From Sphingomonas faeni (GTDB lineage: Bacteria; Pseudomonadota; Alphaproteobacteria; Sphingomonadales; Sphingomonadaceae), in the NCBI RefSeq assembly GCF_030817315.1, contig NZ_JAUSZF010000001.1, positions 2,809,001 through 2,873,000 on the forward strand: DNA of 64,000 nt, in the 5' to 3' direction. Both the position numbers and the translations under genes were made by a program. This document shows, piece after piece, positions 1 through 64,000 of this stretch. The first letter of the stretch is position 1. Each line of letters begins with the position of its first letter. The notes beneath the pieces are model-generated. The model was not told the DNA's origin. It saw only the letters and a list, made by a program, of their open reading frames with translations, and ran no database searches.

Positions 1-805
1 GGTGATCCGGCCGTATCTGGCGGGGCTCACCCCGGCGCAGCTGTTCACCGTGATGACCAGCGGCATGGCGGGCGTCGCGGGTACGATCCTCGCGGCGTAT
101 GCGTCGATGGGCATCCGGATCGATTACCTGCTGGCGGCGAGCTTCATGGCCGCGCCGGGCGGCATCCTGATGGCGAAGATCATCATGCCCGACCGCGTCA
201 TGCCGCCCGAAGGCGAACTGGCGCTTGGCGATTTGCCGGGTGAATCGTCCGCCGGCGAGCCGATGCCGCAGGCGACGCATGACGAGGAAAAACCCGCCAA
301 CCTGATCATGGCCGCAGCCCAGGGCGCGCAGACCGGCGTCCGCCTCGCCGTCGCAGTCGGTGCGATGGTGCTGGCGTTCGTAGCGCTCGTGGCATTGGCG
401 AACGGGCTGCTCGGCGGGCTCGGCAACATGATCGGGCTGCCGGGGCTGAGCTTCCAGGGGCTGCTCGGCTATGTCTTCGCGCCGATCATGTTCCTGCTCA
501 ACGTGCCGTGGAGCGAGGCGGGGATCGCCGGCGGGCTGTTCGGGCAGAAGATCGTGCTGAACGAATTCGTCGCGTATATCTCGCTCGGCACGCAGCAGGG
601 GCTGAGCGCGCGGACGATCGCGGTGATCACCTTCTCGCTGTGCGGGTTTGCGAACTTCTCGTCGATCGCGATCCAGATGGCGGTGACCGGGAGCCTTGCG
701 CCGAACCAGCGGCCGATGATCGCCAAGCTGGGTCTGCGCGCACTGGCGGCCGGGAGTTTGGCGAACCTCATGTCGGCGGCGCTCGCGGGTCTGCTGATCG
801 GCTGA
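1..805 (+). CDS. CNT-family (NupC-like) nucleoside transporter, C-terminal part
   Basis: This is the C-terminal 267 residues of a concentrative nucleoside transporter, an inner-membrane protein that imports nucleosides with a cation. The reading frame is open to the window edge, so the true start lies upstream. Visible family features are the GTILAAYASMGI segment, the pore-lining stretch around LLNVPWSEA with GLFGQKIVLNEFVAY, and the later CGFANFSSIAIQ motif. Several hydrophobic helices are evident, and the charged linker around residues 65-100 separates helices. The NEF and FANFSS motifs make the family assignment strong; the substrate is inferred from the family. Confidence 0.88.
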   Translation, partial: VIRPYLAGLTPAQLFTVMTSGMAGVAGTILAAYASMGIRIDYLLAASFMAAPGGILMAKIIMPDRVMPPEGELALGDLPGESSAGEPMPQATHDEEKPANLIMAAAQGAQTGVRLAVAVGAMVLAFVALVALANGLLGGLGNMIGLPGLSFQGLLGYVFAPIMFLLNVPWSEAGIAGGLFGQKIVLNEFVAYISLGTQQGLSARTIAVITFSLCGFANFSSIAIQMAVTGSLAPNQRPMIAKLGLRALAAGSLANLMSAALAGLLIG

Positions 806-807
806 GC

Positions 808-895
808 CGTCCGTCATCCTGACGAAAGTCAGGATCCAGGGTAACAAGCGCCACCTTTCATGGCTCTGGATCCTGACTTTCGTCAGGATGACGGG
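808..895. repeat. Long palindromic repeat after the transporter gene
   Basis: Two 28-base arms, 812-839 and 866-893, are exact reverse complements. Each arm is itself a small hairpin, ATCCTGAC and GTCAGGAT around a 4-base loop. The unit can therefore fold as one long stem or as two separate hairpins, like paired REP sequences. It lies between the convergent ends of the transporter (805) and the fasciclin gene (1009) and may act as a bidirectional terminator. No T-run follows, so this role is inference. Confidence 0.85.
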
Positions 896-1008
896 ACTGG
901 GGCGACGGCGCCCCGAAACGCAATCGGGCCCGCCACCTTCCGGCGACGGGCCCGACGAAACTGCCTCTTGGGGGGATCGAGGCAGCTATCTCGCGTAAAG
1001 GCGCGCGA

Positions 1009-1563
1009 TTACGGCAGCATCACCGTGTCGATGACGTGGATCACGCCGTTCGACTGCATGACGTTGGCGATCGTGACGCGGCCCTTGTGGCCCTTGCCGT
1101 CCATGATACTCCAGCCGCTGCCTGCCTTCATGAACATCAGCGGCTCGCCCTGCACGGTGGTGTAGGTCGCGGTGCCGCCATTTGCCTTCGCCTTGGCGGC
1201 AATGTCGGCGGCGGTGATCGTGCCGGGGACGACGTGATAGGTCAGGACGCCGGCGAGTTGCGCCTTGTTCTCCGGCTTGAGCAACGTGTCGACGGTGCCG
1301 GCGGGCAGTTTCGTGAATGCGGTGTTGGTCGGCGCGAACACCGTGAACGGCCCCGGCCCCGACAGCGTCTCGACCAAGCCGGCGGCCTTTACCGCGGCGA
1401 CCAAAGTCGTGTGATCCTTTGAATTGACGGCGTTCTCGACGATGGTCTTGGTCGGGTACATCGCAGCACCGCCGACCCTCGGGTTGGTCTGGGCTGCGAC
1501 GGTCCCGCTGCCGCTGACGGCAACTGCGGCTGCAACGATCGCGGTACGAAACACGTGATTCAC
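1009..1563 (-). CDS. Secreted fasciclin (FAS1) domain protein
   Basis: About 184 residues with one FAS1 domain, an extracellular fold linked to adhesion and matrix. The GTG start at 1563 is preferred because GGAGAG lies just upstream and because it places an Ala/Val-rich signal peptide ending near AVAAQ at the N-terminus; longer in-frame versions lack a signal. FAS1 hallmarks are the first conserved box (GPFTVFAPTNTAF), LLKPENKAQLAGVLTYHVVPG, and the second box ANVMQSNGVIHVIDTVMLP at the C-terminus. It is transcribed away from dapF, 84 bases downstream of it on the same strand. The role is known only at family level. Confidence 0.9.
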   Translation of the reverse strand: MNHVFRTAIVAAAVAVSGSGTVAAQTNPRVGGAAMYPTKTIVENAVNSKDHTTLVAAVKAAGLVETLSGPGPFTVFAPTNTAFTKLPAGTVDTLLKPENKAQLAGVLTYHVVPGTITAADIAAKAKANGGTATYTTVQGEPLMFMKAGSGWSIMDGKGHKGRVTIANVMQSNGVIHVIDTVMLP

Positions 1564-1646
1564 GGCATGCTCTCCTTCACGGCGCCGTTCATTCGGCGCA
1601 ACCGCAAGAAGATACGGCCGGATCGGGATAATGATGCAGCCGTGTT

Positions 1647-2594
1647 TCAGATCGTTGCGAGAAGCCTGTCCCATGCCGCGATCTCATCGTCGTGACGCTT
1701 CGTTACGGTCAGATCGCTTGCCGTTGCCGTCGCGAAATCGACGTCGATCGACCCGCTCCATTCGAACGTCGCGTTACCCGACAGCGTGACCATCGCCGCT
1801 TCGCTCGCCTCGGCGCGGACCAGCCCGCCCTTGTTGAAGACGGTGGTCGGCGTGTCGTACGCGATCCGCCCGGTCAGGCACGCGGCGTAGGTCGACGCCG
1901 CCATCGCGCTGCCGCAACTGTCGGTTAGTCCGACCCCGCGCTCGAAGGTGCGGACGAACAGATCGGCGCCGCGGACTTCGACGAAGCTGACATTGGCGCG
2001 GTTGGGGAGCCAGTCGGGCGCTGCCTCGCATACCTCGCCGACGCATACGAGTTCGGCCTCGTCGATGGCATCCACGAACGTCACGAGATGAGGGTTCGGC
2101 ATTGCGACGGCGGTGAAGGCGCGGTCCGTCGGCAAACCGGCAATCGGCGTGTCGACGATGTGATCTGCGCCGACTTTCATCGGCCAAGCCGTGACGTCGA
2201 GCGACGCCGGCCCTGCGATCTCGCGCACGGTGAAGACGCCTGCGGCGATATCGGCATCGTGCTCCACTGCCGCATCGCTCGTCTTCAGCAACGCCGTCGC
2301 GGCCCCCAAGCCAGTCGCCTCGAACCCGGCGCGCGCGACGCAGCGCAACCCGTTGAGGCACGTCTCCGACTCGCTGCCATCCGAATTGAACATCCGCATG
2401 CCGAACGCATGGGTCTCGTCGCCGGCGGTCAGCAACAGGAGTCCGTCACCGCCAACCGGTCCATCCCGATCCGCCAGCGCGCGCGCAACGGCAGCCCAGA
2501 CCGGATCGTCAAGCGTCGACGCGCGTGCGTCGATTAGCGGAAAGTCGTTGCCGGAGCCGTGACATTTGATGAGGTCGAAGCGCATGCTGGCCAT
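1647..2594 (-). CDS. dapF: Diaminopimelate epimerase (DapF family)
   Basis: DapF interconverts LL- and meso-diaminopimelate in lysine and peptidoglycan synthesis in the cytoplasm. The N-terminal KCHGSGNDFPLID matches the family signature. The two catalytic cysteines are visible in SETCLNGLRC and TDSCGSAMAA. Both sites deviate slightly from the usual CGNG and CGTG, so an epimerase-like paralogue is possible. At about 312-315 residues it is somewhat longer than typical (about 275). An alternative ATG at 2585 begins directly at MRFDLIK and is equally plausible; neither has a clear Shine-Dalgarno sequence. The gene runs in the same direction as the DUF6456 gene upstream. Confidence 0.8.
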   Translation of the reverse strand: MASMRFDLIKCHGSGNDFPLIDARASTLDDPVWAAVARALADRDGPVGGDGLLLLTAGDETHAFGMRMFNSDGSESETCLNGLRCVARAGFEATGLGAATALLKTSDAAVEHDADIAAGVFTVREIAGPASLDVTAWPMKVGADHIVDTPIAGLPTDRAFTAVAMPNPHLVTFVDAIDEAELVCVGEVCEAAPDWLPNRANVSFVEVRGADLFVRTFERGVGLTDSCGSAMAASTYAACLTGRIAYDTPTTVFNKGGLVRAEASEAAMVTLSGNATFEWSGSIDVDFATATASDLTVTKRHDDEIAAWDRLLATI

Positions 2595-2624
2595 CTAGTC
2601 ACGCCCACGCACCAATGCGAGCGC

Positions 2625-3086
2625 CTATCGAATGCCGTAATGCGCGGCCAGTCGATCGAGCGCGAGCGTCAGCACCAGCCTCCCCGCCCGTGCCGGCCAT
2701 TGCAACGCCTTCTCGGCCGCAGGCAGCCCTTCCCCCGCACAAACCACGCGCCACAGGATATCCGCCAGGCCCGGCCCCGCCGCCGCCAGCGCCGCGTCGA
2801 ACCGACGTTTCGCCGCGATCTGGGCCGATGTCGGACCGAGCCCGTCATGCCCGCCATCGACCCGCTCCGCCCAGCACATCGTCACGCTCGGCGCGATCGA
2901 TGCGCGTTCGTAATCGGCCCGCAACCGCTCGCCCGCCTCGAACTGCGCCAAGGTAATCAACACGCGAGACCGCAACCAGCCGAGCGGAGACTCCGCGAGG
3001 TTCACGGTTACGGTACGACCACGACGCGCGCCGACCGGCTGTGGAACACCCTCCGAATCGATCGACCGCTCTTCCAGTTCGCGCAT
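2625..3086 (-). CDS. DUF6456 domain protein
   Basis: About 153 residues. The C-terminal two thirds match the alphaproteobacterial DUF6456 pattern: AGERLRADYERA near the middle, then AAKRRFDAALAAAGPGLADILWRVVCAGEGL, and a closing WPARAGRLVLTLALDRLAAHYG. This family is often found in putative DNA-binding or regulatory proteins, but its function is unknown. The ATG at 3086 is chosen because GGAG lies about 8 bases upstream. It is transcribed divergently from the XRE regulator at 3172, with about 85 bases between them for promoters of both. Confidence 0.75.
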   Translation of the reverse strand: MRELEERSIDSEGVPQPVGARRGRTVTVNLAESPLGWLRSRVLITLAQFEAGERLRADYERASIAPSVTMCWAERVDGGHDGLGPTSAQIAAKRRFDAALAAAGPGLADILWRVVCAGEGLPAAEKALQWPARAGRLVLTLALDRLAAHYGIR

Positions 3087-3171
3087 CCGCCATCTCCTGT
3101 TGCGCATGCCGGTTGCCACAACGGCACGGTTGTAGGACAGAAGAATAACCCATCTGGTTTGGAGCCATTAG

Positions 3172-3732
3172 ATGATTACCGCCATTCGCGAAGTCCGGCG
3201 TGCCAAGGGGTTGACGCTGGAGGACGTCGCCCGACGCTGCGATCCGCCAACGACCGCACAGACGATCGGGCGGCTGGAGACCGGCACGCGCACCGTCTCG
3301 ATCGGTTGGCTCAACCGGATCGCCGCCGCGCTGGGCGTAGAGGCGGGCGACCTCGTGGCCCTGCCGGATCGTGCCGACCTGCCCGTCGCGGCGATCCTTG
3401 ATGGCCGCGGAGCCCATGCGCCGCGGCGAACCACGACGGCCCCACCGCCCCGGGTCGCGCTGGGCCAGATCGCGATCACCGTCGCGAACGGCACCGGCGA
3501 TTACCGCGCGGGCGACGTGATATGGGCAGCGACGTTGAGCCCTGCCGATTTTGCAAGTGCGCTCAACCGCGACGTGCTTGTCCCGCAACCGGCGGGGCGT
3601 TTCGCGTTCGGACGGCTGACTGGGTGCGATGGCGGCGTTACCATCCTGCCGCTGGGCGCGTGCATGCAGTCGCCGACAGTCGCAGACCCGGCGTGGATCG
3701 CGGTCGCAGTGCGGCTTGTCCGCGAACTGTAG
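3172..3732 (+). CDS. XRE-family regulator with a C-terminal S24-like region
   Basis: 186 residues. Residues 1-60 form a helix-turn-helix of the Cro/CI type (REVRRAKGLTLEDVARRC, then TIGRLETGTRTVSIGWLNRIAAALGV). A Pro/Ala-rich linker follows. The second half contains NGTGDYRAGDVIWAATL, which resembles the LexA/CI S24 dimerisation fold, but no Ser-Lys dyad can be confirmed. It is probably a cytoplasmic transcription regulator. Its stop lies only 7 bases before a tRNA-Val fragment, so it marks the chromosomal side of the island junction. Confidence 0.8.
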   Translation: MITAIREVRRAKGLTLEDVARRCDPPTTAQTIGRLETGTRTVSIGWLNRIAAALGVEAGDLVALPDRADLPVAAILDGRGAHAPRRTTTAPPPRVALGQIAITVANGTGDYRAGDVIWAATLSPADFASALNRDVLVPQPAGRFAFGRLTGCDGGVTILPLGACMQSPTVADPAWIAVAVRLVREL

Positions 3733-3738
3733 GAATGC

Positions 3739-3785
3739 TGGGCGATGACGGGCTCGAACCGTCGACATTCTCGGTGTAAACGAGA
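3739..3785. other. Putative attL: 3' part of tRNA-Val
   Basis: These 47 bases match 45171-45217, the 3' half of the intact tRNA-Val gene, with a single difference (T at 3762 against C). The match covers the anticodon stem and loop, the variable region, the T arm and the acceptor 3' strand, and then stops abruptly. No 5' half follows. Both copies are in the same orientation, as expected for attL and attR of an element inserted in the 3' end of the tRNA gene. Confidence 0.85.
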
Positions 3786-3863
3786 GATTTCCACAGCTTC
3801 CCCTCCTTCAGCCCCGTTCTAGCGGCGGAGCATAGCGAGAACGTACGTGAGACATTTCAAGTC

Positions 3864-3885
3864 CATGCTGTTCATTTGCTGTCCA
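3864..3885. repeat. Tandem 11-bp repeats near attL (possible integrase arm sites)
   Basis: CATGCTGTTCA at 3864-3874 is followed directly by TTTGCTGTCCA at 3875-3885. The same 11-mer occurs twice in tandem at 45079-45100, inside the other island end, and both places are followed by a CGATCGGCA- or TCGGCA-like sequence. The distances to the core (about 79 and 71 bases) are similar. Arm-type binding by the tyrosine recombinase is inferred. Confidence 0.5.
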
Positions 3886-4013
3886 CCGATCGGCACCAGC
3901 GATCCCGGTGAACGTAGGTCGCATAGTTGTTGCGAGCTCACGACAACGCTGCGCCCGTCTAGGTAATCGCTACGCGGAAAAGGGCACGCAGGGTTGCTGC
4001 GCGCCTTTCAGTT

Positions 4014-4770
4014 TCACCAGATATGTACCCGGTTGGGAGGAGCGAGATACAACGCATCGCCGAGCTTCACGCCGAACGCCGCGTACCATGCGGCAACGTT
4101 CCGGACGATTCCGTTGACGCGGGAGAACAGCGGCGGGTGCGGATCAGTCAACAACCGCGCGCGCCGCGCCTTCCCGCAACTTGGCCTGCCACGCCTGCGC
4201 ATAAGCTAGGAAGAACCGCTGGTCGCCGGTCAGCCCGCCGATCGCCTGGCCCTTGCCGTGTTCCGCCTGATACTTCCGATAGGCGGAATACGCCGTTTCG
4301 ACGCCGCCGAAATCACCAATATTCTCGCCAAGTGTCAACGCGCCCTTCACGTGGACGCCGGGGATCGGCTCATACGCGTCATACCGCTTCGACAGTGCTA
4401 CGGCGCGCTGCGTAAAGGTGGTGCGTGATTCCGGCGTCCACCAATGCTCGAACTTGCCGGACGCGCTGAACTGGCTACCCTGATCGTCAAATCCGTGACC
4501 CACTTCGCGGCCGATGATCGCCTCGATCGCGCCGTAGTTGACCGGCGCATCCGCCTTCGGGTCGAAATAGGGCGGCTGCAGGATCGCGGCCGGGAAGGTA
4601 ATCTGGTTGTTAGGCGGATTGTAATAGGCGTTCACGGTCTGCGGCGTCATGCCCCACAGGGGTGCGATTGACCGGCTTGCCGAGGCGCGAGAGGTACAGC
4701 TGGTGCTGGAACTCGCCCGACCGTATCCCGTTGCCGAGCGGATCGGCGCTATGGTCGCTTGCCTATAACT
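4014..4770 (-). pseudogene. M13-family (PepO-like) metallopeptidase, C-terminal remnant
   Basis: The C-terminal third of an M13 zinc endopeptidase is spread over three frames. Reading on the minus strand, one frame gives SDHSADPLGNGIRSGEFQ (about 4700-4760). A second gives WGMTPQTVNAYYNPPNNQ, GREVGHGFDDQGSQF and ENIGDFGG. A third gives LLTDPHPPLFSRVNG and ends in LYLAPPNRVHIW. The zinc motif HExxH reads REVGH here, so the first zinc histidine is lost. The N-terminal two thirds are absent. It is an inactive remnant at the left end of the island. Confidence 0.85.
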
Positions 4771-4844
4771 CGGCACCGGCCCCCGCGTTTGGCTGCCCGC
4801 CTTGCAGAAGGGCTTCCGCCAGCCGGATGTACTGAAGCAACTAA

Positions 4845-4991
4845 GACGCCGCGGCTCTCGCGTTCGCCTCGTGGACCAAGGCGAATGGCAAGGTCATGTT
4901 CGGCCTCGTGCGCAGGCGCACTGCCGAGGTTGCTCGCTACCGCGAGGACGTGGCAAACCTCGCGCGCCTCACCTTCAACGCCGTCACCTGA
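4845..4991 (+). pseudogene. Phage-like gene fragment before the lipoprotein
   Basis: An open frame of 48 codons begins after a TAA at 4842 and ends at the TGA at 4989. It encodes a helical basic segment (SWTKANGKVMFGLVRRR, then YREDVANLARLTFNAVT). It has no start codon of its own and ends 10 bases before the GTG of the lipoprotein gene, an arrangement common in prophage operons. I do not recognise the family; it appears to be the 3' end of a truncated gene. Confidence 0.4.
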
Positions 4992-5001
4992 CCGGACCAC
5001 C

Positions 5002-5307
5002 GTGAAGAAGCTGCTCACCGCTGCGCTATGCGCGGCTTCGATAATGCTCGCCAGCTGCGCGACGATGCCGACCCCGTCGAACGCGCAGGCCGCGCAGATC
5101 GAATCCGCGATTGATCGGGCTCAGGCCGCGTATGATCGAATCGGTGCGGCTGCCCAGATCGTGCTGCCGTTCCTGTCGCCAGATCACGCAGCGCGGATCC
5201 ATCTCGCGATGTCGCTGGCGGAACGCGGCCTGCTGGCAGCGCGCTATGCCGCGACGGCTGACGAGCAACTTGACGCGCTGAAGCAGGCAGAAGCTGCGGC
5301 CGTGTAG
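5002..5307 (+). CDS. Small predicted lipoprotein, phage-like
   Basis: 101 residues from a GTG start. The N-terminus KKLLTAALCAASIMLASC is a lipoprotein signal with a lipobox ending at Cys. The rest is Ala-rich helix (AQIESAIDRAQAAYDRIGAAAQ, then LSLAERGLL-like and ARYAATADEQLDALKQAEAAAV). The C-terminal segment resembles a fragment encoded on the minus strand near 13340, so a family of such genes was present in the island. Function is unknown; the position behind a truncated phage-like ORF suggests a prophage or ICE remnant. Confidence 0.55.
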   Translation: MKKLLTAALCAASIMLASCATMPTPSNAQAAQIESAIDRAQAAYDRIGAAAQIVLPFLSPDHAARIHLAMSLAERGLLAARYAATADEQLDALKQAEAAAV

Positions 5308-5450
5308 TCCGCCATGCGCCTCTGATCCAGCGCCCAAGTGTATGTCGTGACGTCCGCGTCGTCGCGAAACGTGATTGGGAGTTTGACGGCGCTTGAGTGT
5401 CGCTCGGGGCTGGGCCGGCATGACTTTCAGTAAACTAAGTTCCCAAGCGC

Positions 5451-6608
5451 CTACCGCGCAATAGCCACCTTCTTTCGGCTGTAAGTCAATTTTGCGTTAA
5501 GTCGGGATCCTGTAATAATTCCCGGCCGCTCGATGAGCAGGTACGTAAAAGCAGTTAGTATCGTCACCGCGACAGCAAATAGCGGCATTGCGATTACAGG
5601 CTTCGTTTCCGGTCTCAGGAGGGTAAACCCCAAATAGAGAAGGGATCCGTGCAGAAGGTAGGTTCCGTACGAGCATTCGCCCAAAACAATTGATGATGTC
5701 GAACCGAAGATGCCAAATATCGAGTTTCCACAAACCACCGCGAGAAAAAAGAAGCCAAATGCTGGCATGGCGAAGCTATAAGGATTTCTGAATATCATCA
5801 CCGACGCGAGCAACCACGCACATGCCAATGCGGCGGCGGGACGGGACCGCATCAACCGTACAACTACTGCGTGCGACTTCAGTTCGTAAGCAAGCATCCC
5901 CAAGGCAAAAAGTGGGATGTAGGTAAAAAGCGATATGTCTGTGATCCGTCCGATGATGCCGCCGACGCAGAGCGCTACCGGCACAAGCCACGTCCGGTTA
6001 CCGACGAACAAGCGGGCAAAAGCGCAGACCGGCAGGACGACGAAGTAAAATATCCACTCGTAGTAGATGGACCACAAAACGGAAGCATTGACCATCTTAC
6101 TTTGCCTAAATCCGAAAATATCAAGCGTCTGCTTTCCGCTGATCCAGCTCACGACCTCAAGCGGATATCGTACGGTTGGCCGAAGATTGGTTGTCGTAGC
6201 TATCACCGCCGATACGATCAGAATGGAGAGGAGGAGTAGTGGAACAATCCGAAAAATACGCTTCATATAAAGCTGAGACCAAGAGACATTACGAAATCCC
6301 GCAAGCACTCTTGGATAAAACACCAGTCCGGTTATCATAAAGAAGAGGGCCACGCTTCCCTGTCCCAATTGGTTGAAGAACGGAACTTGCGGCTCATTCC
6401 AACTTCCATTCGCCTTTGCCGACATCCAGACGACAAAGTGATGGCACATGACAGACACTCCAAGAAAACCGCGGAGGCTATCGATATGTCCAATCCTTCG
6501 ACCTTCAGGCAGAGGGAAGCCAATTCCCGCTATTACCCGCCCGCATAAGTTAGCGGCAATTAACGCGAGGCCCACTGCGACCACTATCTCAATCGTATAG
6601 GCCATCAT
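5451..6608 (-). CDS. Acyltransferase family 3 membrane protein (OafA/ExoZ-like)
   Basis: About 385 residues with roughly ten hydrophobic segments. Family-3 acyltransferases transfer acetyl or other acyl groups to extracellular polysaccharide. Key features are GHIDSLRGFLGVSVMCHHFVVW near the N-terminus (His in the active region), GQGSVALFFMITGLVFYPR with KRIFRIVPL, and ECSYGTYLLHGSLLYLG near the C-terminus. The start is placed at 6608 (ATGATG preceded by a GGGGGG run); the frame remains open upstream to 6881, but that part is not membrane-like. The gene belongs to the EPS cluster and probably decorates the polymer. Confidence 0.85.
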   Translation of the reverse strand: MMAYTIEIVVAVGLALIAANLCGRVIAGIGFPLPEGRRIGHIDSLRGFLGVSVMCHHFVVWMSAKANGSWNEPQVPFFNQLGQGSVALFFMITGLVFYPRVLAGFRNVSWSQLYMKRIFRIVPLLLLSILIVSAVIATTTNLRPTVRYPLEVVSWISGKQTLDIFGFRQSKMVNASVLWSIYYEWIFYFVVLPVCAFARLFVGNRTWLVPVALCVGGIIGRITDISLFTYIPLFALGMLAYELKSHAVVVRLMRSRPAAALACAWLLASVMIFRNPYSFAMPAFGFFFLAVVCGNSIFGIFGSTSSIVLGECSYGTYLLHGSLLYLGFTLLRPETKPVIAMPLFAVAVTILTAFTYLLIERPGIITGSRLNAKLTYSRKKVAIAR

Positions 6609-7255
6609 CAATTCCCCCCGCTGGCTTCCCTGCCGGCCCCTAGCTGTACTGGCCCCGCAAGCGAGAACAATAGCGAAGGCCGCATACGGCAAGACCGGCA
6701 CGCAACACTTGGAGGTCCCCGTTCTTTGGGATAATTCGATACTCGGCGCGAAGGCAAATCGCCGCAACCGGCTGGTGTAGGGTCTCGCTAGATAGCCAGC
6801 CGCAACCGACAGTGCCTGCACGTTTTCATGCCCGGGTGAGAATAGCTCGTCGTGAAATGGTGGCCTGTGATCAGGATGCACTTGAGGCGTTTAAAAATGC
6901 GCATGAGCGAACTCCGCTGAAGGTGTCAGAGAGACTGGGTTTACGCGCGACTGGGATACCGACGTGGTAGTGGCGTTACCCGACCGGTCTGGCGAGTGAA
7001 AACCTTCGCATATGCACAAATTAATGCCTGCCTTTGACCAACAACAGTCACGTAACCCTCCGTTGTCGCGGGAAAGGATGACGCATGGTTGCAACAGCCA
7101 CGACCGACTATATCAGGAAGGCGATGCGGGCGACCGCTGCACTTGCCCCGCCCTCCCTAAGGGGGGCAACATCACCCAATCAATCAGTGCGATGAAATCG
7201 GTATAGTGCTCTAATGACGCTGTAGACGTGCTCGGCGCTTCCGCCGACGGGACCT
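6609..7255. other. Intergenic region between the acyltransferase and Wzx genes
   Basis: About 650 bases with no convincing gene. A short open frame on the plus strand from 7085 (37 codons, beginning MVATATTDYIRKAMRATAA) follows a purine-rich GGGAAAGGA but has no recognisable relatives. Base composition is lower in GC than the housekeeping flanks. It may hold promoters or gene debris. Confidence 0.4.
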
Positions 7256-8782
7256 TCAGCGGCGAATGAACCTGAACGCTCGTGCAACAGGGCCGGTCCG
7301 GGACAGGCGTTCGTCGAGCAGTTCGAGCACGCCACGGCCGAGGAAGACGTTAGGTAAGAGCGTGGCGCAGGCGAAGTACACGATTCCGGCGAGCGATGAA
7401 GAACCCGTCAAGCGAATAACTACCGGCAGTGCGGTCTGCGCACGCAAGAACTCTGCTGCGATCATTGCTATCGTACCGATCAACGCGGCGGACGCAATGC
7501 CGGGCAGGAAAGCCTTTAACATATCGAGCCAGGTCAGGCCGACATGGCGGATGACGGAGTTGTTGAGCAGGATAAAGACGATCGCGATCGATGTTAGGGT
7601 GGAGACCGCCACGCCATTGATGCCCCAGATTAATCCAATGGCAGCGCCGCCGATGACGCATACCGCGTATAAAACCTGCGAAAATGCATTCTGGTAGGCC
7701 AGCCCCAGACCATTGCCAGCGCTGCCTGCTACCTTGTAGCACGTGCGCGCGAAGATCCCTCCCGCGAGAATTGCGAATGGGGTGGTGGCGTCCAGCCATC
7801 GGCTGCCTAAAAGCGTTTCGACAATCTCCCTCGCCTGAGCGACGCAAACGACGGATATCGGCAGTGTAATCGACGCGGTAAGCTGCATGCATTTTATATA
7901 TGCCCGGCGAAACCGCGCATGGTCGTGAGCGACCCGCGCGAACGCGGGAAACAGGACGGTATTCAACATGCTCGCCAACAGCGAGTTGGACAGATTCATC
8001 AATACGTAGGACCGCTCGTACCGCCCGAGTTCGGTTGGTCCCAGCAGCTTGCCCACGACGAAATAATCGCCTCGCTGTGCAAAGAAGTTCGCGAACCGCT
8101 GCAATCCGAAGCCAGTGCCTAGCTTCATCAGATCCTTGTATTCCAAGCGTCCGAAATGCAGCGACATATCGTGCGGCTGCGCTCGCATTAGGATAATGCT
8201 CTGGAGGAGTGCGCCCACTACTTGTGGAATGATGAGCGCCCAATAACCGCCCCCAGCGAATGCGATTGGAATCCCGACCACCACCTGCGCCCCCACATAG
8301 GCTATTATGTTACTTTTAGCGATCGGCTTGAAGATATGAGCACGCTCTAGTAATTTACTCGATATCGTGCTGGCCGCCATGATTGGCGGTATGACTGAGC
8401 TTACGTAAAGTACCCCCTCAAGGTCCGGAAGAGAAAAGAACGCCGCTATGGTAGAACTTGCTACGATCACCATCATCATTGTCACAACGCCAACTGCCAA
8501 GGACGAGGTGAAGGCTGTTCTGATATGATTGGTAGTAAGATCTTTCATATGGACAATGGACTGGGACATGCCGGTCGTCGCGATCATTCTAGCAAATTCG
8601 ACAAAGATGTTCGAAATCGCCACCACGCCGAAATCGTCTGGTGCCAGAAGCCGCGCCATGACGCCAACGACTGCGATCCTTAGAAGGGCTGTGGCAAGCG
8701 TGCTCGAGGCAAGTTGTGCAAAACCGCGAACCGTTTGGTGTGAAATCGAGGAGTTCGGGACAGCGGAAGTTTTGTCAGTCAT
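7256..8782 (-). CDS. Wzx-type oligosaccharide flippase (PST/MOP superfamily)
   Basis: 508 residues with 12-14 hydrophobic helices. It probably flips undecaprenyl-linked repeat units across the inner membrane for Wzy-dependent polymerisation. The N-terminal pattern TVRGFAQLASSTLATALLRIAVVGVMARLLAPDDFGVVA is typical of lipopolysaccharide flippases of the WzxC/AmsL type, as is LGPTELGRYERSYVLMNL in the middle. It is transcribed divergently from the pyruvyltransferase gene; the 170-base gap holds promoters for both. It is the only flippase in the cluster. Confidence 0.9.
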   Translation of the reverse strand: MTDKTSAVPNSSISHQTVRGFAQLASSTLATALLRIAVVGVMARLLAPDDFGVVAISNIFVEFARMIATTGMSQSIVHMKDLTTNHIRTAFTSSLAVGVVTMMMVIVASSTIAAFFSLPDLEGVLYVSSVIPPIMAASTISSKLLERAHIFKPIAKSNIIAYVGAQVVVGIPIAFAGGGYWALIIPQVVGALLQSIILMRAQPHDMSLHFGRLEYKDLMKLGTGFGLQRFANFFAQRGDYFVVGKLLGPTELGRYERSYVLMNLSNSLLASMLNTVLFPAFARVAHDHARFRRAYIKCMQLTASITLPISVVCVAQAREIVETLLGSRWLDATTPFAILAGGIFARTCYKVAGSAGNGLGLAYQNAFSQVLYAVCVIGGAAIGLIWGINGVAVSTLTSIAIVFILLNNSVIRHVGLTWLDMLKAFLPGIASAALIGTIAMIAAEFLRAQTALPVVIRLTGSSSLAGIVYFACATLLPNVFLGRGVLELLDERLSRTGPVARAFRFIRR

Positions 8783-8956
8783 ATCCCGCCTAAGTTAAAG
8801 ATTGTGGAGAGAGCACTTGCCGAACGCTACGGGCAATGTACACCGGGATGATGCACTGCAGCAAGGAAAGGTTCGCCGGCGAGGTAACACATTCACCGGA
8901 CGAATGCCCTCGGAAGCATTGCCACCATTCAGACGATCATGACGATAGGGATTTTG

Positions 8957-10006
8957 ATGAGCAAACCTCTGAAAATCGGAGTGTTCGGATTTTACAGCTA
9001 CCGGAACCTGGGCGACAACCTGATGGCGTATCTCATATCGAGGCACTTGCAGGAACGCGGCCATCTGCCCGTCGTCTTCTCGAAGAATGCGGCGGACATG
9101 GCCGAATGGGGCATTCCCGTCTTCGGTGACGTTCGCGAGTTCATGGCGAACTGCGACATCGTTTTCCTGGGCGGAGGAGGCTTGCTAATCCCTCGTCCGC
9201 GACTGTCGGGCATTGGCCAGGATTTTAACGAAGACCTGAAGGCAATGCTCGAGGTTTCGACTGAGAACGATATTCCCCTCTATGGTTTTTCCTTGGGCGG
9301 CGCCGGCGTTCCCCTCACTCAGATCGTCCCCTCGCAGCGACGCGATCTGATTTCCCAGATGAAATACGTGACGCTTCGCAACAGGGAAGACCTGCAACTT
9401 CTCGAGCAGGCGAATATCCAGGGTGAGTTCCTGGACGATATCGTCTGGAGCGTCGCCAACAAGATTCCCGCTCGAACCAAGCCGAAGGGCAAAGAAAGGT
9501 ACCGAATCGGCATAAATCTCTATCTTGGAGACTCGCCCAAGTTCTATCCTACGAAGTTCCTGATATCAGCGGCTACCAAGATCAGGAGAGATATCAATTT
9601 TATATTTTTTGATATCCACCCGAATGCCGATGGTGCTTTCAATGCCTTTTACATTGAGGGTCCGAACTGTCAGAAAAAGTTCGCCCTGGATATTCAAGAA
9701 TCGTGTGATGATGTCGCATCTCTGGATCTGTTAATCACCACGCGGCTTCACCTCGGGGTTATGGCAATGAGCTACGGCGTTCCGAGCGTGGCCTACGCAG
9801 CAGTTACGAAGACGAAGCTGCTTTACAACCGAATCGGTCGCCAAAAGTTCTTTTGGAAAAGCTATGAATTCTACAAGTTTTCACTACTGTTTCTGTTTCC
9901 TTCCGGCTTCAAGACGGATGGGAAGGAAATTCTGCCCCAGCAGGTAAACGACAACGCTCTTCTTCACTACGATGCCATAGACAGGATTCTCGCCGCGCAA
10001 GCTTAG
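8957..10006 (+). CDS. Polysaccharide pyruvyltransferase family protein
   Basis: About 349 residues. The N-terminus KIGVFGFYSYRNLGDNLMAYLISRHL has the family's NLGD motif. CDIVFLGGGGLL and YGFSLGGAGVPLT follow, and near the C-terminus DLLITTRLHLGVMAMSYGVPSVAY contains the conserved RxH. These enzymes add ketal-linked pyruvate from phosphoenolpyruvate to sugars of EPS. The ATG at 8957 has a better purine stretch (AGGG) upstream than the ATG at 8939. It lies 50 bases before a GT4 gene on the same strand. Confidence 0.85.
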   Translation: MSKPLKIGVFGFYSYRNLGDNLMAYLISRHLQERGHLPVVFSKNAADMAEWGIPVFGDVREFMANCDIVFLGGGGLLIPRPRLSGIGQDFNEDLKAMLEVSTENDIPLYGFSLGGAGVPLTQIVPSQRRDLISQMKYVTLRNREDLQLLEQANIQGEFLDDIVWSVANKIPARTKPKGKERYRIGINLYLGDSPKFYPTKFLISAATKIRRDINFIFFDIHPNADGAFNAFYIEGPNCQKKFALDIQESCDDVASLDLLITTRLHLGVMAMSYGVPSVAYAAVTKTKLLYNRIGRQKFFWKSYEFYKFSLLFLFPSGFKTDGKEILPQQVNDNALLHYDAIDRILAAQA

Positions 10007-10056
10007 CTGCGCCATGTACGAACTGTTCTCATCAGTCTACCATAAAGGCGCCCGGC

Positions 10057-11247
10057 TTGCGTATCATCCTGACTAACACCTTGTTTCCGCCCATAATCAA
10101 GGGCGGCGCCGAGGTATCGACGTTCAACCTTGGCAAGGCTCTGGTCGAGCGGGGGCATGAGGTGCATGTCATTACCGTCGTGCCGGACAGGGAAAGTGTG
10201 AACCATGAGCACGGCATGGTGGTGCACCGCATCAAGCCTCGCTTCGTAGACTATCCCTTCGATAAACCCGATCGCAGCAGCTTGCGTAAGCTGGGCTATC
10301 ACGCGATCGAGAATTATAATCCGCTTATGCGCGCGCGGCTGCGGCCGATCATGGAAGCAGTGCAGCCGCAGATCGTCCATACTAACATCATGCAGCTGCT
10401 CACCTGTGGCGTGTGGAGCGCGGCCAAGGACGCCGGCGCCAAGGTGGTCCACAACTTGCGTGACTACTGGCTGTTGTGCGCGCGGTCGGGCTATTTTCGC
10501 GGCGACGATCCCTGTTCGCGCAAATGCCTTGATTGTGCGCTGGTCACACGTCCACGCCGCGGTCGGACCGCCGATGTTGATGGCGTCGTCGCGGTGGGCC
10601 AGTACGTGCTCGACACGCATCTGGCTGCGGGTCTGTTTCCCAATGCCAAGGTCGCTCGTGCGATCCTGAGCGCCACGGCGCCGGTGGAGTCGATCAAGGG
10701 CGGGGTACCTGACCGCTCTGGTGTGACGATCGGCTACATCGGCCGGATCAAGGAAGCTAAGGGGCTGCGCGTGCTGCTGCAAGCCATGGCCAAGGTACCC
10801 GCCGACGTGCCCGTACGCTTGCTCGTGGCCGGCGACGGCGAAGCCGCCTACATGGACGAGATGCACGACTTGGGCGACGCTCGCACGACGTTCCTAGGTT
10901 GGTGCAAGTCGGAAGATTTGTACCGCAAGGTCGATCTGGTGGTAGTGCCCTCGCTCTACCCCGAGCCACTCCCCCGCAGCATCCTAGAAGCCTACCGCTA
11001 CGGCCTGCCGGTTATCGCCGCCCGCTCCGGTGGCATCCCCGAAGTAGTCGATCCAGGCCGCAGCGGATGGCTCTACGAAGGGCGTGATGTCGACGAACTC
11101 GCCCGCCTGATCACTGCCTTGCCCAGCCCCATGGGTCTCGACACACTGGACAACACGGCCCGCGATGCGATCGTCAGCCGTACTGATCCAGACTACGTGG
11201 TCGATGCATACGAGTCGGTATATCGGGATGTGCTGGCGACGGCGTGA
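10057..11247 (+). CDS. Glycosyltransferase family 4
   Basis: 396 residues, GT-B fold. Donor-side features are VTIGYIGRIKEAKGLRVLLQAM, LLVAGDGE and VVPSLYPEPLPRSILEAYRYGLPVIAARSGGIPEVV, which includes the EX7E-type motif. The N-terminal half has PPIIKGGAEVSTFNLGKAL, the acceptor-side signature. The start codon is TTG at 10057 with AAAGGCG upstream. It probably adds one sugar to the lipid-linked EPS repeat unit on the cytoplasmic face; donor and linkage cannot be read from sequence. Confidence 0.88.
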   Translation: MRIILTNTLFPPIIKGGAEVSTFNLGKALVERGHEVHVITVVPDRESVNHEHGMVVHRIKPRFVDYPFDKPDRSSLRKLGYHAIENYNPLMRARLRPIMEAVQPQIVHTNIMQLLTCGVWSAAKDAGAKVVHNLRDYWLLCARSGYFRGDDPCSRKCLDCALVTRPRRGRTADVDGVVAVGQYVLDTHLAAGLFPNAKVARAILSATAPVESIKGGVPDRSGVTIGYIGRIKEAKGLRVLLQAMAKVPADVPVRLLVAGDGEAAYMDEMHDLGDARTTFLGWCKSEDLYRKVDLVVVPSLYPEPLPRSILEAYRYGLPVIAARSGGIPEVVDPGRSGWLYEGRDVDELARLITALPSPMGLDTLDNTARDAIVSRTDPDYVVDAYESVYRDVLATA

Positions 11248-12504
11248 ACGCGATCAGGGCAACAGTGACCGCTACCTGGAAACGTTCTCATTTCGAAATG
11301 TTTTGCCGTGCCTATGATGAGGCGTTCAAAAAACCTGCCATCACCCCCGAATGTTGCAAAACATACTCGCCGGCCCTTGTCGCTAGATGATCGGTGTCAT
11401 GATGGACAGGGTAGACGCTGAGCCACCGCGTGCACTCGTCCCCCAGACAGAATGATTTTCGGGGTTCGACATAGGACGCGCCAGGCAGAGCTATCTTAAG
11501 CCCTGGAAAAAAAACGCTGAGATCGAGATCTTGGCAGTGTTTCAGGCACGAACGGACAGAACGATGGGGGCAAGTCGTGCATTCTGAGTTGCGCTAGGCA
11601 TTCCGGTCCTGGCACTTGAAGCTCGCGAACATCGCGAAATACGCTTACTTTTATGTTAGCCCTTCCGAGCTCCGACGATGGTAGCAAATGACCCGCGCAG
11701 CGCACTTTCTGTTTGAAGGATGCGACCGGTGGCATCCAGTAATTGTTGCATCTCGATGTGCTCAGGCGGGAAGAAGGCACGGGCCTATCGGCCTATCAGT
11801 ATGACTTAGCTCATGTCATCGGATCGCGGCAGTTCCTGAAGAAAATCCGCATTCATCGCTGTGCATCCGTCCCCTATTTGCCCCGTCTCTTCGCGACGAT
11901 GGCCTCCGGAAGGCACGCCATAGATCGCCAGGATCGCACCGGCCAACAATTCCTATACGCCTGTGGGCAACATGTAGAGGTTCGCAGCCGCATGGTTCGA
12001 TAATAGGACAATATCGAGAAATAGGATACGGCCTTCCCAGCGAAATACAGCGGGAGCTGACGAGACGTTTTGCTCGTCGAATCAACGTCATGCCCAAGCC
12101 TGCTCCCACACTTGGTAAGAGTACGGCTAGCGATGGCGAATACGTAGACTGACGACCTCGGGTCTTTATTAAAACTTTCATAACGGACAGGGGGCAGTTC
12201 GTTCCGTCAGCCCAACAGTGCAACACTACATTCTTCTTCCGTTCGGAGAAAGAAGCTAGAATCCCTTATGAACATGGCGCAAGATCGCTGTGACCGATCC
12301 GTTGCTAAAAACTTGGGGCCTACGAGGTGCCAGGGATGAAGCATCTGTTGCAATGCGGCGCATGCGGAAAGCTGTCTTCGGAGAGCCTAGTCGAACGGGG
12401 CGACCCGCTCGGCTCGCCCATGGTCATTACGAAGCGGCGGCGACCACCGCTATGGTCGTGTTCGCGGTTCCTGTTAATTGTCCGCTTCCGCCAGATCTCA
12501 GATT
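11248..12504. other. Long region without recognisable genes
   Basis: About 1.26 kb between a GT4 gene and a methyltransferase gene, which end towards each other. The longest open frame (11816-12226, minus) has no recognisable domain, a Cys/Arg-rich composition and no good ribosome binding site. Composition is mixed and lower in GC than the glycosyltransferase genes. I see no transposase motif. It is probably decayed coding sequence inside the island. Confidence 0.4.
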
Positions 12505-13203
12505 TTACGCACCCGCGATACGTGCACCGCAAAAACCCGGATCAAATACTTCATCACTTACTTTTCGGACGGCGATCTCGATTTGGAAAGCGAAGAATAG
12601 CTCAAACCGCCGCAACGTTAGCGTATTCAATTTCGCCAGCTTTTTGCTCAAGATGCGTCGCTTCACCTTAACCAACTGCAACCCGGTTCCAGTCATCAGC
12701 TTTACAGCGGAATCCTCGGAGAAAAAACGGATGTGAGTTCTATCAAAAAGACCTGTATTTCTGTACTTCCAGTTCCCAGTCAAGATTGTCCAGACGAACC
12801 TCAGCTGCTGCGAATTAGGGACTGATGTGACGATTGTCGCGCCGATAGGCAAAGCCGTGTGCAACTCTGCGACCACGCGCCAGGGATCATATAAATGCTC
12901 CAAGACGCAAAGGCAGAAAACCAGATCAACAGGAGCGCGACGAGCCAGCGCGTTGGCAAGCTGCCCCTCTTTGTTGAGATTGACGAGAATTACATCGTCT
13001 ACCTTGCTTTTGGCGACGTCCAAGGCCTTCTCAGAATAGTCTGCTACATAGACCCGTTCGGCACCCAGATGCCTCTTCATATGCGCGGCGAACTCGCCAG
13101 TCGAGCCACCCACGTCGAGGATTGTACCAACCGTAGATGGGCAAAGCTCGGTTATCCCGGCCCTATCGGACTGCGCGTAGATAGGCACTGTTGGTTCGGC
13201 CAT
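12505..13203 (-). CDS. Class I SAM-dependent methyltransferase
   Basis: 232 residues. The SAM-binding motif I is TILDVGGSTGEFAAHM. An acidic motif II follows (VYVADYSEKALDVAK), then VDLVFCLCVLEHLYDPWRVVAELH and ATIVTSVPNSQQLRF. The phrase GLFDRTHIRFFSEDS is common in Methyltransf_11/23 proteins of polysaccharide loci, and O-methylation of a sugar is the likely role. The C-terminal part (KVKRRILSKKLAKLNTL) is basic and may contact membrane or substrate. Same strand as the following GT4 and export genes, though separated by about 580 bases. Confidence 0.85.
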   Translation of the reverse strand: MAEPTVPIYAQSDRAGITELCPSTVGTILDVGGSTGEFAAHMKRHLGAERVYVADYSEKALDVAKSKVDDVILVNLNKEGQLANALARRAPVDLVFCLCVLEHLYDPWRVVAELHTALPIGATIVTSVPNSQQLRFVWTILTGNWKYRNTGLFDRTHIRFFSEDSAVKLMTGTGLQLVKVKRRILSKKLAKLNTLTLRRFELFFAFQIEIAVRKVSDEVFDPGFCGARIAGA

Positions 13204-13337
13204 ACATCCCCCTTAAGACGTGTGACGGTTCCAATTGTGAGTTCTTCGCATCGGCGGCCGAGCACACACGAAGGGGGTAAGCATAGAATGCGCCGAGCGC
13301 AAATGGCACAGTATGGCCCGTCGCAGCTACGAGGCGC

Positions 13338-13455
13338 TTATCTGCCAGCAGCGACCTCGAACGCGGCGGTCCCCGCCTCCGCCTGTTTCACCACCGCCAG
13401 CTGCTCGGCAGCCGTCGCGGCATATCGCCCTGCATTAGACCGCGCTTCGCTAATG
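13338..13455 (-). pseudogene. Fragment related to the phage-like lipoprotein at 5002
   Basis: The minus strand encodes SEARSNAGRYAATAAEQL, then AVVKQAEAGTAAFEVAAGR and a stop at 13338. This closely parallels the C-terminus of the 5002-5307 lipoprotein (ARYAATADEQLDALKQAEA). No signal peptide or start is seen upstream, so only the 3' end survives. The remaining 13204-13337 and 13456-13779 hold nothing else I can identify and are AT-richer. Confidence 0.55.
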
Positions 13456-13779
13456 GATGGTCAGGGTCGCATTACCTCTGGTTTCAGTATTTATGACCAT
13501 AGAGCACTAAATATTAACCACACCTTACAAGCGTCGACCATTCGGGCGCTGCGGTAACAAAGCTATTACAGTAGAGAGCTATTACAACATCTCCACATGT
13601 TAGTGGTGGTGTTTGGGATCGTAGCTGCCGCGATTATTATTCCTGGCGTAAGGTTAGTACATAATTGCGTAATCGCAGCAGGCAGCGTTGGGGCAAAAAT
13701 GCTGAGTCCTATATTTTAGACGCTGGGACACCCGCAAAACCCATCAGGTAACTCGATGTATCGAGATAGATGGCCGCCT

Positions 13780-14991
13780 TTAACTAGGCGTTTTCACGGA
13801 CGACAGCGCCTTCTTGTATGCTTCGTTGATCCGCTTCACCATGGCGTTGATACCCCAAGGCGACAGGTCAACCTCGCGTGCGACGGCCGCCATGCTATCC
13901 CGCCGTGCTGGGTTATCGACGAGGGCAATGAAATTGGCCGCGAGCGCGGGAAAATCATTGATTGCGCAGAACAGGCCGTTGCGTTGGTCCGCCACCACCT
14001 TGTCGATCCCGGGCAGGGCCGGCGTTACCACTGGCCGACCGGCTAACGTTGCCTGAACAACTACGCGAGGCAGCCCTTCGTTGCCCGCGGCGTGCAGGAC
14101 GATATCAGCGCTGACCAGTAGGTTGGGCAAATCCTTGCGGAACCCGAGCACGATCACGTGCTCGACAAGGTTCAGTTCCCCAATCCGTGCCTGGAGCGCG
14201 GCATGCTCGGGTCCTTCTCCGGCGATAACGAGCATCCAGTCCTGCCGATCGCTATAGACGCCAAGCGCCTCGACCAGATCTCCGATCTGTTTACGTTTCT
14301 CGAGATGCCCGGCGATTAGGCCGACCGTGCGACCGACAGCCGTTCGGCCTTCGGGCAGGATCGTGGACCAGTCGAGCTTTTCGGCTTGTCGGTACTGCTC
14401 GGTATCCATCCCGCTGGGCACCCAGAAATGGCGGTCGGGCTTGCCCAAGCCCTCAACAATGCAAATCCGCTGCATCTCCTCGCTGACGCTGAGAAAGGCA
14501 TCCGTAAACGGCGCGACCGCCTTTTCCATGCCGAGGTAGAGCAGGCGCTTGGTGCCGGACATGTTGAGGAAAGGCAGAATATGGACGCCATGTATGATCA
14601 GTGGCACCCGGACCAAGCAAGCCGCGAGGCGGCCGAGAATGCCTGCCTTGCTCTCGTGCGTATGAACAATCAACGGCTTGAGCTCACGGAATTTGCGGCT
14701 GAGCGCGATTACACAAGCGAGGTCCTGCAAAGATGGATCTCGGACTAGTGATGGCACAAAATGCCAGTGCACCCGCGAATCCAACCCGGCAACCATCTCG
14801 GGATGATAGCGCCCCGTGATCAGGTGAACATCGTGGCCCTGCGCCGCCTGGCCATTGCACGTGAAGAGCGTGTTCTCGTCCGCGCCACCGCGGATAAAGC
14901 GGGTGATCACATGGACGATGCGGCTTTGTGGAGGTAGCTCCCTTTCTGCCGGCATTTTAGGGCCAGACTCGAGAGATGTAGCGTTGGTCAC
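13780..14991 (-). CDS. Glycosyltransferase family 4
   Basis: 403 residues from a GTG start. The N-terminal domain has SRIVHVITRFIRGGADENTLFTC and IVHTHESKAGILGRLAA, typical of WcaL/Cps-type GT4 enzymes. The nucleotide-sugar domain has VGLIAGHLEKRKQIGDLVEAL, MLVIAGEGPEHAAL, VLGFRKDLPNLL and a C-terminal HAAGNEGLPRVVVQATLAGRPVV. It is likely to build the EPS repeat unit in the cytoplasm. The export lipoprotein gene lies 75 bases upstream on the same strand. Confidence 0.88.
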   Translation of the reverse strand: MTNATSLESGPKMPAERELPPQSRIVHVITRFIRGGADENTLFTCNGQAAQGHDVHLITGRYHPEMVAGLDSRVHWHFVPSLVRDPSLQDLACVIALSRKFRELKPLIVHTHESKAGILGRLAACLVRVPLIIHGVHILPFLNMSGTKRLLYLGMEKAVAPFTDAFLSVSEEMQRICIVEGLGKPDRHFWVPSGMDTEQYRQAEKLDWSTILPEGRTAVGRTVGLIAGHLEKRKQIGDLVEALGVYSDRQDWMLVIAGEGPEHAALQARIGELNLVEHVIVLGFRKDLPNLLVSADIVLHAAGNEGLPRVVVQATLAGRPVVTPALPGIDKVVADQRNGLFCAINDFPALAANFIALVDNPARRDSMAAVAREVDLSPWGINAMVKRINEAYKKALSSVKTPS

Positions 14992-15066
14992 GGCGGGTTA
15001 CCTTCGACGAATGGCCATCAGGTATGACGGCCAGAGACTATGCCCGCCTTACGTCTGGCCGTCAGC

Positions 15067-15762
15067 CTAGAAGCTTTGGAACAACGCAAAAAGCGGAAGA
15101 GTGCGGATGGCGTCCTGATAAAAGCCCTTGGCACTATTATAGCCCACAAAGACCTTGTCCCCGCCGTAAATAACGGGATCAGCCATACTACCTTCATTAA
15201 TGGCGCGAATGTCGAAACGTGCAGCCATGCGCTGTCCGTCGCGTTGACGAACAACAATCACTTCATTTAACTTGGCCAACTGCGCCGGCCCACCGGCCTT
15301 AGCCAGTACCGTTGTAAGATCCGAGTTTCCGAAGATAGTGATCACACCAGGGGAATTAACCTGGCCACCAACCGCGACCTGCTTGGATGTGTATTCGAGC
15401 ACGTTCACCGTCACTTGCGGGTTCCGCAAATAAGCGGGCCGCAGATTCGATTCGACGCCCTTGGCAAGCCCGGCTGCGGTAGTACCTACTGCCTTGACCG
15501 GGCCGAGCAAAGGCATGCTCACCAAGCCCTGCGGGCCGATGATGACGCTCTCGAGCGACATGTCCGTCTGTCCGTAGACAAGGATCGAGATCCTATCGCC
15601 CGGCCCAAGGAGGTAACTATCATCCGCTTGCTGCGGCGCAGCCGACTGCATTGCAGCATAGGCTAAAGCGCCGCTCGGGACATCTTTAGCTCCGCCAGCG
15701 CAACCAGAAAGCAACGCAGCAGACATCAGATATCCGCATTTCCCCAGCACCCTTAACCGCAT
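15067..15762 (-). CDS. Polysaccharide export outer-membrane lipoprotein (Wza/OPX type)
   Basis: 231 residues. The signal peptide has lipobox LLSGC. The Poly_export domain starts at YLLGPGDRISILVYGQTDMS, continues through ESVIIGPQGLVSMPLLGPVKA and is followed by SLBB-like repeats (VAVGGQVNSPGVITIFGNSDLTTVLAKAGG). At this length it is a short OPX protein with limited C-terminal membrane-spanning region (LPLFALFQSF). It likely forms the outer-membrane exit with the Wzc-type kinase encoded at 20156. Confidence 0.9.
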   Translation of the reverse strand: MRLRVLGKCGYLMSAALLSGCAGGAKDVPSGALAYAAMQSAAPQQADDSYLLGPGDRISILVYGQTDMSLESVIIGPQGLVSMPLLGPVKAVGTTAAGLAKGVESNLRPAYLRNPQVTVNVLEYTSKQVAVGGQVNSPGVITIFGNSDLTTVLAKAGGPAQLAKLNEVIVVRQRDGQRMAARFDIRAINEGSMADPVIYGGDKVFVGYNSAKGFYQDAIRTLPLFALFQSF

Positions 15763-15951
15763 GTTACCCCGCAGCGCAGCAATTAAGCTGAGACTCTAAA
15801 CGATTGATCCCAGGCATAAAATTCCACCCAACTCAACGATGTATATTTCTGACATTTACTAGCAAAACTGGAATCAAAGTTCCGTTCCGCATCATCAGGT
15901 GCGCCACTGTTAGAGTCTCACCACCCCCTCTAAAAGAGAGTGGCCGACTTA

Positions 15952-16227
15952 TCAGGGACTTGCGGGCGTGTCGTTGCCGTCAAAAACACCTGAAATGACA
16001 AGAATGCCACCGATAAATACTAAGAAGGCAAGTCCCGGAAACAAAAACCCCGAACCAGCCAGATCGCTGCTAGCGGCTTTAGGCGACTGGCGGAAGCCCA
16101 CCGCCTTGCCGGTCGTTGCAGTGCCTACCCGCGTATCAAAAGCGCGCGGTGAGGCGGCAACAGCTGACTGCCCCACCAATAGACTGGCCATAGCCAATCC
16201 GAATGTAACCTTACCAAAAGTCGCCAT
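15952..16227 (-). CDS. Small membrane protein with signal peptide
   Basis: About 91 residues from the ATG at 16227. The first 24 residues are a cleavable signal (KVTFGLAMASLLVGQSAVAAS). A short polar region follows, and a single transmembrane helix (LFPGLAFLVFIGGILVISGVF) ends just before the C-terminus. I do not recognise a domain. It precedes the export lipoprotein gene on the same strand, which suggests a role or co-expression with EPS export, but this is inference. Confidence 0.6.
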   Translation of the reverse strand: MATFGKVTFGLAMASLLVGQSAVAASPRAFDTRVGTATTGKAVGFRQSPKAASSDLAGSGFLFPGLAFLVFIGGILVISGVFDGNDTPASP

Positions 16228-16393
16228 GCGGGTTCCCCTTAAGAAACGGCTGAAGTAATAAATCAACTTTAAGCTAACAGAGATAAGCGCATTTTCCTAG
16301 ATGTTTTTGCAGTTGCGAACTAGCCCGGTCAAACGATCCATAACTTGGTGATACTCAATCGAGAATCTACGCCTTGATAACGACTTGGATCCA

Positions 16394-17524
16394 TCAGCTC
16401 CGCCGTATGATACTCCGCGGATCGCGGCGAATCCTGTCAAGGACACTGACGTAGGCGTTACGATCATGCGGAAGAAGAAGTTCGCGCAAGTTGGGAAGCC
16501 TGCGAAGCAGGGCGTCCACCCAGAAGCCTGCCGCTACCGAGATGCTCGAGATCGCAAGCGCTGCAGCAAGGTTCACGGCGTTTGCGCTTTGCGGCAGGAG
16601 CGATTGGACGCCCTTTACTAGGGGCGCCTGTATAAAGCTGTGTACAAGGAATATGACCAACGACGCTTTACCGATAGCAGCGAGAATCAACGATAACGCG
16701 CTTTTGGGCATGCTCAAAGCCACCGCCTTCAACAATAGACTAGCCGAAACGCTGACCACAATCCCAGCTATAAAGACAATAACCGTCCCTTGACCGTATT
16801 TAAACAGCGAAATATCCAAATGATCTCGGTAGGTATAGAAAAGACCAAGTGAGAAGACAATCAAGCATGTAAAGGCACTTAATATTCTCAGTTTAATCCC
16901 GAACCTCTCAATCCGTTGATTGAATGCTCCGAATAGTACCGCGCCTGGAAATATATAAAGAACGATTGGGATACCGAGAGGAACGAAAAGGGCAACGCTT
17001 TTTGGCAGAAGATAGGTGATTATAAGGCACGCAACGCAAATTGCACTGAGCCACGCAAGCGGTACGCGACGTCGAGCCAAGAATTGCCCAACTCCGCCAA
17101 CAAAGAGCAGATACCCTGCGAACGCCGGCAGAAACCAAAATAAAGAGATATCGCATGCTGCATTGATCAAGCGTGCGCTGCCGATCGCCGCGGCCTGCAG
17201 ATACGCATTCAAAGAGAACTCGCCCCGCATTGCGATGGCCGCCGTGCCAAGTGTCAAGAACATAAAGAACGGCACTAGAAACCGCACCAGCACATCGGCA
17301 ATTCTTGATGATCTGCTGCGCAAACCACGGGAGGCGAGCGCCAGAAAAAAGAAACCGTGAACGTGCCACTTATAGACAAATCCGAAAAACCACGACGAAT
17401 GCGTAGTCAAAAGCCTATTGTGACCCAAAACGATGGCAACTATTAATATGCCTCGTACAATAAGATCGGCTTCAGGGAAAACGCTTGGCTTAATCAAGCT
17501 GTATCGATCGCGATTATCATGCAA
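16394..17524 (-). CDS. Acyltransferase family 3 membrane protein
   Basis: 376 residues with about ten hydrophobic helices. The N-terminus has VRGILIVAIVLGHNRLL, with a catalytic-type His, followed by WFFGFVYKWHVHGFFFLAL. RIADVLVRFLVPFFMFLTLG and LVIFLVHSFIQAPL near the C-terminus fit the Acyl_transf_3 fold. It probably O-acylates a sugar of the polymer. It lies 33 bases downstream of the Wzy/ligase gene on the same strand and is likely co-transcribed with it. Confidence 0.8.
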   Translation of the reverse strand: MHDNRDRYSLIKPSVFPEADLIVRGILIVAIVLGHNRLLTTHSSWFFGFVYKWHVHGFFFLALASRGLRSRSSRIADVLVRFLVPFFMFLTLGTAAIAMRGEFSLNAYLQAAAIGSARLINAACDISLFWFLPAFAGYLLFVGGVGQFLARRRVPLAWLSAICVACLIITYLLPKSVALFVPLGIPIVLYIFPGAVLFGAFNQRIERFGIKLRILSAFTCLIVFSLGLFYTYRDHLDISLFKYGQGTVIVFIAGIVVSVSASLLLKAVALSMPKSALSLILAAIGKASLVIFLVHSFIQAPLVKGVQSLLPQSANAVNLAAALAISSISVAAGFWVDALLRRLPNLRELLLPHDRNAYVSVLDRIRRDPRSIIRRS

Positions 17525-17557
17525 CGCGAAATTCCCTAATCCAACGATCCAGGAGTA

Positions 17558-18865
17558 TTATACCCAGTCCTTATCAGGCTTCGTGTAATATCGGGGAAGA
17601 AAATATGTCATCGAGAAAGCAAGAAACATATAGAAAAATGGGATTGTCGAAGGTCCAAAAGAATCGCTCATTTGGTTAGAAACTATGTAAGAGATCAAAG
17701 CCATAAGCGAACCGATAAACGGGCCCCTAGCCCCTTCTTCTGAAAGACGAGAGCTATCGTCACGGCCGACTTGCCTGGCCGCACCATAAGCTCCGAGAAA
17801 GTACCATAGCACCGCAAGAATAAAGGTAATGGTTAGGCCAAGGCCGGGAAAACCCGTCGTGCGGACGGCGTCCATAAATACGTTATGCGCATGTTCGGTC
17901 CCATCCGACATCAACTGCCCCGCACCAACGCCCGTCATCGGATGGGCCAGCGCCATATCCCATGATTCCTGCCATAGACCTTTCCGTGCGAGAACGGAGC
18001 CATATTGGTTAACTTCCTCATCTCCAGCAAAAATCGTATCGAGCACAGTAAAGGCCCGCGCATTAATTAGCGGGAGAATGAGTGCGCCACCGATAATTGC
18101 TCCCAGCGCGATACTGATATTGCGAGACAGTTCAGCGAGCGCCTGTCTTGGGTCGAGGCGTTGAAATGCCATGAGCGGGACGGAGATAAGGAAAAGGACG
18201 GCAAAACTTACAAGATTGGTCTTTGATCCGCTTAGGAAGATAGCATAAATTGCTACAAGCAACCCAACGAGCGGCAAGGAAACTTTGCGGAGGGGGCTTG
18301 AGAGTGCTTGGCAAACGAAAAACAATCCTGCCATCGAAGCTACGGGGCCCAGCTGGTTTGGATGCTTGAAAAAACCGGGATAGCGATCGCCGTAGCCGCG
18401 TTGTCCCAAGAAGTACGTTGCAGAAAGTGATAGTGTCAAAATAACCAGGCACAATATTTGTGTGCGCCTTGCTGATTGACTTGAACGAGAAAGCGCGAAA
18501 ATCGCCAGGACAATCGCGATCCCACTTGCATGGCCATAGATCGGTCTAAAAACACGCACAAAGGAGTCGACTCCGATTGCGGTGATCAGGCTCCATCCAC
18601 AGATGAGCAACGTGAGGCTCAGAATTATCGCTCCGAGATTGCGAGCTCCCGGCAACATGCTGTAGAATGCGTCTCTTGCTGTTGTTGAGTATCCGTATAG
18701 AACAAATGGGAATAACGCGATCGAGAAGTTTATCGATGCGATATTGGTAACCCCGGGAGTACAAATCAGCAAGAAGAATAAGGCGAATGGGATGTACTGG
18801 CTCGTTGATAGAACCTTTCGGGTGCTTGGAAAGGTTTCCGGAAGCTGTGACCGAGCGGCAGTCAT
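17558..18865 (-). CDS. O-antigen ligase/Wzy-family polymerase
   Basis: 435 residues, mostly hydrophobic. The large periplasmic loop contains SWDMALAHPMTGVGAGQL followed by TEHAHNVFMDAVRTTGFPGLGL, the Wzy_C/RfaL hallmark with conserved His. FFKHPNQLGPVASMAGL is also typical. It either polymerises repeat units (Wzy) or ligates them; in a locus with Wzx, OPX and Wzc the polymerase role fits best. Its ATG overlaps the stop of the upstream GT4 gene (ATGA), so the two are translationally coupled. Confidence 0.85.
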   Translation of the reverse strand: MTAARSQLPETFPSTRKVLSTSQYIPFALFFLLICTPGVTNIASINFSIALFPFVLYGYSTTARDAFYSMLPGARNLGAIILSLTLLICGWSLITAIGVDSFVRVFRPIYGHASGIAIVLAIFALSRSSQSARRTQILCLVILTLSLSATYFLGQRGYGDRYPGFFKHPNQLGPVASMAGLFFVCQALSSPLRKVSLPLVGLLVAIYAIFLSGSKTNLVSFAVLFLISVPLMAFQRLDPRQALAELSRNISIALGAIIGGALILPLINARAFTVLDTIFAGDEEVNQYGSVLARKGLWQESWDMALAHPMTGVGAGQLMSDGTEHAHNVFMDAVRTTGFPGLGLTITFILAVLWYFLGAYGAARQVGRDDSSRLSEEGARGPFIGSLMALISYIVSNQMSDSFGPSTIPFFYMFLAFSMTYFLPRYYTKPDKDWV

Positions 18866-20097
18866 GCCCCGAATGACCCCTGTTTCATGACGTTTTGGTA
18901 AAGCACCGTCATTTCATTTGCGAAGCGGAGCATGTCGCACGGGGCGGCCCAATAATCTTGATAAGCGCTATCGGACATGGCTTCCGCTGTAGCGTCATCG
19001 TCCAGGACGCGTGTGGCTTCAGACAATGAAGCAGCTTCCCTGGCATCAAAGACGAGTCCGGTTTTGCCGTGGCTTACGACTTCGGCGGCAGAGGAGCAGC
19101 TGCTCGATATCACCGGTGCTCCGCAGGCAAGCGCTTCGAGCACGACCATTGGCATGCCTTCATACCAGAGCGAGGGGAAGACCAGCGCGCGTGCCTCGCG
19201 CATCGCTTCCTGGACTTGGTTCTTTGCCTGCCACCCGCGGAAGTCGGCGTTGGGTAGGCTGGCCTTGAGCCAATCGAGATCGGGGCCGTCGCCGATTACG
19301 ACGAGCTGGTGCTGTCTGTCGACAAAGCCTTGCGCCAGCACGGACAGGCCCTTCTCTTTTGAGATACGGCCTACGAACAGGTAGCGTGCGTCTGGCCCGC
19401 GCGGTACGCGCGGCTGCTTATCTACCGCGATCGGATTGCGCACTAGCACGATGTTAGCGGCCGCCGGCAGGTAGGGCTGCAGAACACGGCGCTGAGTTTC
19501 GCTCAGCAGGATAAAGTTACGCGCTTTCGCCGGGTAATGCGCGCGGGCATGCATGATAGCGTGACGCCCGACCCGCCAGGCCTTGATGATGCCCGAGCGT
19601 GAATCGCATTGCGTTGTGAGGCAATCAAGGCCGAGCGGCTTTCTCGTACAGATCGAAAGCGAAGGATAGTCGAAGAAGCCCCCGTTTGGGCAGGCGGCGA
19701 AGTATTCATGCATGTGAAAGATTGCATGCACCCCAGGCGACATCAACGGTGGCAAAATGGACGGTGACAGTGCTTTGGACCAAGTGTGGACGTGGAAGAT
19801 TGTGTCGTTCAGGTCGACTTCGGCTATGAGTTTGCGCATGGCCCGCTCCGCATCCTCATTCCAAAGCCCCTGAAGGAGCGCCTTGGCTCGCGACGGATTG
19901 CGACGGAGGTCGGCTTGGCCCAGCGTTTTTACGTTGACGCCGGCATCCAGCAACTCGCGATCGGGTTCCCCTGCGGCGGCGAGGAACGTCACATCGACGC
20001 CCTGCGCCCGTAAGGCGATCGCGGTGTCGAGCGCGCACCGGGTCGCGCCGGCGCCAAGCTCGGCATTCGCAAAGTCGTGGACGACGACAAGCTTCAT
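18862..20097 (-). CDS. Glycosyltransferase family 4
   Basis: 411 residues. The N-terminal half has VVVHDFANAELGAGATRCALDTA, and IFHMHEYFAACPNGGFFDYP, which is frequent in GT4 enzymes of capsular loci. The C-terminal domain shows YLFVGRISKEKGLSVLAQGF, LVVIGDGPDLDWL and VFPSLWYEGMPMVVLEALACGAPVISS with the EX7E-like motif. Probably a cytoplasmic EPS glycosyltransferase. It follows the Wzc-type gene by about 60 bases and overlaps the Wzy gene by 4 bases, forming an operon. Confidence 0.88.
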   Translation of the reverse strand: MKLVVVHDFANAELGAGATRCALDTAIALRAQGVDVTFLAAAGEPDRELLDAGVNVKTLGQADLRRNPSRAKALLQGLWNEDAERAMRKLIAEVDLNDTIFHVHTWSKALSPSILPPLMSPGVHAIFHMHEYFAACPNGGFFDYPSLSICTRKPLGLDCLTTQCDSRSGIIKAWRVGRHAIMHARAHYPAKARNFILLSETQRRVLQPYLPAAANIVLVRNPIAVDKQPRVPRGPDARYLFVGRISKEKGLSVLAQGFVDRQHQLVVIGDGPDLDWLKASLPNADFRGWQAKNQVQEAMREARALVFPSLWYEGMPMVVLEALACGAPVISSSCSSAAEVVSHGKTGLVFDAREAASLSEATRVLDDDATAEAMSDSAYQDYWAAPCDMLRFANEMTVLYQNVMKQGSFGA

Positions 20098-20155
20098 CGT
20101 CTCTCACACCTGTGTACAGCGGTTGAACCCAAGTATCCCACGTCAGGAGCCACGT

Positions 20156-22348
20156 TCAGCTCGGCTTGGGCGTGTAGGAGTAGTTGTAGGAATAATAATA
20201 GTCATCGTCGTTACCCTCGGCGGAGAACTTCTCGACAATCACGCCCAGCACGTCCGGACTTGCCGTGGCGAGGCGCAACAGGGCGCGGCGCAACGAGGCG
20301 CGCGTGCCGCCTTCGGCTTCGGCGACAAAAATAACGCCATCCACCTTGGCCGCCAGCAGCAAGGCATCGGCCATACCCAGGATCGGCGGCCCGTCGATGA
20401 TGACGACATCGTAGGACTCGCGCGCTTTGGCTAGGATATCGTCCAGCGTTGAATGCGACAGCAATTCAGTCGGGCTCGGTGGGGCGGTGCCCGACGTGAT
20501 GACGTGCAGCTTCTCGAAGTCGGTGGCCTGGATCACTGATTCGAAGACAGCATTGGCGGAGAGCAGTTCGGCAAGACCAAGCTTGTTGGCGAGCCCGAAA
20601 AACCGGTGCGTGGCCGGACGACGCAAGTCGGCATCGATCACCAGTACGCGCAAGTCCATCTTGGCGATGGTGCGGGCGAGCGCATACGCTGTCGTCGACT
20701 TGCCCTCTCCCTCGCGCGAGCTGGTGACCGACAAGGTCTTTGAAAGGCCATTCGGTCGCGACAACGCAATATGTGTACGCGCCGAAAAGAAGGCCTCGGA
20801 TAGCGCCGATCGTGGGTTGTCGAGCTCGTCTGGAATGGAAATCGCTACGTCCGACTTGGGAATGACGCCGAGGATCGGCAGCCCAGTCGCAGCTGAGATA
20901 TCCTCGGGCGTGCGAAGCTTCTGATCGAGTTGCGATTTGATCAGCACCGTGAGCAGGCCGAAAAACAAGCCCGCGACGAGTGCGACAGCGAGGTTGACCG
21001 GAAGGTTGGGCGAAACGGGTTTGCCCGGGACGGTCGCGTCATCGATAATCGAGACGCTGCTTCTGTTAACGCCTGCGGTGGCAGACACCTCCTTCTGCCG
21101 CTGCAACAATGCGTCATAGAGTGAGCGGTTGGTATCGACGTCGCGCTTGAGGATATTGCTGCGAACGCCAAGCCGTTCTTCGCTGATAACGCTCCCCTTA
21201 AGGCCGTTGACACGTTCGAGCAACGCGGCTTCCTGGTGTTGCGCGGTTTCGAACTGTGCGCGCAGACCGTTTACAACGTCACGCGCAGCCGTTTGCGCGG
21301 CTATCGTCAGGCCATTGACAGCTTCCTGGTCAGCCTCAGCTGTCGGATGGGATAGGCCGTAAGTCGCTCGATCCTGACGCAACTTTGCCTTTGCTGCCGC
21401 CAGCTGGCCCTTCAGACCTTGGACTTGTGGGTCGGCAAGAACTTGCGGCACGCTCATCAATGGAACCGCTTGCGTAGCGCGCCATGCCTGCTCAGCAGCA
21501 ATCCGCTGATTGGTAGCATCGTTAGCGGTGGTGGCCGAGCTGGCTAGATTGGAGGCAATAGTGGTTGTCTCCCCGCCCTCGGCACCAGCCCTGACCGAAA
21601 TCAAGCCGTTCTCGGCAATATAGGAGTTGAGATCCACTTCGGATCGCTCAAGCCGCTCCCGCGCCAGTTTCAGTTGGTTGGTAAGGAAGTCGCGAGCATA
21701 GCTGGAACCGTCGAACTTGTGCTGGAGATCTAACTGCACAGCCGCCCGCGCATAGGCATTCGCGATTAATGCGGCCAGTTGCGGGTCCCTCGAATCGAAC
21801 TGTATATTGGTGAGCTGAGTACCGGCGATTTTCTCGACATGAACCGATGATCGCAAAAATCCAATGGCGGCATTCTGCTTGGCCAACGGAGCCGTGGCCG
21901 ATTCTTGACTGTCGCTTCCTGTGGAAATCCCGGCAACCTCAAGGAACTTCGCATTCGACCCTAGCTTGGCCTGTTCATAAACAGCCTGGGCCATCGCACG
22001 ACTTCTGATCAGATCAATTTGCGTTTGGGACTCACGCTCGAAATCGCCAGACGAACCGATCGTAGTCCCGGTGTTGCTGATCTGGATCGTCTGCGAGGCG
22101 GCCGATTCAAAGCGGATTACGCTGGTTGCGCGATAAACGGGCTTTGCCAACAGCGTGGCGGCGATGCCGATCAGCAGGGCGATAATTAGAATAGCAGCCA
22201 AGAGCTTATAGCTGCGCTTGATTACCCGCCAGAAGCTCGAAAGCCCTAGGCTGAAAGCATCGCTCGGGTCGGAAACCGAAAACGCTGTAGATCCGGTCAG
22301 AATCGTATCCTGCTGCTGGTTCGAGAGTTTCGCTATCGTGTTCGCCAC
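20156..22348 (-). CDS. Wzc-type polysaccharide co-polymerase with fused BY-kinase
   Basis: 730 residues. The N-terminal Wzz domain has two transmembrane helices (LLAAILIIALLIGIAATLL and LAVALVAGLFFGLLTVLI) around a coiled-coil periplasmic region. The cytoplasmic BY-kinase domain has Walker A SSREGEGKSTTA, Walker A' LRVLVIDADLRRP and Walker B YDVVIIDGPPIL. The tail DDDYYYSYNYSY is the tyrosine cluster for autophosphorylation. It controls chain length and links polymerisation to the OPX channel. In many sphingomonads these two halves are separate genes; here they are fused. The start is GTG with GGGGGTA upstream. No Wzb-type phosphatase is nearby. Confidence 0.93.
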   Translation of the reverse strand: MANTIAKLSNQQQDTILTGSTAFSVSDPSDAFSLGLSSFWRVIKRSYKLLAAILIIALLIGIAATLLAKPVYRATSVIRFESAASQTIQISNTGTTIGSSGDFERESQTQIDLIRSRAMAQAVYEQAKLGSNAKFLEVAGISTGSDSQESATAPLAKQNAAIGFLRSSVHVEKIAGTQLTNIQFDSRDPQLAALIANAYARAAVQLDLQHKFDGSSYARDFLTNQLKLARERLERSEVDLNSYIAENGLISVRAGAEGGETTTIASNLASSATTANDATNQRIAAEQAWRATQAVPLMSVPQVLADPQVQGLKGQLAAAKAKLRQDRATYGLSHPTAEADQEAVNGLTIAAQTAARDVVNGLRAQFETAQHQEAALLERVNGLKGSVISEERLGVRSNILKRDVDTNRSLYDALLQRQKEVSATAGVNRSSVSIIDDATVPGKPVSPNLPVNLAVALVAGLFFGLLTVLIKSQLDQKLRTPEDISAATGLPILGVIPKSDVAISIPDELDNPRSALSEAFFSARTHIALSRPNGLSKTLSVTSSREGEGKSTTAYALARTIAKMDLRVLVIDADLRRPATHRFFGLANKLGLAELLSANAVFESVIQATDFEKLHVITSGTAPPSPTELLSHSTLDDILAKARESYDVVIIDGPPILGMADALLLAAKVDGVIFVAEAEGGTRASLRRALLRLATASPDVLGVIVEKFSAEGNDDDYYYSYNYSYTPKPS

Positions 22349-22545
22349 ATTACCCCCGCGTCATGTTGTTCGGATCTTCCCACGATTGCCGCGACGGGTC
22401 ATGCCGGAAACATCTGTCAAGCCACACGTGATCGTTACCACTGTGCGGCCTAAAACTACTGGCAGGTAGCTAGCTTCTTCTGTGCCGCAGAGCAACAAAT
22501 TTGGTGAAGCTAATACTTGCCTGCGGAAACTTGGCCCAAAGGGGG

Positions 22546-23629
22546 TCAACGCGATTTTGCGTTGCCAAAGACGCCTCCCTGGAAAAAAGGCAGCGCGTTG
22601 AGAAAAACGATCGACTTCCGCTCGAGGGGGCGCTCAAGAAATGCGTAGGACAGGTACGCACACAGGATACTGACAATATTTATGCTGACGAACAAAGCGA
22701 TCCCAAGCGGGATCCCGATGGACTTCCCGAACACTCTGTCGGACACCCCCATAAACATCGCAAGCACGATTATGTGCACTAGATACAAGCTATAGGACCA
22801 ATCCCCCAGTTTTATCAGCGATTTACTTACAAAATTTGCACCTTTCGCCTGTCGGGAGAAGCAGGCAATGGCAACCACCGCAGTCGCCAAAAGCCATGCC
22901 AGAGGTCGGCCCCACCCCAGCAGCAGGCCGTGATACCCCCAAATCATGACGACGATCAGCAAACTTATAAGCATTAATGGCTCAGGTATACTAATTGTCC
23001 TGAAAATTTCTGTAAAGTAGGCCCAAATTTATACCAAGCAGAAACTCAATGATTAGTCCACTTGTCCAGAATTCGAATGGATAAGGTAGTTCTAGAATGC
23101 CCATAATTGGCAAGATCATTAGAGATACGAAGAGAATGCGCATGCCCACTCGCTTCTTGAATGCAAGGCACGCAGAAAATATAACATAAAACATCATTTC
23201 CAACTCGAGAGTCCAGCCTTGTCCAAGTATAGGACGAACCTTTCCCTCCGGCCCGGCCACCGGGTAGAAACTTAGGTTAGTGATCAGATCGTACATGCCA
23301 ATCGGGTGGCGTGTCGCTATCAGCAAGCCTGCCATTACGAAGGTAAGAATCCAATAAATTGGAACGATTCGAGATATGCGTCGAATTAGGAAGTCTTTTG
23401 TGACTCTTAGACTCCCGAATTTATCGTGCGTAACCCCTACCATAATAAAACCGGATATCACAAAGAAGATATCAACCCCTATTCCGCCATCGATAAGAAA
23501 TTCATCGACGCCAAACATACGCTTCATTATGCTGTTAAGGACATGAGCAACCATGACGAGAGCAGCAGCGATAGCCCTCACCTGCTGTATGTTGGTTAGA
23601 ATAACCTTATTGGGCATATAATTTATCAC
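22546..23629 (-). pseudogene. Acyltransferase family 3, split by one frameshift
   Basis: Two adjacent frames make one acyltransferase. The first (22991-23629, 212 codons) has NIQQVRAIAAALVMVAHVLNS, GGIGVDIFFVISGFIMV and RRISRIVPIYWIL, and stops after LLYRNFQDN. The second (22546-22974) continues with LISLLIVVMIWGYHG and ends DWSYSLYLVHIIVL and ERPLERK. Removing one base from the run of four A at 23003-23006 (T on the coding strand) restores a continuous frame reading RNFRTISIPEPLM. The gene is either a true pseudogene, phase-variable, or affected by a sequencing error. Confidence 0.8.
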
Positions 23630-23668
23630 CCTTAATAGATGGCAGCGCTGCTGCTGGTGAACCCAATT

Positions 23669-26198
23669 TTAATTATTGATCGTCATATCTCTCAGGTCTG
23701 CAATTGCGTCATTCGAAGACGGCAGAACCTCGAGTGTCAGCACCTGGACGGGACATTGTTGCGGCACGGTAAAGCGCACCGATACTACACTGTCCGGCAT
23801 TCTGCCGATTGTAGCTTGCACAAGCTTTGCACTGGTTGTCCTGCACCCTATCGTCCAGCGGGCCTCCCCGCCGCTTGGGTCACTCATGCCGCCGACAAAG
23901 CGCAGTGTGTAGGTTCCGGCTTTGAGCAGCAGGCGCTGAGTCAGCACATCCCCGCCCGCGGTTCGTCCGACGTGGAGGCGTTGACCGGGCCCCCCGTATA
24001 CGTCATCGAAGTAGGCAGTTCGGTCGCCGAACCGCCAACCGATTGGTCCCCAAGAGATCCGGTTCGCGGCGATTCTGCTGAAGTCGCCATCGACTGGCCC
24101 CTCCCGCGGATCGAGAGCAACCTTGGGATTGGCAGTGCGCACCAGTGCCAGAACCGCATCGCCGTACCCTTGCTCAAGCGCGGCAGTAAGGAAAGTCTGC
24201 GGCAGCGCGTCGTTAGGCCGATAGCCGCGCGCCATTGCGTCGGCCAGTAAGGTCAGCGTGTTGCTCGTCCGGTTCAAGTCAGGCCGCGCCATCGTGCGCA
24301 GAAGCGTGTCGGACCATGGTGGGTATTGTGCCACGCGCTGGGCCAGTACCGCTCGCGCCGGTCCATTTGCCGCCATAGCGACGAACACTGACAGCACTTG
24401 CGGGGTGTAACGACCCCGCCGCAGCAGCGCATCTCCGGCGTCGACCGCACCTTGGGGATTGTTGTCGCGAAGTGACTGGCGCAGCGCCCACCACTGCACG
24501 TCCGAATTGCGCCAAGTAGCGCGCGCAGCAAGGCTCAGCAGGCGATAAGCCCCCACCTCGTCACCGCGCGCGCCAAAGATTTCTCCAAGCGTCTGCAGCG
24601 CAGTGGCATTGTACGTTGATGCGCGAAGGGCGGCTACGGCACTGCGCTCGGCAGTTGCGGGATGGCCTGCGGCGAGTTCGGCGCGCGCTGTCAGTGCCAT
24701 TGCGTCCGATCCCAGCAGCATGCTGGCAGGCAATGCTACCGTGCCGCCCGCCGCCGCCACTATCGCGCCCAACGTCAGACGCACGACTTGAGCGGCCGCC
24801 ACCAAAACCAACGCGGGCACGGCGAACCGGACGAAGCCCGGCAATCTACACATCTCGACTCCGACCTCATCCCCGGAAGGGCGTGTCAACAAGCCCGCCA
24901 TAGCCCCGGCAATCGCAGCGATCGCGAAGGTTCTGGCCGGATAGTCCACCAGCGAATGCAAGAGCAACAACACGAGAACGGTAACTGCCGCTACCTCGAC
25001 AAAGGCCCGGTCTTGCGTCGCCGACAAGGCCGCAACGCGACGCACCGCCAGCACAACGAAAACCAGCGCCGCTGCGATCGCGAGCACGCCTACTATTCCG
25101 GCCTCGGCGATCAGTTCGAGGTAATCACAATGCGCGTGATTGAGGTAATTGCGTGAAACCGTGTTCAGGCTCTCGACCGGGGAAAACGCGCGCACGAACG
25201 AACCGAGGCCTGTACCATAAGGGAAATGGTGGGTCGCCATGAACCAGACACCTTCCCAGCTGACGAAACGCTCATCCCCACCGGCGCGCGAGAGCCGCGC
25301 GAACACCCCCTGACCGCTCCCGGTGAACAGCAGCCACACTCCCGCCAGCACGATCCCGGCTAGGCCCGCCAACGCGATCGACTTGGGAACGGTCCGCCGC
25401 AACATCAGCAGCGCGGGTATGATCCCGAGAGCCAGTAGCGCCACGCCAGCCCGGGATTGGGTCAGCAGGCAAACCGTCGCCGCCAGAAACAGAATCGGCA
25501 TATAAGGCCACAACAGGTCTGAGCCCGGGTGATCGCGGATACGTCGAACCGCCAGCAGCAGCGTGACGGAAGCAGTGATCGCCATCATCGTCGCTTGGTG
25601 GTTTCGGTTGGCGAACAGACCGACGGGAAAATTGTTATGCGCTGAAACGTAAAGGTGAAGCCCCCCCGCCGCTAGCTGCAGCAGGCCGAGCAGGCCGCTC
25701 AGGCACCCTATCAGGATGATAGTCCAGAGCACGGGCAGGCCTTGATCGCAGCTCGTCCCACGCGCCAGCAGAAACGCCGCAACCGGCACCGACAGCGCTA
25801 CCAGCCACTGCCAGGTCGCCGGCGCATCGAGCGAGAGTGGATACCACGCCCCAGGGGTGACGCTGCTCGCGATCTCTGCCGCGAACGATCGGCCCGACAG
25901 CTTCATCCATACCGCGGGCGGCAGCGGAACGAGTTGCAAAAGGGGCACGGCGACAAGCAAGGCCAAACCAACCGGAACCACCCTGCCGCTGCCCGCGCCG
26001 ACGCGGACCGAACCAAGCGATGCCGGCCAGCACAACTAGCGCAAAAATTTCCAGGGCCAGATCACGCCAAGGATTGAGCGCGCCCGCCCCACCGAGAAGC
26101 GCTGCGATGACCAACAGCACCTTCAGGCGCACGGGTTGGGCAGTCACGGCGCTTTGCCAAGATGTTTTCGCAATGCCCCTAACGGTCCGTGTCGACAT
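23669..26198 (-). pseudogene. O-antigen ligase-like membrane protein with long C-terminal region, frameshifted near the N-terminus
   Basis: The main frame (788 codons from about 26035) has 10-12 helices and the Wzy_C pattern (HHFPYGTGLGSFVRAF, then LNHAHCDYLELIAEAGIVG). A TPR-like helical domain and a beta-rich C-terminal domain (WRFGDRTAYFDDVYGGPGQRL) follow. The N-terminal helices (RLKVLLVIAALLGGAGAL, LEIFALVVLAGIAWFG) lie in a different frame starting at 26198. One indel around 25975-26025 would join them, so the native protein was about 840 residues. It may be a ligase or polymerase for EPS. As written it is frameshifted. Confidence 0.75.
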
Positions 26199-26437
26199 GC
26201 TTTAGATCCTCTTTAACGCCCAAAAAAGACCATCGCTAGAAAGATTTAGCTCCCTCAGGGACGCCGCAATAAGGCCAAACCCTGATCGCGCATCTTTCAT
26301 GGGACTGGCTCGTACGTGCTTTTACTTGCCAACTCTACCGCATTGCAGCAAGGTATTTGAAGCGACTTCTTCCAGCCCGGGCTTGTCGGCATCACAAGTG
26401 CTAAAGCAACATAGTCCGAAAACGTTATTATCGTTGC

Positions 26438-27565
26438 ATGTCATTTCTTAGGAGTTCGTGTCCCGTGAGCCTTCCGGCACATCTGTCCTCTCCGCGTGAA
26501 GCTCGCGTGTCGATCGCGATGGCGACTTACAACGGCGCCCGCTTCATTCAGGAGCAGTTAAATTCGATTCTCGCCCAGACGCACTTGCCCTGGGAACTGG
26601 TAATCACCGACGACCAGTCTACTGACGCGACCGAGCAGATCGTTAACGCCTTCGCCGAAAAAGCGCCGTTCCGCATCCGCTTCATCCGCAACGAGGATCG
26701 GCTCTACTTCTCGTCGAACTTCATGAAGGCCGCGTCTCTGTGCGAAGGCGACTTCATCGCCTTTTCCGATCAGGATGACATCTGGGATCCCCGCAAGATA
26801 GAACTGTCGCTGGACGCACTGGCGCAGCCCGGCGTCGTCCTGTGCGTGCACGACGCGACCAAGGTGAACGAGCAGCTTGAGCCCATCGGCCTCGAAACGC
26901 GCCGCGGGGTGCCCAAGGGGCTTTTAGCAGAATTTGATCCCCTAAACGCATTTTCAGGGTTCGTTTGTACGTTTCCTACGAGCATGCTCGCCCTTATACC
27001 AGCAGGGCAACGGCCGGCTGATATCATCGAAACCAACCGGCTTTTTTCGCATGACCGGTGGATATGCTTTCTGGCCACGTTGGTCGGGTCGATCGCCAAT
27101 CTACCCGACCCGCTCGCGTTATACCGTCAACATGACGATAATGCAGCGGGATGGATGAGATCAGGACGCAGCCAGTCCGACATGCTTAGCTTGATGCGGA
27201 ACAGGTTTGGCTTCTACATTCTGAAGCGGCTTAGTGTTTTGCGATCGCTCAACCAGCTTGCGGCTACGATTGATCCTAACTCTCTAGACCCCACGATATT
27301 CTCGGCTCAAAAATTCGAGCGTAGTTTGCGCTTTCTGAAGCAATATGAGGAGCATTATGAACGCCGCTTCCGGATCGCGTGCGCGGATTTCCGACCCCTT
27401 AGATTGTGGAACCTTAGCGTCTGTGTTTTTCGTGGCGCTTATCGAGGCCCGGTGGGTAGCGGGAGTACTTGGCGGAAGTTGATGATGGACGGTTTGGGCG
27501 CGATTGTCGCTCATCCTAACCAGGGAGAGATCGCTCGGTCCCAACTGTTGTTGCAGCCGAAATGA
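26438..27565 (+). CDS. Glycosyltransferase family 2
   Basis: 375 residues, GT-A fold. ARVSIAMATYNGARFIQEQLNSILAQTHLPWELVITDDQSTD is the classic GT2 N-terminus, and DFIAFSDQDDIWDPRKIE carries the DxD-like metal site. The alpha-(1,3)-rhamnosyltransferase (RgpF/WbbL-like) subgroup often has this DQDDIW form, so rhamnose transfer is possible but unproven. A GTG at 26465 is preceded by AGGAG and may be the real start rather than the ATG at 26438. It is divergent from the ligase-like gene. Confidence 0.88.
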   Translation: MSFLRSSCPVSLPAHLSSPREARVSIAMATYNGARFIQEQLNSILAQTHLPWELVITDDQSTDATEQIVNAFAEKAPFRIRFIRNEDRLYFSSNFMKAASLCEGDFIAFSDQDDIWDPRKIELSLDALAQPGVVLCVHDATKVNEQLEPIGLETRRGVPKGLLAEFDPLNAFSGFVCTFPTSMLALIPAGQRPADIIETNRLFSHDRWICFLATLVGSIANLPDPLALYRQHDDNAAGWMRSGRSQSDMLSLMRNRFGFYILKRLSVLRSLNQLAATIDPNSLDPTIFSAQKFERSLRFLKQYEEHYERRFRIACADFRPLRLWNLSVCVFRGAYRGPVGSGSTWRKLMMDGLGAIVAHPNQGEIARSQLLLQPK

Positions 27566-27629
27566 GCGAAAGATACCGCATCACTCATCGCTTGCTACAT
27601 ATCCGTAACTTTCGGGACTGACCTCGGCT

Positions 27630-28739
27630 ATGCGTCTGACTTACATCCACAATGCTGAAATGCCGGCAAGCGGAGCCAGCACGGTACAGGTGATGCGAAT
27701 GTGTTCAGCATTCACGAGGGCTGGGCATGATCTAGAGCTAATAATTCCCCTGTTCACCAAAATATCGCCTCCTTCCGATGATGACTTATTCGAGTACTAT
27801 GGCTGCACGGATCGATTCACAGTCCACCATCAACGCCTCCGGTTTGCCAGTGGGATCGAATTCGCTATTAAGGCTGCCCTCAGGGCCCGGAGGCGACATA
27901 GTGATATCGTCTATAGCCGCTGCATCAGATCTTGCGGGTTTGCGGACTTACTTGGATTATCAGTTGTGCATGAAGCTCACGGCCCGGTGGAGGCCTATTC
28001 GAAGAGTGGTAATTTTGTATTTCGCCAGTTAGCGAGGTTCTCGCGCTTCCGACGGCTTGTGACGATAAATGGTGCTCTCGCCCAATATTATATCACAATG
28101 TTCCCAAGACTTTTGCCACTTCTCTATGTAGCTCCAAGCGGAACGGATCCAGTAAAGCAACCGATACATCCGGTTCAGCCGGTGCCGGGCCAGCAATTGC
28201 GCGTCGGATATGTCGGCTCGATGTTTCCCGGAAAAGGGATGGAGCTGATCGCCGAATTGGCCATGCGGACTGACTATACCTTTGTCGTTGCTGGTGGAGA
28301 TGCTGAAAGTATCGCTTACTGGAAACAAAAGGTCGAAGGTCGCGTTGAATTCCTCGGACATCTTCCTAATCGAGACGTTGACGCTTTGATCAACACCTTC
28401 GACGTTGCCCTGGCCCCTTATCTCGAGAACGTCGGCGGCCTTAGTGTCACCTTCAACCTTGCTCGCTGGATGTCACCTTTGAAACTGTTCGAGTACATGG
28501 CGCATGCAAGGGCAATCCTGGTGTCGGACCTGCCCGCTATCCGGGAAGTCGTTCAGAACGACAAAGAGGTCCTGCTTTGCAATCCGCGCGACATAGAAGA
28601 CTGGATCTTGGCGCTAGACAGATTGGCACAGGATCCGGGATTGCGTGAGAAACTGGGTCGAAATGCGCTGTCGACCTTTTTGAATCGCTTCACGTGGGAT
28701 CAGAGGGCAGCGGGCATACTCGAGGCAATCGCGGCATGA
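27630..28739 (+). CDS. Glycosyltransferase family 4
   Basis: 369 residues. RLTYIHNAEMPASGASTVQVMRMC is the acceptor-side start, followed by DIVYSRCIRSCGFADLLG and VVHEAHGPVEAY. The donor domain contains RVGYVGSMFPGKGMELIAELA, TFVVAGGDAESI, VEFLGHLPNRDVDALI and WMSPLKLFEYMAHARAILVSDLPAI. It is likely an EPS glycosyltransferase. Base composition is more AT-rich than the chromosomal genes. The stop overlaps the start of the next gene by ATGA. Confidence 0.88.
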   Translation: MRLTYIHNAEMPASGASTVQVMRMCSAFTRAGHDLELIIPLFTKISPPSDDDLFEYYGCTDRFTVHHQRLRFASGIEFAIKAALRARRRHSDIVYSRCIRSCGFADLLGLSVVHEAHGPVEAYSKSGNFVFRQLARFSRFRRLVTINGALAQYYITMFPRLLPLLYVAPSGTDPVKQPIHPVQPVPGQQLRVGYVGSMFPGKGMELIAELAMRTDYTFVVAGGDAESIAYWKQKVEGRVEFLGHLPNRDVDALINTFDVALAPYLENVGGLSVTFNLARWMSPLKLFEYMAHARAILVSDLPAIREVVQNDKEVLLCNPRDIEDWILALDRLAQDPGLREKLGRNALSTFLNRFTWDQRAAGILEAIAA

Positions 28740-29596
28740 GACATGTTGCGATAATGACCGCTTATAAGGACTTCGCGATGCTCGTGCGGTCGCTGCGTCG
28801 CCTACGGATGTTCGATGTCGACGTTTACCTCCATGTCGATCGCAAGACTCGATTCGCCAACAGCGAGATGGAAATTCTCAAGGGACTGTGTCGAACTGTT
28901 CAGACCTGTTACGACATTCCGTGGGGAGGCCATGAGCATATCCAGGCTATCGTTGGCTTGATGCGTGATGCCGTCCTTTCCGGAGAGCCCTACGGTTACG
29001 TTCACACGCTGTCCGGGCAGGACATAGTCATAAAGCCACTTTCATCCTTTACCGAATATTGGGATGGGACTATCTACATGAAATCAATCCCACGACACGA
29101 TTTTCCGGAAAACGTAGAGGCCAGAATTGCGCATCGCAACCTGCTGCATAGCTGGCAAAAACGGCGACGTGTGTGGCAAACAGCAGATCTTCTGCTTCAG
29201 AAAATCCAGGCGCTCCCCGGATTGGCTAGATCGCAGTTACTAAGCCAGACGCCGCTTCACAAAGGTGAAGTCTGGCTGTCCATGCCTTTCGCCATATGCC
29301 GAAGAATCGTGGAATCCAGCGAAGCGCACGCCCTTCTTCACGAGTTGCGTACGACATATATCCCGGAAGAGTTTTTCTTCCAGTCCGTGATCATGAACTG
29401 GGAGTATGCGTCGCGCGTCAATCAGCGTAACTTGCGGTATACTGACTGGCATTCAGGTCGGGGGCGGCCCGCATTTTTGGACGATAGCGATTTTGGACCA
29501 ATTTTAAATTCCGGGGATGTATTCGCCCGAAAGGTGAGCACTGAGAAGTCGGACTCGGTGGTAACTAGGCTCGAGGCTGAATACGGAAAATCATAG
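28736..29596 (+). CDS. Beta-1,6-N-acetylglucosaminyltransferase-like (GT14, core-2/I-branching family)
   Basis: About 286 residues. DVDVYLHVDRKTRF, YGYVHTLSGQDIVIKPL and the C-terminal IPEEFFFQSVIMNW match bacterial proteins of the core-2/I-branching (GT14) family, where the SGQD and E-FFQ positions are conserved. It may place a branch on the repeat unit. The start at 28736 overlaps the preceding GT4 gene by ATGA, so the two are coupled. The IS66 insertion begins 69 bases after its stop and separates this gene from the sugar-nucleotide genes. Confidence 0.8.
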   Translation: MRHVAIMTAYKDFAMLVRSLRRLRMFDVDVYLHVDRKTRFANSEMEILKGLCRTVQTCYDIPWGGHEHIQAIVGLMRDAVLSGEPYGYVHTLSGQDIVIKPLSSFTEYWDGTIYMKSIPRHDFPENVEARIAHRNLLHSWQKRRRVWQTADLLLQKIQALPGLARSQLLSQTPLHKGEVWLSMPFAICRRIVESSEAHALLHELRTTYIPEEFFFQSVIMNWEYASRVNQRNLRYTDWHSGRGRPAFLDDSDFGPILNSGDVFARKVSTEKSDSVVTRLEAEYGKS

Positions 29597-29689
29597 CCGA
29601 CGTATGACATAGGTATTTGTGATTTTCCCAGTACTGATTGATACGTATTAAACTGATTACGATTGTAAGCGTGGCCGGCAGACCGCAGA

Positions 29690-29984
29690 TTACGCGGCTT
29701 GCGCCACTAGCTTTGCGGTTTGCGCGGACCAATTCCAGGGCATAAGTTCGTCCCATCGCGCTGCTGGCCAATCCGCTGCGATCTTCCCAGTGACGTCGGC
29801 GATGTAGGCCTGCGGGTCGACGGCGTTGGCCTGGCAGGTCTGGATGACGGTGTAGATCGCTGCGGCGCGCTCGCGCCCGTCTTCGAACCGGCGAACAGCC
29901 AGTTCCGCCGTCCGACGGCAACGCCGCGCAACGCGCGTTCGGCGATGTTGTTATCGATCTCCAGGCGTCCGTCATCGAGGAAGC
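29690..29984 (-). pseudogene. IS66 tnpC, C-terminal fragment (outer element)
   Basis: The minus strand encodes DDGRLEIDNNIAERALRG and VAVGRRNWLFAGSKTG, the conserved C-terminal catalytic Glu region of IS66 transposases. A frameshift then leads into IYTVIQTCQANAVDP and a tail ending AAQ-like. It is the 3' part of the tnpC whose 5' part lies at 32834-34103. The split falls inside the codons for CRFLDDGR. Confidence 0.88.
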
Positions 29985-30071
29985 GTACGCCTCCGGTAGC
30001 GGCCGCCTTGCCGGTCAGGCGAAGGACCGGTCTTAAGCGCGCTCTTAAGAGTACGCTTAGGAGTAGGTGTT

Positions 30072-30431
30072 GTGGGTCAGATCACGGTTTTCGGCGGGCC
30101 TGAGCGCCGTCGCCGGTGGAGCGATGAGGAGCGGGTGCAAATCCTGGCGGAGGCCTTTGCACCGGGCGCGTTTGTTGCGCAGGTCGCTCGGCGGCATGAT
30201 GTCTCGACGGGGTTGATCTATACTTGGCGCCGCAAGTTTCGCCGACGGTCAAATGCGCCGACTGCGGTCGCCGGCTTTGCCGAAGCGGTGGTCGTTGAGG
30301 ATTGCCCGGTCGAATTGCCGACCGTGCAGCCGACCATCGTCGTTGATCTGGCGCGGGGCGGACGCGTAAGCGTCTTCGCATCAGCGTCGCCCGATCAGGT
30401 GGCCGCGGTGCTCAAGTCCGTGATCCGATGA
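30072..30431 (+). CDS. tnpA: IS66 TnpA accessory protein (inner element)
   Basis: 119 residues from a GTG start. The N-terminal helix-turn-helix RRRRWSDEERVQILAEAFAPGAFVAQVARRHDVSTGLIYTWRRKF is the IS66 OrfA/transposase_8 pattern. It acts with TnpB and TnpC in transposition. The stop overlaps the tnpB start (ATGA), which couples translation. Confidence 0.9.
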   Translation: MGQITVFGGPERRRRWSDEERVQILAEAFAPGAFVAQVARRHDVSTGLIYTWRRKFRRRSNAPTAVAGFAEAVVVEDCPVELPTVQPTIVVDLARGGRVSVFASASPDQVAAVLKSVIR

Positions 30432-30775
30432 TACCTGTTCCGAACGGCGTGAAAGTTTGGCTGGCGTTGGGTCACACGGACATGCGGCGTGGCATGCGTT
30501 CGCTCGCATTGCAGGTTCAGCAAGCGCTGAACAAGGACGTCCATGCCGGCGACCTGTACGTGTTCCGCGGGAAAAGCGGGTCACTGTGTAAGATCCTGTG
30601 GCATGACGGGCTGGGCATGTCGCTGTACGCCAAGCGGCTGGAGCGCGGGCGCTTCGTGTGGCCGGCTGCCAAGGACGGCACGGTCGCGATCTCGGGCTCG
30701 GCGATGGCGTGCCTGCTCGAAGGTATCGACTGGCGCAATCCGCAGGAAACGTGGCGTCCGACCCGGGTTGGGTGA
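30428..30775 (+). CDS. tnpB: IS66 TnpB accessory protein (inner element)
   Basis: 115 residues. TDMRRGMRSLALQVQQALNKD, LYVFRGKSGSLCKILWHDGLGMSLYAKRLERGRFVWP is the highly conserved IS66 Orf2 signature. It is required together with TnpA and TnpC for IS66 transposition. It is intact and overlaps tnpA by 4 bases; 88 bases separate it from tnpC. Confidence 0.93.
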   Translation: MIPVPNGVKVWLALGHTDMRRGMRSLALQVQQALNKDVHAGDLYVFRGKSGSLCKILWHDGLGMSLYAKRLERGRFVWPAAKDGTVAISGSAMACLLEGIDWRNPQETWRPTRVG

Positions 30776-30863
30776 CTACCTCCAGCGGCAGTCAGGATGA
30801 GAAAAGCGGCGGAAATCCGCCAAAAACCATAGGTTTCTCAAGGGTGTTCTGGTATAATCTGGC

Positions 30864-32528
30864 ATGCTTTCGAGCGATGCCTCCGACGAGCTTTTGCAGC
30901 TTCGCACCGAACTGGCGGTCGCTCGTGATCTCGCGGAAAAGGCCCAGGCGAACGCGCTCAATGCCGAAGCCGAAACGGCCCGCGTCAGAGCTATCAATGC
31001 CGATCTGCTAGCCCGCAATGCTCATCTCGAGTTGATGAACGAGAAGATGCGGCGCGACAAATACGGCGCCAGTTCGGAACGCAGCCGTCGGCTGATCGAC
31101 CAGTTGGAACTGACGTTCGAGGAGCTCGAGGCGGACGCCACCGAGGCGGAGGGCTTGGGCGCAATAGCTGCCGCCAAAGCGACGACTTTGACCGCGTTCA
31201 CCCGCGTAAGGTCCACCCGCCGCGACTTCGATCCAGGCTTGCCGCGCGAACAGGTCGTCATCCCGGCACCCGAGCTGTGCCCTTGCTGCGGGTCGGCCGA
31301 CCTCAGCCATCTTCCGGCCGATATTACCGAGACACTCGAAAAGGTGCCCGCCCGCCACAAGGTAATTCAGACCGTACGGGAAAAGGTCTCTTGCCGTCAG
31401 TGCGAGAAGATCAGCCAGCCACCGGCGCCGTTCCACGTCACCCCGAGGGGCATGTTCGGGCCGCACTTTCTGGCCAGTTTGGTCTTTCAGAAATATGGTC
31501 TGCACCAGCCGCTCAACAGTCAGCGCGATCGCCTCGAGAGCGAGGGCATCTCCTTGAGCCTGTCGACGCTCGCAGATCAGATCGGCGCAGTGAGCGTAGC
31601 TGCCAGGCCCTTGTTCCTGCTAATTGAAGCGCACGTCCTGGCGGCCGAGCGTCTCCACGGCGATGACACCACCGTTCCGCGGCTGGCGAAGTACAAGACC
31701 GACGTCGCGCGGATCTGGGATTACGTGCGCGACGACCGCCCGTTCGGCGGTCCAGCACCGCCGGCAGTGCTGTGCTATTACTCGCGGCCCCGGAAAGGCG
31801 AACATCCCCGCGGCCATCTCGCTGGCTATACCGGTATTCTGCAGGTCGACCGCTATGCCGACTTCAACGACCTGTTCCGCGATGGCTGGGCTGACAAACC
31901 GATGACGCGGGCGAACTGCTGGGCTCACGCCCGCCGGCAGTTCTTCGAGCTGGCCGATGTGGCGCGTCAACTCAAGCGCCAGAAGGGCGGCGTGCCGCTC
32001 GTCTCGCCGTTGGCGAAGGAGGCTCTCGAATGGATCGACCAGATCTTCGCGATCGAGCGAGAGATCACCGGGCGGACTGCCGGCGAGCGCCCGAGCGTGC
32101 GCCAGGAACGCGTCGCACCCCTGATCCGAGCACTGGAAACCTGGATGCGGGAAAAGCGCGGCATTCTGTCGCGTCACGATGCCGTCGCCAAAGCGATCGC
32201 CTATCTGCTCAACGACTGGGCGGGGTTCACGACATTCCTCGTGGACGGTCGGATCTGCCTGACGAATAACGCGGCCGAGCGAGAGCTGCGCAGCGTAGCG
32301 CGCGGCAGGAAAGCCTGGTTGTTTGTCGGCTCGGATCGCGGCGGTGAGCGCGCTGCGATGATGTACAGCCTCATCGGCACCGCCAGGCTCAATGGCGTCG
32401 ATCCGCTCGCGTGGCTTACCGACGTCCTTGTCCGCATCGCTGATCTGCCGCAGTCCCGGCTTCATGAGCTGCTGCCTTGGGAATGGATTCGCTTTCGTAA
32501 AACGCCGCTCGTGCAAGAGGCTGCCTGA
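30864..32528 (+). CDS. tnpC: IS66 transposase TnpC (inner element)
   Basis: 554 residues, full length. There is an N-terminal coiled coil with the MRRDKYGASSERS motif (residues 55-75), and a zinc-finger-like CPCCGSADLSHLP and CRQCEKI. The DDE core has HGDDTTVPRL, YTGILQVDRYADFNDL with NCWAHARRQFFEL, and LTNNAAERELRSVARGRKAWLFVGSDRGG near the C-terminus. All catalytic regions are present. It ends TGATGA into the next short gene. Confidence 0.93.
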   Translation: MLSSDASDELLQLRTELAVARDLAEKAQANALNAEAETARVRAINADLLARNAHLELMNEKMRRDKYGASSERSRRLIDQLELTFEELEADATEAEGLGAIAAAKATTLTAFTRVRSTRRDFDPGLPREQVVIPAPELCPCCGSADLSHLPADITETLEKVPARHKVIQTVREKVSCRQCEKISQPPAPFHVTPRGMFGPHFLASLVFQKYGLHQPLNSQRDRLESEGISLSLSTLADQIGAVSVAARPLFLLIEAHVLAAERLHGDDTTVPRLAKYKTDVARIWDYVRDDRPFGGPAPPAVLCYYSRPRKGEHPRGHLAGYTGILQVDRYADFNDLFRDGWADKPMTRANCWAHARRQFFELADVARQLKRQKGGVPLVSPLAKEALEWIDQIFAIEREITGRTAGERPSVRQERVAPLIRALETWMREKRGILSRHDAVAKAIAYLLNDWAGFTTFLVDGRICLTNNAAERELRSVARGRKAWLFVGSDRGGERAAMMYSLIGTARLNGVDPLAWLTDVLVRIADLPQSRLHELLPWEWIRFRKTPLVQEAA

Positions 32529-32779
32529 TGACTGATCCCCAACCCGAACCCGAACTGATCGAATCTTCGCTGAACCGGTCGATCGAGCGAGGTGGCAGGC
32601 GACTGGAAGTCCACATCGTCCGTCTAGCAACTGAGCGAGGGTGGTCTCTCGAAGTGGTCAACGATCACAACACCTCGATCGTCTGGGACGACCAGTTCGA
32701 AACCGATCGCGACGCTGATGCAGCCTTCCAAAGCGCGCTGGCCGAAGAAGGTTGCGAGGCCTTCCTCGACAAGGACTGA
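32528..32779 (+). CDS. Fourth small ORF of the inner IS66
   Basis: 83 residues, acidic (many Glu/Asp, TDPQPEPELIESSLNRSIERGG at the N-terminus, then WSLEVVNDHNTSIVWDDQFETDRDADAAF). The start overlaps the tnpC stop (TGATGA) and the gene lies wholly within the terminal repeats. I do not recognise a domain, but its coupling to tnpC shows it belongs to the element. Function in transposition or regulation is unknown. Confidence 0.7.
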   Translation: MTDPQPEPELIESSLNRSIERGGRRLEVHIVRLATERGWSLEVVNDHNTSIVWDDQFETDRDADAAFQSALAEEGCEAFLDKD

Positions 32780-32833
32780 CGCACCAGCCCCGCTCCGATA
32801 GCCGTCAATCCGCGGCCTCTATCGGATGCGTAC

Positions 32834-34103
32834 GAGGAAGCGGCACAGCGCGGGCCATCGCTTTGTGCCATAGGCGATAGCCTTGGCCATGTCGGACTTT
32901 GGCAACAGCCGGCGCAGTGCCGCGTCCAGTGCCTCGCGCAGCGCATCGACCAGCGGCGTCGTCCGGTTCTGCCGCGCCGCCAGTTGCACGTCGGGCGGCC
33001 TGCCGCGGACCTCGGCTTCTATGCCGTACAAGGCACCGATGCGTTCAAGAATGTCGGTGGTCAGCGGCGTGGCAACCCGCTCGTGCAGGTCGAACACCTT
33101 GCGCCTGAAATGGGCCCAGCACGCGACTTCGGTGACGCCGCTTCGATAGAGCGCGTCGTAACCAGCATACGCGTCGGCCTGGAGGAAACCTCGAAATTCG
33201 GCGAGATGGGCTTGCGGATGTGCACCGGTGCGGTCGGTCGTGAAGTGATACCATGTCGCAGGCGAGGTCGTGTTGCCCGAGGCCCGGTCGTCGACCGCAT
33301 ACACCCACAGCCGCCCGGTCGCGGTGCGTCCGCGACCGGGGTCGAGCACGGGAACTGGCGTGTCGTCCGCGTCGATCTTGTCGCCTTGCAGCACTTCCTC
33401 ACGGATGCGGCTGACGATGGGGTCGAGCAGCGCTGCTGCCTGACCGACCCAGCCCGCCCGCGTCGAGCGGTCGATGTCCAGGCCTTGGGCGGCCATCATC
33501 TCGGACTGCCGGTAAAGCGGCAGATGATGGTCGAACTTCGAGACGACGACATGCGCCAGCGTTGCAAATGTCGCCTTCCGGCGGGCGACCGCCTTCACCG
33601 GGGCAGCCGCCTGGACGATCTTCTCACAGGTCCGGCAGCTATATTTCGGTCGGACGTTCCGCACCAAGCGCCAGTGCACCGGCAGGACGTCGAGCATCTC
33701 ATGGGCGTCTTGCCCGAGGCGGCGTAGAGCACCCCCGCAGTCCGGGCATGTGCAGGCGCCGGACGCGGGTTCGTGGACGACCTCCTGGCAAGGCAGGTGG
33801 TCGGGCAACACACGGACTGGTGCGAGCCGCACGGGCGTGTCTGACAAGGTCGCGCCGATCTCCGTCCGGGACTGCGCTCTCGGTTTCCAGTTCCTCAAGC
33901 GCGAGTTTGAGCTGGGCGATCTCGCGCGTCAGCTTCTCGGAGGATGCGCCGAACTGCATCCGCCGCAGCCGGGCGATCTGTCCACGCAGTGTCTCGATGA
34001 GCAGGTCGCGGGCGGCAAGTGCTGCATTGGCCCGGGCGAGCGACGCCTCCAGCACGGCAATCCGGGCCTCGGCATCAGATGGGGCAAGAGGGGCTTGCGA
34101 CAC
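32834..34103 (-). pseudogene. IS66 tnpC, N-terminal and central part (outer element)
   Basis: The N-terminal frame (about 33880-34103) has RIAVLEASLARANAALAARD and LRRMQFGASSEKLTREIAQL. The main frame (from about 33880 down) has CPDCGGALRRLGQD, CRTCEKIVQAAAPV, GDKIDADDTPVPVLDPGRGRT and CWAHFRRKVFDLHE. A frameshift near 33860-33885 joins them. The gene is then cut by the inner IS66 after ALCRFL. The rest of tnpC is at 29690-29984. Confidence 0.88.
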
Positions 34104-34185
34104 CTCATTTTTATAGCAGTTCGCGCACTTTCACCCGAGCAAAAATGGCGGAAAAGCTACGTTTTTAGCCTGCCAATGTTGGTGT

Positions 34186-34512
34186 CTATGTCCGCTCTGG
34201 GCGGCGCCGGTCGACGCCCTCTAGAAGCATCGATACCTGCGCCGATGTAAGCGTCACTGTGCCGGTCGCGGTCACTGGCCAGACAAAACGCCCCCGGTCC
34301 ATCCGCTTCGAAAACAGGCACAGGCCCTGACCGTCGAACCACAGCAACTTGATCAGGCCGCCGCGCTTGCTACGGAACGCGAACAGCGCACCGGAATGTG
34401 GTTTCTCCCGGAGCAACTGCTTCACCAATACCGCCAGGCCATCAAAGCCCTTGCGCATGTTGTTGACGCCGCACGCCAGGAATATCCGCGTCGATGTCGG
34501 CTGCGGGATCAT
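34186..34512 (-). CDS. tnpB: IS66 TnpB accessory protein (outer element)
   Basis: 108 residues. RIFLACGVNNMRKGFDGLAVLVKQLL, then FAFRSKRGGLIKLLWFDGQGLCLFSKRMDRGRFVWP, is the complete IS66 Orf2 signature. The frame is intact, but the element's tnpA and tnpC are broken. The ATG overlaps the end of tnpA (ATGA). Confidence 0.9.
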   Translation of the reverse strand: MIPQPTSTRIFLACGVNNMRKGFDGLAVLVKQLLREKPHSGALFAFRSKRGGLIKLLWFDGQGLCLFSKRMDRGRFVWPVTATGTVTLTSAQVSMLLEGVDRRRPERT

Positions 34513-34969
34513 CGCGCCAGCACGCCGATCACGCGCGATAGCGCCTCGGCGTCGACCGTGCCATCGACCGCCAGTCGCACACCCGACGGCAGCTCGATGC
34601 CGATATGCCCCGTGGTCCGGGCGTCCGCTGCCACCTCGACGGCGGCGCCGACAGCATCACGGGCGGATCGCTGACCCGGACTTCGGCAAATGCGGTCTGG
34701 GGCCGGGCCGGCACTCCACTCAGTGCACCCGACATCGCCTGGCGCCGCCAAGTGTAGATCGCGCCGTTGCCAATCTCGTGGCGCTCGACCGCTGCCCGGA
34801 CCAATCCATCCGGCCCAAATGCATCGCGCAGGATCGCCAGCTTCTGCTCGACCGTCCAGCGGCGCCGGCCCGACACCCGCCCGACAATCTCGATACGACC
34901 ACTCATACGACCGGTCACTACATCTGCGGGTGGTTCGGTGATCTCGTCTGACATTACGGCCCCGTTCAA
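34509..34969 (-). pseudogene. tnpA: IS66 tnpA, frameshifted (outer element)
   Basis: The N-terminal frame has GRRRWTVEQKLAILRDAFGPDGLVRAAVERHEIGNGAIYTWRRQ, the OrfA helix-turn-helix. The native C-terminus (TTGHIGIELPSGVRLAVDGTVDAEALSRVIGVL) lies in another frame, so an indel around 34640-34690 separates the two halves. The start may be the ATG at 34969 or 34954. Confidence 0.8.
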
Positions 34970-35087
34970 AGAGCCGCCATCAACCCGTTGAACGCTCCCC
35001 TACAAGGCGACCTTCAGACCACGCTTACTTACGATTAGAATTTTGCAGAGATATTCAATCGGCGGCATTTAAGCACGCCACGCCATT

Positions 35088-36101
35088 TCATTTGCCATAA
35101 TACTCTCGATACCACTCAACGAACTTCGTCACACCCTCGCGCACGCCTGTCTTGGGCGAGTATCCAGTGAGCGACTTTAGCAGGTTCGCGTCCGCCCACG
35201 TTGCCGGCACATCGCCGGCTTGCATCGGCATAAGGTTGCGCTCCGCCTTGCGTCCGGTGGCATCTTCGATCGTTTGGATGAAATCGGTGAGTTGCACCGC
35301 GTCGGAGTTGCCGATGTTGACCACGCGCCAGGGGGCGACGGGCGACAGGCTGTCGCCTTCGGGAACGGCCTCGCCATTGATGGGGCGGACGGGGGGGGTG
35401 TCGATCAGCAGGCGGATAGCTTCGACAAGATCCTCGACGTAAGTGAAGTCGCGCTTCATATCACCGTAGTTGTAAACGTCGATCAGGTCGCCTGCGAGGA
35501 TCGCCTTGGTGAACTTGAACAGAGCCATGTCCGGGCGGCCCCACGGGCCGTACACAGTGAAAAATCGGAACATCGTCACCGGCAGGCCGAACAGGTGCGC
35601 ATAGCTGTGCGACATGTTCTCGGTCGCCTTCTTGGTGGCCGCATAGAACGACATTTGGTGGTCGGCCTTATCGGTTTCCCGGTAAGGCATCTCGGTGTTG
35701 GCGCCAAAGGCAGAAGAGGTAGAGGCGAGCAGCAGGTGCTCAGGTGGATGAGCGCGCGCGGCTTCGAGCAACTCGAACGTGCCAACGATGTTGCTTTCCA
35801 GATAGGACCGCGGGTTCTCAATCGAGTAGCGCACGCCCGCCTGAGCGGCGAGGTGAATCACCACGTCGGGCTTTTCACGCGCAAAAATCTCCATCAGCAG
35901 ATCGGGCGTCTCGACATAGTCCTCGATCGCCTGGAAGTGCTCAGACTGGAGTAACCGGGCCTGGCGCCGTTGCTTGAGCGACACCTCATAATAGTCGGTC
36001 ATCGCGTCGAGGCCAATGACGCGGAACCCGTCGCGGAGCAATCGCTCGCAGACGAAGGACCCGATGAAGCCGGCCGAGCCGGTGACGAGGGCGGTACGCA
36101 T
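35088..36101 (-). CDS. NAD-dependent epimerase, UDP-glucuronate 4-epimerase-like
   Basis: 337 residues, extended SDR. The Rossmann motif TGSAGFIG is at residues 7-14. HLAAQAGVRYSIENPRSYLESNIVGTFELLEAAR and the catalytic SFYAATKKATE (YxxxK) follow, then FRFFTVYGPWGRPDMALFKF. This composite is typical of UDP-glucuronate 4-epimerases (LspL/Cap1J) making UDP-galacturonate. The start at 36101 is right before the Rossmann fold; the frame is open upstream, but that part overlaps the dehydrogenase gene. It lies 4 bases after the UDP-sugar dehydrogenase gene and probably uses its product. Confidence 0.88.
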   Translation of the reverse strand: MRTALVTGSAGFIGSFVCERLLRDGFRVIGLDAMTDYYEVSLKQRRQARLLQSEHFQAIEDYVETPDLLMEIFAREKPDVVIHLAAQAGVRYSIENPRSYLESNIVGTFELLEAARAHPPEHLLLASTSSAFGANTEMPYRETDKADHQMSFYAATKKATENMSHSYAHLFGLPVTMFRFFTVYGPWGRPDMALFKFTKAILAGDLIDVYNYGDMKRDFTYVEDLVEAIRLLIDTPPVRPINGEAVPEGDSLSPVAPWRVVNIGNSDAVQLTDFIQTIEDATGRKAERNLMPMQAGDVPATWADANLLKSLTGYSPKTGVREGVTKFVEWYREYYGK

Positions 36102-36105
36102 GGGT

Positions 36106-37272
36106 TTAATCCGATCCGAACAAGTCGCGGGTGAAAATTTTCTCGGCGGCATCTTCAATCTCGGGCGCCATGCGGTTGGCAAGAATGATATCGCAGTCTT
36201 CCTTGAACGCGGCCAGATCGCGAACAACCTTTGAGCCGAAGAACTCGTTCTCCTGCATTGCCGGCTCGTAGATCACCACTTCGATGCCCTTGGCCTTTAT
36301 CCGCTTTATGATACCCTGGATCGACGAGTCGCGGAAATTGTCCGATCCCGCCTTCATCACTAAGCGAAACACGCCGACCCTGCGGGGTGACTTGGCGATG
36401 ATCTTTTCAGCGAGAAAGTCTTTGCGGGTGCGGTTGGCGTCGACGATCGCACGGATCAGGTTCTGGGGCACATCGGAGTAGTTGGCCAGCAGCTGCTTGG
36501 TATCTTTTGGCAGGCAATAGCCGCCGTAACCGAAACTGGGGTTGTTATAGTGCGCACCGATACGCGGATCGAGGCCGATGCCGGTAATGATCTGGCGGGT
36601 GTCCATGCCGAGGCCGATAGCGTAGCTGTCCAGTTCGTTAAAGAACGCCACGCGCATGGCAAGGTAGGTGTTGGCGAACAGCTTGACTGCCTCGGCCTCA
36701 TTGGAATCGCAGAACAGGACCTGGACATCGCTTTTCTGCGCGCCCTGTAGCAGCAAGTCGGCGAAGATCCGCGCGCGTTCGGACCGCTCGCCTACGATGA
36801 TGCGCGAGGGGTAGAGGTTGTCGTACAGTGCCCTGCCCTCCCGCAGGAACTCGGGACTGAAGATGACTTGCTCGGTCCCCAGCCGCTGACGCACGTCCTT
36901 GACGAAGCCGACGGGGATGGTCGACTTAATGACGATGGTGGCTTGCGGGTTGCCCGCCGTAGCAGTCCGGATCACTGCTTCGACCGACGACGTGTCGAAT
37001 TGGTTGCTGTCGACGTCGTAATTCGTCGGGGTGGCGACGATTACGTAGTCTGCCCAGGCCAGCGCCGTTTGCGGATCGAGTGTGGCAGTCAGGTTCAACG
37101 GCTTGGTCGCGAGGAACTCTTCCAGTTCGGCATCAACAATGGGCGATTTCCGCGCGTTGACCATATCGACCCGGCCGGCAGTGATATCGACCGCGACGAC
37201 CTCATTGTGCTGAGCCAGGAGGACTGCGTTGGACAGTCCGACATAGCCGAGCCCAAACACTGCGATCTTCAT
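36106..37272 (-). CDS. ugd: UDP-glucose 6-dehydrogenase family protein
   Basis: 388 residues. The N-terminal NAD-binding [15 protein letters not shown], a central KSTIPVGFV and [13 protein letters not shown], the catalytic loop [15 protein letters not shown] with Cys, and the C-terminal UDP-binding region [21 protein letters not shown] are all present. It oxidises UDP-glucose to UDP-glucuronate in the cytoplasm. It is immediately upstream of the epimerase gene; together they can supply UDP-glucuronate and UDP-galacturonate for the EPS. Confidence 0.9.
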
Positions 37273-37802
37273 CCATCGTTCCCCGCATCACTCGAAATTT
37301 CTTGCCGCATTCACCGCCCCCCACGATCGCTCGTCTATTCTTGCTCGATTGCCACATGGTTCTCGATGCCAAATGCGACAGACACACTGCACTATGCTGC
37401 AACTGCATAATCGAGACATATACGAGTTTGCATTTGGTGAGAACAGAAACTTGTTAATCTCGAATGTAGATAATCGCCAATTTACAGGAAAGGCTGCGAC
37501 GAACACCAGTATCGTAGGAAGGAAAAGGCATCATAATCCTTCCAACGCGTTCAGATTAGCCCATATTTTGTTTTGTAGAACCGTCTCTCGACCACACAAT
37601 CTTGGCCGCAGGCCATCAAGCCCTAATTGTATGCAATTTATTACAGGGCGGCCACTTGGACACTTGGCAGTACTGAATCGTCAGGACGATATCGATATGT
37701 TGGAGCCTGACCGAAGACTGTGTTAGGCGATTTCAATAACTTGTGTTTCACCGGGGGCTGGCGGGGCCCACATGGGCTAGCCTAAAACCGCTCGGCGCGA
37801 GT
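37273..37802. other. Non-coding, AT-rich stretch upstream of ugd
   Basis: About 530 bases without a credible gene. It holds the promoter region of the minus-strand ugd operon. Composition is clearly more AT-rich than ugd. No direct regulatory motif can be named. Confidence 0.4.
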
Positions 37803-38080
37803 ATGACAAAAGCAAGCTGCGCTACGCAAGCGACTGAACCGCCGAGGAATGGGCTATTGTCCGGCCATTATTGAGGCGAACCTCCAAGATGGGACGCCCG
37901 CGCGCAGAACCTGTGGGAAGCGATCCGGTATATCGCATCGACAGGGTGCCAATGGGCGCAACTGTCTAAGGACTTACCGCCCATCACGACGGTGCAATAT
38001 CATTTCCACCGGATGGGCGACAACGGCCAGCTCGATTTCATTAACGCGGTGCTGGAGGCATGCGGCTATCGGAAGGTCAC
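37803..38080 (+). pseudogene. IS5-family transposase, N-terminal remnant
   Basis: Scattered over frames are EYDKSKLRYASD, a stop, TAEEWAIVRPLL, then NLWEAIRYIASTGCQWAQL, SKDLPPITTVQYHFHRMGDNGQLDFINAVL. This order matches the N-terminus of IS5/IS1182-like DDE transposases (YASD-TDAEW-CQWRxLPxDFPP-TVQYYF). There are in-frame stops and shifts and no catalytic domain. Sequence from 38081 to 38776 holds nothing else I can identify; it is probably decayed. Confidence 0.65.
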
Positions 38081-38848
38081 TAGCCGGTGTCGAACTACGG
38101 CAAACACGGTGATGTTTATTGTGAGGCAGTCGAGAGCAGGCGTGAAGCACTCCGTAGCAGGCGGGCGCGTACGATACCGCGTCAAAACGGCGCTATGCCC
38201 GCCTCATCACGTTAACCGGCGGTCTTACCTCCAGCGTCGAGCATGCTTTGGGCGTTACATTTTTACTCAGGCAGCTTCCTGATTTCAATCGCCTTTTCTC
38301 GCTTCTAAAGCGTTGCAGTGACTTATTAAATTCTTTCAATACTGTTTAATGAAGTACACCGAGCGCATTATCGAATCAGTATTAAGTTCTTGATCGGTAA
38401 TGTCGGAGACAGCGACAACGACACTCCGACCGGGGCGATCAACAGGCTTTTACATATCCGTGGCGACTCACCGGCGCAGGCCATAGCGCAGCTTCGTAGC
38501 TGCCGAATATGCCGTGCCCGAATGGATCGGCCACTTCCGCCATCGCCGACTGATCGCGCCCATCGGCAAAATCCCGTCCGCTGAAGCCGAAGATTAATAT
38601 CATGCTGATGCAAACCAATGGTATCGCGGCTTAAATTGACAATACGACCCCTCCGACATACTCCGAACGCTTTATACATTCGGCATATGATGTGACCTCT
38701 GACTTAGTATTGCGAGAATTAGAGTGACCATTGCAGGAGGACGCTAATCGCGCTAGCCTTACCTATGGTCGTTTCCTAATTCTCTGTTCAGATACTTGTC
38801 CCTAAGCGCTTCGGCGACAGCCGCGGATGGTTCACCGAGGTTTATTCG

Positions 38849-39343
38849 GTGCCTGCCTTCGAAAAGCTCAGTATTCCGTGCACCTTCGTGCAAGACAATC
38901 ACTCGCTGTCGGTGCCGGCATTCACGTTGCGCGGTCTGCATTTCCAGACACCGCCCCGTGGGCAAGACAAGCTGGTGCGGTGCGTGCGGGGCGCGATCTT
39001 CGATGTGGCTGTCGACATCCGCAAGGGCTCGCCGACCTACGGCCAGTGGGTCGGTGCCGAGCTGTCGGCGGAGAACGGTCACCAGCTGTTTATTCCAATC
39101 GGCTTCGCGCACGGTTTCGTGACGCTCGAGGACAATTGCGAAGTCAGCTACAAATGCTCGGACACCTACGCGCCCGAGAACGATGGCGGCATCCGCTGGG
39201 ATGACCCCGCGATCGGCATCGACTGGCCGATGCCTGCCGGCACCGCGCCCGAGCTTTCGCCGAAGGATGCGGTGCAGCCGTTGCTCGCCGATTTCGACAG
39301 CCCCTTTCCCTATGACGGCCGCCCGCTGGCGCCGCTCGCCTGA
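38849..39343 (+). CDS. rmlC: dTDP-4-dehydrorhamnose 3,5-epimerase, 5' end lost
   Basis: The RmlC cupin: [28 protein letters not shown] with active-site His, then [25 protein letters not shown] and a C-terminal DPAIGIDWP. The family's early residues ILVPKRFGDSRGWFTEVYS are in frame upstream, but the frame is closed by a TAA at 38777 with no start codon between. The first start is therefore the GTG at 38849, which removes about 38 N-terminal residues. It may be inactive. It precedes rmlB by 11 bases. Confidence 0.82.
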
Positions 39344-39354
39344 AGGATAGTTTC

Positions 39355-40410
39355 ATGCGCATCTTCGTCACCGGCGGGGCCGGCTTCATCGGTTCGGCCC
39401 TCGTCCGGCACCTGATCGAGAACACCGAGCACGAAGTCCTCAACTTCGACAAGCTGACCTATGCCGGCACGCTGTCGACGGTCGAGCGCGTGGCGAGTTC
39501 GAACCGTTACCGCTTCGTCCAGGGCGACATCTGCGACGCAGACGCCGTCAAGGCCGCGATCGCCGAGTTCAAGCCCGAGATTGTCACGCATCTCGCAGCC
39601 GAAAGCCATGTCGACCGTTCGATCGATGGACCCGGCGCGTTCGTCCAGACCAACGTAGTCGGCACCTTCACGATGCTGAGCGAGGCGCGCGCCTATTGGC
39701 TCGGCCTCGACGACGAAGCGAAGGCAGCGTTCCGCTTCCATCATATCTCGACCGACGAGGTCTACGGGTCGCTCGGCGATACCGGGTTGTTCACCGAAGA
39801 GACGCCGTACGATCCGCGTTCGCCTTACTCGGCGTCGAAGGCCGGCTCGGACCACCTCGTCAGCGCTTGGGGTCACACCTTCGGGCTGCCGGTGCTGATC
39901 ACCAACTGCTCGAACAATTACGGGCCGTATCACTTCCCCGAAAAGCTGATCCCGCTGATGATCGTCAAGGCGCTCGCCGGTGCCGATCTTCCGGTATACG
40001 GCAAGGGCGATCAGGTCCGCGACTGGCTGTTCGTCGAGGATCACGTTCGTGCGCTGCATGCGGTATTCGAAAAGGGTGAGCCTGGCCGGACCTACAATGT
40101 CGGCGGAAACAACGAAAAGCAGAACCTCGAGGTCGTGAAGACCGTCTGCACGATCCTCGATCGGTTGCGCCCGCGTGCTGACGGTCAGTCGTATGCGACG
40201 CAGATCACGTACGTCGCTGACCGCCCTGGTCACGACAAGCGCTATGCAATTGACGCGAGCCGGATCAAGAACGAGCTCGGCTGGGAGCCTGCGGAGACGT
40301 TCGAGACGGGGATCGAGAAGACCGTCGCCTGGTATCTCGACAACCAGGGCTGGTGGGAAGCGATCGTTGCCGAGCACAAGGCTGATCAACGCCGCGGACT
40401 GTCTGTATGA
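39355..40410 (+). CDS. rmlB: dTDP-glucose 4,6-dehydratase
   Basis: 351 residues. [15 protein letters not shown] is the NAD site. [38 protein letters not shown] and the catalytic [14 protein letters not shown] (YxxxK) follow, then [18 protein letters not shown]. It converts dTDP-glucose to the 4-keto-6-deoxy intermediate for rhamnose. It is intact, with AAGGA upstream, and overlaps rmlD by 4 bases. Confidence 0.95.
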
Positions 40411-41309
40411 AACAGATCCTCGTCACCGGCGGTAATGGCCAGCTTGGCACCGAGCTTAAGCGCTACGCTTGGCCCGAAGGCTGGGCAGTCACCGCGATCG
40501 ACATCGACGAACTCGACCTGCGCAATACGGCAGCGATCACCGCGATGGTCGCGTCACAGCCATGGGCTGCAGTCATTTCGGCCGGCGCCTATACCGCGGT
40601 CGACAAGGCCGAGAGCGACATCGTCACCGCCTGGGCCGTCAACGCGATGGCGCCTGCGGCGTTTGCGGAAGCCTGCGCCAAGGCCAATATCCCGATCGTC
40701 CAGGTCTCGACCGACTATGTTTTCGACGGCGCGCGCGATGGTGCTTGGGAGGTGACCGATCCGGTCGCCCCGCTCGGTGTGTACGGTGGCTCAAAGCTTG
40801 GCGGCGAACTCGCGGTGCGCACTTCGGGCGCACGGTACGCGATTGTCCGCACCGCCTGGGTGGTCAGCGCCCACGGCAACAATTTCGTCAAGACGATGCT
40901 CCGCGTCGGTGCGACCAACCCTACGTTGCGCGTAGTCGACGACCAGCACGGCAGCCCGACATCGGCGACCGATCTTGCAGCCGCGCTTGCAAAGATCACG
41001 ATGCGCCTCGTCGAGGATCCCGCGGCGCCGACCGGGACCTACCACTTCAGTAACGCGGGCGCGGTCACCTGGGCAGGCTTCGCCCGCGAGATCTTCGCGC
41101 AGAGCGCCGCACGTGGCGGGGCCAGCGCCGAGGTGCAGGGTATCACCACCGCGGAATACCCGACGCCGGCGACGCGGCCCGCCAATTCACTGCTCAGCCA
41201 TGACGCGATCAGCCGCGACTACGGCATTCATCCGCCAGCGTGGCAGACCGCGCTCGGCAACATCCTCGACGAACTGCTCGGGGCACCCAACAAGGAGACA
41301 CGCGCGTGA
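40407..41309 (+). CDS. rmlD: dTDP-4-dehydrorhamnose reductase
   Basis: 300 residues. The N-terminal [18 protein letters not shown] is the NADPH site. [34 protein letters not shown] contains the YxxxK, and [17 protein letters not shown] and [13 protein letters not shown] follow. It makes dTDP-L-rhamnose as the last step. It overlaps rmlB by ATGA and rmlA' by GTGA, so the original order was rmlC-rmlB-rmlD-rmlA. Confidence 0.95.
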
Positions 41310-41404
41310 AGGGCATCATTCTCGCAGGCGGTTCGGGCACGCGCCTCCATCCGGCAACGCTGGCGGTCAACAAGCAGCTGCTGCCGGTCTACGACAAGTT
41401 GTAA
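41306..41404 (+). pseudogene. rmlA: Glucose-1-phosphate thymidylyltransferase, first 32 codons only
   Basis: From the GTG at 41306 the sequence reads [14 protein letters not shown] then [10 protein letters not shown], the invariant N-terminus of RmlA. It then changes abruptly at about 41398-41400 to unrelated AT-rich sequence and stops at 41402. The remaining 260 or so residues are missing. dTDP-glucose must come from another RmlA. Confidence 0.9.
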
Positions 41405-41560
41405 TAACCGTACCGCCACGATAGTTGTCAATTCTACACAGCTCTAATTATTCGTAAGGTAGTCAATTTACTTCAATTTTTGATTTACAACTTAAATAGA
41501 ATAACAGGTGGCGGCGCGATATTGGCGAATTCCGCCCTGGTTCAATTAGGGTATGCCCTT

Positions 41561-41800
41561 TCAAGACCGGGGTAAGCGCGCCGTTCCAATTGCAACTACT
41601 TGGCTGATAGGTCGCAGCGCCGCTCTCTGGCGCAGCCCAATGGCACTCGCTACAAGCGCAACGTGTTGAGGCGGCGTCGGTGGGACAGTGTCGCCGGGGC
41701 GGTGGCTCGGGAACCAATCGGCAAATGTGACATCCCCGATCGCATTCAATTCAAGAATGTCGGCCGTCGTGACCGTCGCGGCGGTGTTGGTCGTCCCCAT
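41561..41800 (-). CDS. Unknown small protein
   Basis: 79 residues from the ATG at 41800, starting MGTTNTAATVTTADILELNA. GGGGAG lies 10 bases upstream, inside the end of the preceding ORF, and the pair look like a two-gene unit. No domain is recognised. It lies in the AT-rich stretch beside the truncated rmlA. Confidence is low because neither gene has visible relatives. Confidence 0.35.
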   Translation of the reverse strand: MGTTNTAATVTTADILELNAIGDVTFADWFPSHRPGDTVPPTPPQHVALVASAIGLRQRAALRPISQVVAIGTARLPRS

Positions 41801-41807
41801 AGTCGTT

Positions 41808-42167
41808 TTACTCCCCGCCGATGATTCGTGCGGTAAAGGGTTCATAGGACAGGATGCTATTGTGTCGTCCAGTGGTGCAGTAAGTGCGTGTCGCACGACA
41901 CAAAGCGCGCCAGTCAGTTCCCTTGTCGAAATGCCGACGAAGGGTCGCGCGCGCTTCATAGATTGCTCTTACCTCTTCGGCAGTGAGAATTGAGTGGGTG
42001 GTCGACCATTGGGCATGAGCATGCGTGGAAGCGTCATCCATCCACCGCGTCGTCTCTATCGCCAGACAATGTTCTTCACGGCAATGACGTTCCCATCCGT
42101 CAAAATCGGCGTGAGGAAGGGGCCACGCATAATTGCAATTCGAACTGCCAGTAGGATCGACAACCAA
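41808..42167 (-). CDS. Unknown protein, possibly frame debris
   Basis: Up to 119 residues; the open frame begins at TTG (42167), with an internal ATG at residue 42. It is rich in His, Arg and Trp (HADFDGWERHCREEHC, then LTAEEVRAIYEARATLRRHFDKG and RTYCTTGRHNSILSYEPF). The part from LTAEEVRAIYEAR resembles a small DNA-binding repeat, but no family can be named. Its TAA stop overlaps the ribosome binding region of the next ORF. Confidence 0.3.
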   Translation of the reverse strand: MVVDPTGSSNCNYAWPLPHADFDGWERHCREEHCLAIETTRWMDDASTHAHAQWSTTHSILTAEEVRAIYEARATLRRHFDKGTDWRALCRATRTYCTTGRHNSILSYEPFTARIIGGE

Positions 42168-42294
42168 AGCGCGGAGTCTGGACCGAGGTCTTTATCGTTT
42201 AATGCGCGGATCATACAGACTTGCTACAGCAAATACCACGTCAGTTGCCACAGCGGCAGACGTTAAGATGCTGAAAAATAATCACTTTCATAAT

Positions 42295-42372
<78 letters not shown>

Positions 42373-42778
42373 ACAGCGATGCGGTTAGGGAAACATGGCC
42401 AAATACGCAAGCGTCCTGTCATTGCAATGCCAGAATGCTGCGATGACGTTCCGCGGGTCGCGTCAAAGATGCCGTACACTCCCTCGCTTCTGCCGCTACC
42501 CCTTCGCCTTCTGCGCGAAGGCGGTAAGGATACGGGTCAGACGATAGCGACGCCCTGGACCAGCCAGGACGCGTCTGTCGCCGCTTAGGTCCGCCCCACT
42601 TTCACGAATTTGACAGCCGCCGACGGTTCGATCCTTAGAAGCTCGGTAACCAGCCACGCTTTCGCCTCCGCGATGGCCCGCAGCCTCGGCATGCGAGGGG
42701 CCCTATTGCCCTCGCTGAAGATCCATACCTCGAGGGGCAGGTCGGCATTTCGAGGGGCCACCTCTTCCGCTTAGTCGT
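42373..42778. other. Intergenic region upstream of tRNA-Pro
   Basis: About 400 bases without a gene. A near-palindrome CCTTCGCCTTCTGCGCGAAGG at 42506-42526 could form a hairpin. The region should contain the promoter of tRNA-Pro and the 3' flank of the XRE gene. Confidence 0.4.
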
Positions 42779-43330
42779 TCAGGTTTCGACGCCGATTTCG
42801 TCCCCCAGATCCTTCGCACAGGCGAATCCCAGAGTTTTCGCATAGTCGTCGGTCAAGAAGTCGGACCATCCTTGTCGAGGACGGCAAACGCCCCGTTCGA
42901 TCCGCGAGAGTGATGCCTCGGTGAGATTCCCGAGCATGCAGGCCAGATGGGACAGAGGTAGCGGCTCGCGGGCATGACCCAGATAGGTCAGAGGAAGCGA
43001 TCCGCGGGCACGACGCAGATCGCGCAGTCGTCGGCCGATTGCGACGTCGCTCATGTCGCGATCTGCGTCGCCACCGACTTCGCCGGTCGGCGGCAGAAGC
43101 CCCAGCGCATGCTCCAGTGCCAGCTTGCTTTCCGACGACACGGGAGCACCCGCCTCGATTCTCGTCACGGTACGGGGCGCCAAGCCCGCCTTCGACGCTA
43201 GCTCGCGCTTCGTCAGACCGAGGCGCGATCTTGCTTTGGCTACGCGGTCGGCAAAGGTGGTGCCTGAATCAACTACTGCCGTGCCGCTGGATACCGCGGA
43301 AAATACGCGCTTCTCCGCTTTCAACATCAT
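42779..43330 (-). CDS. XRE-family regulator with two HTH segments
   Basis: 183 residues. The first helix-turn-helix is VAKARSRLGLTKRELASKAGLAPRTVTRIEAGAPVSSES (residues 30-68). A second, weaker one spans IGRRLRDLRRARGSLPL to LTEASLSRIERGVCRPRQGW (about 98-155). It is probably the island's transcription regulator controlling the integrase module, because it is divergent from the small gene and integrase at 43.4-45.0 kb. The intervening 110 bases would hold the operator. Confidence 0.75.
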   Translation of the reverse strand: MMLKAEKRVFSAVSSGTAVVDSGTTFADRVAKARSRLGLTKRELASKAGLAPRTVTRIEAGAPVSSESKLALEHALGLLPPTGEVGGDADRDMSDVAIGRRLRDLRRARGSLPLTYLGHAREPLPLSHLACMLGNLTEASLSRIERGVCRPRQGWSDFLTDDYAKTLGFACAKDLGDEIGVET

Positions 43331-43477
43331 AGCACCCTGCCGAAAATGGTTCGGGCAGATGGCTCAAGCCCAAAAAAATGACATATCAGACCGGACTTTC
43401 TTACACAAGGCCCGAAGAAGCCAACCCTTGTTGCTAGAAGGATGCACCCGCCGAGGCGTGGTCTGGAAGGGTCGGGC

Positions 43478-43852
43478 ATGGAAACAGGATCGATGAAAGA
43501 GTGGAGAAGGAAGGAGGTCAGCGCGCTGCAAGCGTCAGCCGGTCCGGCATCCGGCCAAGCAACCGCTTCGACGATAGCGCACAAGTATCGGCACGCACTG
43601 AAGAACGGAACCGGAGCTCACCTGACGCTCGCCGAACTACAGTTGCTCGCACACCTGGGCGCTCTGAATCTCGTGACCCGCGCAGAAAATGAGGAACTCA
43701 CGAATTGGCAAGAGATACTAGCCCGTATTCCGCCGGGGAACACTGGCTCGACCAACGCCGCGATGGGAATGCAGCCGGCATCTGGCAGATCGCGACAAAG
43801 TCCGCCGACGGACGATCGGTCGTATATAAAAGCACTCGGACTCGCGACCTAG
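43478..43852 (+). CDS. Small protein upstream of the integrase
   Basis: The frame encodes MKEWRRKEVSALQ, then ATASTIAHKYRHALKNG and HLTLAELQLLAHLGALNLVTRAENEEL, a helical charged segment. The start may be 43478 or 43493. Its 3' end overlaps the integrase frame by about 150 bases, which is unusual and suggests that a frameshift has removed its own stop. The function may be directionality or a regulatory partner; this is inference from position. Confidence 0.45.
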   Translation: METGSMKEWRRKEVSALQASAGPASGQATASTIAHKYRHALKNGTGAHLTLAELQLLAHLGALNLVTRAENEELTNWQEILARIPPGNTGSTNAAMGMQPASGRSRQSPPTDDRSYIKALGLAT

Positions 43853-44998
43853 CGGCCGCTAAGGCGGCGATCCATGCGTTCGTCGAGACCAAACGCGCCA
43901 TGGGGCTTCAGAGCAGCGAAGACGCTGAGGTTCTCCCCCATCTGTTCCTTCACTGGAAGGAACACGGTCGACACACACGAAATCCGGACACGATTGCCTG
44001 AAGCCTCCGGGCGTTTATCGGTTTCCTTCTACAGAACCCGGTCCGCGTTCGAGTGCGGTTTTCCGAACTCACGCGCACTGTCTTCAGGCGCTTCATCAAT
44101 TGGCGGATGGAGCCCCACTCCTTCACCGTCGATTGGCTAGGGCAAGAAAGGCGCCTCGTTTCGAAGGGCGTTAAGGGCGAGAGCGCTCAGCGAAACATCG
44201 ACGACGTTCGAGCCGCCCTGAACCACGCCGTGGAGATGGAGCGGGTACCGTCCGCGCCAAAAGTGCCCAGCGTAGCGAAGGAACATCGCTCGCCTCCGAG
44301 AGACGTAAGGATGTCGCTCGATGAGTTGGGCGCCGTTGCCGGGTACGCTTCGCAGGTGTCGTCGGACTCCGACGAAGGGCTTCGGCCGTTGGCTATGGCT
44401 CATGATCGGAACCGCTTGCCGTCCGGAAGCCGCACTAGCTTTCGATCCGCTCGTGCAGTGGAAAGATGGACTTATATATACTCATCCAGAGGGTGCACCT
44501 CGAACGAAGAAGCACAATCCCGTTGTCGCCGCCGCGCCCGCACTTGCAAAGATGCTTGACGACTGGCGCCAACAGACTCTGGCCGAAGGTGAGAATAGTC
44601 CGCCGCCGAAATCGAGAGGCAGGGCTTGGCGGACCATGCGCCGGGCGTTGGAGCTGCCAGTCCAGTACATTCCGAAAACGATCCGGCACACCGTGGCCAC
44701 AGAACTGCGGCGCAGAGGTGTGCCGGCGGAACAGATTTCGGTTCTGCTTGGTCATCGACCGGCCGATTTGGAACGTATGACTGCCGTCTACGCCAAATAC
44801 GATCCGCGCTATCTCGCTGAAGCGGTCACCACGCTTCAGGCGCTACTGATGGAGGTGAACCAGAATGCCCAAAACTGGTCCGCGCGACACCGTCGTGAAG
44901 ATCGGGAACGCGCCGGTAGCGGTCATCGCGGTGGACGTCGTCGACCAGCAACCATCGTGATCATTCTCGGAGGCGGTCCGACGGCGATCCAAATATAG
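43705..44998 (+). pseudogene. Tyrosine recombinase/integrase, disrupted
   Basis: The reading starts at TTG (43705) with SAGEHWLDQRRDGNAAGIWQIA and SVVYKSTRTRDLAAAKAAI. An in-frame TGA at 43999 interrupts the SAM-like domain. The frame then continues (RTVFRRFINWRMEPHSF, EMERVPSAPKVP) until a frameshift near 44380-44400. The catalytic domain is complete: Arg in MIGTACRPEAALAF, His in PKTIRHTVATELRRRG, LLGHR, and Tyr in MTAVYAKYDP. It lies beside the intact tRNA-Val and is the likely enzyme of island integration, now inactive. Confidence 0.88.
44865..44960 (+). CDS. Possible tiny protein after the integrase
   Basis: 31 residues (MPKTGPRDTVVKIGNAP, then VAVIAVDVVDQQPS). A GGAGGTG lies 8 bases upstream, but those bases are also part of the integrase frame. 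No family is recognised. It is listed only because of the good ribosome binding site; the frame could be accidental. Confidence 0.2.
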   Translation: MPKTGPRDTVVKIGNAPVAVIAVDVVDQQPS

Positions 44999-45078
44999 AG
45001 ACAGGGTTAGCGATCTCGCAACGTCGCGGCGCAAAATCCAAGTCGCACTCTACGCGACGCATTCCAATCGTCGGTCCG

Positions 45079-45100
45079 TTTGCTGTCCATTTGCTGTCCA
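45079..45100. repeat. Tandem 11-bp repeats near attR (possible integrase arm sites)
   Basis: TTTGCTGTCCA is repeated exactly at 45079-45089 and 45090-45100, followed by TCGGCA. The same 11-mer is at 3875-3885 inside the opposite end, next to a degenerate copy. These lie 71 bases inside the attR core. Nothing else is seen in 44999-45167. Confidence 0.5.
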
Positions 45101-45167
45101 TCGGCAGATTTTTTAAATCAGAGCCGACCTGCTACAGTAACCAAGCCATTGATTTTACTTAGGAATT

Positions 45168-45243
45168 TGGTGGGCGATGACGGGCTCGAACCGCCGACAT
45201 TCTCGGTGTAAACGAGACGCTCTACCAACTGAGCTAATCGCCC
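45168..45243 (-). tRNA. tRNA-Val (UAC), island target and attR
   Basis: 76 bases including encoded CCA. The acceptor is GGGCGAT with ATCGCCC, the D arm is GCTCAGTTGGTAGAGC, and the anticodon stem TCTCG/CGAGA encloses TTTACAC with anticodon UAC. The T arm is CGGTTCGAGCCCG. Bases 45171-45217 are repeated at 3739-3785. The 3' end points toward the integrase and island, which is the usual geometry of a tRNA-targeted element that restores the tRNA. Confidence 0.96.
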
Positions 45244-45306
45244 CTCTCGGGTGGACGTCGGATGCCAAAGCCGGGCGGCCGGGGCAAGCTAAAAGGGCGC
45301 GGGTCG

Positions 45307-46248
45307 TCACGGAATTCGCAGGTCGGCTCGCTTGGTGGCCACAATATAGCCGCGCATCGCCTCGCTCGCGCGGTCGGAGAGCACCATAAATGCGCGGCGT
45401 CGGTCGTGCATGTCGGGGCGGCGTTCGAACAATCCGGTGTCGGTCATTCGTGCGATCCAGCGCAGTGCGGTGGTGGGCGCAACCGCGGCGGCGATGCACA
45501 GGCTCGACACCGAAACACGCCCCCGCTCCAGTTCGGCAGCGTAGAGATCGAGCAGCATGTCCCAGCCGGGATCCTCAAACAGCGTCGCGCCGAAGAACTG
45601 GTCGCGCAATCGCCGTGCGCGGATCGCTCGACGGACATCCGCCGCGCTCGGCTCGGCCAAAGCGGGCGGCGCGCCGTAACGATTGGTACGGTCGCCGACA
45701 ATCGGCGCAGCGGGTGCGTCCCCCTCGATCTCCGCTCGCGTCAGTCGAGCGAGCGCCTCGGCGATCCGCGCGACTTCGGTATTCAGTCTTTCGAGCCGCC
45801 TACCGTCTGTCTCGCGGTGAACATCGAACACGCCTGCCGGGATACGCGCCGCCTCGGCAGCGACCACGATTGCCGCCACGCAATCGCCGACCGTCGGATC
45901 GACCAGCAGCCGCGTGCTGCCGCCCAGCGTAGCCGCAGCGACAACGTCGATTTCGTCGACGCCAAGGGCGACCACCAGACCGGCTTGCAACGCGGCCGCC
46001 CGATCAACGATTCCGGGCAGGCGTTCGGCGAGCAACGTGGGATCGACCCCGGCGGCCTCGACGACGATCACTTGCGGCGCCGCGTGATCGCCGAACGTTC
46101 CCCGCCAATCGAGACAGGCAACGATCCGACCGTTTAGCGCGGTGAGGGTGACGGTCAGTCGGTCCGGTGCGCCGGGAGCAGCGATGAGGACCACGTCGAT
46201 CCCCGTATCGTAATTCGCCGCGTCAAGCGGGCCGTCTGGTCGGGTCAT
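45307..46248 (-). CDS. Winged-helix (MarR-like) regulator
   Basis: About 313 residues from the ATG at 46248. The C-terminal 100 residues form a winged helix: FFGATLFEDPGWDMLLDLYAAELERGRVSVSSLCIAAAVAPTTALRWIARMTDTGLFERRPD then RRRAFMVLSD. The N-terminal part resembles a degenerate alpha/beta domain (IDVVLIAAPGAPDRL, GVDEIDVVAAATLGGSTRLLVDPTVGD). Sphingomonads have similar proteins of unknown targets. It lies 64 bases past tRNA-Val, on the chromosomal side of the island. Confidence 0.75.
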   Translation of the reverse strand: MTRPDGPLDAANYDTGIDVVLIAAPGAPDRLTVTLTALNGRIVACLDWRGTFGDHAAPQVIVVEAAGVDPTLLAERLPGIVDRAAALQAGLVVALGVDEIDVVAAATLGGSTRLLVDPTVGDCVAAIVVAAEAARIPAGVFDVHRETDGRRLERLNTEVARIAEALARLTRAEIEGDAPAAPIVGDRTNRYGAPPALAEPSAADVRRAIRARRLRDQFFGATLFEDPGWDMLLDLYAAELERGRVSVSSLCIAAAVAPTTALRWIARMTDTGLFERRPDMHDRRRAFMVLSDRASEAMRGYIVATKRADLRIP

Positions 46249-46348
46249 CAAGGTCTCCGCTGTGATGCGGAGACTAACCTGCGTCAGGCGAGGAGTTACA
46301 CCCGAACTGGATCGGCTTTCGTTGCAGTTGGGAACCTTGTCCGCAAAT

Positions 46349-47845
46349 CTAGTCAAGCGCCTTGACGATATTCTCGACCATCTTCTTCGCGTCGGCCAGC
46401 AACATCATCGTATTGTCGCGGTAGAACAGGTCGTTATCGACGCCGGCATAGCCGACGCCGCCCATCGAGCGCTTGATGAACAGCACGGTCTTGGCCTTCT
46501 CGACGTCGAGCACCGGCATGCCGTAGATCGGCGAGGACTTGTCGGTCTTGGCGGCGGGGTTGGTGACGTCGTTGGCGCCGATCACGAACGCGACGTCGGT
46601 CTGCGCGAACTCGCTGTTGATGTCCTCCAGCTCGAACACGTCGTCATAGGGCACGTTCGCCTCGGCCAGCAGCACGTTCATGTGCCCCGGCATGCGGCCC
46701 GCGACCGGGTGGATCGCGTATTTCACGCGCACGCCCTCGGCCTTCAGCTTGTCGCCCATCTCGCGCAGGACGTGCTGCGCCTGCGCGACCGCCATGCCGT
46801 AGCCGGGGACGATGATGACCTGTTCGGCCTGGCTCATCAGGAACGCGGCGTCTTCCGCGGAGCCGCGCTTCCACGGGCGATCGCTGGCTGCCGCGGGTCC
46901 GCCGGCGTCAGAGGACTGGCCGAAGCCGCCTGCGATCACGCTGATGAAGCTCCGGTTCATCGCCCGGCACATGATGTAACTGAGGATTGCGCCCGAGCTC
47001 CCGACCAGCGCCCCAGTGATGGTCATCGCGCTGTTGTGCAGCGTGAAGCCCATCGCTGCCGCCGCCCAACCCGAATAGGAGTTCAGCATGCTGACCACCA
47101 CCGGCATGTCCGCGCCGCCGATCGGGACGATCAGGAGGAATCCGATGACGAAGCTCAATATGGCGATCGTCCAGAAGATCCACGCCGACTGATCGGTGAC
47201 GAAATACGCGATCAGGCCGAGGATGCCGGCGAGCAGCGCAATGTTGATGACGTGGCGACCGGGCAGCATGATCGGCTTGCCGCCCATGTTGCCGTTCAAT
47301 TTCAGGAACGCGATGACCGAGCCCGAGAAAGTGATCGCACCGATCGCGACGCCGAGCCCGAGCTCGATCCGGCTGACCGGGTGGATGACCGCAAACGGTT
47401 GGCCGATCATCGGCACGACGAGGTCGGAAATCCCGAACGCCTGCGGGTTGAGATACGCGGCTACGCCGACCAGTACCGCGGCGAGGCCGACGAGGCTGTG
47501 GAAGGCGGCGACGAGTTGCGGCATCGCGGTCATCGCGATCCGGCGTGCGGTCACGAGGCCGATCGCGGCGCCTACGCCGATCGCCGCGAGGATTTCGACG
47601 ACGGTGACCCAATCGATGGTGCGCACGGCTATCGTAGGCCCGGCGTCCGAAACGAGAAGATGCTGAACGACGGGCACATGCGTCACCAGCGTCGTCACGA
47701 CTGCGATCGTCATGCCGATGATGCCGAAGCGGTTGCCGCGCTGGCTCGACGCCGGGCTCGACAGGCCGCGCAACGCGAGGATGAAACACACCCCCGCGAC
47801 CAGATAGGCGAGCGATGCCCAGGGGCTGACCGTCAGTTCATGCAT
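46349..47845 (-). CDS. pntB: NAD(P) transhydrogenase subunit beta
   Basis: 498 residues. The N-terminal membrane part has about nine helices (LAYLVAGVCFILALRGL, TTLVTHVPV). The C-terminal NADP-binding domain III has VIIVPGYGMAVAQAQHVLREM, AIHPVAGRMPGHMNVLLAEANVPYD and INSEFAQTDVAFVIGANDVTNPAA, ending with MGGVGYAGVDNDLFY. With PntAA and PntAB it couples proton entry to NADPH formation in the inner membrane. The start ATG is at 47845, after a repeat in the pntAB-pntB gap. Confidence 0.95.
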   Translation of the reverse strand: MHELTVSPWASLAYLVAGVCFILALRGLSSPASSQRGNRFGIIGMTIAVVTTLVTHVPVVQHLLVSDAGPTIAVRTIDWVTVVEILAAIGVGAAIGLVTARRIAMTAMPQLVAAFHSLVGLAAVLVGVAAYLNPQAFGISDLVVPMIGQPFAVIHPVSRIELGLGVAIGAITFSGSVIAFLKLNGNMGGKPIMLPGRHVINIALLAGILGLIAYFVTDQSAWIFWTIAILSFVIGFLLIVPIGGADMPVVVSMLNSYSGWAAAAMGFTLHNSAMTITGALVGSSGAILSYIMCRAMNRSFISVIAGGFGQSSDAGGPAAASDRPWKRGSAEDAAFLMSQAEQVIIVPGYGMAVAQAQHVLREMGDKLKAEGVRVKYAIHPVAGRMPGHMNVLLAEANVPYDDVFELEDINSEFAQTDVAFVIGANDVTNPAAKTDKSSPIYGMPVLDVEKAKTVLFIKRSMGGVGYAGVDNDLFYRDNTMMLLADAKKMVENIVKALD

Positions 47846-47860
47846 AGTCCATTCCCCCTA

Positions 47861-47973
47861 ATCCTCCCTTGCAAGGGGAGGTGTCGCGCAGCGACGGAGG
47901 GGTGACGCGCTCTCGATAGCGCGATACCCCTCCGTCAGGCTGGCGCCTGCCACCTCCCCTTGCAGGGGAGGAT
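47861..47973. repeat. REPIN-like palindrome between pntAB and pntB
   Basis: The outer arms ATCCTCCCTTGCAAGGGGAG (47861-47880) and its near reverse complement ending at 47973 enclose an inner pair (CGACGGAGGGGT and ACCCCTCCGTC) with a short hairpin between. Each outer arm is also a hairpin (CTCCCTTGCAAGGGGAG). This resembles two REP units in inverted order. It may stabilise mRNA or attenuate transcription within the pnt operon. Confidence 0.8.
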
Positions 47974-47991
47974 CGTATGTCGACCGCCGAC

Positions 47992-48312
47992 TCAGCCCTT
48001 CGCAACGGGCCGTTCCTTCTTCTTGTACATCGCCAGCATCCGCGCGGTGACTGCAAAGCCGCCGAAGATGTTGATGCTCGCCAGCACCACCGCGAGTAGC
48101 CCGAGTGCCTTGGCCACGCCCGATCCGGCACCGATCGCCCCCAGGACCGTCGGCGCCGCGGCGGCGATCAGCGCGCCGACGATGATCACCGACGAGATCG
48201 CATTGGTCACCGCCATCAGCGGCGTGTGCAGCGCCGGCGTGACCGCCCACACCACGAAATACCCGACGAAACAGGCCAGCACGAAGATCGACAGGATCGC
48301 GATGAAGTCCAT
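47992..48312 (-). CDS. pntAB: NAD(P) transhydrogenase subunit alpha, part 2
   Basis: About 106 residues. Three helices: [20 protein letters not shown], then [24 protein letters not shown] with the conserved NAISS, and [28 protein letters not shown]. It is the small membrane subunit of the split alphaproteobacterial transhydrogenase. The start ATG is at 48312, one base after the DUF559 stop. Its ribosome binding site GGAGG lies inside the DUF559 gene end, so its translation depends on that inserted gene's sequence. Confidence 0.93.
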
Positions 48313-48313
48313 T

Positions 48314-48703
48314 TCATTCCTCCACGGCACGGGGAGGGGGACCGGCCGCAGGCTGGTGGAGGGGGCTGGCCGCGGACGATACGATCATCGTCACAACGGC
48401 CTCGATATCCCTCAGCACGTCGCCTGCTGCCACTCGCAGCACCCGGTAGCCATTCTGCTCGAAAAATTGGTCGCGCTCGGCGTCACGCTGGGGGCGGTCG
48501 CCGCGGCCATGGAATTCACCATCTACCTCGACCGCGGGCTTGGCGGCGGCGCAGTAGAAGTCACAGACGTACGGCCCGATGGGATGCTGGTGGCGGAACT
48601 TTAAGCCGGTCTTCTGTCCTCGGAGATGCTCCCATAGCAGCACTTCCGGGAGGCTCATGTCCCGGCGTAATTTGCGCGCCAGCGATACTTCGGGGCGTAG
48701 CAT
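48314..48703 (-). CDS. DUF559 endonuclease (PD-(D/E)XK, Vsr-like)
   Basis: About 129 residues from the ATG at 48703. The DUF559 core is [44 protein letters not shown] (catalytic D and E-VDG), then [22 protein letters not shown]. It is a predicted small nuclease related to Vsr. Its C-terminal tail ([16 protein letters not shown]) is encoded by a REP-like repeat, and the 5' side has the inverse copy. It sits between pntAA and pntAB, where other species have no gene. Its cellular role is unknown. Confidence 0.85.
48319..48366. repeat. Left inverted repeat flanking DUF559
   Basis: CCTCCACGGCACGGGGAG onward to 48366 matches the reverse complement of 48713-48758 at nearly every base over about 46 positions. 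It includes the stop and C-terminal codons of DUF559 and the ribosome binding site of pntAB. It belongs to the same GC-rich palindrome class as the repeats at 47861 and 56529. Confidence 0.8.
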
Positions 48704-48712
48704 GTGCGGAAC

Positions 48713-48758
48713 GCCCCCTCCACCGGCTGCGCCGGTCCCCCTCCCCGTGCCGGGGAGG
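48713..48758. repeat. Right inverted repeat flanking DUF559
   Basis: Begins GCCCCCTCCACCGG and ends CCCCGTGCCGGGGAGG. It is the inverse copy of 48319-48366. It lies 10 bases upstream of the DUF559 start and 5 bases downstream of the pntAA stop. Together the pair delimit a unit of about 440 bases. Confidence 0.8.
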
Positions 48759-48762
48759 ATTA

Positions 48763-49884
48763 TCAAGACAGCAGCCTTGGGTTCACGATCTTGCCGCCCT
48801 GCGTCAGGCGGATCGCGTCGCCGATTTCCGCGTCGAGCACGGGCTTGCCCGCCTCCTTGTCCCAGAAGGCGTTGAGGAAGTTGAACAGGTTGCGCGAGAA
48901 CAGCGCGCTGGCGTCTGCCGCGAGGCGCGAGGGCACGTTGCGGTGGCCGACGATCTTGACGCCGTTCACCACGACCACTTCGCCCGCGACCGAACCCTCG
49001 ACATTGCCGCCCTGCTCGACCGCGAGATCGACGATCACCGAGCCCGGCTTCATGCTCGCCACCTGCGCCGCCGAGATCAACCGCGGCGCTGGTCGGCCCG
49101 GAATCAGCGCTGTAGTGATGACGATGTCCTGCTTGGCGATGTGTCCGGACACGAGCTCAGCCTGCGCGGCCTGGTATTCGGGCGACATCTCGCCGGCGTA
49201 CCCGCCCGTCCCCTCGCCCTCGATCCCGGCGACGTTCTCGACGAAGATCGGCTTCGCGCCGAGCGACTGGATCTGCTCGCGGGTCGCGGCGCGCACGTCG
49301 GTCGCCGACACCTGCGCCCCCAGGCGGCGCGCGGTCGCGATCGCCTGGAGCCCGGCCACGCCGACGCCCATCACGAACGCCTTCGCCGCGGAAATCGTGC
49401 CCGCCGCGGTCATCATCATCGGAAACGCGCGGCCATATTCGGCCGCCGCGTCGAGCACCGCCTTGTAGCCCGACAGGTTCGACTGCGACGACAGGATGTC
49501 CATCGACTGCGCGCGGGTGATGCGCGGCATGAACTCCATCGCCAGCGCTTCGTAGCCGGCCGCGGCATAGGCCTCGATCCGCGCACGTTCTGCAAAAGGA
49601 TTGAGGCTCGCGACGATCCACGCGCCCGGCGCGACACCGGCGAGCGATGCGGGGTCAGGCCCCTGCACGCCGAGCAGGATATCCGCCCCTGCCGACGTCG
49701 CCACGCGGTCGCCAACGGTCGCGCCCGCATCGGAATAGGCGGCATCGGCGATCGAAGCAGCCTCGCCCGCCGCCGCCTCCACCGCCAGCGTCGCACCCAG
49801 CGCGATGAACTTCTTCACCGTTTCCGGCGTCGCGGCTACCCGCCGCTCGCCGTCCGCTTGCTCTCTCAGGACGGCGATCTTCAT
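48763..49884 (-). CDS. pntAA: NAD(P) transhydrogenase subunit alpha, part 1
   Basis: 373 residues. AlaDH/PNT N-terminal domain: IAVLREQADGERRVAATPETVKKFIALGA. The NAD-binding region contains TAAGTISAAKAFVMGVGVAGLQAIATARRLGAQVSATDVR. The C-terminus has KPGSVIVDLAVEQGGN and LLS at the end. It is the soluble NAD(H)-binding domain I subunit. It is the first gene of the operon pntAA-DUF559-pntAB-pntB. The short oxidase subunit IV gene lies 5 bases upstream. Confidence 0.95.
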   Translation of the reverse strand: MKIAVLREQADGERRVAATPETVKKFIALGATLAVEAAAGEAASIADAAYSDAGATVGDRVATSAGADILLGVQGPDPASLAGVAPGAWIVASLNPFAERARIEAYAAAGYEALAMEFMPRITRAQSMDILSSQSNLSGYKAVLDAAAEYGRAFPMMMTAAGTISAAKAFVMGVGVAGLQAIATARRLGAQVSATDVRAATREQIQSLGAKPIFVENVAGIEGEGTGGYAGEMSPEYQAAQAELVSGHIAKQDIVITTALIPGRPAPRLISAAQVASMKPGSVIVDLAVEQGGNVEGSVAGEVVVVNGVKIVGHRNVPSRLAADASALFSRNLFNFLNAFWDKEAGKPVLDAEIGDAIRLTQGGKIVNPRLLS

Positions 49885-49888
49885 GATG

Positions 49889-50011
49889 CTACGAGATCAG
49901 CCAGATGACGAGCGCGACGACCAGCGCGCACCCGACGGAGCCCCATTTCATCATCCCCGTCACGCTCGAATAGGTCGCGACGTGCGCCTTCATGTCTCCG
50001 TTGCCGGCCAT
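49889..50011 (-). CDS. aa3-type cytochrome c oxidase subunit IV
   Basis: 40 residues from the ATG at 50011: MAGNGDMKAHVATYSSVTGMMKWGS then a single helix CALVVALVIWLIS. This short N-terminal acidic start with one transmembrane helix is the alphaproteobacterial COX4 (pro_2) family, often found before pntA. Bacterial subunit IV sits against subunit I of the aa3 oxidase in the inner membrane. Too short for most ORF callers. Confidence 0.8.
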   Translation of the reverse strand: MAGNGDMKAHVATYSSVTGMMKWGSVGCALVVALVIWLIS

Positions 50012-50151
50012 GGTTCGTGCCCCAATCCTGTCAGTGCAATCCTCTATAACCGAGACCTTATCGCGCACATCCTGGATCGCCAAGCAGGACGTTTAAGTCT
50101 CCCTTTACTTGCGCTACCTATTGCACGTGCCGGAACGGGACAGGATTTGTC

Positions 50152-51567
<1,416 letters not shown>

Positions 51568-51586
51568 TTTAATGGCTGGTTTGGGG

Positions 51587-52084
51587 TCAAATCCGTTCGG
51601 TTCCGGTCCGATCGGTGGCGTTTCGGTCGAGAAGCCTATCGATCGACCAGCGCCCGCTTCCAACAACGAGTAGATACAGGCATCCGAGCAGCATGGTGAG
51701 GTCGGCTCGGCTCTCGTGCTGTGCGCTCCAAAACCCGTAACGCTTGAAGTCGGGGAGACTGAATGGCCCGAACCCGTGCCCCAGCAGGATAGGAAGCTTG
51801 GTCGCGATCAGCGCCACGATCATGGTCACGATCAACGGAATTGACGCAAGCCGCGTGAACAAGCCGACGATGATGAGTACACCGCAGACGAGTTCCACTC
51901 CGCCGATAAACGGTCCCATCAACTCGGGGTATGGAATGCCAATCTTTGCGAAACGGCCGGCTCCCAGAATGTCGGGAAAGACCAGCTTCTGGATACCCTC
52001 CGGGAAAAATACGACCAGCCCAACCGCCAACCGGATAAGGATGGTCCATGGACTGGCGGTGCTATCGATGATGCGCTGGAACAT
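51587..52084 (-). CDS. DoxX-family membrane protein
   Basis: About 165 residues from the ATG at 52084. Four helices: ILIRLAVGLVVFFPEGIQKL, MGPFIGGVELVCGVLIIVGLFTRLASIPLIVTMIVALI, and LTMLLGCLYLLVVG. The G-x-K/FPEG and GFFxR-type positions fit DoxX. Its function is poorly defined (thiosulfate quinone oxidoreductase or oxidative stress families). It overlaps divergently with chrA's upstream region: its start is 22 bases from the chrA start. Confidence 0.85.
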   Translation of the reverse strand: MFQRIIDSTASPWTILIRLAVGLVVFFPEGIQKLVFPDILGAGRFAKIGIPYPELMGPFIGGVELVCGVLIIVGLFTRLASIPLIVTMIVALIATKLPILLGHGFGPFSLPDFKRYGFWSAQHESRADLTMLLGCLYLLVVGSGRWSIDRLLDRNATDRTGTERI

Positions 52085-52105
52085 GGCGCGGCTATACAGC
52101 ATCCG

Positions 52106-53335
52106 ATGATGAGCGAGCAAAGGATCCTTGCCGGCGGTCGTGGTAACGTGGGCGAAGTGTTCGTCGCGTTCCTCAAGCTCGGCCTCACCTCATTCGGAGG
52201 GCCAATCGCGCATCTCGGCTATTTCCGTGAATCGTTCGTGGTGCGGCGTCGCTGGATCGACGAAGCGGGCTACGCGGATCTGGTAGCGCTCTGCCAGTTT
52301 CTACCGGGCCCGGCCTCAAGCCAGGTCGGGTTCGCACTCGGACTGATGCGGGCGGGGCCACTTGGCGCGCTTGCAGCCTGGGCGGCATTCACGCTGCCCT
52401 CGGCGTTCCTGATGCTCCTGTTCGCCTATGGAGCGTCAAGCTTTGAAGGGCCGATTGGCTCAGCCGCTATTCACGGGTTCAAACTCGTAGCGGTTGCGAT
52501 CGTCGCGCAAGCTGTCTGGGGCATGGGGCGCACGCTCACGCCCGATCGATCCCGTGCAGGGCTGGCGCTTGCCGCGCTCGCCGTGGTGACGTTGCTCAAT
52601 GGAGCGTGGGGACAGGTTGCGGCGATTGGAGTCGGCGCGATGGGCGGTCTCTTGCTCTGCCGTGCCGTCGCACTCGCCCCGGGTGGGCGGGTGCGGTTTG
52701 CGGTGCCTCGTAAAGTCGGCGTAACATGTCTCGCCGTCTTCATGCTTCTACTCGTCGGGTTGCCGCTGCTCGCCGAGGCTCTGGGGTCGCAGGAATTAAC
52801 GCTGTTCGACGCCTTCTATCGATCAGGCGCGCTGGTGTTCGGGGGCGGCCATGTCGTGTTGCCGCTGCTACAAGCCGCCGTAGTCGAACCCGGCTGGACC
52901 GACGATACAACGTTCCTCGCGGGCTATGGCGTAGCGCAGGCCTTGCCGGGGCCGTTGTTCACCTTCGCCGCCTATCTGGGCGCATTGGTCGCTCCCATTC
53001 CACGCGGGATGATCGGTGCCGGTGTGGCTCTCGTCGGGATTTTCCTTCCCGGCCTCCTGATCCTGGTGGGGGCGCTACCGTTTTGGGAAACGCTCCGTGC
53101 TCGCCCTGCGGCACAAGCCGCGCTACACGGCGTCAACGCCGCCGTCGTCGGTATCCTCGGCGCCGCACTCTACAACCCGGTGTGGGTCAGCGCAGTGGTC
53201 AGCCCTTATGACTTTGCCATCGTCGCTGCCAGCTTCATTTTACTAACGGTCTGGAGAGCGCCGCCAATCGTCGTGATTATACTCGTCGTGCTGCTCGCAA
53301 TTCCCCAGTCGCTGCAATTGACTCTTGCCGTGTGA
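52106..53335 (+). CDS. chrA: Chromate transporter ChrA (two-domain)
   Basis: 409 residues with about ten helices in two related halves. The N-terminal half has FLKLGLTSFGGPIAHLGYFRESFVVRRRWIDEAGYADLVALCQFLPGPASSQVGFALG, the ChrA signature. The C-terminal half repeats it as FYRSGALVFGGGHVVLPLLQ and GYGVAQALPGPLFTFAAYLGAL. It is a long-chain CHR transporter expected to export chromate or another anion across the inner membrane. Substrate specificity is inferred. Confidence 0.92.
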   Translation: MMSEQRILAGGRGNVGEVFVAFLKLGLTSFGGPIAHLGYFRESFVVRRRWIDEAGYADLVALCQFLPGPASSQVGFALGLMRAGPLGALAAWAAFTLPSAFLMLLFAYGASSFEGPIGSAAIHGFKLVAVAIVAQAVWGMGRTLTPDRSRAGLALAALAVVTLLNGAWGQVAAIGVGAMGGLLLCRAVALAPGGRVRFAVPRKVGVTCLAVFMLLLVGLPLLAEALGSQELTLFDAFYRSGALVFGGGHVVLPLLQAAVVEPGWTDDTTFLAGYGVAQALPGPLFTFAAYLGALVAPIPRGMIGAGVALVGIFLPGLLILVGALPFWETLRARPAAQAALHGVNAAVVGILGAALYNPVWVSAVVSPYDFAIVAASFILLTVWRAPPIVVIILVVLLAIPQSLQLTLAV

Positions 53336-53626
53336 AAAACGGTGCCAAACTTGGCTTCGAACCGCACTCACCAAAATCGACGAAGCTTGGTTTGGCGGAG
53401 CTATGGGACGGCCGTTTGCGATAGCCGCGTTCGCAGAATCTTTCCCCGATTATCCGTTCCCGAATTATCGTTGGGCGATGGAGAAATGAGAATGATCGCG
53501 CTCAACGAATGACTGTTCTCGGAAGCCTGGATCGCTCGACTAAGCGTTTGGGTGTAAGCGTTCTTGCCTCCAGCATTCAACTCTCGCAGACTGTTTATTT
53601 CAGGTCGCTGTCGATTGGAGTCGGTG

Positions 53627-54401
53627 ATGCTCGTGTTGTTGATGCTTCTTCAACTGCCCTCGCCAGATATCATCGTGTCGGGAAAGCGCCTGGCGGAAGA
53701 GTATGCCACCTGCCACCGTGGTTCGTGCACACCGTTACGTGATGCGCAGGTGTCGATCGCGTTTGCCGAGCTTCAATTTCGTGAAGGTCGTTACCTCGAT
53801 GCAAAGCATACTCTGTCGGCAGCCGTGGCACGGAACCGCACCTATGCGAAGACCGCACCCAAACCGGTCGCTGCCCTGTACGAAGCTTATGCCACGGTGG
53901 CGCTTTACGAGGGTGATTAAGATTCGTACGGGAGGCAGGTTCGGACGTTGCGTGATAACCTGCCCGCGAGTGACCCGGCTGTGGTGACCGCGTCGCCGCA
54001 CTGGGCGACATGTGGATCAAGCTCGGCAACTATCGGCAGGCTGACGGCGCCTATCGGGCAACCGAGCGTAGCGCACTGGCGGCGGGAGAAGGCAAGGCCG
54101 CGATGCTTGCGACGTGGACGAGGTCGAAATTCTTCGCGGCTCGAAAAGCCATCTCTGGGCGCATCAGATCCTGGCGCAGATCAAAAGCCGTCGATATGCA
54201 CGTTTCGCCGGGGCGGCAGATGGTCCCACGCCATTGGTGAGCGGTCTTTACCGGGTCGAGCGCGTCACTCGTCGGTCGAAGTACGTCACGCCTAAAGGGA
54301 GCCTGATCAACCGTCGGGTAGCCGACCAAGGGTTCGAGACCCTCGACTTCACTGATACAAAGACCGTCCCGCGGCGACACACGCTGCCTATAAAGTCCTG
54401 A
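53627..54401 (+). pseudogene. TPR-type periplasmic protein, broken
   Basis: The frame from 53627 gives a signal-like start (MLVLLMLLQLPSPDIIVSGKRLAEEYATC), then a TPR segment DAQVSIAFAELQFREGRYLDAKHTLSAAV and PVAALYEAYATVALYEGD, which ends at 53920. Later frames continue VRTLRDNLPASDPAVV, then DMWIKLGNYRQADGAYRATE and KAAMLATW, then ARFAGAADGPTPLVSGLYRVERVT to 54401. At least three shifts separate these parts. Similar intact proteins in sphingomonads have a TPR domain and a TonB-like C-terminus. Nothing else is seen in 53336-53626. Confidence 0.65.
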
Positions 54402-54515
54402 CGTTTGTGACAACGTACTTGGCGTAACCCAACTTAAACCCCTTTGCGCCGCTCGACGAAACTATCGAGGTACGATCGCCGACGTCCGACGACGCCACTG
54501 CGTCAGCTGCCAACT

Positions 54516-55400
54516 CTACCACAGCACGCCGTGCACCGGTTGCAACGGCTCGGGAGCAGGATCGCCGATTGCTTGCAGCAAGTCGATCTCGACGGTCCGG
54601 CACATCGCGTTCAGCGGCACGTCGTGGATCGTGTCCGCGAACGGATCGACCAGATCGTCGCCGATCTGCAATACCGCCAGGAACATCAGGCCGGCGATCG
54701 TCGAACCGATCGGCGTCGCGAACCCCAGCGTTTCGACTAGGCCGATCGGCAACAGAATGCAGAACAGGCGCGTGAACAAGCTCGGGAAAAACCGGTACTG
54801 ATTGGGCAACGGCGTGTTCTTGATTCGCTCCATGCCACCCTGTGCGTTGGCGATATCGACCAGAATCGCCTCGAACTGGGTCTGCTGGATGGTGTCGATC
54901 CAGCCGTTGCGCCGTGCGATATCGATCCGACGGCCGGTGCCGTCGAGCAGGCCGTTGGCGATGTTGGTACGATCGAGCGCGAACGAAGCCTCTTCCTTCG
55001 ACAAGAAGCGCAGCACCTCGGGTGCCGCCGGTTGCTTGCGCAACTGGCACCGCAGCGCGTTCACATAGGCGATCTGGCGGAGAACGATGGTCCGCTTCAT
55101 GTCGTGGCCCTCGGGCTCGGGCAGCATGTTGCGGGCCATACGCGCCAAGCTGCGCGATGCGTTGATCATCAGCCCCCAGAGGCCACGGCTTTCCCACCAG
55201 CGTTGATACGCCGAATTGTCGCGGAAGCCGAGGAACAGCGCGAGGGCCGTGCCGAACAACGTGAGGGGCAGCGCCGGCGCATGGAACGGCAGGACATAAT
55301 AGGTGATCGTGACGACCACGTCCCAGACGAACAGGCCCAGCAGCGGGCGCCAGACCTCGCTCAAAATTTGGCTGAGGCGCGGTGTTGCGGTGACGATCAA
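54516..55400 (-). CDS. Bestrophin-like channel family protein
   Basis: 294 residues. VVTITYYVLPFHAPALPLTLFGTALALFLGFRDNSAYQRWWESRGLWGLMINASRSLAR is the bestrophin/UPF0187 hallmark (FRxNxxYxRWWEgR). ILLPIGLVETLGFATPIGSTIAGLMFLAVLQIGDDLVDPFADTIHDVPLNAMCRTVEIDLLQ is the conserved C-terminal half. It forms a pentameric inner-membrane ion channel. The start at 55400 gives the normal length. Confidence 0.92.
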   Translation of the reverse strand: MIVTATPRLSQILSEVWRPLLGLFVWDVVVTITYYVLPFHAPALPLTLFGTALALFLGFRDNSAYQRWWESRGLWGLMINASRSLARMARNMLPEPEGHDMKRTIVLRQIAYVNALRCQLRKQPAAPEVLRFLSKEEASFALDRTNIANGLLDGTGRRIDIARRNGWIDTIQQTQFEAILVDIANAQGGMERIKNTPLPNQYRFFPSLFTRLFCILLPIGLVETLGFATPIGSTIAGLMFLAVLQIGDDLVDPFADTIHDVPLNAMCRTVEIDLLQAIGDPAPEPLQPVHGVLW

Positions 55401-55467
55401 ACCAAAGCTCCCTTGTTATCAAAGCTTTTAATGCGCGAAGAGGCGTTGCGCTGCAATGCAGCGATGA

Positions 55468-56607
55468 TCAGCCGGCTACAAGCGACTGATCGCGCAGGCC
55501 GCGCCAGATCTTCAAGGCCTGCACCGTCTCGCCGACATCGTGGACGCGCAGGATCTGGACGCCAGCCTCTGCGCCCTTGAGCGCCAGCGCAAGCGAACCG
55601 GCGAGACGCTGGTCGACCGGGGCCTCGTTCGAAAGCGCGCCTATCAGGCGTTTGCGGCTGGCCCCGAGCATGATCGGGCAGCCGAGCCCGTGGAAGATTG
55701 CGAGGCCGTTGAGCAGCGCGAGGTTCTCGGCCAGCGCCTTGCCGAAGCCGATGCCGGGATCAACCATGATTCGCGACCGGTCGACGCCGCTGGCGACAAC
55801 CGCGGCGATACGGGTTTCGAGCCAGTCGAACACGTCGGTAAGCACATTCGTATAGCCGCCGTCGCCGTGGCCGCCTTTCTTGGGGTCGGGCGAATGCATG
55901 AGGACGACGGGACAGCCGTTTTCCGCCACGACGTCGAGCGCGCGGTCGTCCCACAGGAGCGCGGCGACGTCGTTGACGATGTGCGCGCCGGCGGCGAGCG
56001 TCGCCTCCATAACGGCGGCCTTGCGCGTGTCGACCGAGATAATTGCGCCAGCTTGGGCAAGGCGTTCGACGACGGGGACGAGACGGGCGATCTCGTCGCC
56101 TTCCCATACCGCGGCAGCGCCGGGGCGGGTGGATTCGCCGCCGACGTCGATCATCGTCGCGCCGGCGGCGGCCATCTCGATGCCGGCTGCGGCCGCTGCG
56201 GCGGGATCGTCGACATGCTCGCCGCCGTCCGAGAAGCTGTCGGGGGTGACGTTGAGGATGCCGGCGACGATCGGCTGGTCGAAGCGGAGCGTGCGTTCGC
56301 CGAGTTGAAGTGCGGCACGGGGCGCGGTGATGGCGGCGTGGAGGTGCTGGGCACGGTCACCTAGCGTGGCGACTTGGGCGACGGGAATGGTGCGGCGGGC
56401 GCGGCCTTCGATTATCTCGTATGCGGCGAACCATTGCAGGCCGCCAGCGAGACGCGCGACGCTGCCGTCTGGGTGGCCGATCGGGGTGTCGACGAACTGG
56501 ACGGGGCGGAGGTGGATGATCGTTCTCCTGCTCCCCTCCCTGAAAGGGAGGGGGTGGGGTGGGTCGGCCGGTTGGTTTACGTATTGCCTGATACGCAGCC
56601 AACCCAC
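55468..56607 (-). CDS. folP: Dihydropteroate synthase
   Basis: The core starts at VAGILNVTPDSFSDGGEH and has IDVGGESTRPGAA, ISVDTRKAAVMEATLAAGAHIVNDVAAL, VDPGIGFGKALAENLALL and GASRKRLIGAL, all FolP motifs. It joins p-aminobenzoate to the pterin in folate synthesis. The reading frame remains open through the REPIN-like repeat to a GTG at 56607, which would add a Pro/Arg tail of about 28 residues. GGAG lies 5 bases before an ATC at about 56519, so a short native start near there, or an alternative codon, is likely; no ATG/GTG/TTG is available in between. Confidence 0.85.
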   Translation of the reverse strand: MGWLRIRQYVNQPADPPHPLPFREGSRRTIIHLRPVQFVDTPIGHPDGSVARLAGGLQWFAAYEIIEGRARRTIPVAQVATLGDRAQHLHAAITAPRAALQLGERTLRFDQPIVAGILNVTPDSFSDGGEHVDDPAAAAAAGIEMAAAGATMIDVGGESTRPGAAAVWEGDEIARLVPVVERLAQAGAIISVDTRKAAVMEATLAAGAHIVNDVAALLWDDRALDVVAENGCPVVLMHSPDPKKGGHGDGGYTNVLTDVFDWLETRIAAVVASGVDRSRIMVDPGIGFGKALAENLALLNGLAIFHGLGCPIMLGASRKRLIGALSNEAPVDQRLAGSLALALKGAEAGVQILRVHDVGETVQALKIWRGLRDQSLVAG

Positions 56608-56637
56608 CCCCAGCCCCTCCCTTCCAGGGAGGGGAGC
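56529..56637. repeat. REPIN-like palindrome upstream of folP
   Basis: Arms TGCTCCCCTCCCTGAAAGGG (from 56529) and the near reverse complement ending GGAGGGGAGCA at 56637 with partner GGGTGGGT/ACCCACCC inside. Each arm can form a hairpin around GAAA or TTCC. Same family as the copy in thiD (59130-59234). It separates ccrM (stop 56644) from folP. Confidence 0.85.
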
Positions 56638-56643
56638 AAGACG

Positions 56644-57958
<1,315 letters not shown>

Positions 57959-57960
<2 letters not shown>

Positions 57961-58597
57961 AGCTCGTCGTTTCCTTTGCGAAAAGTCCCTCACGGGCGAG
58001 ATAGGCGGCGGCGACGGGGGCGAAACTGCGGCGATGAATCGGTGTGGGGCCATGGTCGCGAAGCGCTTTCATGTGGTGCGCGCAGCCATAGCCCTTGTTC
58101 GAATGCCAGTTATATTCGGGGTGCACGTCGGCGGCGGCGATCATGATGAGGTCGCGCGTGTGCTTGGCGACGATCGATGCGGCGGCGATCGACAGTGATT
58201 TCGCATCGCCGCCGACGAGGGGCGTGGCGGGGTAGGTCCAGCGGGGCAAGCGGTTGCCGTCGACGAGGACGTGACCGGGTGCCTGGCCGAGTTCGATCGC
58301 CAGCGCGTCGACCGCGAGCGTCATCGCCTTCATCGTCGCCCAGTAGATGTTGAGCGTGTCGATCTCTTCCGGCTGGACGATGCCGATGCCTACGATCGCG
58401 CAGCCCTTCAGGCGCGCGCAGAGCCGTTCGCGTTCGGAAGCGGATAGCTTCTTCGAATCGTCTATGCCGCGGGGGACGCCTTTTGCGGGCAGGATCACGG
58501 CGGCGGCTACGACCGGTCCGGCGAGGGGGCCGCGGCCGGCTTCGTCGACGCCGGCGACGGGGCCGACGCAGAGCTTTTCGTGTTTCATGCCGGGCAT
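57959..58597 (-). CDS. rnhB: Ribonuclease HII
   Basis: 212 residues. The catalytic VAGVDEAGRGPLAGPVVAAAVIL (D, E), the DDSKKLSASERE motif and HVLVDGNRLPRW carry active-site residues, and IAAASIVAKHTRDLIM follows. Removes RNA from RNA-DNA hybrids in replication. The ATG at 58597 follows GGAG in the end of thiD with one base between genes, so thiD and rnhB are translationally coupled. Confidence 0.95.
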
Positions 58598-58598
58598 T

Positions 58599-59522
58599 TT
58601 AGCTCCATCGCGCGGCGAAAGCCTGCGCATCCCAGCCATCGGGGTCCATTGCCGCAAGCAGGTGGGAAAAGGGGATAGTGTCGAGCCCGTGGCCCATCGG
58701 GCCGTGCCCTTGGCCGATACCTGGAGCGGCTGCAAGTGCGGCGCGGACGAACGCGATGGCTCGATCTATTGCGTCGTCGAGCGTCATGCCCTGGGCAAGC
58801 CCCGTCGCGATCCCGCTGGCTAGGGTACAGCCCGTGCCGTGGGCGTGGCGGGTTTCAATGCGGGTGTTGGTCCACCGCATTTCGCCGGCGTCGGTGACGA
58901 GACGGTCGGTGACGGAGGGGCCTTCGGCGTGGCCGCCTTTTATGAGGACGGCTGGGCATAGTGCGCGGATGGCAGTCTCGCCGCCGAGGGCTGCTAGTTC
59001 GGGGAGGTTGGGGGTTACGAGCGTGGCGATCCGCATGAGGCGGGTGAAGGCGGCTATCGTGTCGCTGTCCGCGAGGACCGAGCCGCTGGTGGCGATCATC
59101 ACCGGGTCGAAAATTATGGGGAGCCTGCGCCCCTCCACGGAAGAGAGGGGTTGGGGGTGGGTTGGTTTGGGGCTGGTGTCGCGCTCGCCCATCGGCCGAC
59201 CCACCCCCGGCCCCTCCCTTTCAGGGAGGGGGGAAAGACGTTCTAGATATGCGGCTACGGCGTGGGCGGTTTCGGCCGAGCCGATCATGCCGATCTTTAC
59301 TGCGTCTACGCCGATGTCCGAGACGACTGAGTCCATCTGCGCGAGGACCATGTCGGTCGGGATCTGGTGGACCGCCTGCACGCCTAGCGTGTTCTGTGCG
59401 GTGATCGCCGTGATGGCGGTCATTGCGTGGCCGCCGAGCATCGTCACGGTCTTGATATCGGCCTGGATGCCCGCGCCGCCGCCCGAGTCCGAGCCGGCTA
59501 TTATGAGGATTCTGGCGGTCAT
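58599..59522 (-). CDS. thiD: HMP/HMP-phosphate kinase with REP insertion
   Basis: 307 residues. RILIIAGSDSGGGAGIQADIKTVTMLGGHAMTAITA is the ThiD N-terminus, followed by IFDPVMIATSGS and later THRHAHGTGCTLASGIA-type motif (ETRHAHGTGCTLASG). It makes hydroxymethylpyrimidine diphosphate for thiamine. Between AAYLERL and LPIIFDPV the frame has about 35 extra residues (SPLPEREGPGVGR to SSVEGRR), encoded by a REPIN-like palindrome. The normal length would be about 270. The rest looks intact, so the protein may tolerate the loop. Confidence 0.93.
   Translation of the reverse strand: MTARILIIAGSDSGGGAGIQADIKTVTMLGGHAMTAITAITAQNTLGVQAVHQIPTDMVLAQMDSVVSDIGVDAVKIGMIGSAETAHAVAAYLERLSPLPEREGPGVGRPMGERDTSPKPTHPQPLSSVEGRRLPIIFDPVMIATSGSVLADSDTIAAFTRLMRIATLVTPNLPELAALGGETAIRALCPAVLIKGGHAEGPSVTDRLVTDAGEMRWTNTRIETRHAHGTGCTLASGIATGLAQGMTLDDAIDRAIAFVRAALAAAPGIGQGHGPMGHGLDTIPFSHLLAAMDPDGWDAQAFAARWS
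59130..59234. repeat. REPIN-like palindrome inside thiD
   Basis: Arms CCCCTCCACGGAAGAGAGGGG and CCCCTCCCTTTCAGGGAGGGG-type (each a hairpin) lie at the two ends, with GGGTGGGTTGG and CCGACCCACCCCC inside. The length of 105 bases is a multiple of three, so it keeps the thiD frame. It is closely similar to the repeat at 56529-56637. Confidence 0.85.
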
Positions 59523-59672
59523 CGGGGAGCGCCGGGAAAAGTGAAGTATAGGAAGTATAGACGCTCGCGTGGTTTCGTCGGGTGGCTGTTTGAGGCTGCC
59601 GAGCGGGGTTTGGCGAGGTTGGCGGTCATGGAGATCGCTATGGCATAATCGTTGGTGTGTAGGACAGAGGTT

Positions 59673-59692
59673 CACCCCCCTTCGGCGGGGTG
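59673..59692. terminator. TTCG-loop hairpin after DUF1272
   Basis: CACCCCCCTTCGGCGGGGTG forms a stable hairpin with a TTCG-type loop 38 bases downstream of the DUF1272 stop (minus strand). No T-run follows on that strand, so termination is only likely. Confidence 0.4.
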
Positions 59693-59729
59693 GTGCCCGC
59701 ACTCTGGTGGACGTTTGCGAAACCGCCCC

Positions 59730-59942
59730 CTAGTGCCGCCCGCCCGCCGGCTTCTGCGGCGGCGCTTCGCCCAGCCGGGTCGGACGGTCCAGCAATTCGC
59801 CGCCGCAGTTCGGGCAGCGTTCGTCGAGCGCGTCGGCGCATTCCGCGCAGAAGGTGCATTCGAACGAGCAGATGAACGCGCCCGGCGAGTCCGCGGGGAG
59901 GTCTGTGGTGCAGCGTTCGCACACGGGGCGCATTTCGAGCAT
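59730..59942 (-). CDS. DUF1272 zinc-binding protein
   Basis: 70 residues. LEMRPVCERCTTDLPADSPGAFICSFECTFCAECADALDERCPNCGGELLDRP has seven or eight Cys in paired CxxC form, the DUF1272 signature, and likely binds zinc. Function is unknown. The start ATG overlaps the glmM stop (TGATG), so it is translated with glmM. Confidence 0.88.
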   Translation of the reverse strand: MLEMRPVCERCTTDLPADSPGAFICSFECTFCAECADALDERCPNCGGELLDRPTRLGEAPPQKPAGGRH

Positions 59943-61282
59943 CAGGCAGCGGCCTTTCGCACGGCGTCGCAGATCCGGTCGACGACGCGTTCGACCTGGC
60001 CGGGGTCGTCGCCTTCGGCCATCACGCGGATCACGGGTTCGGTGCCGGACGGGCGGATCACGAGGCGTCCCGTGCCGGCAAGTTCGGCTTCGGCATCGGC
60101 GATTACTGCTTTTACGGCATCGTCGTCGAGCGGTTTGCCGCCGGCGAACCGGACGTTCTTCAGGAGCTGCGGCAACGGTTCGAAGCGGTGGAGCACCTCG
60201 CTCGCAGGGGCGCCCGAGCGCTTGACCTCGGCCAGGATCTGCAACGCCGCGACCAGGCCGTCGCCGGTGGTGGCATAATCGGTGAGGATGATGTGGCCCG
60301 ACTGTTCGCCGCCGACATTATAGCCGCTCGCGCGCATCTTCTCGAGGACATGACGGTCGCCGACCTTGGTCCGGACCAGCCCCAGGCCCTGTGCCGCGAG
60401 ATGCCGCTCCAGTCCGAGGTTCGACATGACCGTTGCAACCAGCCCACCGCCGGCAAGCCGGCCCTGCCGCGCCCAGCTTGCCGCGATCGTCGCCATGAGC
60501 TGGTCGCCGTCGACGATCGTGCCGGTCTGGTCGACCACGATCAGACGGTCCGCATCGCCGTCGAGCGCGATGCCGATGTCGGCGCCGTTCGCGACTACGG
60601 CCTCGGCGAGCGCCTGCGGGGCGGTCGAGCCGACGCCGTCGTTGATGTTGGTGCCGTTGGGCGTCACGCCGATCGCGACGATGTCCGCACCCAGTTCCCA
60701 CAGGGCTGCGGGTGCGACCTTGTAGGCGGCGCCGTTCGCGCAATCGATGACGATCCGCATGCCGTCGAGGCGGAGGTTCTCGGGGAAGGTCGACTTGGCG
60801 AAGTGGATGTAACGGCCCTGTGCGTCATCGATGCGCCGTGCGCGGCCGATCTGGCTCGACGGCACGAGCGGAATGTCACCGTCGATCAGCGCCTCGATCG
60901 CTTCCTCCGCTTCGTCCGACAGCTTGTAGCCGTCGGGACCGAACAGCTTGATGCCGTTGTCCGCGTAAGCATTATGGCTAGCAGAGATCATTACACCGAT
61001 ATCGGCGCGCATCGAATGGGTCAGCATCGCGACCGCGGGTGTCGGCATCGGCCCCACCATCACCACATCCATGCCGACGCTGGTAAAGCCTGCAACCAGC
61101 GCCGATTCCAGCATATAGCCCGACAACCGCGTGTCCTTGCCGATCACCACGCGGTGGCGGTGATCACCACGCAGGAAGTATGCTCCGGCGGCCATGCCAA
61201 CCTTCATTGCCATCTCTGCCGTCATCGGCGAGGTATTGGTGGCGCCACGAATGCCATCGGTGCCGAAATATTTCCTTGCCAT
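59942..61282 (-). CDS. glmM: Phosphoglucosamine mutase
   Basis: 446 residues from the ATG at 61282. [27 protein letters not shown] is the N-terminus, and [20 protein letters not shown] contains the phosphoserine. The metal site is [17 protein letters not shown], and the C-terminal [18 protein letters not shown] is the phosphate loop. It makes glucosamine-1-phosphate for UDP-GlcNAc. An upstream in-frame ATG (61339) adds non-conserved residues. Confidence 0.95.
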
Positions 61283-61350
61283 CGCGTCCGCTTTCCGTCC
61301 CGTATCGGTGTTCGACGCGTTGATAGCGCGGTCGAACACGAAGGGCGAGC

Positions 61351-62599
61351 ATGTCGCAGACTACACGGATTCTCGCAGCCCTGATCGGCGGCATCGCGAT
61401 CGGCATCGCCGCCGCCGCCTGGTCGCCCGCGAACGCGATCGCGGCGACCGCGGTGACGCAGCCGATCGGGTCGGCGTGGCTGCACGGATTGCAGATGGTG
61501 ATCGTGCCGCTCGTCGTCGGGCTGCTCGTGACCGGGATCGGCGCGACCACCGAGGCGGCGCGCGCCGGGCGGATCACCGTACGCGCGATGGTGATGATCG
61601 TCGTCATCCTGTGGAGCACGACGATCATGTCGGCACTGGTCATGCCGTTGATCCTGGAAGCCTTTCCACTGCCGCATGCGCTCGGATCAGCACTGCGCGC
61701 CGCGCTGACGGGCGCCGCGCCGGTCGGGCCGGTGCCGGGGATCGGCGCATTCTTCGACACGATCGTGCCGACCAACATCGTTGCCGCGGCATCCAGCGAC
61801 TCGTTCCTGCCGCTCACAGTCTTTGCGCTGGCGTTCGCCTTTGCCGTGACGAAGCTGCCCGACGATCGCCGCCGCGTGCTGACCGGTTTCTTCCAGGCGG
61901 TCGTCGATGCGTTGCTGATCATCATCAAATGGGTGCTGAAGCTCGCACCGATCGGCATCTTCGCGCTTGCCTACGGCGTCGGGGCGCGCACCGGGACGGC
62001 TGCGTTCGGCGCGTTGCTGCACTATATCGTCTGCGTCTCGGCGATCGGCTTCGTCGTCCTGCTGTCCGCCTATCCGATCGGGATGATCGGCGGCCGGGTC
62101 GGCTTCGGCCGGTTCGCGCGCGCGGTCGCACCGGCGCAGGCGGTGGCGATCAGCACGCAGTCGTCGCTCGCCTCGCTGCCGGCGATGCTGAAGGCCTCGA
62201 CCGATCTCGGCGCGTCGCCCGCCACCGCCGGGATCGTCCTGCCGCTGTCGGTCGCGGTGTTCCGCGCGACCAGCCCGGCGATGAACCTCGCGGTCGCGCT
62301 GTACGTCGCGCACTGGCTGGGGCTGCGGATCGGGCCTGGGCAGATGGCGGCTGGCGTGGCGACTGCGGCGATCACGACGATGGGGTCGATCTCGCTGCCC
62401 GGCACGATCAGCTTCGTCGCCTCGGTCGCGCCGGTGGCGCTGGCGATGGGCATCCCCCTGGAGGTGCTGGGTCTGCTCATCGCGGTGGAGACCATACCCG
62501 ACCTGTTTCGCACCGTCGGGAACGTGACGATGGACACCGCCGTTACCATCTCCGTTGCAGCGCGGTCCGATCACGGGAACGGCGCTCAGGAGATTCCGC

Positions 62600-62625
<26 letters not shown>
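61351..62625 (+). CDS. Dicarboxylate/amino acid:cation symporter (DAACS)
   Basis: 424 residues with eight helices and two hairpin loops. [67 protein letters not shown] (serine-rich hairpin 1), [18 protein letters not shown] (NMDGT-equivalent), and [30 protein letters not shown] are GltP/DctA features. It is divergent from glmM with 68 bases between. Substrate is not determinable; the NMDGT motif is replaced by SPAMN. Confidence 0.88.
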
Positions 62626-63592
<967 letters not shown>

Positions 63593-63594
63593 CT

Positions 63595-63704
63595 GCTCCC
63601 CTTCCGCTTAGCGGGAGGGGTCGGGGGAGGGGTGCGCCTCAAAGGCCGGACGCCGGTACGTACGTCGCGCCCTCCCCTAGCCCCTCCCGCAAGCGGGAGG
63701 GGAA
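63595..63704. repeat. REPIN-like palindrome between convergent genes
   Basis: Arms CTCCCCTTCCGCTTAGCGGG and CCCGCAAGCGGGAGGGG, each a hairpin with the same core as the repeats in thiD and pnt, with GGGGGAGGGGTGCGC and GCGCCCTCCCCTAGCCCC inside. It lies 3 bases past the reductase stop and 10 bases before the stop of the POT gene, and could act as a shared terminator. Confidence 0.85.
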
Positions 63705-63713
63705 TCTGCTGAG

Positions 63714-64000
63714 TTACTGGACTCCGTGCATCCACTTCTTGATCAGCGGCGAGATCAGCAGCAGCACCACGCCGATGCCCGCCGAAATCAGGCCGATGGT
63801 CCAGAACACGCCGGCATAGGTATCGAGGCTGACCTTCAGGTTCGTCACCTGGCCGCCGACCGTCTCGACGCTCGCGACCTGCGCGACGACGCCGGCGACA
63901 TACTGTGCGACCGAGATCGACAGGAACCAGACGCCCATCATCAGCCCGACGACGCGCGCGATCGACAGCTTGGTGATCATGCTGAGACCGACCGGCGAAA
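63714..64000 (-). CDS. POT-family peptide transporter, C-terminal part
   Basis: The frame is open to the window edge (SPVGLSMITKLSIARVVGLMMGVWFLSISVAQYVAGVVAQVA). SPVGLS and LSISVAQYVAG are typical of the last helices of proton-coupled di/tripeptide transporters, and the tail ends with LLLISPLIKKWMHGVQ. Only about the last 95 residues are visible. Inner-membrane protein. Confidence 0.8.
   Translation of the reverse strand, partial: SPVGLSMITKLSIARVVGLMMGVWFLSISVAQYVAGVVAQVASVETVGGQVTNLKVSLDTYAGVFWTIGLISAGIGVVLLLISPLIKKWMHGVQ

Follow-up and report, generated by a model that had tools for sequence, protein, structure and literature searches.

A tRNA-Val genomic island in Sphingomonas faeni with a probably inherited right end and probably replaced polysaccharide genes

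Islands that exchange polysaccharide genes are a described class; the manner in which they hold their place in the chromosome is less clear. The accessible parts of several papers describe systems close to the one analysed here. These include the replacement flexible genomic islands of Lopez-Perez et al. 2014 (PMC4033161), among which an O-chain island of Pelagibacter includes the only rRNA operon, and the hot spots of Sinorhizobium meliloti (PMC11476347), where tRNA-targeted islands carry tyrosine integrases. In Magnetospirillum gryphiswaldense, the predicted prophage P1 is interspersed with essential tRNA genes, and the P1 region was deleted in two parts, sparing the tRNA genes (PMC7860042). 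Here we analyse a stretch of 64,000 nucleotides from Sphingomonas faeni (the window), which contains a polysaccharide locus framed by tRNA-Val. We consider it likely that this is an old tRNA-Val island whose frame was inherited within a clade, whose sugar cargo was replaced between the ends and which is now fixed in this genome.

Borders and empty site of the island

The following features define the two ends.

3172..3732, forward strand: XRE-type HTH regulator (Pfam HTH_31/HTH_3), the last core gene on the left
3736..3785, forward strand: attL, a copy of the 3' 50 nt of tRNA-Val
3786..4310: inner left end of the island
3875..3885, forward strand: putative integrase arm site TTTGCTGTCCA, 90 bp inside attL
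4144..4776, reverse strand: M13 peptidase gene fragment (ORF/Pfam)
42779..43330, reverse strand: XRE-type regulator of the right-end module
43705..44957, forward strand: tyrosine integrase pseudogene
45079..45100, forward strand: tandem pair of putative integrase arm sites TTTGCTGTCCA, 89 and 78 bp from the tRNA 3' end
45168..45243, reverse strand: intact tRNA-Val(TAC), whose 3' half is the attR core
45307..46356, reverse strand: winged-helix gene, the first core gene on the right (start approximate; its HTH_27 match of 21.3 bits lies just below the Pfam cut-off)

The original prediction, made from the letters alone, had described the 3' 47 bases of tRNA-Val as repeated with one mismatch in the same orientation, and we found this repeat as stated. 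Over 50 nt, positions 3736-3785 and 45168-45217 match at 48 bases in identical orientation; the copy and the intact gene are 41,432 bp apart. Read from the sequence, the copy starts on the 5' side of the anticodon stem and extends through to the CCA end. Copies were counted from BLAST and from an ungapped scan of both strands of the window, in which only these two sites reached at least 31 of 50 matches. The interior also differs from the flanks in the proposed GC and k-mer profile, being AT-richer (mean GC 0.577, against 0.666 on the left and 0.653 on the right) and unlike them in tetranucleotide use. Relatives lacking the island were expected to read XRE regulator, intact tRNA-Val, winged-helix gene. 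Exactly this order is present in G028, where a homologue of the left XRE regulator adjoins tRNA-Val, and in G027 the site is unoccupied to within 85 bp. Relatives of the integrase adjoin tRNA-Val(TAC) in 17 of 19 named loci. With the repeat, the empty site and an integrase family sited at tRNA-Val, the attL/attR geometry holds, and the 41-kb region is confirmed as a tRNA-Val-targeted genomic island. The tyrosine integrase said to face the tRNA 3' end is present; it is broken, however, by one in-frame stop and two frameshifts.

Three other genomes were set apart in the site comparison. G008 was left out, its tRNA-Val and left flank being oppositely oriented. A large insert in G016, considered as another island, was treated as a rearrangement, as the 60 kb from the left-flank match to tRNA-Val include a prephenate dehydratase gene. 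In G011 the same tRNA-Val is occupied by an element that encodes a terminase, an integrase and a primase-type protein and has a 45-nt copy of the tRNA-Val 5' half at its far end; this element was judged to be different from the island.

The G011 element, like the module of integrase and XRE regulator in the window, is what might be expected if the island were a decayed prophage at tRNA-Val, a reading that we regard as very improbable. A Pfam scan of 43 island ORFs (a subset of the ORFs) found no phage structural or packaging family. Further, no phage or plasmid record covers 80% of the right-end module; the matches listed, ten of them for phage records, lie at the two tRNA genes and span 3-5% of the module. 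A plasmid or phage carrier of the module was accordingly rejected. Phage-like genes had been predicted inside the island, and within the scanned ORFs these come down to the integrase and the regulator. The same 43 ORFs include no relaxase or conjugation genes, the hallmark of an ICE or IME. A MobA-type relaxase is encoded in the left arm of G023.

Frame and sugar genes in sister genomes

Between the ends, the window carries the following genes, among them the EPS genes and two IS66 that had been predicted to lie inside.

5451..29596: EPS cluster, with Wzx, two Wzy_C proteins, a Wza-like export protein, a Wzc-type autokinase, glycosyltransferases, acyltransferases, a pyruvyl transferase and a methyltransferase
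29985..32834, forward strand: IS66 element of three genes
32819..33898, reverse strand: second IS66 transposase, truncated
35088..36227, reverse strand: NAD-dependent sugar epimerase/dehydratase
36106..37272, reverse strand: UDP-glucose 6-dehydrogenase
38849..41309, forward strand: rmlC, rmlB and rmlD
41306..41404, forward strand: rmlA remnant of 32 codons, read from the sequence
42296..42372, reverse strand: tRNA-Pro(TGG), the sole chromosomal copy in the genome

In three sister genomes, G023, G061 and G062, the att repeat and the right end persist around different polysaccharide genes. Concatenated segments give the clade (G000,(G023,G061,G062)) with G033 as its sister at 100% bootstrap. The attL copy is retained with 1, 2 and 3 mismatches, respectively, over 46 nt, and the 2.5-kb right-end module is 84-92% identical to that of the sisters, as are the core flanks (likewise 84-92%). 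The right end has diverged like the core in this clade of four sampled species and was probably inherited with the chromosome. The integrase is intact in the sisters, with open copies of 419-423 aa in G023, in G203 (same record as G061) and in G312 (same record as G062). Conservation is poorer at the inner left end than at the right: G023 and G061 show about 77% identity there, compared with 84% in the core, and in G062 only 139 bp align in place, most of this end being shifted 13 kb inwards. From about 3978 on, this end consists of M13 peptidase-like sequence, which has better matches (86%) on other contigs of G061 and G062.

TTTGCTGTCCA occurs at both island ends with equal spacing in all four clade genomes, the left copy lying 89-90 bp inside the repeat in the three sisters. 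The motif was picked after being seen and its count alone is not unusual, with at least three matches at no more than one mismatch in 7 of 100 shuffles. Because the left att and arm motif and the right-end module share their spacing in four species, they point to one framing element.

The insertion may be older than the four-species clade and may have been lost in G033, since G033 retains a 13-nt stub of the repeat, with 1.1 kb of sequence of no assigned origin, and two of the four single-segment trees place it within the clade.

The cargo behaves otherwise than the right end. Polysaccharide genes lie in the island of all four clade genomes, with little in common in the arms compared: of the 41,382 island bases, between 1,591 and 1,693 find a match in the left arm of any one sister and between 2,634 and 5,847 in its right arm, counted over the arm sequence compared. 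As the two arms lie on separate contigs in G023, G061 and G062, the end-to-end view is that of the window island only. For positions 9900-29700, none of the 294 other genomes of the genus, these three included, gave a DNA match at E<=1e-60 among the matches listed (at most two candidates per genome scored). The original prediction had named the repeat without the EPS genes as a finding that would refute it; in the sisters the repeat is indeed present without those of the window. Its proposal that the whole EPS locus moves as one unit is supported only as regards the island geometry. Arrival or departure of the locus as one unit is not supported, given the pseudogene, the sisters' differing cargo and the loss of tRNA-Pro(UGG) on precise excision. 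A plasmid origin of the EPS genes was also rejected, 5400-13300 being unmatched among 72,556 plasmid records.

These data bear on how the cargo arrived. Had integrase, repeat and EPS genes integrated together, with the sisters later losing or exchanging theirs, everything would lie between one att pair, as it does, and the polysaccharide genes of all four clade members indicate that some such cargo may be ancestral. We nevertheless find this origin unlikely, given that 9900-29700 goes unmatched at E<=1e-60 among the matches listed for the 294 genomes and that the right end, but not the cargo, matches the sisters at core-like identity.

It is also possible, if doubtful, that the island is a fossil composite, in which at least two independent insertions (a tRNA-Val element, the IS66s, a rearranged tRNA-Pro segment and plasmid-exchanged EPS genes) mimic one unit. 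On contig C3 of this genome the IS66 recurs at 99.8% identity and an rml block at 86%, accompanied by a decayed tRNA-Val and a copy of tRNA-Pro(TGG). In G062 a further, degenerate att fragment is found 13 kb in from the left end. In the window, M13 peptidase sequence lies just inside attL. Against a composite, the att repeat, left arm motif and right-end module are common to four species with the same spacing. This reading differs from the one we favour mainly in how the cargo arrived.

In our favoured reading, of an old island with an inherited frame and replaced cargo, a tRNA-Val-specific tyrosine integrase would have inserted the island into the half of tRNA-Val(UAC) that runs from the anticodon arm to the 3' end, which would have produced attL at 3736-3785 and restored the tRNA at 45168-45243. 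Since then the ends, and especially the right end, would have been inherited with the chromosome in the four-species clade, while replacement of the genes between them would have given each species different Wzx/Wzy-type genes. Homologous recombination, acting in the ends and sugar-nucleotide genes that the genomes share, may have been the main route of replacement, with contributions from IS and accretion. That route is suggested by one between-species pair, G023 and G061, in which unrelated middle blocks are bordered by shared segments that are 81.8% and 94.5% identical. Both of these genomes have a UDP-glucose 6-dehydrogenase homologue about 1 kb in from attL, and a longer rmlA follows rmlD in G062 and is also present on contig C3. 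Because the integrase is a pseudogene, the island appears fixed in this genome. A stable frame, with att cores, arm sites and an integrase module diverging with the core, around changing sugar genes makes the age of the frame separable from that of the cargo.

A tRNA-Pro gene inside the island

The original prediction did not mention the tRNA-Pro(UGG) gene at 42296-42372. A single copy of this gene was found in each of the three sister genomes, and all 77 bases are identical in these and the window genome. The gene is probably essential, and since it lies inside the island, precise excision would take with it the chromosome's sole tRNA-Pro(UGG) gene; loss of the island would be expected to be selected against. 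We tentatively suggest, as a possibility that we hold with some doubt, that this gene is the cell's only fully intact copy and acts as a lock: excision or deletion would remove the decoder of CCA codons and kill the cell, holding an exchangeable polysaccharide locus on the chromosome while its contents can be swapped. If so, an essential tRNA plays the part taken elsewhere by a toxin-antitoxin pair. A core tRNA in an island offers a simple, testable reason for island retention and links tRNA gene relocation to island stability.

Comparison with known systems

In the literature searched, mostly without subscription papers, neither this island nor any polysaccharide island that contains a sole tRNA gene was seen to be described. 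The likenesses below are to the accessible parts of each source. First, the Sphingomonas island resembles the replacement islands of PMC4033161 in occupying the same genomic place with an exposed-polysaccharide function and different genes per lineage, and the sole rRNA operon in the Pelagibacter O-chain island parallels tRNA-Pro here. Those islands are described as having no clear hallmarks of illegitimate recombination at their borders, whereas this one has integrase att sites at a tRNA gene; that work compares strains, whereas our comparison is between species. Second, it shares with the Sinorhizobium islands (PMC11476347) integration at a tRNA 3' end, direct repeats that keep the tRNA whole and several elements per tRNA. 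It differs from their accessible description in that its integrase is, judging from its reading frame, inactive, its cargo turns over while the ends are kept and a core tRNA lies inside. Third, the polysaccharide clusters of Sphingomonadaceae (PMC5399355), from the same family, likewise have Wzx/Wzy-dependent genes for which horizontal transfer is invoked, although the accessible text places no such cluster in a tRNA-framed island. Finally, P1 (PMC7860042) also has tRNA genes called essential within a mobile-element region; unlike the Sphingomonas island, it is a predicted prophage, and no conserved integrase frame around exchanged polysaccharide genes features in its accessible description. 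What is new here is a replacement polysaccharide island with integrase att borders and a captured core tRNA.

The tRNA-Val island and its empty site

The original prediction placed here a 41-kb island targeted to tRNA-Val, and on the island itself that interpretation is correct: the repeat and its geometry are borne out by a near-identical partial copy of the tRNA and by a contrast in GC content. The genome comprises 4.37 Mb in 5 contigs, with the window at G000:C1:2809001-2873000 on the chromosome, and the principal features are as follows.

3736-3785: copy of the tRNA-Val 3' part, 48/50 identical, 41,432 bp from the original
42296-42372, minus strand: tRNA-Pro(TGG)
45168-45243, minus strand: tRNA-Val(TAC)

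No further copy of the tRNA-Val half was found elsewhere in the window, on either strand, at 31/50 or better. GC content is 0.577 inside the island versus 0.666 and 0.653 in the flanks. In tetranucleotide use, measured as the distance from other chromosomal DNA (the right flank included), the 4-kb bins of 4001-44000 score 0.20-0.47 and the remaining bins 0.12-0.20, ranges that touch (the lowest inside value, 0.199 at 32001-36000, is just below the highest outside, 0.201 at 52001-56000).

The empty site that had been predicted, with an XRE regulator, tRNA-Val and the right-hand gene in succession, was found in a relative. Both flanks were searched in 60 relatives and the window's own genome, and 20 regions from 18 relatives were fetched. 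The flanks join at a single intact tRNA-Val in G028 (left flank, window 1752-3785; right flank, 45168 onwards), in the order XRE regulator, ~12 bp, tRNA-Val and a homologue of the right-hand gene (gene end from sequence reading). Elsewhere the distance from left flank to tRNA-Val varies: 85 bp from the final left-flank match in G027; ~0.2 kb in G005 and G034, where the left gene aligns only in part; ~0.5 kb in G025; 1.1 kb in G033; 1.5 kb in G030; 2.8-3.3 kb in G002, G022, G003 and G004; 8.1 kb in G032; and 60 kb in G016. The site is rearranged in G008, and the flanks lie on separate contigs in G017, G021 and G023. G033, the nearest island-free genome, has a 13-nt repeat stub where the empty site's tRNA would begin, then a 1.1-kb filler and an intact tRNA; BLAST matched the filler (L065 9076-10187) to nothing in the window's island. 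In G011, tRNA-Val directly adjoins the left flank and an insert sits on the opposite side. There the same tRNA-Val is occupied by a terminase, a primase-type protein and an integrase (G011:C13:86000-149900; loci L074, L075, L165 and L166), and the far end of the element bears a 45-nt copy of the tRNA-Val 5' half in place of the 3' half.

Integrase, putative arm sites and inheritance of the ends

Three sister genomes carry the island: Sphingomonas sp. Leaf230 (G023), Sphingomonas sp. PP-CC-1A-547 (G061, by contig positions the same record as G203) and the uncultured bacterium Sph-ATUE_S111H113 (G062, likewise the same record as G312). With the intact 419-aa integrase of G023 as query, the window's homologue proves broken by two frameshifts and one in-frame stop. 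Relatives at E<=1e-80 occur in 8 of 295 genus genomes (up to six candidates scored per genome among the matches listed), and close ones, at 88% or more, in four: G000, G023, G203 and G312. A protein search yielded 306 relatives among 7,997 candidates scored, and an integrase alignment of 25 sequences, run against named genomes, located 19 loci. Because an intact tRNA-Val(TAC) adjoins the integrase in 17 of these 19, 40-211 bp past the match, the family targets tRNA-Val. The exceptions are a Stenotrophomonas locus with tRNA-Val(GAC) and one without an ARAGORN tRNA, where BLAST gave a 5'-half part only. In three of the 17 (L171, L172 and L183) the tRNA has the opposite orientation, its 5' end towards the integrase, which suggests a second integration geometry inside a single integrase family.

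The left and right ends are parts of a single element. The window has three copies of the 11-mer TTTGCTGTCCA and no further match at up to one mismatch: one copy at 3875, which is 90 bp in from the left repeat, and two in tandem, at 45079 (89 bp from tRNA-Val) and 45090 (78 bp). The count alone is unremarkable (at least three matches in 7 of 100 shuffles), but the placing stands out. In the three sisters, some of whose copies have one mismatch, the left copy again lies 89-90 bp into the repeat and the distances of the tandem pair from the tRNA are unchanged at 89 and 78 bp, and the motif is absent from the fetched G028 and G033 regions. Among more distant integrase loci, a single copy with one mismatch lies 80-83 bp from the tRNA in 6 of 15 scanned, against a background of five stray one-mismatch matches elsewhere in the 18 integrase loci scanned (L184 left out). 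These copies are putative integrase arm sites, a lead from a motif chosen post hoc. G062 (L200-L202, G062:C141) also repeats the element's inner left end some 13 kb in from the left end; this second copy carries an arm motif of its own and a degenerate att remnant of 17 nt, as though attL, the left repeat, had received a further element.

Four core segments, concatenated to 5,332 columns, give 100% support to the grouping (G000,(G023,G061,G062)), to which G033 is sister. Two of the four single-segment trees agree; those of segments 0 (support 0.949) and 2 (0.156) place G033 nearer the G023 group than G000 is. Identity between the window and the three sisters is 84-92% both for the right-end pieces (tRNA-Pro with its promoter, regulator and integrase) and for the core flanks. 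As its divergence falls in the core-flank range, the right end was inherited with the chromosome, and so were the left-hand att repeat and arm site. Identity drops at the inner left end, to ~77% in G023 and G061, with only 139 bp aligning in place in G062. From 3978 this end is M13 peptidase sequence, matched at 86% on other contigs of G061 and G062 (window 3978-4749); a fragment of an M13 peptidase gene lies just inside attL, at 4144-4776.

Different polysaccharide genes in each species

That the whole EPS locus had moved, or could move, as one unit, the other part of the original prediction, is unsupported, since the sisters carry other polysaccharide genes. At E<=1e-10, the island bases (of 41,382) that match in a sister's left and right island arms number 1,647 and 2,695 for G023, 1,591 and 5,847 for G062, and 1,693 and 2,634 for G061, the last compared over 35.6 kb of left and 12.2 kb of right arm. 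The surplus in G062 is mostly an rml block.

Polysaccharide genes are present in all four island genomes, in differing sets. The window encodes Wzx, two Wzy_C proteins, a Wza-like export protein, a Wzc-type kinase, glycosyl-, acyl- and pyruvyl transferases and rmlC-B-D. From ~1 kb inside attL, G023 has UDP-glucose dehydrogenase, GDP-mannose dehydratase, an epimerase that we read as a probable GDP-fucose synthase, glycosyltransferases, Wzx and Wzy_C, then a MobA relaxase and more sugar genes. G061 carries Wzy_C and glycosyltransferases, and the G062 contig bearing the integrase and tRNA-Val has Wzc, Wzx, Wzy_C, a glycosyltransferase and rml genes. All four share a UDP-glucose dehydrogenase gene, whose product in the sisters is 80-82% identical to the window's protein. 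The window's Wzc and Wza-like proteins are 34% identical to those of G062 and have no match at E<=1e-10 in the arms of G023, where Wzx matches at 22%. For window 9900-29700, none of the 294 other genus genomes, the three sisters included, gave a match at E<=1e-60 (two candidates scored per genome among the matches listed, so that weak ones may escape).

The left arms of G023 and G061 share 4.2 kb at 81.8%, are then unmatched over ~11.8 and 16.2 kb, and match again over at least 15.3 kb at 94.5%. A middle-block swap through recombination in shared sugar-nucleotide genes would explain this pattern, seen in one pair. In the window, rmlA is shortened to 32 codons (41306-41404), a longer rmlA lying on contig C3, and the ~4.5 kb that in G062 separates the rml genes from tRNA-Pro is missing.

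A captured tRNA-Pro(UGG), a proposed history and published parallels

The remaining two proline tRNAs of the chromosome are CGG and GGG, and the only other TGG copy in the genome, on C3, has two substitutions, one of which, on our reading, would break the first anticodon-stem pair. The sisters have three proline tRNA matches each, the TGG one in the island and the other two like CGG and GGG. The tRNA-Pro(TGG) is identical at 77/77 bases across the four island genomes and G033 while the DNA around it in the sisters is about 84-92% identical, and it is therefore under selection. tRNA-Pro(UGG) is required for reading CCA, a codon in use here (10 of the 146 proline codons of seven flank ORFs), and the presence of this tRNA gene would probably penalise loss of the island.

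The best match is TGG-like in 33 of 36 genus relatives searched (at least 103 bits versus at most 91.5 for the CGG type); G012, G015 and G019, all incomplete, have no TGG-like match or distant ones only. Among the matches listed, only that of G023 lies near tRNA-Val. ARAGORN called TGG at all 14 relatives' loci examined, and tRNA-Met is a close neighbour in nine. In G000, G023 and G033, the tRNA-Met locus (L153, L154 and L155) has no tRNA-Pro within the ~5 kb examined, so the gene parted from tRNA-Met at about the time the clade arose, or earlier; four species now have it in the island, and G033 at another place. It is a core tRNA gene that moves.

L134 9774-9850: tRNA-Pro(TGG) in G033
C3 48735-48859, 104509-107121, 114387-117236 and 128485-128642: segments of contig C3 (loci L123-L129)

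C3, a 129-kb plasmid-like contig, has in common with the island the tRNA-Pro(TGG) copy, the rml block (86%) and IS66 (99.8%), and also bears a decayed tRNA-Val with its 5' flank; the two may have exchanged DNA.

In an ancestor, a tRNA-Val-specific integrase inserted an element into tRNA-Val, as the att cores, the family's targeting and the empty site show. The frame was most likely kept afterwards while polysaccharide genes were swapped inside, by routes that may include recombination in shared genes, IS66 insertion (99.8% to the C3 copy) and accretion (the degenerate att fragment in G062). Death of the integrase in G000 would then have fixed the island, with tRNA-Pro a probable deterrent to its loss. 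As a whole, with the left end its weak part, we consider this account probable: an old tRNA-Val island with ends inherited with the chromosome, replaced polysaccharide cargo, a broken integrase and tRNA-Pro(UGG) inside.

Among the entries listed, a literature search found no report of this island, and the available part of a paper on Sphingomonadaceae polysaccharides (PMC5399355) does not describe it. The part of PMC11476347 available places S. meliloti islands in tRNA genes. The accessible text on replacement flexible genomic islands (PMC4033161) includes one O-chain island that holds the sole rRNA operon, and describes no clear hallmarks of illegitimate recombination at the borders of such islands, whereas the borders here are att sites. 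In the behaviour of its cargo, the island fits the class described there.
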